The position numbers and the translations under genes are program-made. From the NCBI GenBank assembly GCA_963669155.1, contig OZ022585.1:6774843-6838842 (forward strand): a DNA stretch of 64,000 nt, read 5' to 3'. Below are positions 1 through 64,000 of this stretch, one piece after another; the first letter of the stretch is position 1, and each line of letters starts with the position of its first letter. The notes beneath the pieces are model-generated. The model did no database searches, had not been told where the DNA came from, and was given only the letters and a program-made list of their open reading frames with translations. The DNA is from Arbacia lixula. Lineage: Eukaryota; Echinodermata; Echinoidea; Arbacioida; Arbaciidae.

Positions 1-13
1 AATATATACATAT

Positions 14-50
14 AAAGAGAGAAAGAGAGAGAGAGAGAGGGGGGGGGGGG
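14..50. repeat. GA microsatellite followed by a G run
   Basis: A GA-dinucleotide tract runs directly into about a dozen G residues. It is a simple repeat with no coding content. Confidence 0.85.
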
Positions 51-59
51 TAGGGGGCA

Positions 60-240
60 GTATACACTGCTTAAGTACAACTAAAGAGGATAATTGTTCT
101 CAAAACAGAAGATATGGAATACAGCAATAAGGACAACATTGTTAGCATTTGAATGTCAACCAAAGGAAGCCAAAGCCCGTCTAAATGCCAAACATGACAT
201 TATTTTGTATTTTTACATACAAGACAGCATTCTTATAAAT
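60..240. repeat. Diverged duplicate of 6020-6230
   Basis: This segment matches 6020-6230 in the same orientation. Shared blocks include an ACAACTAAAG start, a TTGTTCTCAAAA block, an AACATGACATTATTTTGTAT block and an ACATACAA block. Both copies follow a GA-rich tract. It is probably an old cluster-spacer duplicate and has no coding signal. Confidence 0.65.
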
Positions 241-1655
241 TTATGTACACAGTGACAAGATGGCTTAATTAAAAATTAAAACGCTTTCAAGAACGTGAAA
301 TGTGTAATTTTCTATAGCATTTCTTTATTATTTCCCTTACTTCAGTATCACATTTTATATCATGTATGAAAATACAAACAAATTGATAAAATATTAAGAT
401 TTATTCATTTAAAAGTGTATACAAATATTGATATACTCCTTGCCTCATAAAGGAAACTGTCATCACAATGTGGGATTGAGTTTCATATTATTCAACAAAG
501 TCCATGTTTCTAAATGAATTAAGGTCAGATTGCAATTGTGAATTATGTGAACAGTGCCGACGCTTTACCAAACTCCAATCATCTACCTATTTATAAAAGG
601 AAAGAGGACAAATTATTGCATGCATTGTTAATCATAATAAGAAATAAGATACGACCCAATTTGGTACCTTGAGGAACTCTTGCATTTTTATTTGTTCATT
701 CGCATTTAGCATTTAGCATTTAGAATCCATGATATGGGTTGAAGGAGATTATGGCATTCCTTATGTGCAATTACTGAGTTTGACATGGTGGCAGCGGTGG
801 GATGTGAAGCTAACGTATATTTGAATTGATTTGTCAAATAATAGAGACAGGTAGTGAACTGAGGTTGATATCATCATGATGTACAAGAACTGCATTGTAG
901 GCCTGCACCAATCTGCTGAAAACGTATCACAAGAAAGGCATTACTTTGAGTTAAATAAAAATAGATGGGAGAAGTAGTAGTAAAACCTGTATGCTAATTA
1001 CTGGCAGCCATTTTGGATTTTTTATAAGTTGACTGCCATGATATACTATCAGCGCAAATTACAAATCAAACTTTGCATAACAGATTTTCCCCCAAATGAT
1101 ATTACAGACAACATTGCATTGTTGGATTATTCCAGCATTTTTAATACGCAAATTAGCAGCAGCCATTTTGGATTTCCTAGTCAAGCATATATTGATGTTA
1201 TATGATGTGTAAATAAGTATATGTGACAGGAAAACAACATTGAAACAATTCTGAATACTTTGTTCCAGTGGATAGACATGGAAGCATGTGATTCCAGGTA
1301 TTAATACTCAATAATTAGGTAAGCCATCTTGAATTTTACAATGAAGTGATGGTCGTATACATAAACAAATGTCATAAATGACATCCTTGACCCAAAATAC
1401 TGTAGAAAAGTGGTAGTTTTTTTTTTCGTTTTAGCCCTTCTTAGATGAATTGAGCACTTAATAAAAAATATATGGGCATGTCTACAGTAATGGGGTACAT
1501 TTCTGTTACATTTACTGTGACATATGCATAATACTCTTAAATTCCATTTTTTTTTATCTCTTAAATAACCCAGCCAATAATAATAAAATATCAAAGAAAG
1601 GTATTGATTTGCACTTTACAAGGTTTTGTACGCTTCAGAAAATTTGCCCTGTACA
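241..1655. other. No gene seen
   Basis: AT-rich sequence without a convincing reading frame. The phrase CAGCCATTTTGGATTT occurs twice (near 1005 and 1160), suggesting a short local duplication. Confidence 0.5.
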
Positions 1656-1745
1656 ACTTTGCCATAGCATGTTGGTAACGGGACAGATGAGTTTTTAACA
1701 CACTTGTCTGTCCCGTTACCAACGTGATATGGCAAATTTGTAGAG
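1656..1745. repeat. Short hairpin (inverted repeat)
   Basis: Two arms of about 30 bp, centred on GGTAACGGGACAGA and its complement, are separated by about 20 bp and bounded by TTTGCCATA and TATGGCAAA. It is probably a tiny MITE remnant. No target duplication was recognised. Confidence 0.6.
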
Positions 1746-2059
1746 GCTTTGTTTAGAAATATATAATAAATGAACGTTCAGAGCAGGATTTTAGCTGAAT
1801 TATTTTGGAGGAAGTTATTTCAACATTCTGTCATATTTTGGAGGTGCAAGGTGGTCATCATTTCAAATGATTCAGTTGTGCCAAAAAAATAACTCTTTAC
1901 TGTAGACAAACCCATATGCATATTAGCTAATTATGCTAATTACAAAGCTAAATGGTAAGTCCACGTTTACTAGATTTATTGTGTTCTTTTAGTGCTCGTT
2001 TTGTTGTATGCTTTAACTTTCGTCTCTCCAGAGGGTCTGTTCCTCCATCTCCTCATGCC

Positions 2060-3145
2060 CTATATTCTTTTGAAGGTGTTTTTTTGTGTTTCATCTTTTA
2101 ATGATATCTCACTTGATTTTACATCTACATCTGTCTTTGGACTGTCGTTACATTTATTTTCATTCTGTATGTTTTCAACACAATTATATTTGGGCACTCT
2201 CCTAATGGCAGAACAGAAACACCAAAACATTGCTATAATAGATACAGACACAACAAGTCCAATTGTGTAAACCAGATGTATATGACCCATATCATCTATT
2301 CGATCAGTTGCAGCTTCTTCTGGATGAATGTCTTGAGATCGTATGAAAGGTGCATCTGATGAAATAGCTTGTGTTGAAATGCTTTCTGAGCCATCTGTGT
2401 TCATATGACTGTCATCTTCACTATTTTGGTATTGTTTAAGCACACCTTGTGAAGGGTACCAAATAAAATCATTGCATGCATGCCTTTTAGTTGGCCTCAC
2501 ATAGTTTGTAGTACAACACATGACAGGCTTGTTTTTCCTGGCAATTAATGTTTGCTTGAAATGAGTTCTATTTTGTGTTACATGAGTCAAATGAGGCATT
2601 TTTATTAAGGTTTGATAACAATCAAAGAAACCAAAGTAGTTTCCAAGTGGTGCTGTACATTCTATGTTAGTCCACTCCTTGTCCATCTCTTGTGCAGTGT
2701 TTCTAAAATGGCAGGATGCTCTACCAGGTGCATATATAACGGTGAGACCGATTCTTTGGGTGAGATCTCGCACAAATGTACCATTCTTGTAGATGCTGCA
2801 TATATATGTTCCACCATCACTTCTTGTCACAAGTTTTATTTGAAACAGTATCAAGTACATTTCTGTTTCAGTTTCCTCACGTTCAGTGACATTGAATCGG
2901 CCTAATTGATCATCACTAAGACCAGCATTTGAGATATTGCCATTGATGTAGAATGGTAGGCGATTAGCCACCTGAATTTGAATGTGGCGTCCACTTACTT
3001 GACATGCTTTATCATAACAAAATCTCATATTTGCATCTTGTCCCTCATGAAATGCATAGAATCTTGTTTCACGTATTGGTGTGATGAGTGACAGGAGTAC
3101 CCACAAATGAATATATAGTTTGAATTGTTTGTGCTGTACATCCAT
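2060..3145 (-). CDS. A1: class A Ig-superfamily membrane protein
   Basis: A predicted type I membrane protein of 361 residues in one exon. The start is the ATG at 3145, because the residues after it form a hydrophobic signal peptide; an in-frame ATG 13 codons upstream lacks one. A V-like domain (about residues 30-140) has cysteines in both expected strands and ends in an F-strand DGGTYIC motif. A cysteine-rich C-like domain follows (about 145-230, with a CTAPLG motif), then a Thr/Ser/acid stalk, a membrane helix (about 290-312) and a roughly 50-residue polar tail with one tyrosine and no recognisable SH2 motif. The order and the ECTAP/CYQ motifs match A3 and A5, but overall it is the most divergent intact class A member. 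Ligand and role are unknown. Confidence 0.75.
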   Translation of the reverse strand: MDVQHKQFKLYIHLWVLLSLITPIRETRFYAFHEGQDANMRFCYDKACQVSGRHIQIQVANRLPFYINGNISNAGLSDDQLGRFNVTEREETETEMYLILFQIKLVTRSDGGTYICSIYKNGTFVRDLTQRIGLTVIYAPGRASCHFRNTAQEMDKEWTNIECTAPLGNYFGFFDCYQTLIKMPHLTHVTQNRTHFKQTLIARKNKPVMCCTTNYVRPTKRHACNDFIWYPSQGVLKQYQNSEDDSHMNTDGSESISTQAISSDAPFIRSQDIHPEEAATDRIDDMGHIHLVYTIGLVVSVSIIAMFWCFCSAIRRVPKYNCVENIQNENKCNDSPKTDVDVKSSEISLKDETQKNTFKRI

Positions 3146-3184
3146 ATTGCTATATGGAATTGATAATTGAGAATGATAACACAA

Positions 3185-4320
3185 TGATCACAATCATATA
3201 TATGACATTTAAACATCAGTAGAAGTAATTACTAAGTGTATAATATAACTTTGATACTTTTGTTATCTTGAAAGTAATTGGTGGGAGAATACTGTAGCAC
3301 ACTTCTGACATTGATGATATGTTTTCAGAACTCTTTGCCTCCAACTGAGGCGTAGGTAGATTGTCCTCATAAGTTATCAGCGAGTATCAGAATTGGCTAT
3401 AATACTCTTATCCCCTGCATTTCTGACATTCCTTTTAATGATAATGTGTGAAACTCCCGTTCTTCCAAAATATTATTTGACGCAATAAATGTAGATGGAA
3501 GTTACCATTAACATGCTTGTATCCTGGTATATTGCTGGATGATCACTACATGCTAAAAGAGTACTGTATTCATTAGGGCCTAGTTCAGTCTAAAAGATGT
3601 CTAGAAGAATCAGGATTGAAGTGCTCCCATGAATGTTTCTGTTACTAATCAGACTGCTGTTCTACTGTTGCTGACTTGAAACCACGAGCTCTGTATCCTT
3701 ATTGCAGCAGCCAGATATTCAGACCGTCTCAAAGCTTTGTTCACACTGTTTCCCTGCTGTTTGTGGTGTTGCTGAGTACGAATTCCAGTTGACAGATCCT
3801 GGTGAATTATTGCATCAGCATTCCCAGGTTGCCTCCAAGAGGAGAGGATCTGTAGTTTAAAGAAGCAGTTCAAACCAAAATATGTATTTATTTGTTTAAC
3901 CTCCTAATAAATCTTTCCGCCAAAATACAACATTAAAACTTTGTGCATTGCATGAACACATAATGACTTGATCTAAATCAGACAATATCTAGCTTGTGCA
4001 TTGCATGAACCGGTATGGTGTTGATTTGATTTAGATCAGGCAATATCTAGCTTGTGCATTGTATGAACGTGTATAGCGTTGCATTGATTTAGATCATGCA
4101 AGGTTTAATTGAACTCCACTCGTCCTAGCAAAAAGCAATAAACTCATGGTACCTTTCAAATATTTAATGTAATTTTTGCTTCCATTTCTTCAGATGTGGT
4201 AAAATATATTTGATAATATACTCTCTGTATGATATGTAAGTATTTTGAGATTGTTAATGCAAAATATTAAGAGATAAATTATTGAACAGAGAGATAAGAA
4301 TGGTGGGTGTATGTAAGTGT
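3185..4320. other. No gene seen; presumed upstream region of A1
   Basis: No supported gene. Between about 3950 and 4110 a motif of roughly 65 bp (CTTGTGCATTGCATGAAC with TTTAGATCA and CAATATCTAG) is repeated about three times. The remainder shows nothing recognisable. Confidence 0.45.
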
Positions 4321-4390
4321 GGGAGAGAGAGAGAGAGAGAGAGGGAAAACATGATTGAGAGAGAGAGAGAAAATAGAGAATGAGAGGGGG
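4321..4390. repeat. GA-rich microsatellite
   Basis: Two interrupted GA tracts separated by a few bases, ending in a G run. Confidence 0.8.
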
Positions 4391-4610
4391 GTAGCTTAGC
4401 TACTTGGCTGTGAGGTAGTGGACACAAACCAGTGTGTTAAAAACCATGTCTGGTAAGACGTACTATGGCATGTCCTAATGACACCATAGCTCCTCTGGCT
4501 TCTTCCTCTTTCCCTTGAGGATGGGATTAGGGCATAGTCTGTGTTACCAGACATAGTTGTTGACAGAGTGGGTTGTGCCCATGCACCTCACAGCCTAGTA
4601 CCTAGGCTAG
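4391..4610. repeat. Foldback (hairpin) MITE, older copy
   Basis: An imperfect inverted repeat of about 220 bp. The left arm carries AGCTACTTGGCTGTGAGG and ATGTCTGGTAA; the right arm carries their complements (TTACCAGACAT, CCTCACAGCC, TAGGCTA). The same element occurs, better preserved, at 7889-8113. No open frame. Superfamily not determined. Confidence 0.65.
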
Positions 4611-4611
4611 G

Positions 4612-4759
4612 GAGAGGAGAGAAAGGGATAGAGAGAGAGGGGGGAGGGGGGGGGGGAGGGAGACAGAGAGACAATGAGAAATAGAAAGTGTAGAGTATGT
4701 GTGAGAGAGATGAGATACTTGATGAGAAAAATATGAGAATGAGAAAGATTTGTTTAGCC

Positions 4760-4826
<67 letters not shown>
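4612..4826. repeat. GA/G-rich simple repeats
   Basis: Interrupted GA and G tracts at 4612-4690 and a long nearly pure GA run at about 4760-4826. Serine/leucine-rich or arginine/glutamate-rich frames through it are artefacts of the repeat. Confidence 0.85.
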
Positions 4827-4827
<1 letters not shown>

Positions 4828-4834
4828 CTTTTAA

Positions 4835-5198
4835 AGGGCATATACTGTACTGGGAAGGCAAAAAAGCCTTCAAAATGTAATTGTTACAATCTTCTTGCCA
4901 ATGGTCTTAAATTCATGTATTGTCTATTTTAGAAGCTTGCTGAAAGTTATTTACCCTCAAATGATCCACATTTGGAGTAATGAGTGATTAAATCACAAAT
5001 CCTCAAAATGTTCGGGCCAAACATTTTGAGGATTTAATCATTAATCATTAATTACTCCATATGTGGATCATTTGAGGGCAAATAACTTTCAGCAAGCTTC
5101 TAAAATGGACAATACATGAATTTAAGACCATTGGCAAGAAGATTGCTAACAATTACATTTTGAAGGCTTTTTTGCCTTCCCAGTACAGTATATGCCCT
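4835..5198. mobile_element. TTAA-flanked foldback element (piggyBac-like MITE)
   Basis: The element is almost one perfect palindrome: two arms of about 180 bp meet near 5015 with hardly any spacer. It starts AGGGCATATACTG, ends with the complement, and TTAA directly abuts both ends (4831-4834 and 5199-5202), as in piggyBac insertions. No transposase is present, so it is non-autonomous. A fragment of its centre (AATCCTCAAAATGTTCGG) reappears near 61087. Confidence 0.75.
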
Positions 5199-5202
5199 TT
5201 AA

Positions 5203-5739
5203 GGGGGACAATACATGAATAGAGCAATGGGCAAAAGAAACAATAAATCAAACTTACATTACATGGGCCACACAGCTTGCAAACTCTGTTTAACCCTCAA
5301 GTTGTACAACGCAGAGATAGAAGAGCAGATAATCACCATCCTCTAAGAAGTAATTGAACATGCTTCCACTGACGTACTTAAAATCTATGAAATCATGAAT
5401 GTGAATTAGTAAAGCAATGCTTTATATGTGGATGGCTCAGAGAGATGGGACAGACACCTCTCCTGATGGCTCTTATAGTTTCCAGCCTTGTGGGGCTTCT
5501 GTATTTATATTATGTAGAAATCAATAAACTGTATGATCATTTTTCCCGGGTAAAGCTGTACCACGTGATCATTTACTAGTTAGTGATTGACATTTTATGT
5601 ATATTCCAAACATTGCACCTGTCATACTATCAAATTATATATGCTAACTGTGCAGAGTTCAAAGTATGACTTATAATCTTGAGCACAAAATATGTTTGTA
5701 TTTCAAGGCACTTAAAGTATGATCATCAAATTTGTTCAT
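5203..5739. other. No gene seen
   Basis: No supported frame. A short stretch at 5205-5220 repeats an internal piece of the neighbouring foldback element (GGACAATACATGAAT), perhaps from an older insertion. Confidence 0.4.
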
Positions 5740-6230
5740 ATTTTACTTTTGAGATATGCACTTGTGTGTGCCTCAGATTTCTTGATATTAACACAGCATT
5801 GTGCTATATGTATACCGGGGTAAGATATCTAATGTTGATAAACTTATCTCTTTAATTTAACTCTACTGATTGACCAGGAGGTGTATTTATTGAATCCTTT
5901 TTTTTGTTCTACTCTGTGCTTATGTTATTTGTTTCTTTCACTCTGATATTGATGTAGTGCACCAAGAAAGAGCTAGCGAGGGAGGGGACAGCAATATAGA
6001 GATATGAAGAGAGAGAGAGAGAGAGAGCACAACTAAAGGGGACATTTGTTCTCAAAATTAAAGAAACAAAGAAGGAATACATTAAATGTGACATCACAGT
6101 CAGCATTCAATGACAACCCAAGGAAACCCAAAACCCCTTTCCTTACTACCACACTGAAACATGACATTATTTTGTATTTGTACATACAATGCAGCATGGC
6201 TACAAAACCATGATATTAATGACTATGCAA
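5740..6230. repeat. Decayed copy of the cluster spacer
   Basis: It resembles the spacers at 10.2-10.9, 26.5-27.2, 35.7-36.4 and 36.5-37.1 kb. In order come a CACAGC block, a TTTGTTCTACTCTGT block, an AAGAAAGAGCTA block and a GA tract (about 6009-6028). The pyrimidine tract of the other copies is absent, and the end matches 60-240. Confidence 0.45.
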
Positions 6231-6744
6231 AGACTGCAAAAATTACAAAAGTTATGCAAGACTTTTTCACATAATGTAGTATCTTTTATTTGATGTGAAA
6301 GCACATTTGATGTAGTTCTCATAACATATTTTAATTTCAGTGACCAAATTAGTAATACATGACTTTTCTTCGGTATTTTTTGAAAGAAATGTTTTTTTTA
6401 TACATAATGTAGCAATAATACAGGAGATATGATGAAAATGATAGTAGATGACAGTCAAGAGCAGATATCGATGTTTCTTTCAAATATATACATAACAAAG
6501 TAAAACAATACTTACAACCTTAAGAAGTAAACAGAAATGGTCAAATAATTATCAAAATTACATTTATAACACATTTTGTGCTTTTATGAAGTCTTCCGTG
6601 TATGAAGGTACAACAAATCACAAGCCAAAAACACAGATTATGTCGCTAAGAACCATGCACCACAAATACACCTTCGAAATAAAGTTTACTGTACCAATTG
6701 ATGTACAAAAAAATATGCAATTTATTATGACCCTTATATAAAAG

Positions 6745-7880
6745 GCATAGTTTACCCTGAAGATAAATTGGTTTCAATGAAAGCAGAAACATGATAGAAA
6801 CATATAAGTGAAGGTTTGCCGAAAATCTGACAAAGGATAAGAAAGTTATGATCTTTTGAAATGTCAATTTTCTCATGTCATGTGCGAGGTGCTCTCCAAT
6901 ATGTTGTGTGCGATATAATGACATAAATTGCTCTTTTTTCTCTTTCTGACGACGGAATTATGTTTTGTTCATGGAAGGATGTGTATGAAAACATATTTAT
7001 TATGTTGTATCAAATCATGGACCTATCATGGATGGACTGCGCTCGGATAGACTTCCTTTGATCTATGAGGTCCACCGCCTCATAAAAATCCAAGACATTC
7101 AGGTGTTTTAAACAACTAGCTGTATTTCTAATTAGGTAGTGCCTTCCTCTGAATAACAAAAGAAAATCTGTTTTGAGAAGTATGCCAACCGTTCAGCCTT
7201 CGCTGGGAGCTCGTTGCTGATCTTTTTACACACACTGTGAATTAGTTTGGGGGTAAGCGAAGGGAAATTTTGAAAAAATTGTAGAAAGAATTGGGTCCGT
7301 AACTTTTTCGGACACCTCCGCACACGAAATTGAGGTTGTTTCCATGAAAGATGAAACACTCAATAAACGATTTACAAGATATTTTTAAGGAAATATGATT
7401 TGGAAATGTGTGATATGGAGGCATTTCTCTGGCATGTTTTCTACAGTATTCTCATTTTATCACAAAAACGAAGCAACAATATAATCTGAAATTCACAGAA
7501 TCGTATCTTTATAAGATGTAATACTACTGCACATGCACTTCAGTTCATGTAGTGGTTCTTAAATCTTCTGCGCATACAGAATATATATTCCTCAAAATGC
7601 ATCCTACATTATGTCATGCTTGTTTGGCGGCGGATCTCCCTCGATCAAAGAGCCAAACGCGTAAACTATTCCATTGTGACATCAATGCACACGACTGCTG
7701 TAGGAATAAATTACACTTCGTGCTGACTCTATTCCTTACACCTCTCTGATCAAATGCACAGGTAAAGGATGCATATCTTGTCAAGAAAATGCAAATAAAA
7801 AAAACTGTACACAACATATGGGAGAGCACCTTGCATGTGACATCACAAAATCAAAACTTTATAAGATACTTTTCTTATCC
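6745..7880. repeat. Decayed long-TIR element related to 53357-53853
   Basis: The first about 180 bp match the left arm of the element at 53.4 kb (TTGGTTTCAATGAAA, GTGAAGGTTTG, GTGCGAGGTGCTCTCC). The last about 135 bp match its right arm (ACACAACATATGGGAGAGC, AAAATCAAAACTTT). The interior of about 800 bp is unique here. Either this is a longer relative of the short element or a copy with a later insertion. No transposase frame seen. Confidence 0.55.
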
Positions 7881-7888
7881 TTTGATAG

Positions 7889-8113
7889 CCTAGTTACTAG
7901 GCTGAGGAGTGCATGGTCACAACCGAGTCTGTTAGCAACTATGTCTGGTAATACAGACTAGGCCCTAATCCCTCTGACTGCCCTGGATCCTCAGTGGGCG
8001 AAAAAAAGATGATCCAGGGCAGTCAGAGTGATCAGGGGGCCTATAGTCTGTATTACCAGACATAGTTGTTAACAGATTCAGTTGTGACCATGCACTCCTC
8101 AGCCTTGTAATTA
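7889..8113. repeat. Foldback (hairpin) MITE, better preserved copy
   Basis: The arms of about 105 bp include CTAGTTACTAGGCTGAGG, TGCATGGTCACAAC, TATGTCTGGTAATACAGACT and GATCCAGGGCAGTCAGAG with complements on the right, separated by a short spacer. It belongs to the same family as 4391-4610 and abuts the right arm of the decayed element before it. No coding frame. Confidence 0.75.
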
Positions 8114-8734
8114 GTATCTTTTATGTGTCTGCTGGTGTTTGTGATGCATGCTACTGTGAACTGAGATTATCTGGTACAGTGGGGTATCAAACTCTGTGTT
8201 TCAAGCTATTGTCTTGAAAGGATGATCAGGCTAATTTATGATTGTGCATCTGGCGAGATGGAGGGAGCAGAGATGTGTGTTGCATTGTTTCTACAGGACA
8301 TCTGGTTCTGTTTCCGACTGATCTGTATAGTGAGGATGATGGACCAAATTAATGTGTTATGAGTAATTTCCAGAGTATGTCAGTTATGCATCGAGGCAAT
8401 GTCCTGATATGTTAAAATCATTGGCCTCGTAAGCACCCATGAGCTCATGATGTGCCATCAAGTATATGTTTATGAGTTGCCATCTTCTACTTTTAACAAC
8501 GGTTCATAAATGAGAAAGAAGAGCAATTGGGAAAAAAGCATTTCAATTGGACACCTCTTCTTAAATTGATTTCAAAAATGTCTTTGTGCATACTATTCTC
8601 TATTTCACTGACAGGATAATATCCAGATATTTCTAACAATTTGTTCGCTATTTATGTTCCATGTAGCATATGAGGATTGTAACAGTAGAGCTCGGCTAAA
8701 ACATTCAAAAAAGTATGTAGCTTGTTTGCTGGTA

Positions 8735-9602
8735 CAGGGAAACCCCGTTATAACGAGCACGGGTATAGCGAGAACCCTGCTATTACGAGGACATTTCTTG
8801 GGTCCCGATTTTTCTTCCATAGACCTCTGTGCATTCTGTTTTTATATAACGAGATCGGCTATAGCGAAATTTCTGCTATAGCGAGGCAAATTCCCAGCCC
8901 AAGAATAAAGAAAAAGAAAGGAAATTGACTCCGTTATTACGAGAACTCCCTTCAGCCACGCCGCCCAGCGAGGGAAATGCAACAACAGCATAGGCAATTT
9001 TCTTCGCGCCGTTAAACGCTGATCACACACACACCGTTCAAGAATCCACACACACACACACAACCACACATGCATATGTCCACATTACATGCGTGCGGTA
9101 CTGCCAGAGCCGTATCTCTATACGGCTCTAGGTACTGCACGCCCCCGCGCGCAACAATCAACACAGTCCCGCTCACGCACTTACATGGCAGAAGCCTCTA
9201 AACACGTGTGACACTGCGCGTGTACGGCCGCGGCCGCGCATGCATGCAGATAGTGTTCAATGATCATTCATTGCTAACAGTCATGACGGCAGGCGCGGCT
9301 GGGTAACTGGGCCTCCCCGCTGCTTCATTTGTCGGTAAACGGAGGTGTTGGAAGTGTCATTTATTTACATTTTCAACTGTGCTGTTAGATATTTTAGTGA
9401 ATTTTAAGGTCATGAATTCAGTTTAGAATGCTTGCAAAGCCATTTATATTACAGTCCTAACGGTAAATATGTTATTGTTTGTATAGTCCTATAGATGCAT
9501 TTGTTTCTGTATGTTTTGATCATGTACTGATATAGCGAGCAATCGGCTATAGCGAGGAAAAAGTGTGGGTCCCGCCCCCCTCGTTATAACGGGGTTTCCC
9601 TG
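8735..9602. mobile_element. pogo/Tigger-like non-autonomous DNA transposon
   Basis: Perfect terminal inverted repeats of 23 bp begin CAGGGAAACCCCGTTATAAC; TA abuts both ends (8733-8734, 9603-9604). Further TATAGCGAG/TATTACGAG blocks are repeated inside each end. These are hallmarks of the pogo/Tigger group within Tc1-mariner. The element is more GC-rich than its surroundings, about 868 bp long, and has no transposase frame. The duplicate locus near 25828 has the uninterrupted site. Confidence 0.88.
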
Positions 9603-9604
9603 TA

Positions 9605-12311
9605 TGTTTAAGAGTAGCCATTTGCAAGTATCAATGAAATTCCATACAAAAGAGACAAAGAAGTACGACAGAAAATGGGAAATATAGCGATAGAGAGATA
9701 CATTTGTTGTGAAGAAAATGAATGAACAATGAAGCATACTTACATGGGCCACACAATTAGCATACTCCGGGAAACACTTAAGTTGCACAGCACTGAGATG
9801 AAAGAGCAATTAACCCTTTGTGTGCCAGACAAACTGCTTTTATTCACAAGTGGCACCTAAGGATTAATACCATCTTTAAACTTAAGAAGATCCATAAACA
9901 TCATCAAAATGAATCAGCAGAGCACTCCTTCATGAATAGCTCCTTTGTCTCCTGCACCACTGGTCTACTGTGGGTGTATTTGACAAACTTGACAAACTTG
10001 ATTTCATAATTCCCGCTTAAAATGAGATTGTAGATAATTTAGTTAATGGTTAACTTCATATCGTGTTATCAGAAAACAGAAAACAAAAAATTATGACTCA
10101 CATGACTCAAGCCATACTGTATGTTTGGATTTCACAGGTCTCAAAGTACAAATAGATGACTTGTTCATATTTTCATTTTAGGGTACCATGTAATAGCATA
10201 TACTCAATACTCAGCATTACTTGAGATTGACACAGCTTTGCCCAGTATTAAAAAAAGCCCCACATATTTCACGTTATCTGTAGTTAATTCTGCAGACCAG
10301 ATGGTTTATAAACAATATAAAATTATTGTTTTGTTCTTCTCTGTTAATGTGCAATTTCTCACTTACAGTCTAATATTTTTATAACACTGGCCAATTGAAT
10401 AACATTCTTGCTCAATAAGTTCTGCATTTAAGAAAGAAACTTTAAGCATGCACCCAGTAGGAAGGAAAGCATGCTCCATCCTGCAAATGAATGAAAAACA
10501 AGTACTGCATTGTTGTGGGAACTGTCATTACTGCTCTTAACTTGTTTACCCATCTATTTTGAGCTCCCCCTCCTCTCTCTCTCTTTCTCTCTCTCTTTCT
10601 TTCTTTTCTCTTTCTATCTTTCTGTCCCTCATTATCTTTCTCTCTTTCTTTCTCTCCCTTCTCTACCCCTTTCTCTCTTTCCACTGACACTCTCCTGTTG
10701 TTTTTGCACTTTCTGCTATGTTATGTTTATGACAATCCTATTGTAAAGCTCTGTCATAATATGTAAGCATTGTACATTGATGTTACTCATCAAGAAAGAG
10801 CTACAGAGAGAAAAAAAAAAAGATACTTGAAGAGAAAAAGAGAGGTAGAGAGAAGGAGAGATGAAGTAAACAAAGGGGATGTGTTTGAAAAAAAAACTTT
10901 ATTTCATAATTACTGCCTAAAATGATATTGTAGATAATCTAAATGATTAACTTGATATCATGCTCTCAGATAACAGGCTAACTGTATGATTATGACTTTC
11001 ATGTCTTCGAAAGAATAATGAATTTAATATTCTGTCATTGCAAAGTAAAAATAAAAAGTGACTAATAATTTAACCCACCTTCAAAACAAGATTAGTGAAC
11101 ATTGTTTTATTAGTAGATACATATATTTGCATGTGCTTCCATCTAAGTAAATAAAGGATATACACTAGAAATGGTAATCGTCTTTGTGTATAGGTGTCAC
11201 CTATACTTGATCACTATTACTATTTTCAATTACTGAAATGAAACTGTGCATCATACATGTGAATTAAACATATACTGTACAAAATGAAATATTATTACTG
11301 TACTGGTTCTTTTGTGCATTTCAATTTACATTCATTTACATGTATATAGGACAATACTAGTAAAATGTTATTCCTTTGATTTCTGGCTGCAACATAAATC
11401 AGAAGACAGTAAGTGGGAGAAGTTGCTAGCCTGGCATATCTAGCTCAACAGTAGTATATTTTGTCTACTTCATATTTTACTTCACAATTTTTTATTCATA
11501 ACGAGAAGGAATTTGAATTTTGTCTTTCTATGCATCTCTTTGAAAATGCATTAAGCATTTTACAAGGACAAGTTATACAAATTCAAACATAATTATGAAC
11601 ATAATGTAACCAAATGATTAAAACAAATGAGAAAAGAGCATATATATTTATGCTAAACAAGTTGAAGTAAGCACAGTGGCTGCTCATGATAAAACAAAAT
11701 GCTATATGATATAATGATATAACAGTCAACTTAGAATAATATTGAATATACACATATATATTTTTTTCGCATTTATGAGCCATTCTGCCGTAAGTATGAG
11801 CCTCTTAAACAGGGCAGCAGTTGTTACAAGTGTTTTTTTAAGCATTTAATCTATCAGAATTGCAATAAAGTTTACTCTTTTTCCATGCACACTCTATGAT
11901 ATTCTGAGAACACATTCACAAATTTTAATGAGTAGAAGTCACATTTCTTGACAAAAAGTACACATGTAATAACTTTATTTTACAGGAACAATTCATACAA
12001 TTCAGTTCAGATGATATAACACATGTTTGATGAGCCTACATGTACATCTAGATCTAGCACAATACCTTGAACAATAAAAAATATTATGGAAATCTTCATC
12101 AAATAATTTCTTTTTCCAGCTGCTCACGATTGTTTTAAAGTGTTGCTATTTCTATTGGCAATGACAAGTCCCCCACCAACAAATTTAACTTTGCATCTGA
12201 TATAATATATTTTTTGTATTCCTATTTTTCGGCAAATATTGTCACCATGTTTGTGTCCTATAATGAGCACATATTAGTCTTAGAAGTGGAGTCACAAGGT
12301 ATTTTTTTTTA
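9605..12311. other. Intergenic part of duplication copy 1
   Basis: No gene seen. It includes a pyrimidine tract (10560-10690), a purine tract (10795-10870) and long stretches near-identical to 25830-28505. A plus-strand TTTATT at about 11971 reads AATAAA on the minus strand and is preserved in copies 2 and 3, so it is a candidate poly(A) signal for B1. Confidence 0.55.
10560..10875. repeat. Paired pyrimidine/purine tracts in the cluster spacer
   Basis: A CT-rich tract of about 130 bp is followed after about 100 bp by a GA-rich tract. The arrangement recurs at 26830-27145, 35985-36300 and 36745-37060. Paired Y/R tracts can form hairpins or triplexes; a function is not shown. Confidence 0.7.
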
Positions 12312-14060
12312 TTACAGTGAGTCCCATTGAGCAGCCCTGATCACTGCACTATTTTCATATTCCGCAGTCATTGGCATGTACTCCGAACAGATACTTTGGG
12401 CATCATATGCTTGAGAACTTTCCTCATACAAATCACTTCCACTGCTTGGCAAACTGTATATGTATGATTCTGAAGATGTACTTCTTCCAGATGAGCTGTA
12501 CACATTGGTATCATATAGGTGATGGAGCTCAAGTCCACTGGATAAGAGGAGATTTGGAGTGAAAGAGTTTGGAGGAATATTTGAAAGCGATGTTTCATTG
12601 TCTGGAGGGTCAGTATAAACAGGCTCGGTTTCTTCCTGGGTATCCTCCACATACTCTGCCTGTGCACCACCACTGTCATCTTGTTTGGGTGAAGTAATTT
12701 CAGGATCCCTTTTGGTCTTCTTGTGAAAGCAAACGTAAAAAGCTCTGATAATGCATGCAGTAGCAAAGATTGTTGCCACAGTACCAGAAACAGCAGAAAC
12801 AATAGTTTGCCACGTATGAGAAAGGCTTACTTGGTTGGAATCAGACTTCACCTTAGTAGTAAGCACACCACTGAGATTTGGAGTGTTTGCTGAGGTTAGG
12901 AGAATGTTCTTTTTTCCTGAAGAACTAGCGGTAACATGTTTCTGAGTAGAATATACAAAGTCAAAATCTGCAGTAGAATGTGTGGACAGATCAGTGACAG
13001 GTGTAACAGAGGGTGGATGAATATCTTCCTCAGTGTCGTCAGAGTCATTGAAATTGTCCATGTCGAGAGAAATGAGTGCCGCTTCTGTGTCAGAACCTTC
13101 TGTATTTGTAACAGTACATGCTACCATTACTTCTACAAGTCCAGATGCCATAGAACTAAGAGAGCGGTTGTATGACACATCAGCTGTCTGGGAGTGCCCA
13201 TTGCAGCCATTGAGAACTCCTCCAGGAGAGCAAAACCATGAGTAGATGTAATTTTCGGGATAGCCCTTTGCAATGCAGAGTAACTGGATAGGACTGGTAA
13301 TGGGTAAAAGAGCTTGCTTTGGATAAACAAACACATTTGGTTGACTGATGACTCTGAAGGGACCAATAATACACTGGAGTCTTTGTCCTGGAAAGGCAGT
13401 GGCACTGCTTACCTCACAGATAATCTTGGACAGATCCAGATCTTGAGTGAAGAGTATCTCGTGTGACAGTACTCTGTATGTACCATCCTCATGATGCCAT
13501 GGTAAGGCATGCTGTAGACTTGTGAGTGGATCGATCCTCCAGCTTAAGTCCACTGCTGGTTCACCACGGGGAACCTCACAGAGGATCCCTTGCGATTCCC
13601 CCTCTCCCACCTCCTGTGGACCTCTGGGTTCACACGTCAGCTGTTCAGCAGTTGGAAAGTACTGCACAAGAAGTTTTGCACTCTGTGATGAAAAGCACTG
13701 TCGGAGAGGAGTCCCGGAACTGGATTGACTGATGACATCCAAATGACATGTCACAAACCTGATGTTTGAATCGATGTTCTGAATAACAAGTCTTGAAGTC
13801 AAATTGTTGTCGTCACAGGAATTCTCTGGTGCTGTGTGTGGAGAGTTTGGAGTAACGAGCCAAGAAAGGGAGTCAGTTTTGCAGTTTGCGTTTGTGACAC
13901 TACAGTCAAATATCGCGTGTTGCCCTTCTTTAATAGCATTGAGTTGAGGTTGAATCACAACTAGCAAGGGTGAATATCTACAAGCGTGTCCAGTGTTTGT
14001 GAAAAAGACAATTATAGTACAAAAAGCAACACAACGATACAAGGAAAAGCACAGCGCCAT
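12312..14060 (-). CDS. B1: class B Ig receptor with tyrosine-rich tail
   Basis: A predicted type I receptor of 582 residues in one exon. It has a signal peptide (about 1-27) and three Ig-like domains: about 35-135 (Cys 53 and Cys 105 with SWL between), 140-235, and 240-335 (LLCIAKGYP, YSWFC, ACTVTN). A Ser/Thr-rich stalk follows, then a membrane helix (about 417-440), basic residues (KKTKR) and a tail of about 140 residues with ten tyrosines. These include YMPM (561-564), a YxxM motif known to bind PI3K p85 SH2 domains, and YENS (568-571), a YxN motif typical of Grb2 binding. The stop TAA overlaps AATAAA. B2 is its close paralogue. Start and upstream about 200 bp are nearly identical in both. 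Ligand unknown; a recognition or immune role is inference. Confidence 0.82.
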   Translation of the reverse strand: MALCFSLYRCVAFCTIIVFFTNTGHACRYSPLLVVIQPQLNAIKEGQHAIFDCSVTNANCKTDSLSWLVTPNSPHTAPENSCDDNNLTSRLVIQNIDSNIRFVTCHLDVISQSSSGTPLRQCFSSQSAKLLVQYFPTAEQLTCEPRGPQEVGEGESQGILCEVPRGEPAVDLSWRIDPLTSLQHALPWHHEDGTYRVLSHEILFTQDLDLSKIICEVSSATAFPGQRLQCIIGPFRVISQPNVFVYPKQALLPITSPIQLLCIAKGYPENYIYSWFCSPGGVLNGCNGHSQTADVSYNRSLSSMASGLVEVMVACTVTNTEGSDTEAALISLDMDNFNDSDDTEEDIHPPSVTPVTDLSTHSTADFDFVYSTQKHVTASSSGKKNILLTSANTPNLSGVLTTKVKSDSNQVSLSHTWQTIVSAVSGTVATIFATACIIRAFYVCFHKKTKRDPEITSPKQDDSGGAQAEYVEDTQEETEPVYTDPPDNETSLSNIPPNSFTPNLLLSSGLELHHLYDTNVYSSSGRSTSSESYIYSLPSSGSDLYEESSQAYDAQSICSEYMPMTAEYENSAVIRAAQWDSL

Positions 14061-15216
14061 TTTATACAGAGATTATTGACCGCTGACCATAATGAGCAAA
14101 ATACATTATGGGGAAGAAATGCAATTTACTTGTGTTTTTATTTGTTCTGGCAGGAGCATATATTTTCCAAATGTCTTCGAAGATATTTATTACCTCATTT
14201 ATCAGACACATCATGAAGTGGTGCTTGTAGTGAAATGAACTTCCTGGAGGGACGTTCAGTTTCGCTCTAACAAGATTTTAAGTGGAATTGTGATTTGAAA
14301 CAAACCCTCTTCAGGTTCCTGAAGTGAGTAGCAGCATAGAGCATAAACCTGTTTACCACAGGAACTGACTATATCCAATATAAATGCAGGTATGGAAAGT
14401 GTAGTATTGTAAAGTCAGCTAACAATGCATGATTAGTATGAAACTACATGTATGCCCAAACTTTGATCATATTGATCAATTCTGAATTTATACATTCATG
14501 TTAATGAGAATAGATCTGAACAAATCTGGTTGAATACAATTATACAATGATTTTGATAATGCTGGGCAAACAATTACAACGTGATGTTGATAAAGCAGGC
14601 TTATCAGAAAACTATAAAAAAAAAAAAGTTAGAGTAAAACTCAATACCATTGACAAGCAAACATGACTGCACATCTTCATCTTATATCATACTAGCTTCT
14701 CCACAAAAAATATAAACATAAAAGAAGTAATATTGAACTTTCATGAATTTATAAAATATATCTCGATATTATACATACATGAAATCAGTCATATTATTTA
14801 CAGCTTAGTGAGTAAACATCAAAATAAGTGACGAAGCATGTACATTTTTTTTTATATATAGCTTTGTACATTGTTATGCCCGGTACACAACCATATCAGA
14901 AATATTTTTATATGGTACACCTCCTTATAATGTTTATACCTTACTGTCTGACCTCCTTTTCACATTTTGAGAGTCTCAAAATTAATACATTCCATTGTAG
15001 TTTATAAATTGTCAAAGACTCAAAGCTGAAACAATGTTGTCATTGTAGCCATTATCTATCTTTATTATGTAGAATTAATAAACATCCATCAGCAAAAGAA
15101 TATACTCTGAAATATATGTATTCCATAAGAAGAGATGTTAGGTTGATTAGTTAATGTATCCATTTACTTCACATATCTTAAGAAAGAGGGAAGAAAGAAA
15201 GCAGAAAATTCCTTAT
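14061..15216. other. Upstream region of B1, shared with copies 2 and 3
   Basis: No gene. The first about 200 bp upstream of the ATG are almost identical to 30231-30430, and in part to 41740-41830. They probably hold the 5' UTR and promoter, but no core motif could be assigned with confidence. Confidence 0.5.
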
Positions 15217-16225
15217 TTAAAAGTTATGGTTACTTAAAAAATGTTTAGTCTCTCTTGAGGTCCTCTGTTTGATTTTACTTTCTTGAGGTAAATCTTGTTG
15301 GTCTTTGTTACTTTTTTTAATGCTTTCTACTTCTTCTGGCTCGACTGCTGTGCCACTGTGTGAATCTTTTGCTTTATTTGTCTTATAAAGGATTAGTAAT
15401 TCCACAATACAAATAACTGTTGTATTTAGAAGCGTTAAGAGTATATTAATAACTGACAATGCCACAATAGTATGAATTTGATGAACTGTAACATAGTATG
15501 TTATTTCATTGCTTGAAGGCAAAGATGTAGATGGTGTATTTGCTATTGGTACATCTGGGGTTGTTTTTGGAGGACATGGATTGAGATTTTCTTCCTCTTC
15601 TCCATCAGGCTTAGAAAAATCTTTTATGAAATCAGTGCATTCACAAACATCTATGCTCTGTATGGAGATGGAAGAACAGCAAAACACAGGAGTTTTTGTC
15701 CTTATCTGCATTGTCTGCATGAGTGTGGTATGGTTTTGAACAGTTCTAGTGTGAGGTAGGCAATCACCATTTTGATAACATTCAATTACACTTAGATGAC
15801 TACCATGTGGGGCTGTACATGTACAACCCGTAAAGGTTTGAGTTAGCATGGTTAGGACCCAGATCACATTTGGCTTTGCTCGGAGGGAAGGTAACACTCA
15901 AATCTATTTGTTTCATATGGCCTTCAAGTTTCTGGTCATCTTTGTACATGTCACACGTATAAGTGCCTGCATCTTCTTGAGAAATATTTTTGATAGTAAC
16001 TCAAATGACGAGAATGGGTTGGAATCTTTTTCAACATTTACTCTGAATCTCTCTTGCTGATTTGGTCCTAAACCATCTTGGTTGATTTCATTTGACTGGG
16101 AAAAGGAAGGTCTATTACCAGTCTTAAGCTGCACATCAATTCCCTCATTATAAGTGTAGCAAAACTGCAGTTCTGCTTGATCTCCCTCAGTGAAGCTGAG
16201 CTGAGTAGAGGAAATTGAGCGTGCA
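15217..16225 (-). pseudogene. A2: broken class A Ig gene
   Basis: Homology to A3/A5 runs from the start of the V-like domain (QLSFTEGDQAE) to a membrane helix and short tail, but in several frames. A deletion of about 13 bp near 16002 shifts the frame just before the E/F strands. A net 8-bp deletion near 15825, in the linker between domains and shared with A4, shifts it again. No ATG or clear signal peptide precedes the V domain. The 3' part (C-like domain, Pro-rich stalk, helix, about 55-residue tail) stays open. Unlike A3 and A5, its V domain keeps the B-strand cysteine. A translated remnant cannot be excluded, but a full receptor is not encoded. Confidence 0.78.
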
Positions 16226-16868
16226 CACAGTATACTTAGGCGCGGTGGAGCACCCCAATTTGCATCTCATTATCTGCCTGATCTATTTGAATTTGTAATG
16301 GACTTCTACTGCAATCTCAAAAGGTGGTGACTGATAGTCAAAATATTTGCATTCGCGTCTTGTTATGAAATGAAACTTTCCAACCTATCTCAGTTTTCAA
16401 TGAACTTCATAATCATGAAAAAAGTATGAACTTTGATGGAATAAAACGTAAGATGTAAAACTTTTTTGAAATCATACGAACGATAGTTGTTGTTAGTCAA
16501 AATAATGATATAATGTGATAGGACTGGATTCTTCCAGATGTGTCCATGTCCTATGTTTGTACTTTGTAATTTATCAAGACAAGTCTAGTGTACTTCTTTC
16601 TATACCATAACCATTTTATGTGCCAAGCGATTCTTATTGTTTGGGGTGTGTTTGCATTACACTGCCAACATACCTCAATGGCATGAATGTGATTACCTTG
16701 TCACATTATTGTATGGAATGTGTTTAAGAATATGATACTTACTACACACTGCAGACCAAATTTGAATTTCCTATCATGAGAGATGTTCTGTAATTTGTCT
16801 TTGTAAAGACCAACTGACTTTTTACCAACAATAATATATTTTTGTTTACTTTCAAGTATTAAATTGTG

Positions 16869-17160
16869 CTACCAAATATCATGGGGAGTGTTATATACTT
16901 TGCTGTGTACAGTCCTCATTTCCCAGGGTTTTTGAAAGATGTTAAGCCGAACGTCGGGATAGGAAGTGGAAATGGAAGTCCCGGTATTTACAAATACTTC
17001 AGGAGACCCTAGAAAAGACCTCATACTATTTGTAATTTTATGCATCTCAACACAAGATTGATTCTCATAGACAGTTTTGATAACTGTTGTTGCAGACATA
17101 TCATCACAGCTTGATGAGCCTGCACAAGGTTCATTTTCCTTCCATGCATTTCAAGTTATG
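16869..17160 (-). pseudogene. Detached fragment of a B4-like cytoplasmic tail
   Basis: Its conceptual translation matches the last about 90 residues of B4: a W-K-E acidic stretch, SS-DD, VYENQSCVEMH and a PDVRL-like end. No membrane or Ig part lies immediately upstream in frame. It keeps the YEN motif. It is either the remnant of a lost B4-like gene or a tail exon of unknown use. The same fragment lies in copy 2 at about 33040-34250, split by insertions. Confidence 0.65.
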
Positions 17161-17607
17161 TTCATGGATACAGGACACTTCTGAAGGTGTCACATTGCAT
17201 CAATTGTTATTCCTGACTGGTGTATGAAGAATACATAATTGGGAGAAGTGGTTACCTCCATAAGTGGGTCAAATAATTTGTTTTATATTTCCTCCATGCT
17301 ATATGAGAATTCTCTTGAAATTGAAGGGAATGGATTTCATTGTTACTATCTTTATATTTATCTCTTTAAAATGTGTTTTACAAAAAAACATTTACAAGGG
17401 AGCAATTCCACAATTAAGTGCACATGACCATCAACATTTCAAAATTTGCTGGACCTTACTTATTTTTAATATTATGTTGAAGCTAAAATCTTGGAGATTT
17501 TGAAAAATGCCATTTCTTTTTTGATGTGATACTGAAAACTCATGAGATACCTTAAAGTATTATAATGTTATAAAAACAGGTAGAAACAAACATTAAGATG
17601 AAGAAAA

Positions 17608-18502
17608 CCCAGCAAACACAAAAAGTTTTCAGAACATTTTCAAAACATTTTTTTTAGGTCCTGTTATTCTTCTTCCTAAATGAACATTTTTAAAACGTTT
17701 GTGTAGTTCGTGTAACGTTTTAAGTTTGAACTTTATTTTTAGGTTTTTTGAGAACATTTTGAAAACATTTTTTGGACGTTACAAAATTAAACATTTTTTA
17801 TTGGACGATTACAGAACGTCTTGTTAGGAAGTTTACAGAACGTTTGATATGGGACGTTTACAAAACGTTTTGTTAGGTCCTTAAAGTTTTCATACTCAGA
17901 TGCCCATGAATATTCATGCATGCATTAGGCCTATTCACTGGTGTCATATTTTGTACATTTTGATAGATAAACGGTACAAAACTAGATAGAAGGAATATTT
18001 AAGCATACATTCCAATAAACATTTAGAAATTTAGACATTAAAGCAATAAATGCCAACTAATCGAGTGTAGACAAGAATAATTACAACAAAATATTCATGT
18101 TTAGTTGTACTAACCAATATTTTTTGGAGCTTATTACTCTAGTACTATATATATGAAAGTGAGCGTGTTAAAGATACGGTAGGAGAAGGGTAGGATAAGA
18201 TAGGAGTAGAATTGGATCAATATAGGCTTAGGGTTTTAAAAACATATTTAAAGGTTTTCTTTATTTTCTAACAATGTCCACAAAGTGTTTTCAAAAGGTT
18301 TTGTATGTCTTGAGTTTCCAAACGGTTTTCAAAGTTTTTTTAGGTTCTTTAAATGTTTAACAAGCATTTTTAAAACATCCAATAAAACGTTTTTAATATG
18401 TCTAAAACCTACCACGTTTTGAAGTCCATAAAACATTTTATTGGATGTCCAAAAAACCTACTAGGAACTTCTTCAAAACGTTTTTTTTTTTTTTTACCTG
18501 GG
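17608..18502. repeat. Repeat-rich element with AACGTTT/AACATTTT motifs
   Basis: Many short variants of AAAACGTTTT, GAACATTTT and TTTTTAGGT occur in both orientations between CCCAGCAAAC at the left and ACCTGGG at the right. This composition is like widespread animal MITEs, but superfamily and exact ends are uncertain. It lies just outside the end of segmental copy 1. Confidence 0.5.
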
Positions 18503-21200
18503 AAAGCACACAATTTGTGAATATGTGACTGCCCAGTTCAAAACCCACAAGAAAGTCGCCCAAAATAAATTGTCACTTTTTGACATAGTTTTAAAAAGTA
18601 GGTTCTAAGCATTAAAATGATTTTTAACTTGTCAAAATCGGAGCATCCTAACCGAGTCAAAAAGTGAGTAGAATGAAAGAGGTTTTGGAGGTGCAGTTTC
18701 ACAGAAAAGGGAGAAAAGAGGATTTAAAAATTGGGTTCATTCATGCGTGCGAAGCAGAAGATTCAATGAAAATTTGAATCAAAACCCCATAGCAACCGGT
18801 ATGAAGAAATTATCAAATTGAATTGAAATTTTTACCAGATATTGCTTATATCTTAATCTCTCAGCATGTGAATTTTAATTTCCTTTTCTTGCTCCATAAA
18901 AAAAGTTATTAAAGTAAGAAGTTTCACATGACTTGTAAACTCTTAAAAAAAAAGTTCCACTGCTCAAATTTGAGCGATATCTCTCTAGTTATTATGTTAT
19001 AATACTTTGCTATTGGTATCGTTAAATAACCTGTTCATTCCCCTTTATAATGATCCCCACCTGTAATAGTTTAAAAATCATGGAATATGTACAAGACCCG
19101 AGTACGGAGCTGAGTCAAATGTGGCAAGATGCAAGATCATCCATTATTGTCAATGTCAAATACCTTATTTCGTATACATGATGAATGAATTGAATTTCCG
19201 TTTGGTTCTCACTCAAACTCTCACTTATGAACATAACATATATTCTGTGTCTTTTGGAACCTACTCTCAAGTAATATCAACACTGTCTCAACCTGTTTCT
19301 TACTGAGCACGTGTATATGCAGACTGGGGTTTTTTCCAGTCAGATATGAAAAGCACAACTCTGACATAATCTGCTGTTAGGATGATAGACAGCAGGTTGT
19401 ATTTATTTATTTTATTTTCATTTTATTTTATTTATTCATTCCTGCATAGATCACCAATAATGAACAATGTGATACAAACAATGATATATAAAGTATGCAT
19501 TTGACAAATAACAAACTATGAAAGATATGTACAAAGTTTGATTATGGTTGTACACAGTAGAACATACAGGGGTATGCCAATATCAGCTTACAGCTTGAGT
19601 GGTTGCCACACCTTTCTTATCAAAAGAACAAAACAAATGCAGCACTTAAAGGTGATACTTATAGGAAATAAAATCAAATAAATATAGTTTATTTTATAAT
19701 TGAATGAGTTATTAAATTTATCTATGCAGCTAACATGACATTAAGATGTTCAGTTTTGTGTTGTATGAAAATCAAATTTCATTACATTGACTCTCTCCTG
19801 ACCTACGAAATCGCCTAAGTGAAAGTGGCGTTGTGTATACGTCGTAGCCGAGATATGCTTCACGCAGCTGTAGAGACTAACTGCAATCTACACACAAATG
19901 TTCACAATGACCATTGTGTATCACACCTGTTAATCCACTAGCAACTGCCATCACAGTTTCATTAATAATACGTGATGCTTCTGGCAGAAAAGAAGCTGTG
20001 GATTGGCGTGTGTGATGCACAAAAACACCTCCCTTTTCTTACGGCAAACCTAAAGGCCGTTTCGGATGACAGTAGGGCAAATCTGTCCCAGAGAAAAGAT
20101 GATTTTTTTTCACCCTAATTTTGCTTTTTCTGAAGTGATGTATTGTTTGAATGTCATCCAAGCTCATTGTATGACTAATAAGCTTTCTGTAGATGAATAT
20201 CTTCATATTTAGGGATTTTCTATGAATATCACCTTTAATATAATAATCATGCACTCGAAAAAAAAATTATAACCCTTAACTACACTTTATACAAACATCT
20301 TTAAAGAAATACAAGCAGAAATAGGGGAACATGTGAGAGGAGAAAGGAGGAAAGGTTGCCCAATTAACCACATGGTGTCACATTCATATCAAAATATTCA
20401 CGCCAATGATACAATACAATAACAGAAACACAAAAACACAATGACAAATTTTACGTTGGTATAAACCAACAAAACTAAGAATATTTACAAGATGTGCAGA
20501 CTGCAGTCTGCATAATGTAAGATGATATCACATAAAGTTAACAAAAAAAATTAATATTTTATCATCAAAACAAGGTTATGAGTATTACTTTACATCTTAG
20601 ATATGGGATGAGAGATGAATTTTTACTCTTCATGCAGGTTGAGAAAAATATCAAATTTTTGCGTTACAGTTTTACAATAGACATCAATGGGTCATATATT
20701 GTCTGAGGTTTTCCTTGTAACATTTCGTTGCAAAAGTTATGAAAAGATTAATGTTAAAAGATGGTTCTAAAGCCTTACACTTTGTTATCTGTGCTTAAAA
20801 ATATATTTGAAAAAAACATTGAGTGTCACAGCATTATTTTGGAATTGTTCAAGGGCAGTATGAATTAAACAAAATTAAAATATGAAAAAAATCTACTGGT
20901 GTGTAAGTATAAAGTATAAGTTATGCAGACTGTCAGGGCACAACAAAGTCAGATTATATATAATGCAGACAGCAATATTCTGGGGCAACTATGATCACTA
21001 ACTATAAACCAACTATGTTTTAAAAGTTAAATGATTATGGTGAGTAAACTTGGGTATGAAACAATAAATGTAGTGTGTAGTAAACCTAAAATAAATCCTT
21101 ACCTAAAGAATAAGAGGATAACATATTGATTATCATGTAATTCATGATGTAAACATGACTCATTTTGCAAAGTATGTGTGTGAAATAGTAACAAACAAAG
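18503..21200. other. No gene seen
   Basis: AT-rich, without a convincing frame. A T/A-rich TTTATTTATTTTATTTT stretch at 19395-19470 resembles the poor 3' ends of retroposons, also seen near 38050, 48850 and 63365. Confidence 0.45.
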
Positions 21201-21204
21201 CATA

Positions 21205-21480
21205 GTATGATTGCAAACATGTCTCATGATAGCTAGTGACAATCGTTTGTCTCGCAAAAAAAGATCACAATATTTTGTATGCCGCTGCAACACTTTGTCA
21301 GATTTTTAAACCCCTGTTCACTGCAATTTTGAATCACACCTGACGAAGTGTTGCAGCGTCATACAAAGTGTGATCTTTTTAGAATCCTTGTTGACCATAC
21401 ATTGCGAGACAAACAATTATCACTAGCGATTTATCTGTAATGAGTAACATATTTAGCATTATGTCTCATGATATGTGCAA
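21205..21480. repeat. Inverted repeat of about 100-bp arms
   Basis: The left arm contains TGTCTCATGATAGCTAGTGA, TTTGTCTCGCAA, AAAAGATCACA and GCTGCAACACTT. The right arm has the complements in order (AAGTGTTGCAGC, TGTGATCTTTTT, TTGCGAGACAAA, ATTATCACTAGC) around a spacer of about 45 bp. Probably a MITE. No target duplication identified. Confidence 0.65.
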
Positions 21481-21676
21481 ACAAAAGCTTGTAAGACATG
21501 ATGATATAAAGGATAAAGAATGAAGAAAAAACAAAAAATTACATGATAACATAAGATACAATGTTAAATTTCCTGCAAGCACAACGCAAATTTACCCAAG
21601 TTTTTATTATAAATTTACCAGGTACTGCAAGTGAAAACAAAGCAATGAAATTACTTACAGAAATTGGGTTTCAATT

Positions 21677-22687
21677 GGGTTACGCCATTTCCTGACCCAC
21701 TTCATCTGACACACTCTTTCTGACACACTTTTTTTGCCATTCACTCTGTACAGTTTTCATGAGACGGCCTCTGTTATTGGCTACTGTGCTAATGAATATT
21801 CAAGACTATGGTATGGCTTGTTGAACGTCGCGCCGGCCAAAGAGGCGGCCAGGAGCTGGTGAGCTGGAGGCGCGCGGCCGCGGCAATTTGTAACCTCATC
21901 CACGTGTAGGCCTTGCTACTACGTGCGCTTCCAGTACACATTTTTTTTTTCAGCTGCATACTAGTACACTGCACGTGTGTATGAGATGGGTGCAGGGTTG
22001 AGGTATGAGGTGTAGAATTGGAAGCGCACGCACGCAGTACATCGTTGACGTCCCTGGATGATAGCAGTATGGCAGTCGGTGAGTGAAATGGCAAACAAAT
22101 TGACGAAGTGGGTCAGGAAATGGCGTAACCCAATAATTTCTACACCATTTGTGGATATATTCTTCTTCTTTGTTTCCAGCTTTGAACATTGCATCATACT
22201 ATACTTTGTACTACATTTGACGATTCCTGCCGGTGAATTGTGTACGTATGTCATCAATTTGTTTGCCATTTCACTCACCGACTGCGGTACTGCCATCATC
22301 CAGGGACGTCAACGATGTACTGCGTGCGTGCGCTTCCAATTCTACACCTCGTACCTCAACCCTGCACCCATCTCATACACACGTGCAGTGTACTAGTATG
22401 CAGCTGAAAAAAAAAGATGTGTACTGGAAGCGCACGTAGTAGCAAGGCCTACACGTGGATGAGGTTACAAATTGCCGCGCGCCTCCAGCTCACCAGCTCC
22501 TGGCCGCCTCTTTGGCCGGCGCGACGTTCAACAAGCCATACAGTACCATAGTCTTGAATATTCATTAGCACAGTAGCCAATAACAGAGGTCGTCTCATGA
22601 AAACTGCCCCATGTACAGAGTGAATGGCAGAAAAAGTGTGTCAGAAAAAGTGTGTCAGATGAAGTGGGTCAGGAAATGGCGTAACCC
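21677..22687. mobile_element. Mutator-like foldback element with long TIRs
   Basis: The ends read GGGTTACGCCATTTCC and its complement. The arms are inverted repeats of about 440 bp, separated by about 150 bp. A perfect 9-bp duplication, GTTTCAATT, flanks the element at 21668-21676 and 22688-22696. Long TIRs plus a 9-bp duplication are typical of Mutator-like elements. The inner end of the left arm (22107-22131) carries another copy of the terminal motif. It is GC-rich near CGCGCGGCCGCGGC. Open frames of about 112 residues in each arm mirror each other and are not genes. No transposase. Confidence 0.82.
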
Positions 22688-23233
22688 GTTTCAATTGATA
22701 AATACTGCACTATGGAACAAGTCTGAAATTAAATAATAACTGTACTCTAACTTTATTAGCAAAAGTAATTTATTTGGGAAGGACATCAAATATATAGAAT
22801 CATCAACATTTGATTGAGTTATGCAAATGTTGGTTGATTGATACAGTCTTGTAAGTATCACAAGGTGAACATCTGCATTGTCTCATAATCTCTAACTTGA
22901 TTTTGCATGAAAATATTTTATATTTTGGAGCGACACCTTAATTTATCCAAGTTATGGTATCATAATAGTCGGTGGATCCTTCATAGTTCTTATCTGTGAC
23001 ATTGCAGCATTGTGCACTAAGTCACTGCACTATATGATGTGGTCATTATGCTTGAAAAACTATTCAAATATTATACAATTTGTCTATTTTTTGTCATTTT
23101 CCCCTTGGGCTTGATATTCATTTCGTTGGAATGTTATTTCAGTTATGCCATTTTTACTGTTTTTCTTGGATTTTCACATCTACAATATAAAATTTCAATG
23201 GAATCGTTTTGATTACTATTCATGAGTGTGGCC

Positions 23234-24280
23234 TTACAAATCTTTTGCTTGTCCTTCAGTCCCTTTGTCAGGTTCTTTGATTTCAATTGGTGTGCAACTT
23301 TGTGTTTGTTTTGACTTCTGTTTGCCAAGGTATGGAAATACAAAAATGTAAATACCTACTAGTAGCATTGTGTTGGCAACTGCAAAGGATAGCATCACTA
23401 AGAATTCTGTTGTTGCCAATTGAAAGTGACCCATTGTCCCAAAACATGTATTTTGCAAAGTTTGTTTACTTGTAGGCACATATGTAGATGGTATCTCCGT
23501 TGGTTTTGGTGAGGTTTCTTTCACATTGTTCATTGGTACATCTGAGCTTATTTGAGGACAGGGGTTCAGCTCTTCCTCCCCTCCAGTATCATCATGCTGT
23601 GAAAAATCTTTCATGAATTCGGAACAATTACAAATATGTTTGCCCTTCTTGAAGGTAGAAGAACAACACCTCACTGGAATTGCTTTCGTAATCCACAGTG
23701 TCTGCATGAGAGTAGTGCGGTTTTGAATAGGTCTAGTCCAGGGAGGTAGCCGATCACCACACTGATAACACTCAATTACTCCAGGAGTGCTACCTATTGG
23801 GGCTGTACAGCTGAGGAGAGACCATTTGTCATCGCTAGTGTCTACATGGTTAGGAACTATAACACAGTCAGGTTTTCCTGGGTGAAACTCAATACTCAAA
23901 CTTATTTGTTTTGTATGGCCTTCAAGTCTCTGGCCACCTTTGTAAATGTCACATGTGTAGGTACCTGCATCTTCTCGAGAAATATTTTCAATATTGACTC
24001 GAATCAAAAACATGTGAGATGACAAAAATGGGGTGGATTGCTCCTCAACATGTACTGCAAATCTATGTAGCTGATGTGGCCCTAAACCATTTGGATTGAT
24101 TTCATTGGATATGTAGAAGGGATGCCTGTCACCAATACGAAGCCCTACACTAATGCCTTCTTCATGATTGTAGTGGAATACAAATTCTGCCTGATCCCCC
24201 TCAGTGAAGCTGAGCTGTGTAGAAGTGCTGGAGCATACCAACAGTGCAAATATACACATGTGGGCTACTTTGGAAAACAT
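23234..24280 (-). CDS. A3: class A Ig-superfamily membrane protein
   Basis: A predicted 348-residue type I membrane protein, one exon, ATG at 24280. It has a signal peptide (about 1-21), a V-like domain (about 22-130, F-strand DAGTYTC) and a C-like domain (about 135-225, with CTAPIG, ECYQCGD and paired cysteines). A Pro/Thr stalk, a membrane helix (about 293-317) and a tail of about 30 polar residues without tyrosine follow. The V domain has histidine where the B-strand cysteine is expected, so the canonical intra-domain disulphide is missing. It is close to A5, differing mainly in the V domain and the last residues. It lies 169 bp downstream of broken C1. Function unknown; a receptor or ligand that signals through a partner fits the short tail. 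Confidence 0.8.
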   Translation of the reverse strand: MFSKVAHMCIFALLVCSSTSTQLSFTEGDQAEFVFHYNHEEGISVGLRIGDRHPFYISNEINPNGLGPHQLHRFAVHVEEQSTPFLSSHMFLIRVNIENISREDAGTYTCDIYKGGQRLEGHTKQISLSIEFHPGKPDCVIVPNHVDTSDDKWSLLSCTAPIGSTPGVIECYQCGDRLPPWTRPIQNRTTLMQTLWITKAIPVRCCSSTFKKGKHICNCSEFMKDFSQHDDTGGEEELNPCPQISSDVPMNNVKETSPKPTEIPSTYVPTSKQTLQNTCFGTMGHFQLATTEFLVMLSFAVANTMLLVGIYIFVFPYLGKQKSKQTQSCTPIEIKEPDKGTEGQAKDL

Positions 24281-24449
24281 ATTTCAAGAACAAGAGTAAA
24301 ACTTGAATAGAATGGAATAAAGCAAGTAAACTATATGTAGGTAACCTATGATGGTGGCACTGCAGTACATCTGTGTTGAAGCTTCTTATGAATTAGTGGA
24401 AAAAAACAATGTGATGATTAAGTTAACTGTATAAATTATAATTGAATGC

Positions 24450-25290
24450 TCATCTGGTGAAAAAAAAGCATTGTTCTCCTGATTGGCTTGGATTTGGCAA
24501 GGAAGTAGCTTCTTGTGTTGGTGTTTCAGATTTAATTGATTCTTGCTGATTGCTATGTTGCTCATCTATAGTTGTGCTTACAATTCCTTTTATTGGGATA
24601 TATCTGCCTGGCTGTGATGTTATTTTCACAGAATGAAAGTCATTGCAGGACTGGGTATTCTTGGGAAACTTTGTGCTGACTGAGCAGCAAACAATGTCTG
24701 TGTCTCTCTTTAGCGAAAATGTGCCAGTAAATATAGCTTGGCCTGTTATGTGAGGTGGAGTATGGACAACTGTCTTGGTTGAATAAGTCAAGTAGCAAAT
24801 AGCAGCTCCAGGTGGGTAACCATTCTTGGCTGTACACTTAAGAATCGAGTAATTGAAGACATATGCAGCCTCAAGTGGGACAGATGCAGTATGAATCCAG
24901 TCGCATGTAAGAGCTTCAGGTGGGTGGAAGACCTTCAGATGAATTTGCCGAGTCGAGCTTTCCTGTCCACAAGTAAAATCACACTGGTAATTTCCTTTAT
25001 CTGCAACCTGTATGTTGTTTATGGACAGAGAAACAAAATATAGTTGTTCTTAACAGCTTTGCATAAGGGTAGGTGTTGGAGAGCAGCTATGTTCCTTTTT
25101 CATTAAAGATCACTCCATTGTAAGAATACATTGAAGAGCAGATTTGATCAGAGTGTGGTGTGATGAATAAAAATGTGGCTGTGTCATGTTCTTTAACAGT
25201 CAGGCTCTGGTGAGTTGCTGAGCTTGATGCATCCCTTGTTGTTCAAGATTTAAAGAGTATTAATGGCATCATTAGTCCAATCATCAAGCA
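24450..25290 (-). pseudogene. C1: broken class C Ig gene
   Basis: Homologous throughout to C2, but a net 26-bp deletion near 25045 in the first Ig domain shifts the frame. A T-rich slip near 24463 truncates the C-terminus before the hydrophobic tail. The second domain (SVSTKFPKN, CNDFHS) remains recognisable. It is in the same order and strand before A3 as intact C2 is before A5. Confidence 0.78.
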
Positions 25291-25639
25291 AACTTCATGA
25301 CGAATCATTTTGTCCTTTCTAGGTTGTTTGCCAACCCTCTGTACTTCATAGTTGTGCATCTGGAGTGGTGTAGGGCACAGAGATGTGTTGCGTTGTTTCT
25401 ACAAGACATCTGGTTCTGCTTTTGACTGATCTGTGTAATGAGAATAATAGACCAAATTGAAGTGTTAAGAGTAATTCCACAGTGGGTCAGTCATACATTT
25501 AGGCAAACTCCTGATATGTTTGGATCATTAGCCTCATAGACACCGATGAACTGATAACGTACCATTGAGTATGTGTTTAAGACTTTTAACATCATTCTAT
25601 AAAGAAGAGCAATTGGAAAAAAAGCACTTCTATTGGACA

Positions 25640-26834
25640 CCTCTTCTTAAATTGATTTCACAATTGTGTCTGTAATTTGTGCATACTCTTCATTATTTCT
25701 CTGACAGGATAATATCCAGACATTTTTATCATTTTGTTCAATATTTATGTTCTGGCAGAACAACTTTCAGCTCATAATGATCACCATGTAGCTTAAAACT
25801 GTGAAAAATGTATGTAGCTTGTTTTTGTATGTTTAAGAGTAGCCATTTGCAACAACTTTTAATGAAATTACAAAAGAGACAAAGAAATAGGACAGAGAGT
25901 GAGAAATCATTTAGCAATATAGATTATTGTTTGAGTAAAAGAGCAGTAAAAATGAACAATTTTTAATGAAGCATACTTACATGGGCCACACACTTAGCAA
26001 ACTCCAGGAAACACTAAAGTTCTACAGCACTGAGATGAAAGAGCAATTAACCCTTTGTGTGCCAGACAAACTGCTTCTCTATGGTATATATATGTAGTAA
26101 TGGTGAAATAGTCATTAAGTGGCACCGAAGCATTAATCTTCATCTTCAACGATCCATATCATAACATCATCAATATAAATCAGCAGAGCACTCCTTCATG
26201 AATAGCTCCTTTGTCTCCTGCACCACTGGTCTACTGTGGGTATATTTGACAAACTTGAAAAACTTGATTTCATAATTCCCGCTTAAGACGAGATTGTAGA
26301 TAATGTAGTTAATGATTAACTTCATATCGTGTTATCAGAAGATATAAAAAACAAACAATTGTTACTCACATGACTCCAGCCAAAATGTATGCTTGGATTT
26401 TACAGGTCTCAACGTACAAATAGAGAACTTGTTCATATTTTCATTTTAGGGTACCATGTAATAGCATATACTCAGCATTACTTGAGATTGACACAGCTTT
26501 GCCCAGTATTAAAAAAAAGCTCCACACATTTCACATTATCTGTAGTTTTTGATTCTGCAGACCAGATGGTTTATAAACAATATTAAATTATTGTTTTGTT
26601 CTTCTCTGTTAATGTGCAATTTCTCATTTACAGTCTAATATTTTTATAACACTGGCCAATTGAATAACATTCTTGCTCAATAAGTTCTGCATTTAAGAAA
26701 GAACCTTTAAGCATGCACCCAGTAGTAAGGAAAGCGTGCTCCATCCTGCAAATGAATGAAAAAGAAGTACTGCATTGTTGTGGGAACTGTCATTACTGCT
26801 CTTGTTTACCCATCTCTTTCGAGCTCCCCCTCCC

Positions 26835-26876
<42 letters not shown>

Positions 26877-28505
26877 CTTTTCTCTTTCTATCTTTCTGTC
26901 CCTCATTCTCTTTCTCTCTTTCTTTCTCTCCCCTCTCTACACCTTTCTCTCTTTCCACTGACACTCTCCTGTTGTCTTTGCACTTACTGCTATTTTATGT
27001 TTATGACAATCCTATTGTAAAGCTCTGTCATAATATATAAGCATTGTACATTGATGTTACTCATCAAGAAAGAGCTACAGAGAGAGAAAAATAAAGATAC
27101 TTGAAGAGAAAAAGAGAGGTAGAGAGAAGGAGAGATGAAGTAAACAAAGGGGATGTGTTTGAAAAAACTTTATTTCATAATTACCACCTAAAATGATATT
27201 GTAGATAATCTAGTTAATGATTAACTTGATATCATGCTCTCAGATAACAGGCTAACTGTATGATTATGACTTTCATGTCTTCGAAAGAATAATTCGAAAG
27301 ATTAGTGAACATTGTTTTATTAGTAGATACATATATTTGCATGTGCTTCCATCTAAGTAAATAAAGGATATACACTACAAATGGTAATCATCTTTGTGTA
27401 TAGGTATCACCTAATATATACTCGAACACTATTACTTTTCAATTACTGAAATGAAACTGTGCATCATACTTGTGAATTAAACATATACTGTACAAAATTA
27501 AATATTATTACTGTACTGGTTCTTTCGTGCATTTCAATTTACATTCATTTACATGTATATAGGAATTCCTTTGATTTCTGGCGGCGACATAAATCAGAAG
27601 ACAGTAAGTTGGAGAAGTTGTTAGCCTGGCATATCTAGCTCAACAGTAGTATATTTTGTTTACTTCATATTCTACTTCACAAATTATTCATAATGAAAAG
27701 GAATTGGAATTTTTGTCTTTCTATGCATCTTTTTGAAAATACATTAAGCATTTTACAAGGACTATATACAAGTCATAAAAATTCAAACATATGAACGTAA
27801 TGTAACCAAATGATTAACAAAAATGAGAAAAGAGCATATATATTTATGCAAAACAAGTTGAAGTGAGGGCAATGGCTGCTCATGATGAAACAAAATGATA
27901 TATGATATAATGATATAAAAGTCAACTTCGAATGATATTGAATATATATATATATATTTTGTATAAATGAGCCATTCTGCCGTATCTATGAGCCTCTTGA
28001 TCAGGGCAGCATTTGCTTACAAGTGTTTTTTTTAAGCATTTAATCTATCAGAATTGGCAATACAGTTCACTGTGGCTCCATGCACACTCTATGATATTCT
28101 GAGATCACATTCACACAATTTTAATAAGTAGAAGTGACATTTCCTAACAAATAGTACACATGTAATAACTTTATTCCACAGGAACAATTCATACAATTCA
28201 GTTCAAATGATATAACACATGTTTGATGAGCCTACATGTACATCTAGATCTAGCCCAATAGCTTGAACAATCAAAAATATTATGGAAATCTTCATCAAAT
28301 AATTTCTTTTTCCAGCTGCTCACGATTGTTTTAAAGTGTTGCTATTTCTATTGGCAATGACAAGTCCCCCACCAACAAATTTAACTTTGCATCTGATATA
28401 ATATATTTTTTTTATTCCTATTTTGTGGCAAATATTGTCACCATGTTTGTGTCCTATAATGAGCACACTAGTCTTAGAAGTGGAGTCACTAAGTATTTTT
28501 TTTTA
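25640..28505. other. Intergenic part of duplication copy 2
   Basis: No gene seen. It contains the pyrimidine tract at 26827-26950 (with a C run), the purine tract at 27080-27145, a short TA repeat near 27945, and the conserved minus-strand AATAAA near 28165 that could end B2 transcripts. Confidence 0.5.
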
Positions 28506-30230
28506 TTACAGTGAGTCCCATTTAGCAGCCCTGATCACTGCACTATTTTCATATTCTGCAGTCATTGACATGTACTCTGAACAAATACTTTGGGTATCAT
28601 ATGCTTGACAACTTTCGTCATACAGATCAATTTCACTACTTGAGGAACTGTATATGTACAATTCTGAAGATGTACTTCTTCCAGATGAGCGGTACACATT
28701 GGTATCATACAGGTGATGGTGCTCAAGTCCACTGGATTTGTGGAGATTTGGAGTGAAAGAGTTTGGAGGAATATTTGAAAGCGACGCTTCATTGTCTGGA
28801 GGGTCAGTATAAACAGGCTCGGTTTCTTCCTGGGTATCCATATGCTCTGCCTGTGCACCACCACTGTCATCTTGTTTGGGTGAAGTAATTTCAGGATCCC
28901 TTTTGGTCTTCTTGTGAAAGCAAACATAAATAGCTCTGATAAAGCAAGCAGTAGCAAAGATTGTTGCCACAGTACCAGAAACAGCAGAAACAATTGTTTG
29001 CCATGAATGAGAAAGGCTTGTTTGGTTGGAACCAGACTTCACCGTAGCTGTAGACACATTACTGATGTTTTGAGTATTTACTGGGGTTAGGAGACTGTGT
29101 TTTTCTCCCGGAGAACTAGCAGAAACATGCTCTTGAGTGGAATATACAAAGTCAAAAGATGCAGGAGATTGTGTGGACAGATCAGTGACAGGTGTTGCAG
29201 AGGGTGGATAAGTATCTTTGAAATTGTCCATGTCAAGAGAAATGAATGCTGCTTCTGTGTCAGAACCTTCTGTATTTGTAACAGTACATGCTACCATTAC
29301 TTCTACAATTCCAGATGCCATAGCCTTGAGAGAGTTGTTGTATAACACATCAATAGTCTGGGAGTGCCCATTGCAGCCATTGAGAAGTCCTGCAGGAGAG
29401 CAAAACCATGAGTAGATGTAATTTTCAGGATAACCCTTTGCAATGCAGAGTAGCCGGATAGGGCTGGTCATGGGTAAAGGAGCTTGCTTTGGATAAACAA
29501 ACACATTTGGTTGACTGATGACTCTGAAGGGACCAATAATACACTGGTGTCTTTGTCCTGGAAAGGCAGTGGCACTGCTTACTTTACAGATAATCTTGGA
29601 CAGATCCAGATCTTGAGTGACGAATATCTCGTGTGACAGTACTCTGTATGTACCATCCTCATGATGCCATGGTAAGGCATGCTGTAGACTTGTGGGTGGA
29701 TCGATCCTCCAGCTTAAGTCCACTGCTGGTTCACCACGGGGAACCTCACAGAGGATTCCTTGCGATTCCCCCACTCTCACCTCCTGTACACCTCTGGGTT
29801 CACACGTCAGCTGTTCAGCAGTTGGAAAGTACTGCACAAGAAGTTTTGCACTCTGTGATGAAAAGCACTGTCGAGAAGGAGTGCCGGAACTGTGTTGACT
29901 GACGGCATTCAAATGACATGTCACAAACCTGATGGTTAGATCCATGTTCTCAATAACAAGTCTTGAAGTCAAACGATTGACATTACAGGAACTCTCTGGT
30001 ACCGCATGTGGAGTATTTGGAGAAACAAGCCAAGAAAGGGAGTCTGTTTTGCAGTTTGCATTTGTGACACTACAGTAAAAGATCGCGTGTTGCCCTTCTC
30101 TAATAGCATTGAGTTCAGGTTGAATCACAACTAGCAAGGGTGAATATCTACAAGCATGTCCAGTGTTTGTGAAAAAGACAATTATAGTACAAAAAGCAAC
30201 ACAACGATACAAGGAAAAGCACAGAGCCAT
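28506..30230 (-). CDS. B2: class B Ig receptor with tyrosine-rich tail
   Basis: Close paralogue of B1, 574 residues, one exon, same ATG context. It has a signal peptide, three Ig-like domains in the same positions, a stalk shorter by about seven residues, a membrane helix (about 410-433) and a tail of about 140 residues. YMSM (553-556) keeps the YxxM pattern and YENS (560-563) keeps YxN; the first tail tyrosine of B1 is replaced by histidine. Changes from B1 concentrate in the outer Ig domain (about 20 in 90 residues) and the stalk. The second and third domains change far less and the signal peptide is identical. The stop again overlaps AATAAA. The difference suggests diversification of ligand binding, which is inference. 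Confidence 0.82.
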   Translation of the reverse strand: MALCFSLYRCVAFCTIIVFFTNTGHACRYSPLLVVIQPELNAIREGQHAIFYCSVTNANCKTDSLSWLVSPNTPHAVPESSCNVNRLTSRLVIENMDLTIRFVTCHLNAVSQHSSGTPSRQCFSSQSAKLLVQYFPTAEQLTCEPRGVQEVRVGESQGILCEVPRGEPAVDLSWRIDPPTSLQHALPWHHEDGTYRVLSHEIFVTQDLDLSKIICKVSSATAFPGQRHQCIIGPFRVISQPNVFVYPKQAPLPMTSPIRLLCIAKGYPENYIYSWFCSPAGLLNGCNGHSQTIDVLYNNSLKAMASGIVEVMVACTVTNTEGSDTEAAFISLDMDNFKDTYPPSATPVTDLSTQSPASFDFVYSTQEHVSASSPGEKHSLLTPVNTQNISNVSTATVKSGSNQTSLSHSWQTIVSAVSGTVATIFATACFIRAIYVCFHKKTKRDPEITSPKQDDSGGAQAEHMDTQEETEPVYTDPPDNEASLSNIPPNSFTPNLHKSSGLEHHHLYDTNVYRSSGRSTSSELYIYSSSSSEIDLYDESCQAYDTQSICSEYMSMTAEYENSAVIRAAKWDSL

Positions 30231-31399
30231 TTTATACAGAGATTATTGACCGCTGACCATAATGAGCAAAATACATTATGGGGAAGAAATGCAATTTACT
30301 TGTGTTTTTATTTGTTCTGGCAGGAGCATATATTTTCCAAACGTCTTCAAAGATATTTATTACCTCATTTATCAGACACATCATGAAGTGGTGCTTGTAG
30401 CAAAATGAACTTCCTGGAGGGACTTTCAGTTTCACTCTAGGATTGTGATTTGAAATGAACCCTCTTCAGGTTCCTAGAGTGAGTAGCAGCATAGAGCATA
30501 AACTTTACCACAGTAACTGAAAATATCCAATTTAAATGCAGGTACGGAAAGTGTAGTATTGTAAAGTTATCTAACAATGCATGATTAGTATGAAACTAGA
30601 TGTATGCCCAAACTTTGATGATAGTGATAAATTCTGAATTTATACGTTCATGTTAATGAGAATAGATCTGAACAAATCTGGTTGAATACAATTATACAAT
30701 GATTTTGATAATGCTAACAAGTGTGGGCAAACAATTACAACTTGATCTTGATAAAGCAAGCTTATCAGAAAACTAAAAAACAAGTTAGAGTAAAACTCAA
30801 TACCATTGACAAGCAAACATGACTGCACATCTTCATCTTATATCATACTAGCTTATCCACAAAAAAATATAAGCATAAAAGGAGTAATAGTGAACTTTCA
30901 TGAATTTATAAATTATACAAAGATGAAATCAGTCATATTATTTACAGCTCAGTATGTGAACATCAAAATAAATGATGAAGCATGTACATTTTTTTTTTGT
31001 ATATAGCTTTGTACATTGTTTTGCCTGGTACACAACCATATCAGAAATGTTTTTTATATGGTACACCTCCATATAATGTTCATACCTTACTGTCTGACCT
31101 CCTTGTCACATTTTGAGAGTCTCAAAATTAATACATTCCATTGTAGTTTATAAATCGTCAAAGACTCAAAGCTGAAATAATGTTGTTATTGTAGCCATTA
31201 TCTCTCTTTATTGTGTAGAATTGATAAACATCCATCAGCAAAAGACTTATACTCTGAAATATATGTATTCCATGAGAAGTGATGTTAGGTTGATTAGTTA
31301 ATGTATCCATTTACTTCACATATCGTAAGAAAGAAGCAAGAAAGAAAGCAAAAAATTCCTTATTTAAAAGTTATGTTTACTTAAAACTTAATGTTTAAT
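30231..31399. other. Upstream region of B2
   Basis: No gene. It is nearly identical to 14061-15216 apart from small insertions and deletions. Confidence 0.5.
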
Positions 31400-32385
31400 C
31401 TCTCTTGAGGTCCTCTGTTTGATTTTACTTTCTTGAGGTAAATGTTGTTGGTCCTTGTTACTTTTTTTTAATGATTTCTGCTTCTTCTGGCTTGACTGCT
31501 GTGCCACTGTGTGAATCTTTTGCCTTCTTTGTCTTATGAAGGATTAGTATTCCCACAATACAAATAACTGTCATATTTAGAAGCGTTAAGAGCATATTAA
31601 TAAATGACAATGCCACAATAGTATGAATTTGATGAACTGTAACATAGTATGTTATTTCATCTCTTGAAGGCAAAGATGTAGATGGTGTATTTGCTATTGG
31701 TACATCTGGGGTTGTTTTTGGAGGACATGGATTGAGATTTTCTTCCTCTTCTCCGTCATGCTTAGAAAAATCTTTTTTTGAAATCAGTGCATTCACAAAC
31801 ATTTATGCTCTGTATGGAGATGGAAGAACAGCAAAACACAGGAGTTGTTGTTCTTATCTGCAATGTCTGCATGAGTGTGGTGCGGTTTTGAACAGTACTA
31901 GTGTGAGGTAGGTGATCACCATTTTGATAACATTCAATAACACTTAGATGACTACCAAGTGGGGCTGTACATGTACAACCCGTCAAGGTTTGTGTTAGCA
32001 TGGTTAAGACCCAGATCACATTTGGCTTTGCCCAGAGGGCAGGTAACACTCAAATCTATTTGTTTCATATAGCCTTCAAGCTTCTTGTCATCTTTGTACA
32101 TTTCACACGTATAAGTGCCTGCATCTTCTCGAGAAATATTTTTGATAGTAACTCAAACCAGACTGTGAAATGACAAGAATGGGTTGGAATCTTTTTCAAA
32201 ATTTACTCTGAATCTCTCTGGCTGATTTGGTCCTGAACCATTTTGGTTGATTTCATTTGACTGGTAAAAGGGAGGTCTATTACCAATCTTAAGCTGCACA
32301 TCAATTCCCTCATTATAAGGGTAGTGAAACTGCAGTTCTGCTTGATCTCCCTCAGTGAAGCTGAGCTGAGTAGAGGAAATTGAGC
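31400..32385 (-). pseudogene. A4: broken class A Ig gene
   Basis: Duplicate of A2 with different lesions added. A TGA interrupts the V domain just before the conserved SREDAGTYTC stretch (near 32156). The net 8-bp linker deletion near 31975 is shared with A2. An extra T in a T run near 31775 shifts the frame in the stalk. The V-domain B strand has histidine, as in A3 and A5, whereas A2 has cysteine. The membrane helix and tail are recognisable at 31458-31650. Not expected to make a full protein. Confidence 0.8.
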
Positions 32386-33039
32386 ATACACACAGTATAC
32401 TCAGGCGCGGGGGAGCACCCCAATTTGCATCTCATTATCTGCCCGATCTATTTGAATTTGTAACAGACTTCTACTGCAATCCCAAAACGTGGTGACTGAT
32501 AGTCGAAATATTTGCATTCGCATCTCATCGCTTTGCGCCCGAGTTATGAAAGGAAACTTTCCAACCTATCTAAGTTTTCAATGAACTTCATAATCATGAA
32601 AAAATATGAAATTTGATGGAATAAAACGTGAGATATGAAACTTTTGAAATCATACAAACGATAGTTGTTGTTAGTCAAAATGATGATATAATGTGATAGG
32701 TCTGGATTCTTCCAGATGTGTCTATGTCCTATGTTTGTACTTGGTAAGTTATGAAGACGAGTCTAGTGTACTTCTTTCTATACCATAACCATTTTATGTG
32801 GCAAGGGATTCTTATTGTTTGGGGTGTGTTTGCATTACACTGCACATACCTCAATAGCATGAATAGCATGAATGTGATTATGTTGTCACATTATAATATG
32901 GAATGTGTTTAAGAAAATGATACTTACTACACACTACAGACCAAATTTGAAATTCCTTTCATGAGAGATGTTCTGTAATTTGTCTTTGTAAAGACTTTTT
33001 ACCAACAATCATATTTTTTGTTTACTTTCAAGTATTGAA

Positions 33040-34250
33040 TTGTGCTACCAAATATCATGCTGAGTGTTATATACTTTGCAGTGCACAGTCTACATTTCCC
33101 ATGGTTTTTGAAAGATGTTAAACCGAACGTCAGGGTAGGAAGTGGAATGGAAGTCCTGGGGCCGTATTCCATAAACAAGATAAACATGCTTAAGTAAAAA
33201 ATCTAAGCAATTTGTCTTATCTTGTGTCTAAGACAAAATTCTTAGCCAAAACGCGTATTCCATAAAAATTTGGCTAAGAATTTTGTCTTAGAACTTGGCT
33301 AAGATTTTTTGCTTAGCTAAGACAGATTTAGGATTTATGGCTAAGTAACTGTTCTTAAAATTGTACACTTAGTATTCTATAAACTACAAATGGCTAAGAA
33401 TTTTGCCCTAACTCTTAAGACAGCTGTGAGTTGTCTTAACTTTGGGGATGCAGCATGGCTGCGCGCAGTATGGCAGCTTCATCCACTGCCTGCTCACACC
33501 ATAACCAGCATGACCGCGTATTTCTGCTTAATGCGCGTTAATTTTATTGTCAAAGGTTGGATGCGCGATTTATTTTACACATAGCCATTAGTAAACAAGA
33601 TGTAAGATTAACAGAAGAAAGCTAGGCAAAATGTGTACATATTTGACAATTGCACATTTTCGTTCCAAATACCTCTATTTTCAACTTGCATTCGTACTGC
33701 TGAAATGTTGGCACGGTATGTTTAACATCACTGATCTCATCTATGATGACATTGCCCCTATGGCAAATCGGAACTATCCTATTGAGCCCACAGACAAGGT
33801 ATGCATAGCTTAAAAGTTAGATTCAATGCTGGTGCGATTTTTGCCTTTAACACGTAAAATGCATTGACTTTTTCACCGCGGGGGAGTTGTTCGTGGGAGA
33901 ACGAGTGTGATTAAAGTTGCGTGACGTCACTAATTTTCTCATGACGTCAAAGAATTTTAAGATTTGCCTTAGCCAAATCTTTTGACTTTATAGGAAAAAT
34001 TGCTTAAGTTCATGGACTACCGTCTTAGACAAGAAAAAGGCTAAGACAAATTGCTTAGACTTAAGCAAAAATTCTTAGATGTTTATTTACAAATACTTAA
34101 TGAGACCCTAGAAAAAACCTCATACTTTATCTTATTTTATGCATGTCAACACAAGATTGATTCTCATAGACAGTTCTGATAATAATTGTTGTTGCATACA
34201 TATCATCAGAGCTTGATGAGCTTGCACAAGGTTCATTGTCCTTTCATGCA
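33040..34250 (-). pseudogene. B4-like tail fragment, copy 2, split by an insertion
   Basis: Same fragment as 16869-17160: the 3' part lies at about 33040-33159 and the 5' part at 34084-34250, separated by the element at 33160-34083. The block encoding the VYENQ-type motif (rendered from GATTGATTCTCATAGACAG) survives in the 5' part. Confidence 0.6.
33160..34083. mobile_element. MITE with TTAGCC/CTAAGAC repeats
   Basis: Comparison with copy 1 (GTCCCGGTATTTACAAAT) shows an insertion of about 924 bp. It begins GGCCGTATTCCATAAAC and ends GCAAAAATTCTTAGATG. Both ends carry inverted ATAAACAT, CTTAAG and CTAAGCAATTTGTCTTA blocks, and GGCTAAGA-type motifs repeat inside. TGACGTCA occurs twice in the interior. 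No transposase frame; superfamily undetermined. Exact ends are ambiguous by a few bases. Confidence 0.75.
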
Positions 34251-34269
34251 TTTCAAGTTATGTTCATGG

Positions 34270-35317
34270 TGTTACAAGTGTGTATAAGTTATACATATAG
34301 CCATACATGTAGCCATTAAATAAGCTGCACTCTTTGTGCTTGTGAAATTCCTCACTGGTGAAACAAACATTGTGCATGTGTACTGCAGGGAAAATTCTGG
34401 AATGTGAGAAGACTCTGGCAGATGTTATTTACATGAAAGAATGTTACACTTACTGCTTAGCTGAGACTCATTAGTATAATAAAGGAGGCACTGGCTGGAA
34501 TGTGCCTGTGGAGTTGAATGACCTTTTTAGGACCAGTGATGACTCATCAGTGTAATCTGGGTCAGGTCAATAGTGATTGTCATGTTTACAATCAAAGGTA
34601 CAATGTAGAACTTACTAGATGTATTGAGAAATTTCTAGAAGCACAGATAATAGAACCCTCTAGAATGTACAGATTGTAGTATATATATATATATATGAGT
34701 TGCTCGAATAGGAGCTCAGAGTTAACATACCATCCTAGCTCCAGTCATGTACCTGTGACAACCTGCATGAGAGAGTTTACCTATCATCTCGCTCCAGTCA
34801 CCTGTGGTATATAGTAACCTGCATCTAAGATTTTGTTGTGACCCTGGCCCAATACCCACCTGTGGATTTATACGAGGATTTTCTCTACGTGGATAACTAC
34901 CTGTCTGTTAAATAGTGCTTATGGGACCCTGCCTGTGGAAGTCACACTCTCTGTGGATTGATATTTGACCATCTTGGATCATCCATTTGGACTTGACTAT
35001 CTGGAATACCTGCTCTTCAGCATACAACATTGGGATCAACATTGCGATCATTATTTGGGAATACTGGATCGGATTATCAACTGGACCATCAGCGGGAGCC
35101 GTGGATTCATTTGACCTCAGTATCCTCCAGCACTGTAAGCTAACCTGTACCCAAACATTGTAAAGTAATTTATATACGTGTATTGATGTATTGATGTACT
35201 GAAAGTGAAAGTTTGTCTTGGTTTTAAAGGGGAAAATACCCCATATAATAAAGAACACATAAACTAAATATTGGTATCATTTTGTGCGATCCTTTCTGGC
35301 GTGAATTGATCGTAACA
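34270..35317. mobile_element. Solo LTR of an LTR retrotransposon
   Basis: The insertion of 1048 bp is defined by comparison with copy 1. It begins TGTTAC, ends GTAACA (TG...CA with inverted 6-bp ends) and is flanked by a 4-bp duplication ATGG (34266-34269, 35318-35321). It contains a TATATATA box near 34680 and AATAAA at 35247, consistent with U3 and R/U5 regions. No gag or pol and no second LTR, so it is a solo LTR left by recombination. Gypsy-type is plausible; the superfamily is not proven. Confidence 0.85.
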
Positions 35318-35984
35318 ATGGATACAGGACACTTGTGTTACATTGCATCAATTGTTATTCCTGACTGGTGTATGAAGAAGACATAATTGGGAGAAGTGGT
35401 TACCTCCATAAGTGGGTCAAATATTTTTTTTTATTTCCTCCATGCTATATGAGAATTCTCTGGAAATTGAATAAGTGAATGAATTTCATATCTTACTATC
35501 TTTATATGCATCTCTTAAAATACATTCACAAGGGGGCAATTCCTGAATTCAGTGGACATGACCATCAAAATTATGAAATGGCTGGACCATACTAATATTA
35601 TATTGAAGCTGAAATATTGGAAGTTTTAAAAAGACTATTGATATCTGCACCGTCCTGGTCTTCCTGAGGATTCATTATGTGCGTTTTGGTCACCGTCACG
35701 GTTTATTCAGGATTACTTGAGATTGACACAGCTTTGCCCCATATTACAAAAAAAAAAACCCACATATTTTGTGCTGTGTATCTGTTGTCTTAAAGTCTGC
35801 TGACCAGATGGTTTATGTACAGTAATAAAATATGATTTTGTTCATTTCTGTTAATGTTCAATTTTTCACTTACAAATTAATATTTTTATAAACTAGCCAA
35901 ATGAATAATATTCTTGCTCTATAGGTTTATGTGCATTCTTGTGGGTATTGTAGGGTACTGTCACTACTTCTCTTAACATGTTTC

Positions 35985-37120
35985 CCCTCTCTCTCTTTCT
36001 GCCCCTCTTTCTCTTCTCTGTTTTATTATCACCTCCCTTCTCTACCTTTCCAGTGATACTCTCCTCTTGTTGTTGTTTTTTACACTAATTGCCAATTCAC
36101 TGCTTTTTTACAATCTTTTTAAACATTTTTATAAGAGTCCTCACATTTCCAATTCTTCTGTAATGTATTTGTCATTATATGTAAACATTGTATATTGATG
36201 TTATCCAACAATATAAGGTAACAGAGAAAGAATACATATACATGTATAGAGACATGAATTGAAAAAAGAGAGATAGAATGAAGAAGAGATGAAACAAAAT
36301 AGAGAGGGTATGTATTTGAAAAACTTATTTCATAATTCCTGCGTAAAATAATAATATAAATAATCCAGGTAATGGTAAACTTCATAGCACGCTATCAGAT
36401 AACAAGCTACATTAATGACTCACAGCAAAAGTTTTTGTTTTAATGTCACTTGATGTCATCGTACTTATTCATATTGTCATTTTGGGGTATCATGTACATG
36501 TAATGTTATATATGGTATATATTGACACAGCTTTGCCCTATATAGATTACAAACAAAAAAGTTTTGCTTAATGTATTTAATTCTTTAATTCCATAGACCA
36601 GAAAGTTTGTATAAAATATTAAACCATTGTTTTGTTCTACTCTGTTAATGTGCAAAATGTTATTCAAAACACTAGCTGAATAATATTCTTGTGGAATATT
36701 CTTGTTGGGGGTATTTTAGGGTACTCTCACTACTGCTCTAAATTTTCCCTCTCTCTTTCTATTTCTCACTCTCTTTCTCTCTCCCTCTCTCTCTCTCTAT
36801 ATCTCTCTCCCTCTTTTCACCTTTTTCCCCTCTCTGTCTTTCTCTCTTAATGATTCCCCACATTCTTACATGTGCCAATCTTTCTGTAATGTCATTAAAC
36901 TGAGCATTTTATATTGATATTATATACCAAGGAAGAGCAACAAAGAGAGGGAGACAAGTAAAGAAACATTCAGAGAAAAAAGAGAGAGAAGGTGATTTGA
37001 AAAAAAAAAAGAGTCAGAGAGAGGGGAAATAAAGACAGAAGGGAGGGGAAGAGAGAAATAAACCTCATTTATATTCAAGAGTCAATAGTCAAGATTCAAG
37101 ATTCAAGATTCAAGATAAAA
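35985..37120. repeat. Two spacer copies with CT and GA tracts, plus TTCAAGA repeat
   Basis: CT-rich tracts at about 35985-36020 and 36745-36850 and GA-rich tracts at about 36225-36300 and 36945-37060 mark two spacer copies. At 37080-37117 AGATTCA is repeated about four times in tandem. Confidence 0.7.
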
Positions 37121-38044
37121 TATTAGAGAGTTTTAATTTCCCATGAAAAACATCAACAAAAACGTATATTATGTTCAAATACAATTAACATAAATGACAA
37201 ACAAATAATAATAAACATATTCATTCATAGAAATAATTGTACTGTTAGTGATAGTGGGTTACATCATATCTACTACCACTATGTTAAATTAACAGATGGA
37301 TAACTATCAGTTGACCATGGATGTTATCACATTGAGTGTATTATTTTGTCTTTGAAAGAATAATTAATGTAGTATTCAGGCATTGCGAAGGAAGAACAAT
37401 AAGTGATTTATTATTTAACATACCATCAAAAGAAAGTTACATAATATTTTTATGTTTTATTGGTACATACATATCTTTGCATGTGCTTCCATGTCAGTAA
37501 ATAGAGGATATTCACTAGAAATGGTAATAATCCTTGTGTATAGGTATCACCTATACTCGATCACTCTTACCATTTTTTATTGCTGAAGTGAAGCTGTGCA
37601 TCATACATGTTAATTAGACATATGCACAAAATGAAATATTATCACAGTACTGGTAGTATACCAGTTCTGTCATGCATTTTGATTTACATCCATTTATATA
37701 GGACAATACTAGTACTATATCATTCCTTTGATCTCTGACTACAACATGAATCAGAAGTTGGGAGAAGTTGTAAGCTTGGCATATCGAGCTCATCAGTAGT
37801 ATATTTTGTTTACTTCATATTTTACTTCACACATAATTCATAATGTAAAGGAATTTAATTTTTGTCTTTCTATGCATCTCTTTCAAAATAAATTAGGCAT
37901 TTTACAATGGTTATATAAAGTATACAAATTCAAACATATGAATGTAAAGTAACCAAATGATAAAAAAAAATTGAGAAAATAGCATTATGCAAAACAAGTT
38001 GAAGTAAGCACAGTGGCTGCAAATGATAAAAGAGAGTGCTATAT

Positions 38045-38690
38045 CGTTTCGTTTCATTTATTCATTTTCATTTCAATTAAAAACAATACATATATATACA
38101 AATTATGATTCAAGGTATACACGGTATAAGTAAAAAAAAAAAAAATAGGAAACTACAAATAAAGCCAAGTGGCCTTGTGGAGGCGCAGTTCCCAGACCAT
38201 TGTTACCAGTTTTTACCTATACACACACAAGAAGAAACACCAATAAGAAAAACAAAAAACATGTAAAATGACAAATTGACAGAATATGAGTTTGAATACG
38301 AGATTGCTTGCATAACACAGAATGAATATATAGGTTTGCGTCAGTGTTATTTAGATATTATATGCTGCTTTAGATTTATTTTAAACAAGGTTTTTTCTAG
38401 AGGGATCGAATTCCAAATAAGTGGAAAGTTGTTTCTTACCGGTTTCAAGAAAATATTTGTTTTTATTTGCAAAAGATGAAATGAGTCACGCCCACGAGTA
38501 TTATAATTATGGACATCATTATTCAAAATGAACATTTTTTATACATTTCGTCGAAGTATATTGTGAAAATAATAGAATCCTAGCAGAGCAATGGAATAAA
38601 GATATAAGTCAAATATATTAAGTGTATTCAGTTTCATAAACAATAATTCAAATGTGACATCATGAACACATTATATAATAGTATCAATAT
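38045..38690. mobile_element. Insertion, probably a retroposon remnant
   Basis: Relative to copies 1 and 2 (GCTATATGATATAATG) about 646 bp are inserted. The left end is T/A-rich with an A run near 38130 and a GGCCTTGTGGAGGCG phrase. ATAT lies on both sides and could be a short target duplication. No reverse-transcriptase frame was recognised. Confidence 0.55.
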
Positions 38691-38735
38691 GATATAATGA
38701 TGATATAACAGTCACCTCAGAATAATATTGAATAT

Positions 38736-39777
38736 TGAATGCGGTCAGTTTTACGTTGGAGAAACCGGAAGAAGCCTTAGGACCAGACTCAAGGAACACC
38801 AGACCAGTTTTAGACGTAACGAGTGGGAGATATCAGCTATCGTCAAACATGCTCAGCAACAGAATCATCACATCGACTGGTCCAACGCAGAACTCATCAC
38901 ATCCATTAAGCACTGGCACACCCGGCACGTGAGAGAAGCCATTGAGATTCTTCAACACAACACGGTACCACAGGAGAGCTTGTGACTTGTGATTAACGAT
39001 ATCTGGATGCCACTTCTTCACCACGCACACCGGCAGCACCACGCACAACGCACACGGGACGACGACCTACCCGAAAGCTTGGGGAATTGAATACGCTGCA
39101 TTGTTGCACCGTTTCACGCTCCAGTGCACACCGCGCATTCGCGCCGCACTTTCGCACCTATTCAGCTGTTTCACGCTCTAGTGCACACAGCACATTCGCG
39201 CCGAAACGCTCTATTGCTATTGGCTGATTTCGGACACTCTCAGGTTATTTCGGATCCCTTCGGATCACATAAATACCCGGCGCGTTCGTTTGTTTCTTAG
39301 AGTTATTTTCCGGATGACGGACAGAGCACACTGCCCGAAACGTCGAGACTGATACTCCCTCTTTCAGATTTTGAAAGAAACCTATAGTTAGTTGCAGAAC
39401 TGACTATAACTTTTCTACAGTTTTCTCATTTTTTTTTTCTTTCTTTTCTCTTTATCACTACTTTGTGACTAGTTCACAACTTTCATCAACACCCACCCTC
39501 TTCTTCTACCTCCATTCCATCCCATTTATTTTCGGTTTAAAACACAGAAAAACTAGAGCTAAAAATAGTCTTGTGTAAGTGTTAATATACAAATTAAATG
39601 TAAATATACAAATTCACCTCTCCTTTTTTCGCTTTTCACTTTCCTTTCCTTTCTTCACCCCATAAGTGGGCCAATTATCTGAAAGAATACAACCACATGG
39701 TGTAACTGAAAGTTTTGCTATTTTCTAAATAGTATTTATTAGTACACTCTCACCATGGAAACATTCAAAGAACATTT
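38736..39777 (+). mobile_element. 5'-truncated Penelope-like retroelement
   Basis: A perfect 12-bp duplication, AATATTGAATAT, flanks the insertion (38724-38735, 39778-39789), and the uninterrupted site is visible near 11735 and 27940. The 5' end carries the GIY-YIG endonuclease end of a Penelope-type ORF, followed by a 3' region with two copies of a TTTCACGCT...GCATTCGCGCC unit (39111-39205), a hammerhead-like motif (39311-39344) and a pyrimidine-rich tail. The reverse transcriptase part is missing. Related 3' ends lie at 58.7-59.4 kb. Confidence 0.8.
38737..38985 (+). pseudogene. GIY-YIG endonuclease domain fragment of the Penelope-like element
   Basis: About 82 codons stay open: CGQFYVGETGRSL, then RTRLKEH and HHIDW, ending with a stop at 38985. 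The YVGETGRSL core is the diagnostic GIY-YIG motif with the arginine about ten residues on. In Penelope-like elements this domain lies at the C-terminus, after the reverse transcriptase, which is absent here. Only the C-terminal part remains, so it is a dead fragment. Confidence 0.75.
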
Positions 39778-39789
39778 AATATTGAATAT

Positions 39790-40590
39790 ATATGTGTATA
39801 TTTTTTATATAAATGAGTCATTCTCCCGTAGCTGTGAGCCTCTTGATCAGGGCAGCAATTGCCTACAAGTGCTTATTTGAAGTAGATATGAACTAATAGC
39901 GCCATCTCAAGTCATAAAGTACTCATACCTGGCCATTTCCCTTGTCCATAATGCTTCTGTAGTCAAGCAATACATACCAGCTTGAATGATAACATGCTAA
40001 TTAACGCCTTAATACATTTATATCGCAATGATCATGTTACTTAGTAGCAAAAATTAAGTACTTTTCCTCTCGAAACATCTTTTTCTATACAAATACAATT
40101 ATATGTTTACCTATTCTCTGCATTATTAGTATAGTTATCTGAAAATGTATATTTTAAGACTACATATTTATAACACACAGTTAGTGAGAGACCACACATA
40201 GTTTGCTGCCCCTTTAAGCATTTAATCTATCAGAATTGGTGATCAAGTTCACTGTTGTTCCGTACACACTCTATGATATTCTGAGACCACATTCACACAA
40301 TTTAGGTAGCGAAATTTCCTGACAAATAGTAACATGAAATAATTTTATTCTACAGGAACAACTCATACAATTCTGTTCAGATGATATAACACATGTTTGA
40401 TGAGCCTTCATTTAGATCTAGCCCAATAGCTTGAACAATTGAACATATTATGGAAATCTTCATCAACTCATTTCTTTTTCCAGCTGCTCACGATGGTTTT
40501 ATTGAGTGTTGCTGTTTTTTCAGCAACTATTGTCACCATGTTTGTGTTCTATGAAGTTCCACTAGTAAATACTCTTTATGACAGTGAGTC
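39790..40590. other. Copy 3 equivalent of the B gene 3' flank
   Basis: It matches 11.77-12.3 kb and ends at TTTATGACAGTGAGTC, equivalent to the last codons and stop of B1. An extra block at about 39880-40200 is not in the other copies. No gene. Confidence 0.5.
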
Positions 40591-40604
40591 ATGACAGTTA
40601 TCGG

Positions 40605-40639
<35 letters not shown>

Positions 40640-40975
40640 TCTGTGCATCTCTTTGCAAATATATTAAGCATTTCCAAGAGCTAGTATACATAAAAATTCA
40701 AAGATATGAACATGAAGTGACTAAATGATAACAAAAAAGAGTATAATCATATGTATATGCTCTGTGCATCTCTTCAAATGTATATTAAGCATTTCTAAGA
40801 GCTATTATACATGTACCTATAAAATTTAAATAAAAAAAACTTGAGAAAAGAGCATAATTATATATGCCCTGTGCATCTCTCAGAAAATGTATTGAGTATT
40901 TCCAAGAGCATTAAATACATAAAAAATCAAAGATTTGAACTCAATGTAACTATATAATATAAAACTTAAAGACAA
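40605..40975. repeat. TA microsatellite and three tandem copies of a B-flank segment
   Basis: A TA run of about 27 bp (40611-40637) is followed by three units of 105-120 bp, each beginning CTGTGCATCTCT and containing TTAAGCATTTC (or TTGAGTATTTCC) and AAGAGC blocks. The unit is the same sequence found once at 11530-11650 in the B1 flank. Confidence 0.7.
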
Positions 40976-40978
40976 TCA

Positions 40979-41389
40979 GACCCGGCGCTCAAGAGGGCGT
41001 TATTCCATGTAAGCGCATGAGCGGACAGTACGTGTTGTCCAATGACGGCAATGTTATTCGATAATTTCACCGGTTACGCAAATGCCATGTTCCGAATGCC
41101 CGAAGAATGTCGATTCTCAATCTAGGTATGCCGAAATACAGTTCGGCTCATGATTCGGCGGCTGTTCCCTGCTGGCTCCGCCCACGTACATGTACATTAC
41201 GCCGTTCACGGTATGCACAAACGTGTACTGGCATAGCTCGCTCGGCTAGCGCTCACAACGTACGTGAAAGGGCAAGCAACGCATATCCGCAATCTACCAG
41301 TTTGATTGACAGCGTTACTCGTCAAACTTCGGAACTAAGATGGCGATGATTGTGACGTCATCCAACAGCGCCCTCTTGAGCTCCGGGTC
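40979..41389. mobile_element. GC-rich MITE with inverted ends
   Basis: Ends read GACCCGGCGCTCAAGAGGGC and, inverted, GACCCGGAGCTCAAGAGGGC. The interior is strikingly GC-rich against its neighbours. It sits in the place of the missing C-terminal half of B3. A frame of 80 codons inside is not conserved with anything recognised. Superfamily undetermined. Confidence 0.7.
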
Positions 41390-41435
41390 GAAATTCCTTT
41401 AAGAAATATAAACAAAAACTTGAGTATAAATACAA

Positions 41436-41735
41436 AACAGATAATCTTGGACAGATTCAGATCTTGAGTGAAGAGTATCTCATGTGACAGTACTCTGTAT
41501 GTACCATCTTCATGATGCCATGGTAAGGCATGCTGTTGATTTGTGGGTGGATCGATCCTCCAGCTTAGTCCTCGGCTGGTTCGTTACTGGGAACCCTGCA
41601 GAGGATGCCTCACGATTCCCCCATTTCCACCTCCTGTGGACCTCTGGGTTCACATGCCAGCTGTTCAGCAGTTGGAAAGTACTGCGCAAGAAGCTTTGCA
41701 CTCTGTGATGAAAAGCACTGTCGGAGAGGAGTTCT
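41436..41735 (-). pseudogene. B3: fragment of a class B Ig gene
   Basis: It matches B1 from about 13415 to 13712, i.e. the end of the first and most of the second Ig domain. It lacks the signal peptide and most of domain 1: a deletion joins the coding remnant directly to the upstream flank at a TTCTGG microhomology. It also lacks everything after domain 2, and has small indels (for example CTTAGTCC in place of CTTAAGTCC). Not functional. Confidence 0.85.
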
Positions 41736-42358
41736 GGCAGGAGTATATAAGTTTCAAATTTCTTCAAAGATACTTATTACCTCATTTATCAGAAACATCA
41801 TGAAGGTGTGCTTGTAGCGAAATTAACTTCCTGGAGGGTAGTGCTGTTTTGCTTTAACAAGATATTTAGTAGGATTGTGATTTGAAACAGACCCTCTCCA
41901 AGGTCCTAAAGTTAGTAGCAGCATAGAACATTAATGTGTTTACCACAGGAACTGGCTATATTCAATTTATATGCAAGAACTGAAGGTGTTAGTATTGTAA
42001 AGTCATCTAACAATGCATGATTAGTTTGAAACTATGCAAAAACTGTATGTGACCACCAAACTTTGATCATATGGATAAATCATGAATTTATAGATGCATG
42101 ATAATGTAAATAGATCTAAACAAATGTGGTGAAATACAATTACACTATGAATTTGATAATGCTAACAAACGAGGACAAACAATTACAAGTATGTCTTTCT
42201 TGAATAACAAGCTTTCCAGAAAACTATAACAAGAAACAATAAAACAGAATTCTATTGACACGCAAACAGGACTACACATCCTTATCTCATATCATACTAG
42301 ATAAAAGATATAAACATATCAGAAGTAATAGTCAACTTTCATGAATTTCTAAGGTATA

Positions 42359-42575
42359 CAGTTGGCAGCAAAATTATTCAACCCCCCTCTCATTTTTTTA
42401 CATTCTGTCATAATTAATAACATTGCAACGGCAGATTGCTACTAAACCATTAAGATAGTTAGCAGACAGTTAATTACTAAAGAATACCGGATAAAAAAAT
42501 TCAAATTTTACTTCATAGTTCATCTGAAAGTGCAATGTTTGCCCCAAAAGCATGTTGCAAAATTATTCAACCCCC
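42359..42575. mobile_element. Tc1-like end fragments
   Basis: After TA the sequence CAGTTGGCAGCAAAATTATT followed by a C run resembles the ends of Tc1-type transposons. GCAAAATTATTCAACCCCC recurs in the same orientation near 42552. No transposase, and the far end is unclear. Confidence 0.5.
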
Positions 42576-42639
42576 TATTTACACGAAAGAAAGGAATGCA
42601 CAAATAATGACAATTTAAAAGCCAGCGCATGTATTCATA

Positions 42640-42995
42640 GGTGAATGATGATCGATGGAAAACTTTCAGATTACTCTTCTGAGCAGCAATTACTTCACCA
42701 CATGATAACACACATTGGTGGATTCGTTTGTCTTCAGCTTGTATGTTGTTTATATGGACAGAAAACAACTGCAAAATATTGTTTTTAACTGTTTTTCAAA
42801 GGGGTAGGTGTGAGAGAATAGATCTGTTCCATTGTCATGAGAGATCATTCAATTGCAATAAAGTCTAATGGTAGAGATTTGATCAGAGTTAGATGCGATG
42901 AAAAGAAATGTGGCTGTTTCTCCTTCTTGAAGAACCAATCTGTGCTGAGTTGTTGAATTTGATGTAGGTGTTGGTGAAAATTGACAGACTGCTAC
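42640..42995 (-). pseudogene. C3: remnant of a class C first Ig domain
   Basis: The conceptual translation keeps the F-G part of the C2 first domain: INNIQAEDKR, CVLSCGE, and LKVFH. Similarity continues to the signal-peptide end, but frames break several times and domain 2 is missing. It lies directly upstream in coordinate of the A-C unit copy 2. Confidence 0.7.
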
Positions 42996-43254
42996 CTGTA
43001 ATGCCAATATCGGGTATATGTCAGATTAGTCAGTGGATCCTTCAAAGTCCTTATCCATGACATTGCAGCATTATGCATTACGTGGAGTGATCAGTATGCT
43101 TAAAAATCTATTAAAATGTTATATCCTTTGTTTTTTATCATTTTCCCATTGGGCTTGATATTCATTTTCTTGGAATGGTATGCCATTTGTCAATTTGTCG
43201 TGTTTTCTTGGGATGTTCACCTCTGCAATATCAAATTTCAATGGAATTTTTGGA

Positions 43255-44322
43255 TCACTGTTCATTGCTGTGGCCTTCCTCACCTTTTGCTTGTCCTTCA
43301 GTTTCTTTGTCAGGTTCTTTGGTTTTAATTTGTGTCCCACTTTGTGTTTCTTTTGCCTTCTGTTTGCCAAGGTACGGAAATACAAAAATGTAAATACCTA
43401 CTAGTAGCATTGTGTTGACAACTACAAATGATAGCATCACCAAATATTCTGTTGTTGCAAATTGAAAGTGACCCATTGTCACAAAATGTGTATTTTGCAA
43501 AGCTGGTTTACTTGTAGGCACATATGTAGATGGTACCTTTGTTGGTTTTGGTGAGGTGTCTTTCACATTGTTCATTGGTACATCTGAGCTTATTTGAGGA
43601 CAATAGTTCAGCTCTTCCTCCCCTCCAGTATCATCATGCTGTGAAAAATCGTTCATGAATTCAGAACAATTACAAATATGTTTGCCCTTCTCGAAGGTAG
43701 AAGAACAACACCTCACTGGAATTGCTTTCCTAATCCACAGTGTCTGCATGAGAGTAGTGCGGTTTTGAATAGGTCTAGTCCAAGGAGGTAGCCGATCACC
43801 ACATTGATAACACTCAATTACTCCAGGAGTACTACCTATTGGGGCAGTACATCTGAGGAGAGACCATTTGTCATCGCTAGTGTCTACATGGTTAGGAACT
43901 ATAACACAGTCAGGTTTTCCTGGGTGAAACTCAATACTCAAACTTATTTGTTTTGTATGGCCTTCAAGTCTCTGGCCATCTTTGTAAATGTCACATGTGT
44001 AGGTACCTGCATCTTCTCGAGAAATATTTTCAATATTGACTCGAATCAAAAACATGTGAGATGACAAAAATGGGGTGGATTGCTCCTCAACATGTACTGC
44101 AAATCTATGTAGCTGATGTGGCCCTAAACCATTTGGATTGATTTCATCGGATATGTAAAAGGGTCGTCTGTCACCAATACGAAGCCATACACTAATGCCT
44201 TCTTCATGATTGTAATGAAATACAAATTCTGCCTGATCCCCCTCAGTGAAGCTGAGCTGTGTAGAAGTGCTGGAGCATATCAACAGTGAAAATATACACA
44301 TGTGAGCTACTTTGGAAAACAT
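43255..44322 (-). CDS. A5: class A Ig-superfamily membrane protein
   Basis: A 355-residue paralogue of A3, one exon. It has a signal peptide (about 1-21), a V-like domain (about 22-130) with histidine at the B-strand cysteine position and Cys 110 in the F strand, and a C-like domain (about 135-225). A Thr/Pro stalk, a membrane helix (about 293-317) and a charged tail of about 38 residues without tyrosine follow; the tail is eight residues longer than in A3. Several N-x-S/T sites occur. Its ATG is only 112 bp downstream of the C2 stop on the same strand, so the pair may share a promoter or transcript. Binding partner unknown. Confidence 0.8.
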   Translation of the reverse strand: MFSKVAHMCIFSLLICSSTSTQLSFTEGDQAEFVFHYNHEEGISVWLRIGDRRPFYISDEINPNGLGPHQLHRFAVHVEEQSTPFLSSHMFLIRVNIENISREDAGTYTCDIYKDGQRLEGHTKQISLSIEFHPGKPDCVIVPNHVDTSDDKWSLLRCTAPIGSTPGVIECYQCGDRLPPWTRPIQNRTTLMQTLWIRKAIPVRCCSSTFEKGKHICNCSEFMNDFSQHDDTGGEEELNYCPQISSDVPMNNVKDTSPKPTKVPSTYVPTSKPALQNTHFVTMGHFQFATTEYLVMLSFVVVNTMLLVGIYIFVFPYLGKQKAKETQSGTQIKTKEPDKETEGQAKGEEGHSNEQ

Positions 44323-44434
44323 ATTTCAGGAACAAAAGTAAAACTTGAATAGAATAGAATAGCAAGCCAAGTTCTTGTTGGTAACCTATGATGCTTGCAC
44401 TTTAGTACATCTATACATATGTTGAAGGTTCTTA

Positions 44435-45388
44435 TTAATTAGTGGGACAATTAAACAACATCAAGATTAGGCTGCCTATGTAAATTAATAAGATGGAAGT
44501 GCTTAAATGCTTATCAGGAGAAAAGGTTTGTTCTCCTGATTGGCTTGGAGCTGGTAAGGAGGAACTAGCCTCTTGTGATGGTGTTTCAGATTTAATTGAA
44601 TCTTGATTACTATGTTGCTCATCTACAGTTGTGCTTACAATCCCTTTTGTTGGAGTATATCTTCCTGGCTGTGATGTTATTTTCAAAGAATGAAAGTCAT
44701 TGCAGGACTGGATATTCTTGGGGAATTTTGTGCTGACTGTGCAGCAAGCAATATCTGTGTCTCTCTTCAGCCAAAATGTAGCAGTAAATATATCTTGGCC
44801 TGTTATGTGAAGTGGAGTATGGACAGCTGTCTTGGTTGAATCTGTCAAGTAGCAAATAGCAGCTCCTGGTGGATAACCATTCCTGGCAGTGCACTGAAGA
44901 ATTGAGTAATTGAAGAAATTTGCAGCATCAAGTGGGACAGATGCAGTATCAATCCAGCCGCATGTAAGAGGTTCAGGTGGGTGGAAGACCTTCAGACGAA
45001 TTTGTTGAGTTGAGCTCTCCTGTCCACAAGTAAATTCACACTGGTAGTTTCCTTTATCTGCAACTTGTACGTTGTTAATGGACACCAAAACAGCAAAATA
45101 GTCAAATGAAGAGAATTGGAGTGCAGTTGTTCTTAACAGCTTTGCATGAGGGTAGGTGTGAGAGAACAGTTCTGTTCCATTCTCATTAAAGATCACTCCG
45201 TTGTAAGAAAGTATTGAAGAACAGATTTGATCAGAGTCTGGTGTGATGAATAAAAACCTGGCTACATTGTGTTCTTTCACAGTCAGGCTCTTGTGAGTTG
45301 CTGAGTGTGATGCACCTCTTGTTGTTAAAAGTTCAAAGAGTATTAATAGCACCGGCAGTAGAATCATCCAGCAAACTGCCTGCTTCAT
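44435..45388 (-). CDS. C2: class C Ig-superfamily surface protein
   Basis: A predicted 317-residue protein, one exon, starting MKQAVCW with a clear signal peptide (about 1-25). It has a V-like domain (about 30-125) whose F strand reads GNYQCEFTCG but whose B strand (ARFLF) lacks cysteine. A second Ig-like domain (about 130-235) has several cysteines (LTCGW, LQCTARNGYPPG, CYL, CC). A Ser/Gln-rich stalk is followed by a final hydrophobic stretch of about 20 residues (295-313) that ends almost at the C-terminus. Lack of a cytoplasmic tail suggests a GPI anchor or a very short tail. It is the only intact member of its class here. Function unknown. Confidence 0.75.
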   Translation of the reverse strand: MKQAVCWMILLPVLLILFELLTTRGASHSATHKSLTVKEHNVARFLFITPDSDQICSSILSYNGVIFNENGTELFSHTYPHAKLLRTTALQFSSFDYFAVLVSINNVQVADKGNYQCEFTCGQESSTQQIRLKVFHPPEPLTCGWIDTASVPLDAANFFNYSILQCTARNGYPPGAAICYLTDSTKTAVHTPLHITGQDIFTATFWLKRDTDIACCTVSTKFPKNIQSCNDFHSLKITSQPGRYTPTKGIVSTTVDEQHSNQDSIKSETPSQEASSSLPAPSQSGEQTFSPDKHLSTSILLIYIGSLILMLFNCPTN

Positions 45389-45434
45389 GACGAATCATAT
45401 TATTCTTTCTAGGTTGTTTGCCAACTCTCTTCAG

Positions 45435-46010
45435 TAGATTTGTTGGATGCAATACATTGTTGAATCAACCATCTGCAAAATGAGAACATTTATGGACTTA
45501 ATTGTAATTTCTATGTCAAATTTTCCCATGCGTTGTGGCTGCATCTAAATTGAAACAGATCTATGCCATTTCCGCAAATGTGGGATTCAATCATTATGAA
45601 AATCATATCTTAAGCTGTTTATTTCCATTTCCATTTTGATGCAATCCAACAGAACTGAACAAGCGAAATAAGACTCTACATTTCTTTTGTTCTCTCTGAG
45701 AAACCGTTGCTACGCAATCCTGCTCGTCATTGTTAAAACACATGAAAAGCACATGCTGAGACCACATCCCTGGTTAGAATGCAGTCAGAATATTTGGAAT
45801 GCAGTCAGAGTGCTGTTGGACTGCACTTTGAATGCCATTCAATATTTTTCCTGTTTGAATGCACCTCAAGTTTTGAGCATGAGCAAAACATTCGGGCCGG
45901 ACACAAGAATGGATCTGACTATTCAGAATGCACTCAGAATGCAGTCAGAATGCTCTTCGAATATCCAGGAATGCTGGCATTCAGGCTTATTCCGCCTGTA
46001 TCGTGACTAG
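45435..46010. repeat. Region with dispersed GAATGCAGTCAGAAT motifs
   Basis: At 45775-45990 the phrase GAATGCAGTCAGAAT and variants recur about five times, with a partial complement near 45825. It is probably a small mobile-element remnant. The open frames crossing it are repeat-driven. Confidence 0.5.
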
Positions 46011-46202
46011 GGTAGTATGTTTTTGTGTCCTCACCAAACTACTCATAGATCTTGTGACGATATCACTTTAACCCTTTGTGTGCAGCACCTGCTACATTTA
46101 TTTGATGCATGTGAAACACACAAATCTGTTACAGGTGCATTTAGCTGGCAAACAAAAGGTTATGTTTAATTGTGACTTTCTATGAGAGAGCCTTTGCAAA
46201 GT

Positions 46203-46420
46203 CATTGCATTTTTATATTTGGTCTCTTAGGCAGACTTTCCTCAATTAGCATGATCTTTCGTAAATAATACTGAGGTTTGCTTTTGCTTTAAAATCTTTG
46301 ATTTTCTAGTCATTGCATTTTCGTCTTTGGTCTCTTATAGGCAGACTTTCCTCAATTAGCTTGATCTTTAGTGAATAATACTGAGGTATACTTTTTCTTT
46401 AAAATCTTTGATTTTCAAGC
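46203..46420. repeat. Tandem duplication, two units of about 108 bp
   Basis: CATTGCATTTT, TTGGTCTCTTA, GCAGACTTTCCTCAATTAGC and CTTTAAAATCTTTGATTTTC each occur twice in order, about 108 bp apart. Confidence 0.85.
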
Positions 46421-48840
46421 TGTGGTTTGATAAGAGGATCATCTAAAATTTTCAATTTATTTTGATAGTGATCTTCATACCATTTTAAACAAAGTACAAA
46501 CAGATGCTTTTCTAAATATGTATTCAAAAACATGTATACAGACAGCAAGAACGGGTTAAAGAACAGATTCAATAAAAACCTACATGCTTGACGATTTCAG
46601 CCTTGGGCTGGAATGAAAAAATCATTCCCAAAAAGCGTATTAAATCCCCTACATTATCACATAAAAGGCTACAAAGATTTGAAATAAACCAACCACTGCT
46701 CAAGGGAGGTGCTAAAAACATCTGGTATAGGGCCTATTCTATGCATGGCGCAGAGAGCGTATCCCGGGGGCACACAAAGAGTTGAACTTGAACTCAAACT
46801 TACCTTGAAGTACAGAGGAAGTATTCTTGACATTTATGATGGTATTCATAAAGTTGTACGTGCTGAGAGGATCTAAAATCAGTGTGCTACGTTGCATGGC
46901 TTGGTGGAGATGTGGTAATCTTATCGCAGGGGCAAAATCTGTATGTAAGAAATCAATTCATGGAACCTGATTCTGCTAAGTAATTATATTAAAGCAAATA
47001 AACTGTGATTGGGTAGCTGTGTGAAGCTGTTTGCACAATTTAACACTTGGCCTAAATATTTGCAAATAATAACATAATCTGTGTGTGACAGAAGAAATCA
47101 TTAGGTGTTCATTGAACATTGCACCCAATCACAAACATAAGTGTTATGTTGTCAGCATCACATGATGATATGATTTGATAAGCCTGGATATTTCCAGAAC
47201 TGGGTTGTTTGTTTTAAAGACAGTCTATCTTTTTTACTTGTTGCAGTTTAGATTTGTGTTATGAGAACCTATTTATCAAAATCATAAACAATATCTACTT
47301 TTAAGTATTCAATGAAACATTCTCAAAAGAACGACAGGCAACTGAATTCACCTTAATGGAGTCTAGTTTTATTTAGTCTCAAGTATTGAAAGATTGGTAA
47401 TTGATTTCATATGATATTTTACTCATAATAAACAGTATATATGAATAAAGCTAGCCTTAAGAGACATTGTTAAAACTACAATATACATGTTTAGGCACAT
47501 TGTGATCTCAAATTAATGTTTTTATAATTAGGCCTTAGGCCAAGGGATAACAGCTTTGTTTTGGGATCACTGCGGGCGTATAGCTTAGTAATCTCCTGAA
47601 TATCAGAGTAGTTTAAGGCTGAATAAAGTAATGAGAACAAGTGAGATATTTCTAGCTTACAACCATTACATAATTAGATTGTTTCAAAGCAGAACTCAAC
47701 TATTTTCATCAATCAAGAGCATGCATGGTTGACATTAGGTTACATTGCTTATTTGTTCTGCCTGCATGCTGATTGGTCAGTGAATTTGCCTTGCAAAATG
47801 CGCACAAACCAAGAGCATTGTGATGTCATGTTAGACATTTCGCCAAACAATGCTGTTTGCCACTTCTTGCTGCGAACTGGCACAGTAATATACAGAAGTC
47901 TAGGGGTCTTTCGATGTCATTTGCACAAATGATTTAACACACAAACTCTGATTGGGACTCGACTCGAGCATTAACTGGTCAGCACATTCAAATTTATACT
48001 AATGAAATTACTGTATAGACCGATATTTTTGCTAATCAAAGTATTATTGACTGCTTTTTATTCAAATGAAGTACTTTTGCAAAAATTCTTTCTTCTTGAC
48101 TGTCAGCCAATCAAGTAACAAGATTATCAAGATGAAATATCATTAATACATTTAAAGTATTTAATAGAGGGTTTACTTGCACCAAATTAGTACTCAAATA
48201 CATTGTGTAAATATAATGATGCTAGGTAGAGAATATGTACAATACATACATGTATAGATTTTTGCACATTAAAGACAGGGTACCCCATTTGCAAAAGTCA
48301 TTTTAACTTGGTAGGAATCAGCAATATGCCCTCATTATAACATGTATGAAATTTCACAGTGAAAGCGTAATGAGGAAAGGTAAAACAAAAATGTCCATGT
48401 GCACTTAGCAAACATGGTCTACATTCATATACTGCATTGTTCACCGATGCGCCATTTGCCGCCAAGCATCATTGTGCAGTGTGTAAAGCCGTGATGTGTG
48501 CTATTACGTATTTCGTTTTCCGTTTTGAAGGCCGATCTGTTCAAAACCAACTGAGTTCAGACACAGGATGGATTTATGTATTATAGTTCATAAAATTGTA
48601 TATTGCAAATTTGCATTTTTTTTCTTCAAAACTGTGCTAGATATGGACGTGTATTATGCAATTAAAACTATGGAAGAAAGTAGTTAGAAAACATTGTAGG
48701 ATAAGAATGTCAATATCCACACATTCTTGAAAATCGTACCACTATGTTTGTGCCATCGTGTGACAGACAAGTTTCTCTAAATGCACATTCTCAGTATTAC
48801 TTACATACATGTGATTTACTGGCACACAAAGAATTAACCA
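46421..48840. other. No gene seen
   Basis: No exon could be supported on either strand. It is the region where upstream exons of NT5DC1 might be sought, but no DxDxT-type HAD motif was noticed. Confidence 0.4.
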
Positions 48841-48844
48841 TTTT

Positions 48845-49080
48845 AGGCTGCGCCTATTTATTTATTTATTATTTATTCAGTTTTATTTAAACAGGTTAGC
48901 CCTTTCAGTTAAAAAAAACTGCTCTACCAAGGGGGTCTGTGCAATAAAAATGACATTACATATAACCAAATCAAATACAATAACAAGTAATCATAATGCA
49001 TAAAAACAAGATAAATACAATAACAAATATAGTCATGTTACATATAAACAAAATAAATACAATGATAAAATAGTAAAATC
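48845..49080. repeat. Retroposon-like T/A-rich segment
   Basis: TATTTATTTATTATTTATT is followed by AACAGGTTAGCCCTTTCAG and several ACAAATACAATAACAA-type motifs. The form resembles 3' ends of non-LTR elements in inverse orientation. No coding part. Confidence 0.35.
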
Positions 49081-49438
49081 AGACTGTATGAAAGAGGAGC
49101 AAAATCAATATCTCATATTGATGATGTCTGTAATATAAACAGAATTCTTTTTAATTGTAGTATATTGGATATAAATATGTTGCATTAAGTATGTTGCTAT
49201 AGATAGATAACTAATGATGATTACGGTGCTTATAATTTACAGTGCATACTACAGTAGTAGTATAGTCCACTCATTTGTAGTGCATAGTAGCTAACATTAA
49301 TAGCACCCATCAAACTTTCTGCATGCTTTTATTTTGGCGGTCCACACCTCATTTCCAAATTTGTAATGATTAGAACACTGCAAAATATACCAAATATTCA
49401 GTAATGTTTTGTAATGTCAAGTCCATTTTTTGCAGTAC

Positions 49439-51610
49439 TTACAGTTTTCGGTTCTCAGAGCTTTTAGAAGATGCTAACCTGACCGTAGGGATAGGAGGTG
49501 GTAGTGGAAAGTCCTGGTATTTACAAATATTGTAGTCGACTTTCAAGAGATCTTGAGTAGACCTCATATGTGATCTTGTTTCATGCATCTCAACACATGA
49601 TTGATTCTCATAGACATCTCCAATAATACTTGTTGCATACTCGTCATCAGAGATTGATGAGTATGCAAAAGCTTCATCCTCCTTCTTCCAGGACTCAGAT
49701 GAGCTAGAGTAGGAGCAGTACATACTGATATCTGAAGATGTATGTGAGTCATTGGAGTGCCCTTTCATAGAGATGCTGTTACTCTCAGAATCAGTGGTGT
49801 CTGAAACACATACTTTGTCTTCAGAAGGTGAGGTGAATGTGGTTTCATTATACACATGGCCCATTGCGGCGTGATGGTCTGTTGGATCAGTCTGGAATAG
49901 GCCTTCGTCTCTGTGGACGTTGGAGAGGTCTCTCGTACTGGATGGATCACAAGCCAAGTGGGAGATCGGTTGTACTTGGACATTGTCAACCATCTGTGCT
50001 GCAATATGCCTGAAGTGCCTGTACAAGATCAGTGAGATTAGAGCAAAGAAACCTGCAGATAAAAATGTGCCAGCAATGACAGCCCCAATTGTAACTAAGT
50101 ACATTTTGTCTGTACCCTCATGTAGTTTCTTAGGATTATCTCCCATCAGTTCATTTAGGGTTTCAACTTTTTGTATAATCTGTGTTGCTGATGGGATAGT
50201 TGTCTTCTGAGATGAAATTGGAGATGTGGTTTTAGTAGATGGAGGACCAGATAGCAATGTAGTGCACTGTCTACCATGGTGAATGGTTTGCAGCATGTCT
50301 GAAGTCAAAGTTATGTTCTTCTTGACGGTCAGTTGTTGAGAGTTGACTTTGCATCCCACAATGTAATCAGTGTTACACAAGTTTACGATTGTCATGTTAA
50401 CAAACAATTGAGTAGAGCTTTCCTCAGAGGCAATGCGACATGTTTCCTCATAAACTGTCTCGTTCTGAAGTGACCAAGAGACATGGATAATTTCTAATTG
50501 CATATCTTCATGATGAACTGTGCAAACAAATGCAACATCCCAAAGTGTCGTAGCTGCTGTCTGTGGTCGAACTTCAAGATTTAGTTTAAAGTGATTCATG
50601 CGTGTTAAGAAGATTCTGGCGGAATCCTGTGACATACCCATACTGTTTACCGCAGTGCATGTAATATTTATGTTGTCTTGATCTATCAGGTGGCGACTGG
50701 CTTCTGGACTGACTGTGAGAGTTATGTTTCTTGTTTTTGACTCACAGTTGAGCAGAAGGTGTGGTGGTGAGCATGACCATGACAGATTAGTGATCTCTGG
50801 AAACGCGCCAATGTCACAGAATATCTCTACAGTCTTATTCCCTGATAAGGCTGTGGCCTTTGGCGAGACAAGAACTTCTGGTGCGTGATGGACAGTAAAA
50901 GGTTGTAGCTCACATGATAGATTGCTTGTGGGGAAGGCATCCACGATCTCTGCCAAACATATTGCCTTTTTACCATGCATGGAGCGATTCATTTCTAATT
51001 CCCATATCAGGGATGATGTTGCATTAGGATGTTCCTTTGTGTCAGCTTCCTCAGGGATATCTGTATGTTGGTACTCAATTACAAATTCTTGTTGGAGAGT
51101 GTCTTGTAGCATCCATGTCAGTTGAACTCCATGATTGCTTTGTAGAACTCTGCACCAAATTCTCAACAGTTCACCCTCTTGGTAGGTTGTATCACTCTCT
51201 GGCCCACACTTAATGTCATCTTGCTTCGGAAAGTACTGAATTATCATTCTCGCAGTCTTTGAATAGCAAGATTTCAATGACATTTCATGGTCTAAGACGT
51301 ACAGCAAACATTGTTGAGTTTGTGGGGACCTTCCCACCTCTGAAATAAATATCCTGGACGTCATTTCTCGCGTGGTCTCATTGTAATCATGATATATTGT
51401 ACTGGCGTACTGCGATGGATTGACCTGCCAGATGATGCGATCTGTGTCTGCATTGAAGTTTGAAACAATGCAGGTAAAATTTGCCGCTCCTCCCTCCTTC
51501 ACAGTTAAATCAGTAGGATGCTTCACAAATGTTGACGGTTGTGTATTGCAATGAAGTGATGTGCCACGACTGACAAAAACTAACATCATTAGAATATCAA
51601 ACAGCTTCAT
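49439..51610 (-). CDS. B4: divergent class B Ig receptor, four Ig domains
   Basis: A predicted 723-residue type I receptor in one exon. I chose the ATG at 51610, which starts a signal peptide (MKLFDILMMLVFVSRG); an in-frame ATG 43 codons upstream gives a polar N-terminus. Four Ig-like domains cover roughly 25-125, 130-235, 240-335 and 340-440, with many N-glycosylation sites. The QYFPK linker after domain 1 matches QYFPT in B1 and B2, showing common descent. A Thr/Ser stalk, a membrane helix (about 503-530) and a tail of about 190 residues follow. The tail has several tyrosines, a VYENQ motif (Grb2-like YxN) and a proline-rich PLPPPIP stretch that could bind SH3 domains. Detached copies of this tail lie at 16.9-17.2 and 33.0-34.3 kb. 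Likely a signalling receptor; ligand unknown. Confidence 0.78.
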   Translation of the reverse strand: MKLFDILMMLVFVSRGTSLHCNTQPSTFVKHPTDLTVKEGGAANFTCIVSNFNADTDRIIWQVNPSQYASTIYHDYNETTREMTSRIFISEVGRSPQTQQCLLYVLDHEMSLKSCYSKTARMIIQYFPKQDDIKCGPESDTTYQEGELLRIWCRVLQSNHGVQLTWMLQDTLQQEFVIEYQHTDIPEEADTKEHPNATSSLIWELEMNRSMHGKKAICLAEIVDAFPTSNLSCELQPFTVHHAPEVLVSPKATALSGNKTVEIFCDIGAFPEITNLSWSCSPPHLLLNCESKTRNITLTVSPEASRHLIDQDNINITCTAVNSMGMSQDSARIFLTRMNHFKLNLEVRPQTAATTLWDVAFVCTVHHEDMQLEIIHVSWSLQNETVYEETCRIASEESSTQLFVNMTIVNLCNTDYIVGCKVNSQQLTVKKNITLTSDMLQTIHHGRQCTTLLSGPPSTKTTSPISSQKTTIPSATQIIQKVETLNELMGDNPKKLHEGTDKMYLVTIGAVIAGTFLSAGFFALISLILYRHFRHIAAQMVDNVQVQPISHLACDPSSTRDLSNVHRDEGLFQTDPTDHHAAMGHVYNETTFTSPSEDKVCVSDTTDSESNSISMKGHSNDSHTSSDISMYCSYSSSSESWKKEDEAFAYSSISDDEYATSIIGDVYENQSCVEMHETRSHMRSTQDLLKVDYNICKYQDFPLPPPIPTVRLASSKSSENRKL

Positions 51611-52322
51611 GGTTCCAAATTGACACATCTTGAATTTGGCATAATACGTAGCTGCACAAGTATGCACAATGCCATGTACTTCTTCTGGGCCGTTTCTTAC
51701 AATTTTGTTGACTAAATCCAGTTGTTTGTGCTTCTTCAATCATAGAGCTCCTTTTATCACATCCTTTTCTTTCTCCAGGGTGAAATAAAACTATTTTTGA
51801 TACCTCCATGTCATACTTGGGATATTATTAATGTGTATTTGAGTGGTAATCAACAATGGTTGAGTGTCTTGTGAATTTTATGGGAAAGACAGTGACCTGA
51901 GTAAAGTGGCACTTTTGTAACACTTCAGGTGACAGCGATGTTGGAATAAATTCAAATTTGCCTTCATGGTACATACTCTTTTCCTGCAATTCTGCCTCAT
52001 GGTGACAGAGTAGGGTAGCATGTTTTGTCATTTTTAAGACACTTCCTCAATCTGCTTATTTCCTAAAAAGGTATTTGTCAATAGTTTGAAGATCAGTAGT
52101 AGATACAGGCAGTATTTGCATTAAATATGTGAATTTGCATGATTAAAGAAAGCTAAAGTTTAACATTATCTGCCATAAGTGGTTATATTTGAAAAGGTCA
52201 CAAGTTGTTTAATATATGTTTGATTGTTTTTCTTGTTAAAAAAGTGTTTATTCTGCTTTTAGTATTAAGACAATAATACATGATATGTAAAAATTATTCC
52301 TCCCTTTTTCTTTTCCTTTCAG
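51611..52322. other. Gap between B4 and the first NT5DC1 exon found
   Basis: Short region between minus-strand B4 and plus-strand NT5DC1. No exon was recognised. A 67-codon minus-strand frame at 51828-52031 has no recognised family. A polypyrimidine tract leads into the acceptor at 52321. Confidence 0.45.
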
Positions 52323-55300
52323 GGAGCTTCCGTTATTTTGAGAACTACTTTGACATGCCTGGGAGTATGATCTGTGCAAGATTAGTGGACATCATTGACA
52401 AAGAGGTTGGAACCGTTATTTCTTCTTTCTGTTACAATCTTTCCCACACACCCCCCCCCCTCAAAAAAAAAAGCTTAAATAAAAGTATCAGTATATCACA
52501 ACCAACTATGATATAGTGTATTGATGCAAGATATGTGATACACATTGATACACATGAATGGCAGGAATGGGAAAATATCTTACTGAATAATTATTCCTTT
52601 ATCCTCAGCTATCAGGTCTTTTGTCTGTTACATGAATGATGTATTCATTTTTTTTTTATGTACATTTATGTGTTGTGGTCTGTCTTTGAAAAAAAAATCC
52701 CATACATATTCACAAAGAATGATTGCAAGAGAACTAAAACATACATCTGATACCCTCCTTGTTATCTCTTCAACTAGATTGCAAGTGTATAGAACTTTGC
52801 ACCATGATAATTTTATCATTATACAAAGAGTAATTGGTTCATATGATCGACTAGGAAAGGATCCTTTTTAGATGCTGTGAATCATACAGGAATGGAGTTG
52901 GCCACAGAAAAATACATTTGAAAAAATACTTTTTACTGTTTTTTTTTTGTTTCTTAACTTGGCCATTGTCAATGTGTGAATGACTAAAAGTGTTGTGTTA
53001 GTTTATTGTTACTTGATCAGCTATTAGGGCTGAGACAACAAAAATAGCCTAAATAATGTTACATTGGTCATGTAAGAGGGATAGACCTGAAAACGATCTC
53101 TCAGCAATGTTTTGAAAAGGGCTGTGCCCACCTATGCACGCTGATGATATAGGTTCTAATATTTAATTGATTTTGTATTTTTTTTAAGGCCGGAAAGAGA
53201 CAAGAGGAGTACACATTCTGGCCAGATGTTCAGGCTGCATTCAATGAAGTTTTCGAGAGAGCAAACTTTAAAGGTAAGGAGAGTGATACGTTAGATATGT
53301 ATCCTGCCTATACACAGGGTAGCCCTTTTGCAGGGCAAAATAATCAAATTGTTTAAAGGAAAAGTTCACCCTGAAATTATTTTGGTTTCAATAAAAAGAG
53401 ACAAATGAAAGAAACATATAAGTGAAGGTTTGACGAAAATCGGTCAAAGGAAAAGAAAGTTATATGATTCTAAAGTTTTTATTTTGTGACGTCACATGCG
53501 AGGTGCTGTCCCATATGTTGTGTACAATTTTTTTTTTAATTTTCTCACAAAGATATGCATCCTTTTATTGTGCGTTTGATACATTATCAGAAATACGTTT
53601 TTACACACATGTACCTGACTTTTTGTACGAAAAAAAATCATTCCGTTGTCAAAAACAGAAAAAAGCAATTTATCAACTTATTTTGTACACAACATATGGG
53701 AGAGCACCTCACACTTGACGTCACAAAATCAAAACTTTAAAATCAAATAACTTTCTTTTCCTTTGACCGATTTTTGTCAAACCTTCACCCATATGTTTCT
53801 TTCATTTGATTCTTTTTATTGAAACCAAAATTATTTCAGGGTGAACTTCCCCTTTAAAAAACACAAAAATGGAAGAAAATTCTGGATAAGAACTATTCTC
53901 ACAAACAGGATAGCTGTTCACTCTGTCTGAAATGGATGTGAGATTTCATATATTTGGGTGTTGGGTTTACAGCTGATCCATTCTGACTTTCATGATTTTT
54001 TAAAGGGATACCATGTCTTTAATACAATGTTTCTATAAAGCTTTCATCTGTAGGCCTACATGTTGGTATAAGGGATTTATGCATGGTATTAATCCCTTAT
54101 GGCGCACATTCCTGTGTCCATATATATGGGGAAGATTGCAAATCCCCATTTACTACAGGAACCGGGTGTGCCCTGTCCCCAGAAATGTACCAACCTTGGG
54201 ATGTTTAAAGTACATTTTCATAATATTTTAAATGGTATTCTTGTATGCAATCAGTAGTTGATAGTTAAAGCTACCATTCAAGTTTACATTAGTAGCACTT
54301 GCAGAAATGTTGTTTAAGGAATCTTCTAACTAACATTGTATGTTCATCTTAGAAGGAAATCATTGTACCACTGTTTCATACGATGCAGCATCTTGAGTGG
54401 ACATAGCATGACAACGTCTTGGATTTGTACGTCCATTCTGTATGTTGTATTCAGCATGATTATGTTTTGTAGAGAAATTCTTCATAGTGGTGTGTCTTGT
54501 CTTCTATGACCTTATGCAGCTGAATTGGGGGGCTACTTCCCTACCTACAAGAAGGACCCAATGAGCTATATCGAGCCGTGCAGTGAGTCCATCAAACGCT
54601 GGTTCAAGAGCATGAGGGATGCTGGGAAGGTCACGTTCCTTCTGACCAGTTCTAATGTAGACTATGCAGAGTCACTTCTGGAACACATCATGGGGTAAGA
54701 TGAGATGTTTCCCATGAATGCATTTTCTTGTTATTATTCTTCTCCTTGTTCTTGTTTGTGCACTTGTTCTTGTTCTTCTCCTCCTTCTCCTTCTCCTCCG
54801 TCTCCTTCTCATTCTCGTTCTCCTTCTCCTCCTTCTCATTCTCCACCTTTTCCTTCTTGTTCTTTTTGTTTTCCTTCTTGTCCTCCTTCTCCTCCGTTTC
54901 CTCCTCCTCCTGCTCCTGCTCCTCCTTCTCCTCCTCTTCCTCCTCTTCCTCCTCTTCCTCCTCTTCCTCCTCTTCCTCCTCTTCCTCCTCTTCCTCCTCT
55001 TCCTCCTCTTCCTCCTCTTCCTCCTCTTCCTCCTCTTCCTCCTCCTCGCCTACTCCAGTGAGAGCATTGTGGCTCTCACAGCTTTCCAGAAGCACAATTT
55101 CTCTCCAGCCAACCATACCTGCAGCCACCACCGATCAAAATCCCTCCTTGATTGTGGCTTCCGAACTAGTTCTTGAACGCCCTCTGCCTCTTTGCCTGGA
55201 AGGTTCATTTCCAAAATGTTTTTACTCCAACAACACCTCATGTTACTTCATGTGACCACAGAAGCTGAGTTTCTACTTCTTTACAAATGATCTAGCCATT

Positions 55301-58300
55301 TTCCTTTGGCAACTACAGACTCTTGCCTCTGGCTCATTCGATCTATGTCTTGTCCAAAAGATTTGTACAGCTCCTCTCTCTGCAATTGAAATATACAGCA
55401 ATGATGTGGTAGTCATCAATGTAGAGTGAAATATCTATAGAATGGCTGTGATAGTAACATTTTTTGTGAAGTAGGAACTTAAAGATTAATCCCCCCCCCC
55501 CCCACCTGAATATAACATGCATGCATATTGTAAATGGTTGTCATTTTTGTTCTGTTTAATAGGAAGAACTGGAGTGACTACTTTGACATCTCGATGATGT
55601 ATGCTCGGAAACCTGGCTACTTTGAAAAGACAAAAGAGGAGAGGCCTTTCTACAGCGTTGGTAATTATCAACATCTTCATTAACCCTTCATCTGCCAGTT
55701 GTTTATTTCCTTGACAAGTTACACACATGAATCCAATGGGGCCGGGTTTTGTCTGGCACAGAAAGTGTTGAATAATGTTGTTCAATCTGGGCCCTGCTGC
55801 ATAAAACTTTACATGAATGGTAACTTTGTTTCCAATGCCAACTTATATGGAATATGAATTTGATTGGCTGTTGAGCAGTGTTACCATGGTAGTTGCCATT
55901 GATGGCAGAGTTACCATTTATGGTAAGTTTTATGCAACGAGGCCCTAAATTTCTAGTAATATTTTTATTGAAAGTATTGTGCTTGGCTTTCAAACACTAA
56001 AGATCAACATATGAGCAATTTGAGTTTACAGTGGTTTGCTTTGAATAACATCCTGTTTGACCTGATCAAAACAGCTTGGGTACAGGAAACAAATGCTCAT
56101 TAACAAATTAGATTTTTGAAATTCACATCATCATACCCCTTTCATACATGCAAATAATCATATTCATGGGTTGTTTTTGATTAACAGTCCCATGTATACA
56201 TCATGCATGTGTGTTTTTAAGCAGCATATTGTTAAAGGACACAATACCATGTTAGGGCTTGAACTTCTTTATCTTTATATCCTCCACATCTTTATACCTC
56301 TGTTGTATTTGGCAGCTGACAGCATGGAAGGAGAGAAGGTTACTGAGGTCCAGACCGGGGGCCGTTATCTCCAAGGCAACGTCCACACCTTCCACTCCTA
56401 CCTCAAGAAGGTCCTGGGCAAGGAAAACCCAAAGGTAATCACAATCATGATAATAGAGTACGGAAACGGTGTTGTCACATCCATTGTTTTGCAGGCTGCT
56501 GGTTTTAAACAACATCGCTCAAGCGAGAGTTCCACTTGTCCAACGTTGTCGAGCGGGCTAGTGTCGGGCACTCTCAAAGAGAGTCCCCGCTATGGTCACT
56601 GATGTTTGCTCTACTCATGTAGTGTAGAACCAGTTGTCTTGATAATCTGGTCATATGACGTCACACATTATGTTGTTTTATGACAGTGGTCATTTCATTG
56701 CACTTTATAAACTTGACTGAAATATTATGATTATGTAATGCAATTTGAACCACTTTCTTATGATGCAATGTTACTGAAACATCATTGGAAAAAAAAAGTC
56801 ACAACTCAAATCACCACTACCTCCATTTACTTCCATTTCATCTGATATGTTTTGGCTTAAACACCAAAACGTTAAGCTAAAATACCAAAGGAACAGACCG
56901 CATACTCCTTTCACCCTCTGTATGCCAGATCAAATGCCGCTTCATGGGATTTGTGGGTAGTCATGGTAAAGTAATCCACAAGTTTCATGGGATTTGTGGG
57001 TAGTCATGGTAAAGTAATCCACAAGTTTCATATTGAGGATCATATAGATCAACATCTGCATTTGCCCATCCGTAGTGGTAAGCAGAGAAAATGAGGACCA
57101 CAGCATGACCTGTTTCTTCTGCTTACTATGCAGTAACACCAGGCTACCAAGCTACCGTACATAATTACATAATACATGTATGATAATGACACAACACCAT
57201 TACACAAGGCCTCCATTTCTCTTGCTTACCTGTATTTGGCAAGCAGTAGATGCAGATTCAAGTCCTGTATAGTTCTGTTTTTGTTGCTTATTATCTATCA
57301 TATTGATCAATCAATCTCATTACTAGGAAAGTGAAAATAAAGATAATATCATCTCTGCAAAACAGTGATTTCTTTGAAGAAACATCTGCATGTTTTTCTT
57401 TGAAGGTGGCTTACTTTGGTGACAGCATCCGGTCAGACATTATCCCTCCCAACCAGGCTGGCTGGTGCCCCTTCCTTATACTGGAGGAGTTGGAGGTGGA
57501 GGGATCAAAAGAACAGACAACCAATGGGGAAGAGACAGACGGACCGCCAACCAAAAAATTCAAGGTAACCATCATTGCAAGTGTGCTGTAATACACAGTT
57601 ATTCAGGTAACTGACGAGTGTATTGATGTACATGTACTACTTGCTGTAGATGGAGTTTTTGTAGTCCAATTCTATCCTCTCGGACCGACATACAGCTATA
57701 TAAAAACAACCTATTATCATTAGTATTACCTTTAGGTTTTCATTGACCAGGACCTTCTTGAAGTATGGGTGGAAGTTGTAAACTCTGCCTTGAAGATACA
57801 TGTAACGGCTCCCAGTAATTGATGTCTCACTCTCATATATTGTAAAAGCCTTTTTCTGCAAAATTTCAGTGGATTTTTTTATTCCTTTCTGCAAAACCTC
57901 TGAAGATTATTGAGCACACCTCTTTATGTTATTATAAAGACAGGTAATAATTTGTGATTGTGGAATTACATTTTAAAATATATATATTCTAGAGATAAGT
58001 TGTCCGCACAAAAGCTCAATGTTTAATGCACATGATTGCAATATGACATATTTAATACAATGCTGCATGGAGAAATGAAAGGAAATACAAGAAGACATGA
58101 GTTATTTTGAAAAGGTGCATTTCACTCTGTTCTCTTCTCCAGTGAATAGTTTTTCACGCATGTCATTTCTTGTTTTGGAGTGCTTTATTCATACTTCATG
58201 TTGGATTTCATGTCCTTTATTTATACACACCTGCCACATAACTGCTTAAATTCTTGTCATGTAGTTTCACATAATGAAACAATAAAATAAATGACACTTC

Positions 58301-61300
58301 TCACAGTTCTCACCAGTGCTGAATGAAAGAAGCACTTCATATTGTGATGTGTGATTTATTCTGGGCATAATGTCACTAAGATTGTTGAGATGTTCCTTGT
58401 ACATACTTCAGATTCTGGAGAATCCCAGCACTAGTCTTGAGACTCTCAAAGCAATACCCAATATGATAAATGTCAAAATAGGTTATATCAGGAAATGGAG
58501 TTTTACTCTGTTGCTCCATGTGTCCATGTCAACATTTTGATCGTGCTATGTTTCATTGTATACAACATTGGTATTTAGGGATAACAGAAAATAAAACATT
58601 CAGATTTAGAGCATGCTGTACCTGCATATATGGAGTTAAAAAACAGACATTCCTAGATATCAACAAAAGTAAATAAATGTTCTTTGAATATTTCCATGGT
58701 GAGAGTGTACTAATAAATACTATTTAGAAAATAGTAAAATTTTCGGTAACACCATGTGGTTGTATTCTTTCGGATAATTGGCCCACTTATGGGGTGAAGA
58801 AAGGAAAGGAAAGTGAAAAGTGAAAAAAGAAGAGGTGAATTTTTATATTTTATAACACTTACACAAGACTATTTTTAGCTTTAGTTTTCGTTGGGATGGA
58901 ATGGAGGTAGAAGAAGAGGATGGGTGTTGATGAGAGTTATGAACTAGTCACAAAGTAGTGATAAAGAGAGAAAAAAAAAAAAGGAAATGAGAAAAAAGTG
59001 TAGAAAAGTTATAGTCAGTTCTGCAACTAACTATAGGTTTCTTCCAAAATCTGAAAGAGGGAGTATCAGTCTCGACGTTTCGGGCAGTGTGCTGTGTCCG
59101 TCATCCGGAGAATAACTCCCTCTTTCAGATTTTGAAAGAAACCACCCTCTTCTTCTACCTCCATTCCATCCCATTTATTTTTGGTTTAAAACACCGAAAA
59201 CTAAAGCTAAAAATAGTGTTAGTAAGTGTTATAATATATAAAAATTCACCTCTCCTTTTTTCACTTTTCACTTTCCTTTCCTTTCTTCACCCCATAAGTG
59301 GGCCAATTATCCGAAAGAATACAACCACATGGTGTTGCCAAAAGTTTTACTATTTTCTAAATAGTAATTAAAAGTACATTAATATTGTAATCACTGGCCT
59401 ATGGAATATCTGTATACATTTAGAATATATGGGGGCGCTGTTTAAATTTAAGCTGTAATTACCATCAGGTCAAGGATGTTTCTAAATTAAATCAGATGTA
59501 AATTGGGTGTGGGTGACAGAAACATGAGCTGCCATTGATTTCATGCTCTCAGACTTAAAAGTAGTCCATCCCTTTTGCATACCTAATTCTGAAAGTTCCC
59601 TGACTTTGTTGTCATTTGAGAGAGAGTGGCTATATAACTTTTCCCTAGAATCAACAATACGTAATATTCGGTTTTGAGGAAATAATCTTTGATAATTGAA
59701 CAAGCTTTGTTTTTTCGTACCACAAAATTAGTCAAATCTCAGTGAAAATTAATAAGATTTTCATTTATTCTACGGGAGTTATTATACCTCTGACCTTAAA
59801 ATTTCACAGTTGGTATCCCAAAGATACGTGCTAAATATGTGCAAACTTTCATGAAGCTTGCAGATGTTTGTAAAAGGGATGGGCCATCTTTAAGGTAACG
59901 TTTTAGCTGTTCATATGTTAGCTTCTTCAAACATCTTACAATTGAGTTAGCATACTTCTCATCGTTGATGGAGCTGTTGCAATTCAATTCCATTCTCTCA
60001 TACTGATATACTACAACAGCTCCATCTACTAAAAGAAGTGCGCCAACTCACTCGTCAGACATCTGAATCAGCTAACAGATCCAGGTAGGCGATAACTTAC
60101 CTACAACAGGTAAAATACCTGATTGTGCAAAAAGAAAATGTATAGTGTTTCTCTTCTTTATGCCTCATCCAGGGCCCAGGGCCCATCTGCCATAAACAAG
60201 GAGTTCATCCTATCTAGCAAGTGTGGCTCCTTCTGTGGAATGTGATATGTAATCAGTTTCTCTCTTTTCAACAAAGAGTGTCATCTGATTGAAAGTAGAC
60301 TATAAAAGTTGGTGAGTTGGCATACTTCTCACCAGAGATGGAGCTGTTGCAGTTTGAGAGAATGGAATTAAACTGTAACAGCAAGATGTACACTAACTCA
60401 CCCGTCAGATATCTGAAGAAGCTAACAGATCCAGGCTGTGAAAGCTTACCTCCTGAAGGTGAATCTCCTGGTTGTGTAAATAGAACAATATCATAATTTC
60501 TCTATCTCCTTTGTTGATTGCTCCAGGGCCCACCAGCCATAGAGAAGGAGTTCATCCTCTCCAGCAAGTGGGGCTCCTTCTTCTCTGACCAGACCGAGAT
60601 CCACTTCCCAGACAACACTGTTCACACTGACGGGGGAATGCCGGAAGACCTGCACAAAGACGTACCGGATGGTGATGCAAACTACCACAGTCTGAACACG
60701 CTCTGGGGATACTTCATCCACAACTATGCAGCTGTTGCTATACCGCATTTGGAGTTCATAGCAGGTATGTTTTATGCATGGGTCCTTAAATCATAGCCTG
60801 CCCCAATGAATAGAGCCCAGTGCCACGCTGCTTACCCGCCCTTTGCCAAGTTTATTTTGAGGCCTTTTCAGTTGCTCTTTATTTTCTATGTTGACATTTT
60901 TTGATCACTTTATCTCAAAACATATACACTTTTACTATTAAATATGTACATAAAAATTTGTAGGAAATTTTATCAGCTTTATTGTGATAAATCTTTGAAA
61001 TATCTTCCCTTGGACCCTGTAAATGGGCTATATGCCTTCACTACATAAAGAACTTTTCGCAGTAGAAACTATTGGATACACTCACAAATCCTCAAAATGT
61101 TCGGCCTGAACAATTAGTGATTGAATCATTAATCATTCCCCTGCGCGGAACCTGGTGGTTATCTGTGTTATGTCTACTGGAACGAGACAATCAAGAATCA
61201 AACAGGTTCAATAAATAGATGATGAGATGATATAGCCTATAATGCAAATGCTGCCTACAAAACTCTCTGAAAATGTGCCAGGTAGTATCAGCAATCCTAT

Positions 61301-61579
61301 TTCAGTTCATTTTCTACTCATTTGCACATACCACACACAAAATTGAAGTTAAGTTGCAAAGTCAATCTGTTGAACTACCTAAAGATAGTTTCATGCTGAA
61401 CACCATTCTGCTTTAAATGAGTCATAAGTAAGACCGGTCTTACTTGAGTTTGATTGTGTGTATTTTCTTCTTCTTGCTCAGATCTTCCTCTGGATCACCA
61501 GTTCTCAACCTTTGCTGATCCTCACAGTGCCACAGCAGGATTCTTCCCTCATCCACCAAAGAGCCTCCGCAAGAAATGA
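52323..61579 (+). CDS. NT5DC1: 5'-nucleotidase domain-containing protein 1 (HAD family), exons encoding the C-terminal about 350 residues
   Basis: Eight exons with consistent phases and GT-AG borders: 52323-52405, 53189-53273, 54520-54694, 55563-55660, 56316-56434, 57406-57564, 60527-60764 and 61482-61579 (TGA). Joined they encode about 350 residues resembling NT5DC1, a cytosolic HAD-superfamily 5'-nucleotidase-like protein of poorly known substrate. Visible HAD features are motif II in the LLTSS stretch of exon 3, the motif III lysine in ARKPGYF of exon 4, and motif IV in YFGDSIRSD of exon 6. The last exon ends AGFFPHPPKSLRKK, matching the family's C-terminus. The N-terminal about 100 residues with the catalytic DxDxT motif are not found; they should lie upstream. 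The first donor (GAG-GTTGGA) is weak. Two decayed exon copies lie in its introns. Confidence 0.88.
53357..53853. mobile_element. TTAA-flanked long-TIR MITE
   Basis: The arms of about 165 bp (AGGAAAAGTTCACCCTG, GTGAAGGTTTGACGAAAAT, GTGACGTCACATGCGAGGTG) are inverted on the right. TTAA abuts both ends (53353-53356, 53854-53857). Located in the second NT5DC1 intron of this window. No transposase. A decayed, longer relative is at 6745-7880. Confidence 0.78.
54770..55047. repeat. Pyrimidine triplet repeat with a 9-bp CTCCTCTTC array
   Basis: CTC/CTT/TTC triplets run for about 280 bp, becoming a regular array of CTCCTCTTC units at about 54930-55045. It lies in an NT5DC1 intron. Long Ser-, Leu-, Pro- or Glu-only frames across it are artefacts. 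Confidence 0.92.
55789..55946. repeat. Small MITE with GCATAAAACTT ends
   Basis: GGGCCCTGCTGCATAAAACT at the left and its near-complement (AGTTTTATGCAACGAGGCCC) at the right, with ATGGTAAC and GTTACCAT arms inside. About 158 bp, intronic. Confidence 0.65.
56941..57027. repeat. Tandem duplication of a 43-bp unit
   Basis: TTCATGGGATTTGTGGGTAG through CCACAAG occurs twice in a row without change, in an NT5DC1 intron. Confidence 0.9.
57730..57835 (-). pseudogene. Inverted decayed copy of NT5DC1 exon 5
   Basis: On the minus strand the sequence encodes a decayed match to the exon at 56316-56434: TGSRYMYLQG, then V-NFHPYFKKVL and NENLK, against TGGRYLQGNVHTFHSYLKKVLGKENPK-type residues in the real exon (split here for length). 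Similarity continues into the intron that follows (an I-IMII reading). Because it is inverted within the intron after exon 6, it cannot be spliced in sense. Confidence 0.75.
57840..58670. other. Intron sequence, nothing recognised
   Basis: AT-rich intron of NT5DC1 without further structure noticed. Confidence 0.4.
58676..59378. mobile_element. Palindromic pair of Penelope-like 3' ends
   Basis: A minus-strand copy (about 58676-59112) and a plus-strand, internally deleted copy (about 59109-59378) of the 3' region of the element at 38.7-39.8 kb meet head to head. Shared blocks include CCCCATAAGTGGGCCAATTA, ACAACCACATGGTGT and CCCTCTTTCAGATTTTG. The minus copy keeps the hammerhead-like motif (59072-59107). 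No coding part. Confidence 0.8.
59940..60500. repeat. Tandem duplication of about 365 bp including part of NT5DC1 exon 7
   Basis: The segment 59940-60240 is repeated at 60305-60600. Each has GCATACTTCTCA and GATGGAGCTGTTGCA, then GCTAACAGATCCAGG, then the exon. Inside each unit GATGGAGCTGTTG and partial complements form a hairpin. Confidence 0.75.
60171..60245 (+). pseudogene. Decayed copy of NT5DC1 exon 7 start
   Basis: After a CCAGGGCCCA-type border the translation reads GPSAINKEFILSSKCGSF, against GPPAIEKEFILSSKWGSF in the real exon at 60527. The frame reaches a stop soon after (near 60249) and the rest of the exon is missing. Use as an exon would truncate the protein. Confidence 0.78.
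60765..61481. other. Last NT5DC1 intron
   Basis: Contains a fragment (61080-61130) matching the centre of the foldback element at 4835-5198, including AATCCTCAAAATGTTCGG. Otherwise nothing seen. Confidence 0.5.
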
Positions 61580-63144
61580 TCATATCAGACACCCTAGCCC
61601 CCTCACACCCCCTCCTCTCCTGATCTAGTACAAGTTTGAACGCATAATTTTATGGGCATTATTTCCAGAGATGCCAACCTATGTGTTTGCCATATATCTG
61701 ACATTGTATTTTGCATTGCAAAGTACTGTATGACATCAGCTTGCAGCGTGTGCAGAGACAATTTTGCACATGCAGTACAAGACAGCGTAGGCTATGCAAT
61801 ATGTCAAATATTTTTAACAAAATACTTTTGGAAGATGAAAAATATTGTTTTTAATCTCCCAGAATACTTTCTTTGGTTTGTGGAAGTGGCATCTCTGTAT
61901 ATATGTTATATGAGCTCGCAAACCTTTCACAGCTATGAGCATCTCCCCTGATTTATGATGGTCACATTAGAAATCAAAGGTATTCCACCACTTTTTCTGC
62001 TTTTATCATGTTACAATTTTATTCTCAGCCCCCACATTTTACTAGATACCAACTACCAATTCCTTAACCATGTGAAAGCTCTCTCCATTTTGGGTACTTT
62101 GAAAATAAGTATTGAAATGTATATTGATTATCATACTTCAAAGTTGAAAATGGTTTCATAACGCTAGATTTTAAGTTCTTATTGTATGACACCATAGGTA
62201 AACATGACAAGAAATTAATATATAAGAGTTGAAGATTATGATACATTGTATGATCACATAATAACCATTTAAAACTTATTGGCAATGTTCATTATATTTA
62301 TCACAAATAGGATATTACATAATAAGTTTATCAATTGCAGTTGGTTATTACTACATTTTGACATTTATTAGAAAGAAAACGGGACAAATTGTCATTTCAT
62401 ATCATAACGCTGTTGTGCACGTTCAAGTACTGCATTATTTTTCATAATAATCAAATTATGTACTTATATATTTAAAGTCACGTCTTAATTTTGCAATTTA
62501 CATTTGTGCTTTAAATGCAAAGAGAGCGAGAACATGCCAAGATTTTGTATACAGCTGTCTAAAGAACTAGAAAGAGATATCAATATATCAATGAAGGTAG
62601 CATTTTCTTATTTGCCTGTGCAAGTCACATTTATGAATCCAAATTATTGTTTCCTTTAATATATTTCTATTGTTTTTTTATACATTGGAACTCATGGCCT
62701 CTTACAGTATATATTTGTTTGAAGGTATTAGTTCGGGAAATGGGCCTCTAAAATTTATTCATGTTTTCACTTCATTTGGAGTGTACATTGTACTAAGTTT
62801 GGCACATTATTTTAAAATCATATGTTTCTTAAAGTGAAATCAAAATATGAATTAAATGTGTTGACTTCTGCCTTACGAGGTTGAGCACTGACATTTTTAT
62901 TCTTGAATAGCTCTGATGAAAAGTACAAGAGGAGTGGGCATGTCTACCTCTAATCCATATTCTTCTTAATACCCTAAGATATATTTTTGTAATATGTTTT
63001 AAGCACTGCCATGCTTTTATATTAAAAGCACAGAGGCGTAGAGCAGAATCAATTTTGGGGTGGATTTAGTCTGCTATGAATATGTGGGTAGTTTTTATTG
63101 TTCGACTCTTTGATCCATACCCATTATGAGATGGAGAAATAAAA
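61580..63144 (+). other. Probable NT5DC1 3' UTR and flank
   Basis: No further coding exon after the TGA. AATAAA at 63139-63144 is a candidate poly(A) signal, but the true end of the transcript cannot be fixed from sequence. Confidence 0.4.
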
Positions 63145-63349
63145 GTTAAATATTTGACTACAGCTTCATGAGGTCCTGGAACTTTCTTTGTCTCTACAAC
63201 ACTGTAAAGAGATTTGTGGAAGCTGCAGCAAGAATGCGTTCATGTTATAATTCACTGTTTGTACATTTAATCTGAATCCACCTGATGGGTCATATTGTCA
63301 TATTGTCATATCTTACTGTAGGTCTGCATTTTGTGTAATTTATGGAGGG

Positions 63350-63500
63350 ACAATTTATTTGATTTGGTTTTATTTATGCATAGGAGCCCTTGATCGGCCA
63401 ATAAGGCTATTTTTTAAGGAGCTATGACTTTAAAATAAAAATAAACAATAACATACACATTCAGATTTAGATTTTACAGTATAAATCAATGCAAGGCAAA
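63350..63500. repeat. Retroposon-like T/A-rich segment
   Basis: TTTGGTTTTATTTATGCAT followed by AGCCCTTGATCGGCCAATAA has the form of the segments at 38045 and 48845. No coding part. Confidence 0.3.
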
Positions 63501-63817
63501 CACAAATTTGCAGATTAACACTGCAGAAACTGATAAGACTCGATTGGTAGAGAGCTGGTTCTCATACCTGCAGGTCACAGGTGGTTTGAGTCGAAGAGAT
63601 GTGTATGTAAGTGACTACATGTGTCTTTGGAATGTGGGTGTCTTGGATGAGTTGGAAAGCTTCATTATCTATTTCTACATATGGGAGTGAATCTTGGGCC
63701 CTCACAGAGAATGAGAGAAAGAGAGCAATGCATTTTATGTATGGTGCTTCAAAAGGCTTTTGAGAGTTTCCTGGAATGATAAAAGAACAAATAAATGAGT
63801 CCTCAAAAGAGAGAAAT

Positions 63818-63823
63818 AGTGAA

Positions 63824-63867
<44 letters not shown>

Positions 63868-63880
63868 GAGAGAGAGAGAT
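63818..63880. repeat. GA microsatellite
   Basis: A nearly uninterrupted GA run of about 60 bp. Confidence 0.9.
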
Positions 63881-64000
63881 GCGGTAGTACATGAATTTGT
63901 TAATTCTGAAGTTGAAGCCTAGCTCCTATTAAAAATACTCTGGCTGATGCAGTCCAAAACTCACCTCTCTCTGATCTGCTTTGCGTATCTTTTCTTCACA

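Follow-up and report, generated by a model that had tools for sequence, protein, structure and literature searches.

A cluster of intronless immunoglobulin superfamily genes in the sea urchin Arbacia lixula and its linked counterparts elsewhere in the genome

Described systems and the Arbacia locus

In the vertebrate paired receptors (KIR, SIRP, PILR) the ectodomain is common to short- and long-tailed members. The echinoderm gene kirrelL is an intronless gene for an Ig transmembrane protein with a developmental role, and descriptions of it class it among the skeletogenic effector genes. The allorecognition complex of Hydractinia is described with 41 immunoglobulin superfamily (IgSF) members (PMC11999971). 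The cluster reported here lies in a 64-kb stretch of the A. lixula genome (the window) and comprises three classes of IgSF gene, A with a short tail, B with a long tail and C with no evident tail. It resembles each of these systems in part. As in the paired receptors, short- and long-tailed IgSF members stand side by side, but the ectodomains are not shared, the B tails of the window have no ITIM, and A1, A3 and A5 have no basic transmembrane residue. The likeness to Hydractinia Alr lies in a duplicated cluster of IgSF transmembrane genes with a V-set and a further Ig domain, accompanied by relics; the Arbacia cassettes differ from Alr, which we compared by description, in holding two unrelated Ig families each and in being built of single-exon genes. 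With KirrelL/IgTM the cluster has in common Ig transmembrane proteins that are intronless (KirrelL) and, in class B, a multi-Ig ectodomain of the adhesion type, whereas KirrelL, also compared by description, is a skeletogenic effector and the present set comprises 75 A/C and 15 B matches with linked sites and relics.

All copies found in the window are on the minus strand, spanning 2,060-51,628, as a preliminary description of this DNA as a one-strand tandem IgSF cluster had it, and a tblastn search with seven cluster proteins gave no match on the plus strand of the window at E<0.05. The features are as follows.

2060..3145, minus strand: A1, intact single-exon two-Ig transmembrane protein; short tail with one tyrosine (YNCV)
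12312..14060, minus strand: B1, intact single-exon multi-Ig receptor; tail of ~140 aa with YTDP, YMPM and YENS
15217..16266, minus strand: A2, broken class A copy
16928..17141, minus strand: B3-type tail relic, VYENQSCVEM retained
23234..24280, minus strand: A3, intact class A gene, 92% identity to A5
24450..25308, minus strand: C1, broken class C copy just upstream of A3, match in two frames
28506..30230, minus strand: B2, intact class B gene, 84% identity to B1; tail with YTDP, YMSM and YENS
31458..32431, minus strand: A4, broken copy of class A with its match spread over three frames; a duplicate of A2
34118..34243, minus strand: second B3-type tail relic
41431..41732, minus strand: class B fragment in two frames, 80-89% identity to B1/B2
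42655..42962, minus strand: class C fragment in two frames
43255..44322, minus strand: A5, intact gene of class A, used as query in the genome search; pLDDT of the ectodomain model 85.6
44435..45388, minus strand: C2, intact class C gene with a C-terminal hydrophobic stretch (GPI-like)
49439..51607, minus strand: B3, intact gene of class B; YENQ but no YxxP in the tail; start at 51607 or 51628
56120..60796, plus strand: right flank outside the cluster, exons resembling a 5'-nucleotidase domain protein (PF05761 below cut-off), presumably NT5DC1

The preliminary count of six intact and about five broken genes has to be revised to seven intact open frames (A1, A3, A5, B1, B2, B3 and C2), each a single-exon IgSF gene, and seven relics (A2, A4, C1, one B fragment, one C fragment and two B3-tail fragments). 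The cluster frames are 319-766 aa long, whereas in 20 Markov-1 sequences of 64 kb no stop-to-stop frame exceeded 224 aa. The stop codon of C2 and the ATG of A5 are 112 nt apart, and no AATAAA poly(A) signal was seen between the two genes on inspection by eye. A 5' leader exon shared by C and A was considered and rejected, since the candidate splice acceptors upstream of the C/A starts (fractions of 0.14-0.96 against random 170-nt windows) were no better than those of random windows. Rfam and tRNA scans found nothing in the 64-kb window.

The segment 27298-33156 matches 11088-16981 at 90.8% and 43021-45430 matches 22960-25340 at 87.3%, so that the cluster genes and relics appear to have spread by segmental duplication, while some of the near copies may be uncollapsed haplotypes. 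Gene birth and death, as originally proposed, agrees with these duplicated blocks and the seven relics. That the evolution is also rapid holds only in part: the dN/dS values of A3/A5 (0.47) and B1/B2 (0.58) are both below 1, and the A3/A5 ectodomains are conserved (D1 0.26, D2 0.16), but the proportion of differing sites between B1 and B2 is higher in the ectodomain (106/1,152) than over the remaining alignment (339/5,460). This excess may reflect gene conversion, and one 200-nt flank window of the same alignment has a divergence of 0.19.

Two immunoglobulin families in one cluster

The two-Ig proteins of classes A and C are homologous to each other (blastp E of 9e-14 for A3/C2 and 1.4e-9 for A1/C2), A being transmembrane with a short tail and C ending without one. 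In 94% of 200 bootstrap replicates of the A/C tree, a single branch separates C from the remaining sequences; the tree comes with a warning of long branches. The hydrophobic end of C is GPI-like and would be a putative anchor; such an end is also found in some A-type proteins. The tails were largely characterised correctly from the start, with B long and tyrosine-rich and C without an evident tail, and the short A tail does in general lack tyrosine motifs, except for the membrane-proximal YNCV of A1. The transmembrane cores of the three A members inspected (A1, A3 and A5) contain no Lys or Arg.

Profile searches and structure prediction, which had been proposed as checks, place A nearest to nectin-like, B7 and butyrophilin structures and B, among solved proteins, nearest to Dscam, Robo1 and SYG-2. 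An Ig V-plus-C fold is predicted for class A from the A5 ectodomain model. Since nectin-like, CD4 and antibody-chain structures score close to B7, assignment of class A to B7 is unsafe and was not retained, and Pfam gave only matches below the curated cut-offs for the A proteins of the window. Sequence identity of class A to B7, butyrophilin and nectin-like proteins is 12-18%, and class A differs from them in having six cysteines in its second domain, including a CC pair that is invariant in ten aligned sequences. Similarity of fold is no proof of descent.

Class B is a multi-Ig transmembrane family. Comparison of A/C with B by blastp gave short matches only, at E ~0.1 or worse, and hhalign gave a probability of 0.5%, or 4.6% with ten sequences per side. 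Class B thus has no detectable relation to A/C, and the cluster appears to hold two separate Ig families; the initial view of three related classes is therefore only partly right, being valid for A and C. Among solved proteins, those closest in sequence to the B profile are Dscam, Robo and SYG-2/nephrin, which are likewise multi-Ig transmembrane receptors, but the similarity is of a general IgSF kind and Pfam scans of B proteins revealed no FN3 domain. Membership of B in the nephrin/SYG-2 group looked good with a profile of three sequences, where SYG-2 was the best solved relative (tied in another comparison), and became weaker with ten, where Dscam and Robo1 rank above SYG-2 (third protein); the nephrin/Kirrel link is thus not specific.

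The B tails were compared in 11 of the 15 B matches described below, leaving out a truncated gene (L033), the window fragment and the C10 genes at 21.94 and 21.96 Mb. Relative to shuffled tails, with the reservation that the shuffles ignore shared descent, YxN is frequent (11/11 tails vs a mean of 3.9), while the ITIM pattern (1/11 vs 3.4) and YxxL/I (1 tail vs 6.4) are scarce. Y[DE]xP occurs in 8/11 tails, and both it and YxN lie at a similar distance from the membrane across the tails. The B tails show no enrichment of ITIM, ITSM, NPxY or Nck-type motifs, YxxM in 4/11 tails is not significant, and none of the three B tails of the window has an ITIM pattern. By general motif rules, Y[DE]xP would suit Crk-type and YxN Grb2-type SH2 domains. 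The absence of YxxP from B3 was counted against the signalling scheme proposed below.

Linkage of the two families in the genome

With A5 as query, 75 A/C matches were obtained in the 607-Mb genome to which the window belongs, of which 43 have an uninterrupted frame of at least 300 aa; these are matches and not genes, as some genes give two, and the weak ones are possibly other two-Ig genes. The B1 query, on which all B counts rest, gave 19 rows, 15 of which were counted (the relic fragment of the window among them); the rows left out are two on C3 (E 1.8e-4 and 9.5e-4), one with a further part of the window fragment and one with a piece of tail next to 13.523 Mb. Each of the 15 B matches has an A/C match no more than 31 kb away, and for 13 of them the distance is within 12 kb; the share of the genome within 40 kb of an A/C match is 0.36%. 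The order C-A-B on one strand is found also at C10:0.967-0.972 and 13.519-13.524 Mb and, in looser form, on C8. Linkage is looser than at the other sites on C8, where B lies 11 kb from the nearest A/C match, and at 21.9 Mb of C10 (6 to 31 kb). Arrays of A only exist at C10 5.84-6.28 Mb and on C14, C16 and C54, so A needs no adjoining B, and several cassettes contain broken members. Both observations were counted against the proposed A-B set.

The A and B distances are correlated (Mantel r of 0.867 for nine pairs and 0.916 for seven, 0/5,000 permutations each), the pairs having been picked by hand as neighbours, with B1 paired with A5 and not with the nearer relic A2, and with B2 and L031 (near twins) and B3 left out. 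The main pairings are common to the A and B trees. Linkage and correlated distances are also to be expected from block duplication alone and are no proof that the proteins meet.

Possible function

We propose, with a probability of roughly 0.4, that the window represents one of several loci carrying an old set of intronless IgSF genes that have been inherited together, a receptor, B, and its partners, A and C. That the Ig genes lie side by side and seem to be inherited together suggests proteins working as one recognition system. A and C would sit on the membrane, C through its putative GPI anchor, where B would meet them as its partners or ligands; engagement of B would lead to tyrosine phosphorylation of its tail, where Y[DE]xP and YxN could recruit Crk-type and Grb2-type SH2 adaptors, respectively, and through these actin could be remodelled in the course of contact, engulfment or adhesion. 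A matched partner and receptor would be held together by their tight linkage. We consider it most likely that migratory or immune cells use the set for recognition; a KirrelL-like developmental reading comes close behind. An immune or self-recognition role, offered as an inference in the preliminary description, keeps that standing.

The developmental reading, which we regard as possible but somewhat unlikely, holds that these are intronless Ig transmembrane adhesion proteins of the echinoderm KirrelL/IgTM kind, in which B would correspond to KirrelL and A to IgTM; their place would be in the filopodial contact, fusion and branching of the skeleton-forming mesenchyme and not in immunity. The one-exon coding region is matched by the seven window frames and 43/75 A/C matches, as are the Ig domains with one transmembrane segment, yet the rank of Dscam and Robo1 above SYG-2 with ten B sequences speaks against it, and 75 A/C matches with many relics would sooner be expected of a recognition family than of developmental genes. 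It is tempting to speculate, at fairly long odds, that A, C and B form a genetically locked echinoderm self-recognition set in which GPI-like C and short-tailed A are displayed and B is the Grb2/Crk-coupled receptor; cassette duplication would then keep ligand and receptor matched, and the set would parallel linked receptor-ligand complexes, but with single-exon genes and no ITIM. An allorecognition complex in which ligands (A, C) and receptor (B) would be linked and polymorphic and would separate self from non-self, a layout already suggested for this locus, we hold to be distinctly unlikely. The suggestion stands in so far as A-B linkage is conserved and co-inherited elsewhere in the genome, as such a complex would show; duplicates and relics are present, the 41 IgSF members described for the Hydractinia complex (PMC11999971) offer a precedent, and the B1/B2 ectodomain is in excess divergence, but that excess may be gene conversion, given the flank window at 0.19, and the A3/A5 ectodomains are conserved.

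A very unlikely alternative is that the proteins are phagocytic receptors by which coelomocytes bind pathogens, with Grb2 downstream of B: YxN is present in every B tail compared and an amphioxus receptor is described as promoting bacterial phagocytosis via Grb2, but in the same account (PMC10199209) that receptor is an LRR protein without a cytoplasmic tail. The layout of vertebrate-style paired activating and inhibitory receptors, read into the locus from its adjoining short- and long-tailed members, is hardly credible, as the A/C and B ectodomains are without detectable homology (blastp, hhalign), the ITIM pattern is found in one of 11 B tails and in none of the three from the window, and no basic residue is present in the A1, A3 and A5 transmembrane cores.

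We found no description of a linked C-A-B set in the literature searched, which leaves most subscription papers outside. Should A and C be partners of B, as in the proposed receptor-partner set, the set would provide a system for the study of receptor-ligand matching in an animal without vertebrate immunity, with the assets of three close single-exon genes, several independent cassettes and a conserved two-motif tail, and it would link the intronless Ig adhesion genes of echinoderm skeletogenesis to recognition families.

Gene content and relationship of the classes

On its minus strand the window carries seven intact IgSF frames, each a single exon, together with seven relics; every copy has this one orientation, as the preliminary description had claimed, while its count of six intact and about five broken genes was too low. 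The intact frames measure 319-766 aa and are far above chance, since no frame in 20 Markov-1 sequences exceeded 224 aa. Each intact class A gene (A1, A3 and A5) encodes a protein that begins with a signal-like segment and continues with two Ig-type domains, a single TM segment and a short tail; C2, the intact class C gene, is a relative of A with a hydrophobic stretch as its terminus. The products of the three class B genes (B1, B2 and B3) are multi-Ig proteins, likewise with a single TM segment, and have a tyrosine-rich tail of about 140-190 residues. In Pfam scans the Ig matches of B1, B2 and B3 passed the cut-offs and those of A1, A3, A5 and C2 all fell short. A profile from nine A/C sequences and fragments matches CEA, pIgR and other IgSF chains (1e-14 to 1e-9), and the A5 ectodomain is predicted to form two Ig domains (pLDDT 85.6). 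Six cysteines, among them a CC pair, are invariant in the second domain of ten A-type sequences; the usual B-strand cysteine of domain 1 is kept in A1 and A2 and is a His in A3, A4 and A5.

Blastp shows A to be homologous to C (about 1e-13), whereas A/C gave no significant blastp match to B and hhalign returned a probability of 0.5%, or 4.6% with ten sequences per side. By these sequence comparisons A/C and B are two families with no detectable relationship, so that of the three related classes proposed earlier the kinship of A with C holds and that of B does not.

Other elements in the window
4831-5202 and 7890-8114: long palindromic inverted repeats between A1 and B1 (about 94% and about 84%)
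38704-38985, plus strand: open frame similar to GIY-YIG (Pfam E 0.0017, under the cut-off), possibly from a Penelope-like element
56120-60796, plus strand: 5'-nucleotidase-type exons (PF05761 E 2e-4, below cut-off), which we take to resemble NT5DC1
57637-57906, minus strand: partial inverted copy of one NT5DC1-like exon

Duplication and divergence within the window

Positions 27298-33156 align with 11088-16981 at 90.8% identity, 25826-27293 with 9601-11019, and 43021-45430 with 22960-25340 at 87.3%; older, poorer copies occupy 35.7-42.4 kb. The broken A2 and A4 were duplicated together with B1 and B2. An element of about 870 bp with inverted ends (GGGAAACCCCGTTATAACG...) lies at 8733-9601 within unit 1. 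Unit 2 lacks it at the corresponding position (about 25752-25826), which implies either an insertion later than the duplication or a loss from one of the copies.

The dN/dS values of 0.47 for A5/A3 (bootstrap 0.29-0.83) and 0.58 for B1/B2 (0.41-0.83) indicate constraint overall on both pairs. B1 and B2 differ at 141 of 1,725 coding sites versus 339 of 5,460 in the remaining alignment (p 0.006), and at 106 of 1,152 ectodomain sites (p 0.0004), where divergence is highest in domain 1 and in the stalk. This excess could stem from exchange between copies, old alleles or selection; the heterogeneity extends beyond the gene, because one 200-nt flank window reached 0.19. A5/A3 shows the opposite pattern (coding 0.053, short flanks 0.17-0.23).

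Genomic association of A, B and C

The assembly searched comprises 606,990,701 bases in 590 contigs (the window is C10:6774843-6838842). A5 gave 75 matches (E up to 1e-3), 43 of them inside a frame that stays open for at least 300 aa, and B1 gave 19, counted as 15 places. None of the 15 B places is more than 31 kb from an A/C match, and 13 are no more than 12 kb away; the regions within 40 kb of such matches make up only 0.36% of the genome. Large arrays of A-type matches, with no B match nearby, occur on contigs C10 (5.84-6.28 Mb), C14 (22.85-22.94 Mb), C16 (21.87-21.91 Mb) and C54. One member of the C14 array has an ITIM-like SIYQSV tail, and a class A match on this contig (L026, 22907109-22907540) is inside a nominal 1,826-aa frame where the sequence runs into an N stretch.

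Arrangements of C, A and B
C10, 967.5-972.3 kb, plus strand: C-A-B cassette, C stop to A start 48 nt, B with an in-frame TAG
C10, 13.519-13.524 Mb: C-A-B cassette in the same order, 815 nt, B truncated
C8: looser C-A-B, C and a broken A 78 nt apart, B about 10 kb further
Window, C2-A5: 112 nt apart, a B fragment beyond
Window, C1-A3: ahead of B1 by some 9 kb, relics in between

At four more places A and B are neighbours and no C was identified (matches L010/L035, L043/L032, L045/L036 and L046/L050); one of these pairs is convergent. C genes from four loci grouped together in 94% of 200 bootstrap trees, a tree analysis that carries warnings of long branches. Distances among A and among B, for pairs hand-chosen by the analyst, correlated with r 0.867 (nine pairs) and 0.916 (seven), with 0 of 5,000 permutations each, and the A and B trees agree in joining L041/L044 with L034/L033 and L046 with the 21.9-Mb members. 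The correlated distances and matching pairings show co-inheritance, which by itself is no proof of interaction.

Class B tails and likely function

YxN is present in all 11 B tails examined (16 sites; after shuffling, 3.9 tails on average, with none of 2,000 shuffles reaching 11) and Y[DE]xP in eight (shuffled mean 0.9). These shuffles ignore shared descent, but most pairs of paralogues differ at about 60-80% of sites. The Y[DE]xP box, YTDP included, is 35-50 residues from the membrane end of the called TM in 10 of 11 tails, and YxN follows it. The ITIM pattern and YxxL/I each occur in a single tail, versus shuffled means of 3.4 and 6.4. The picture is unchanged in nine non-redundant tails. 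YxN suits the Grb2 SH2 domain and YxxP suits Crk-type SH2 domains. B resembles an adhesion receptor with a signalling role, which would recruit adaptors to actin, and A and C resemble partners held at the membrane.

The nearest published biology, likened by description and not by sequence, appears to be that of echinoderm KirrelL, an intronless Ig-TM gene required for skeletogenic cell fusion (PMC8903837), and of IgTM (PMC6768484). Among allorecognition systems the nearest in layout seems to be the Hydractinia IgSF complex, with 41 members (PMC11999971; see also PMC13119343). The co-inheritance of A, B and C suggests one common system, which may serve immune cells, self-recognition or development.
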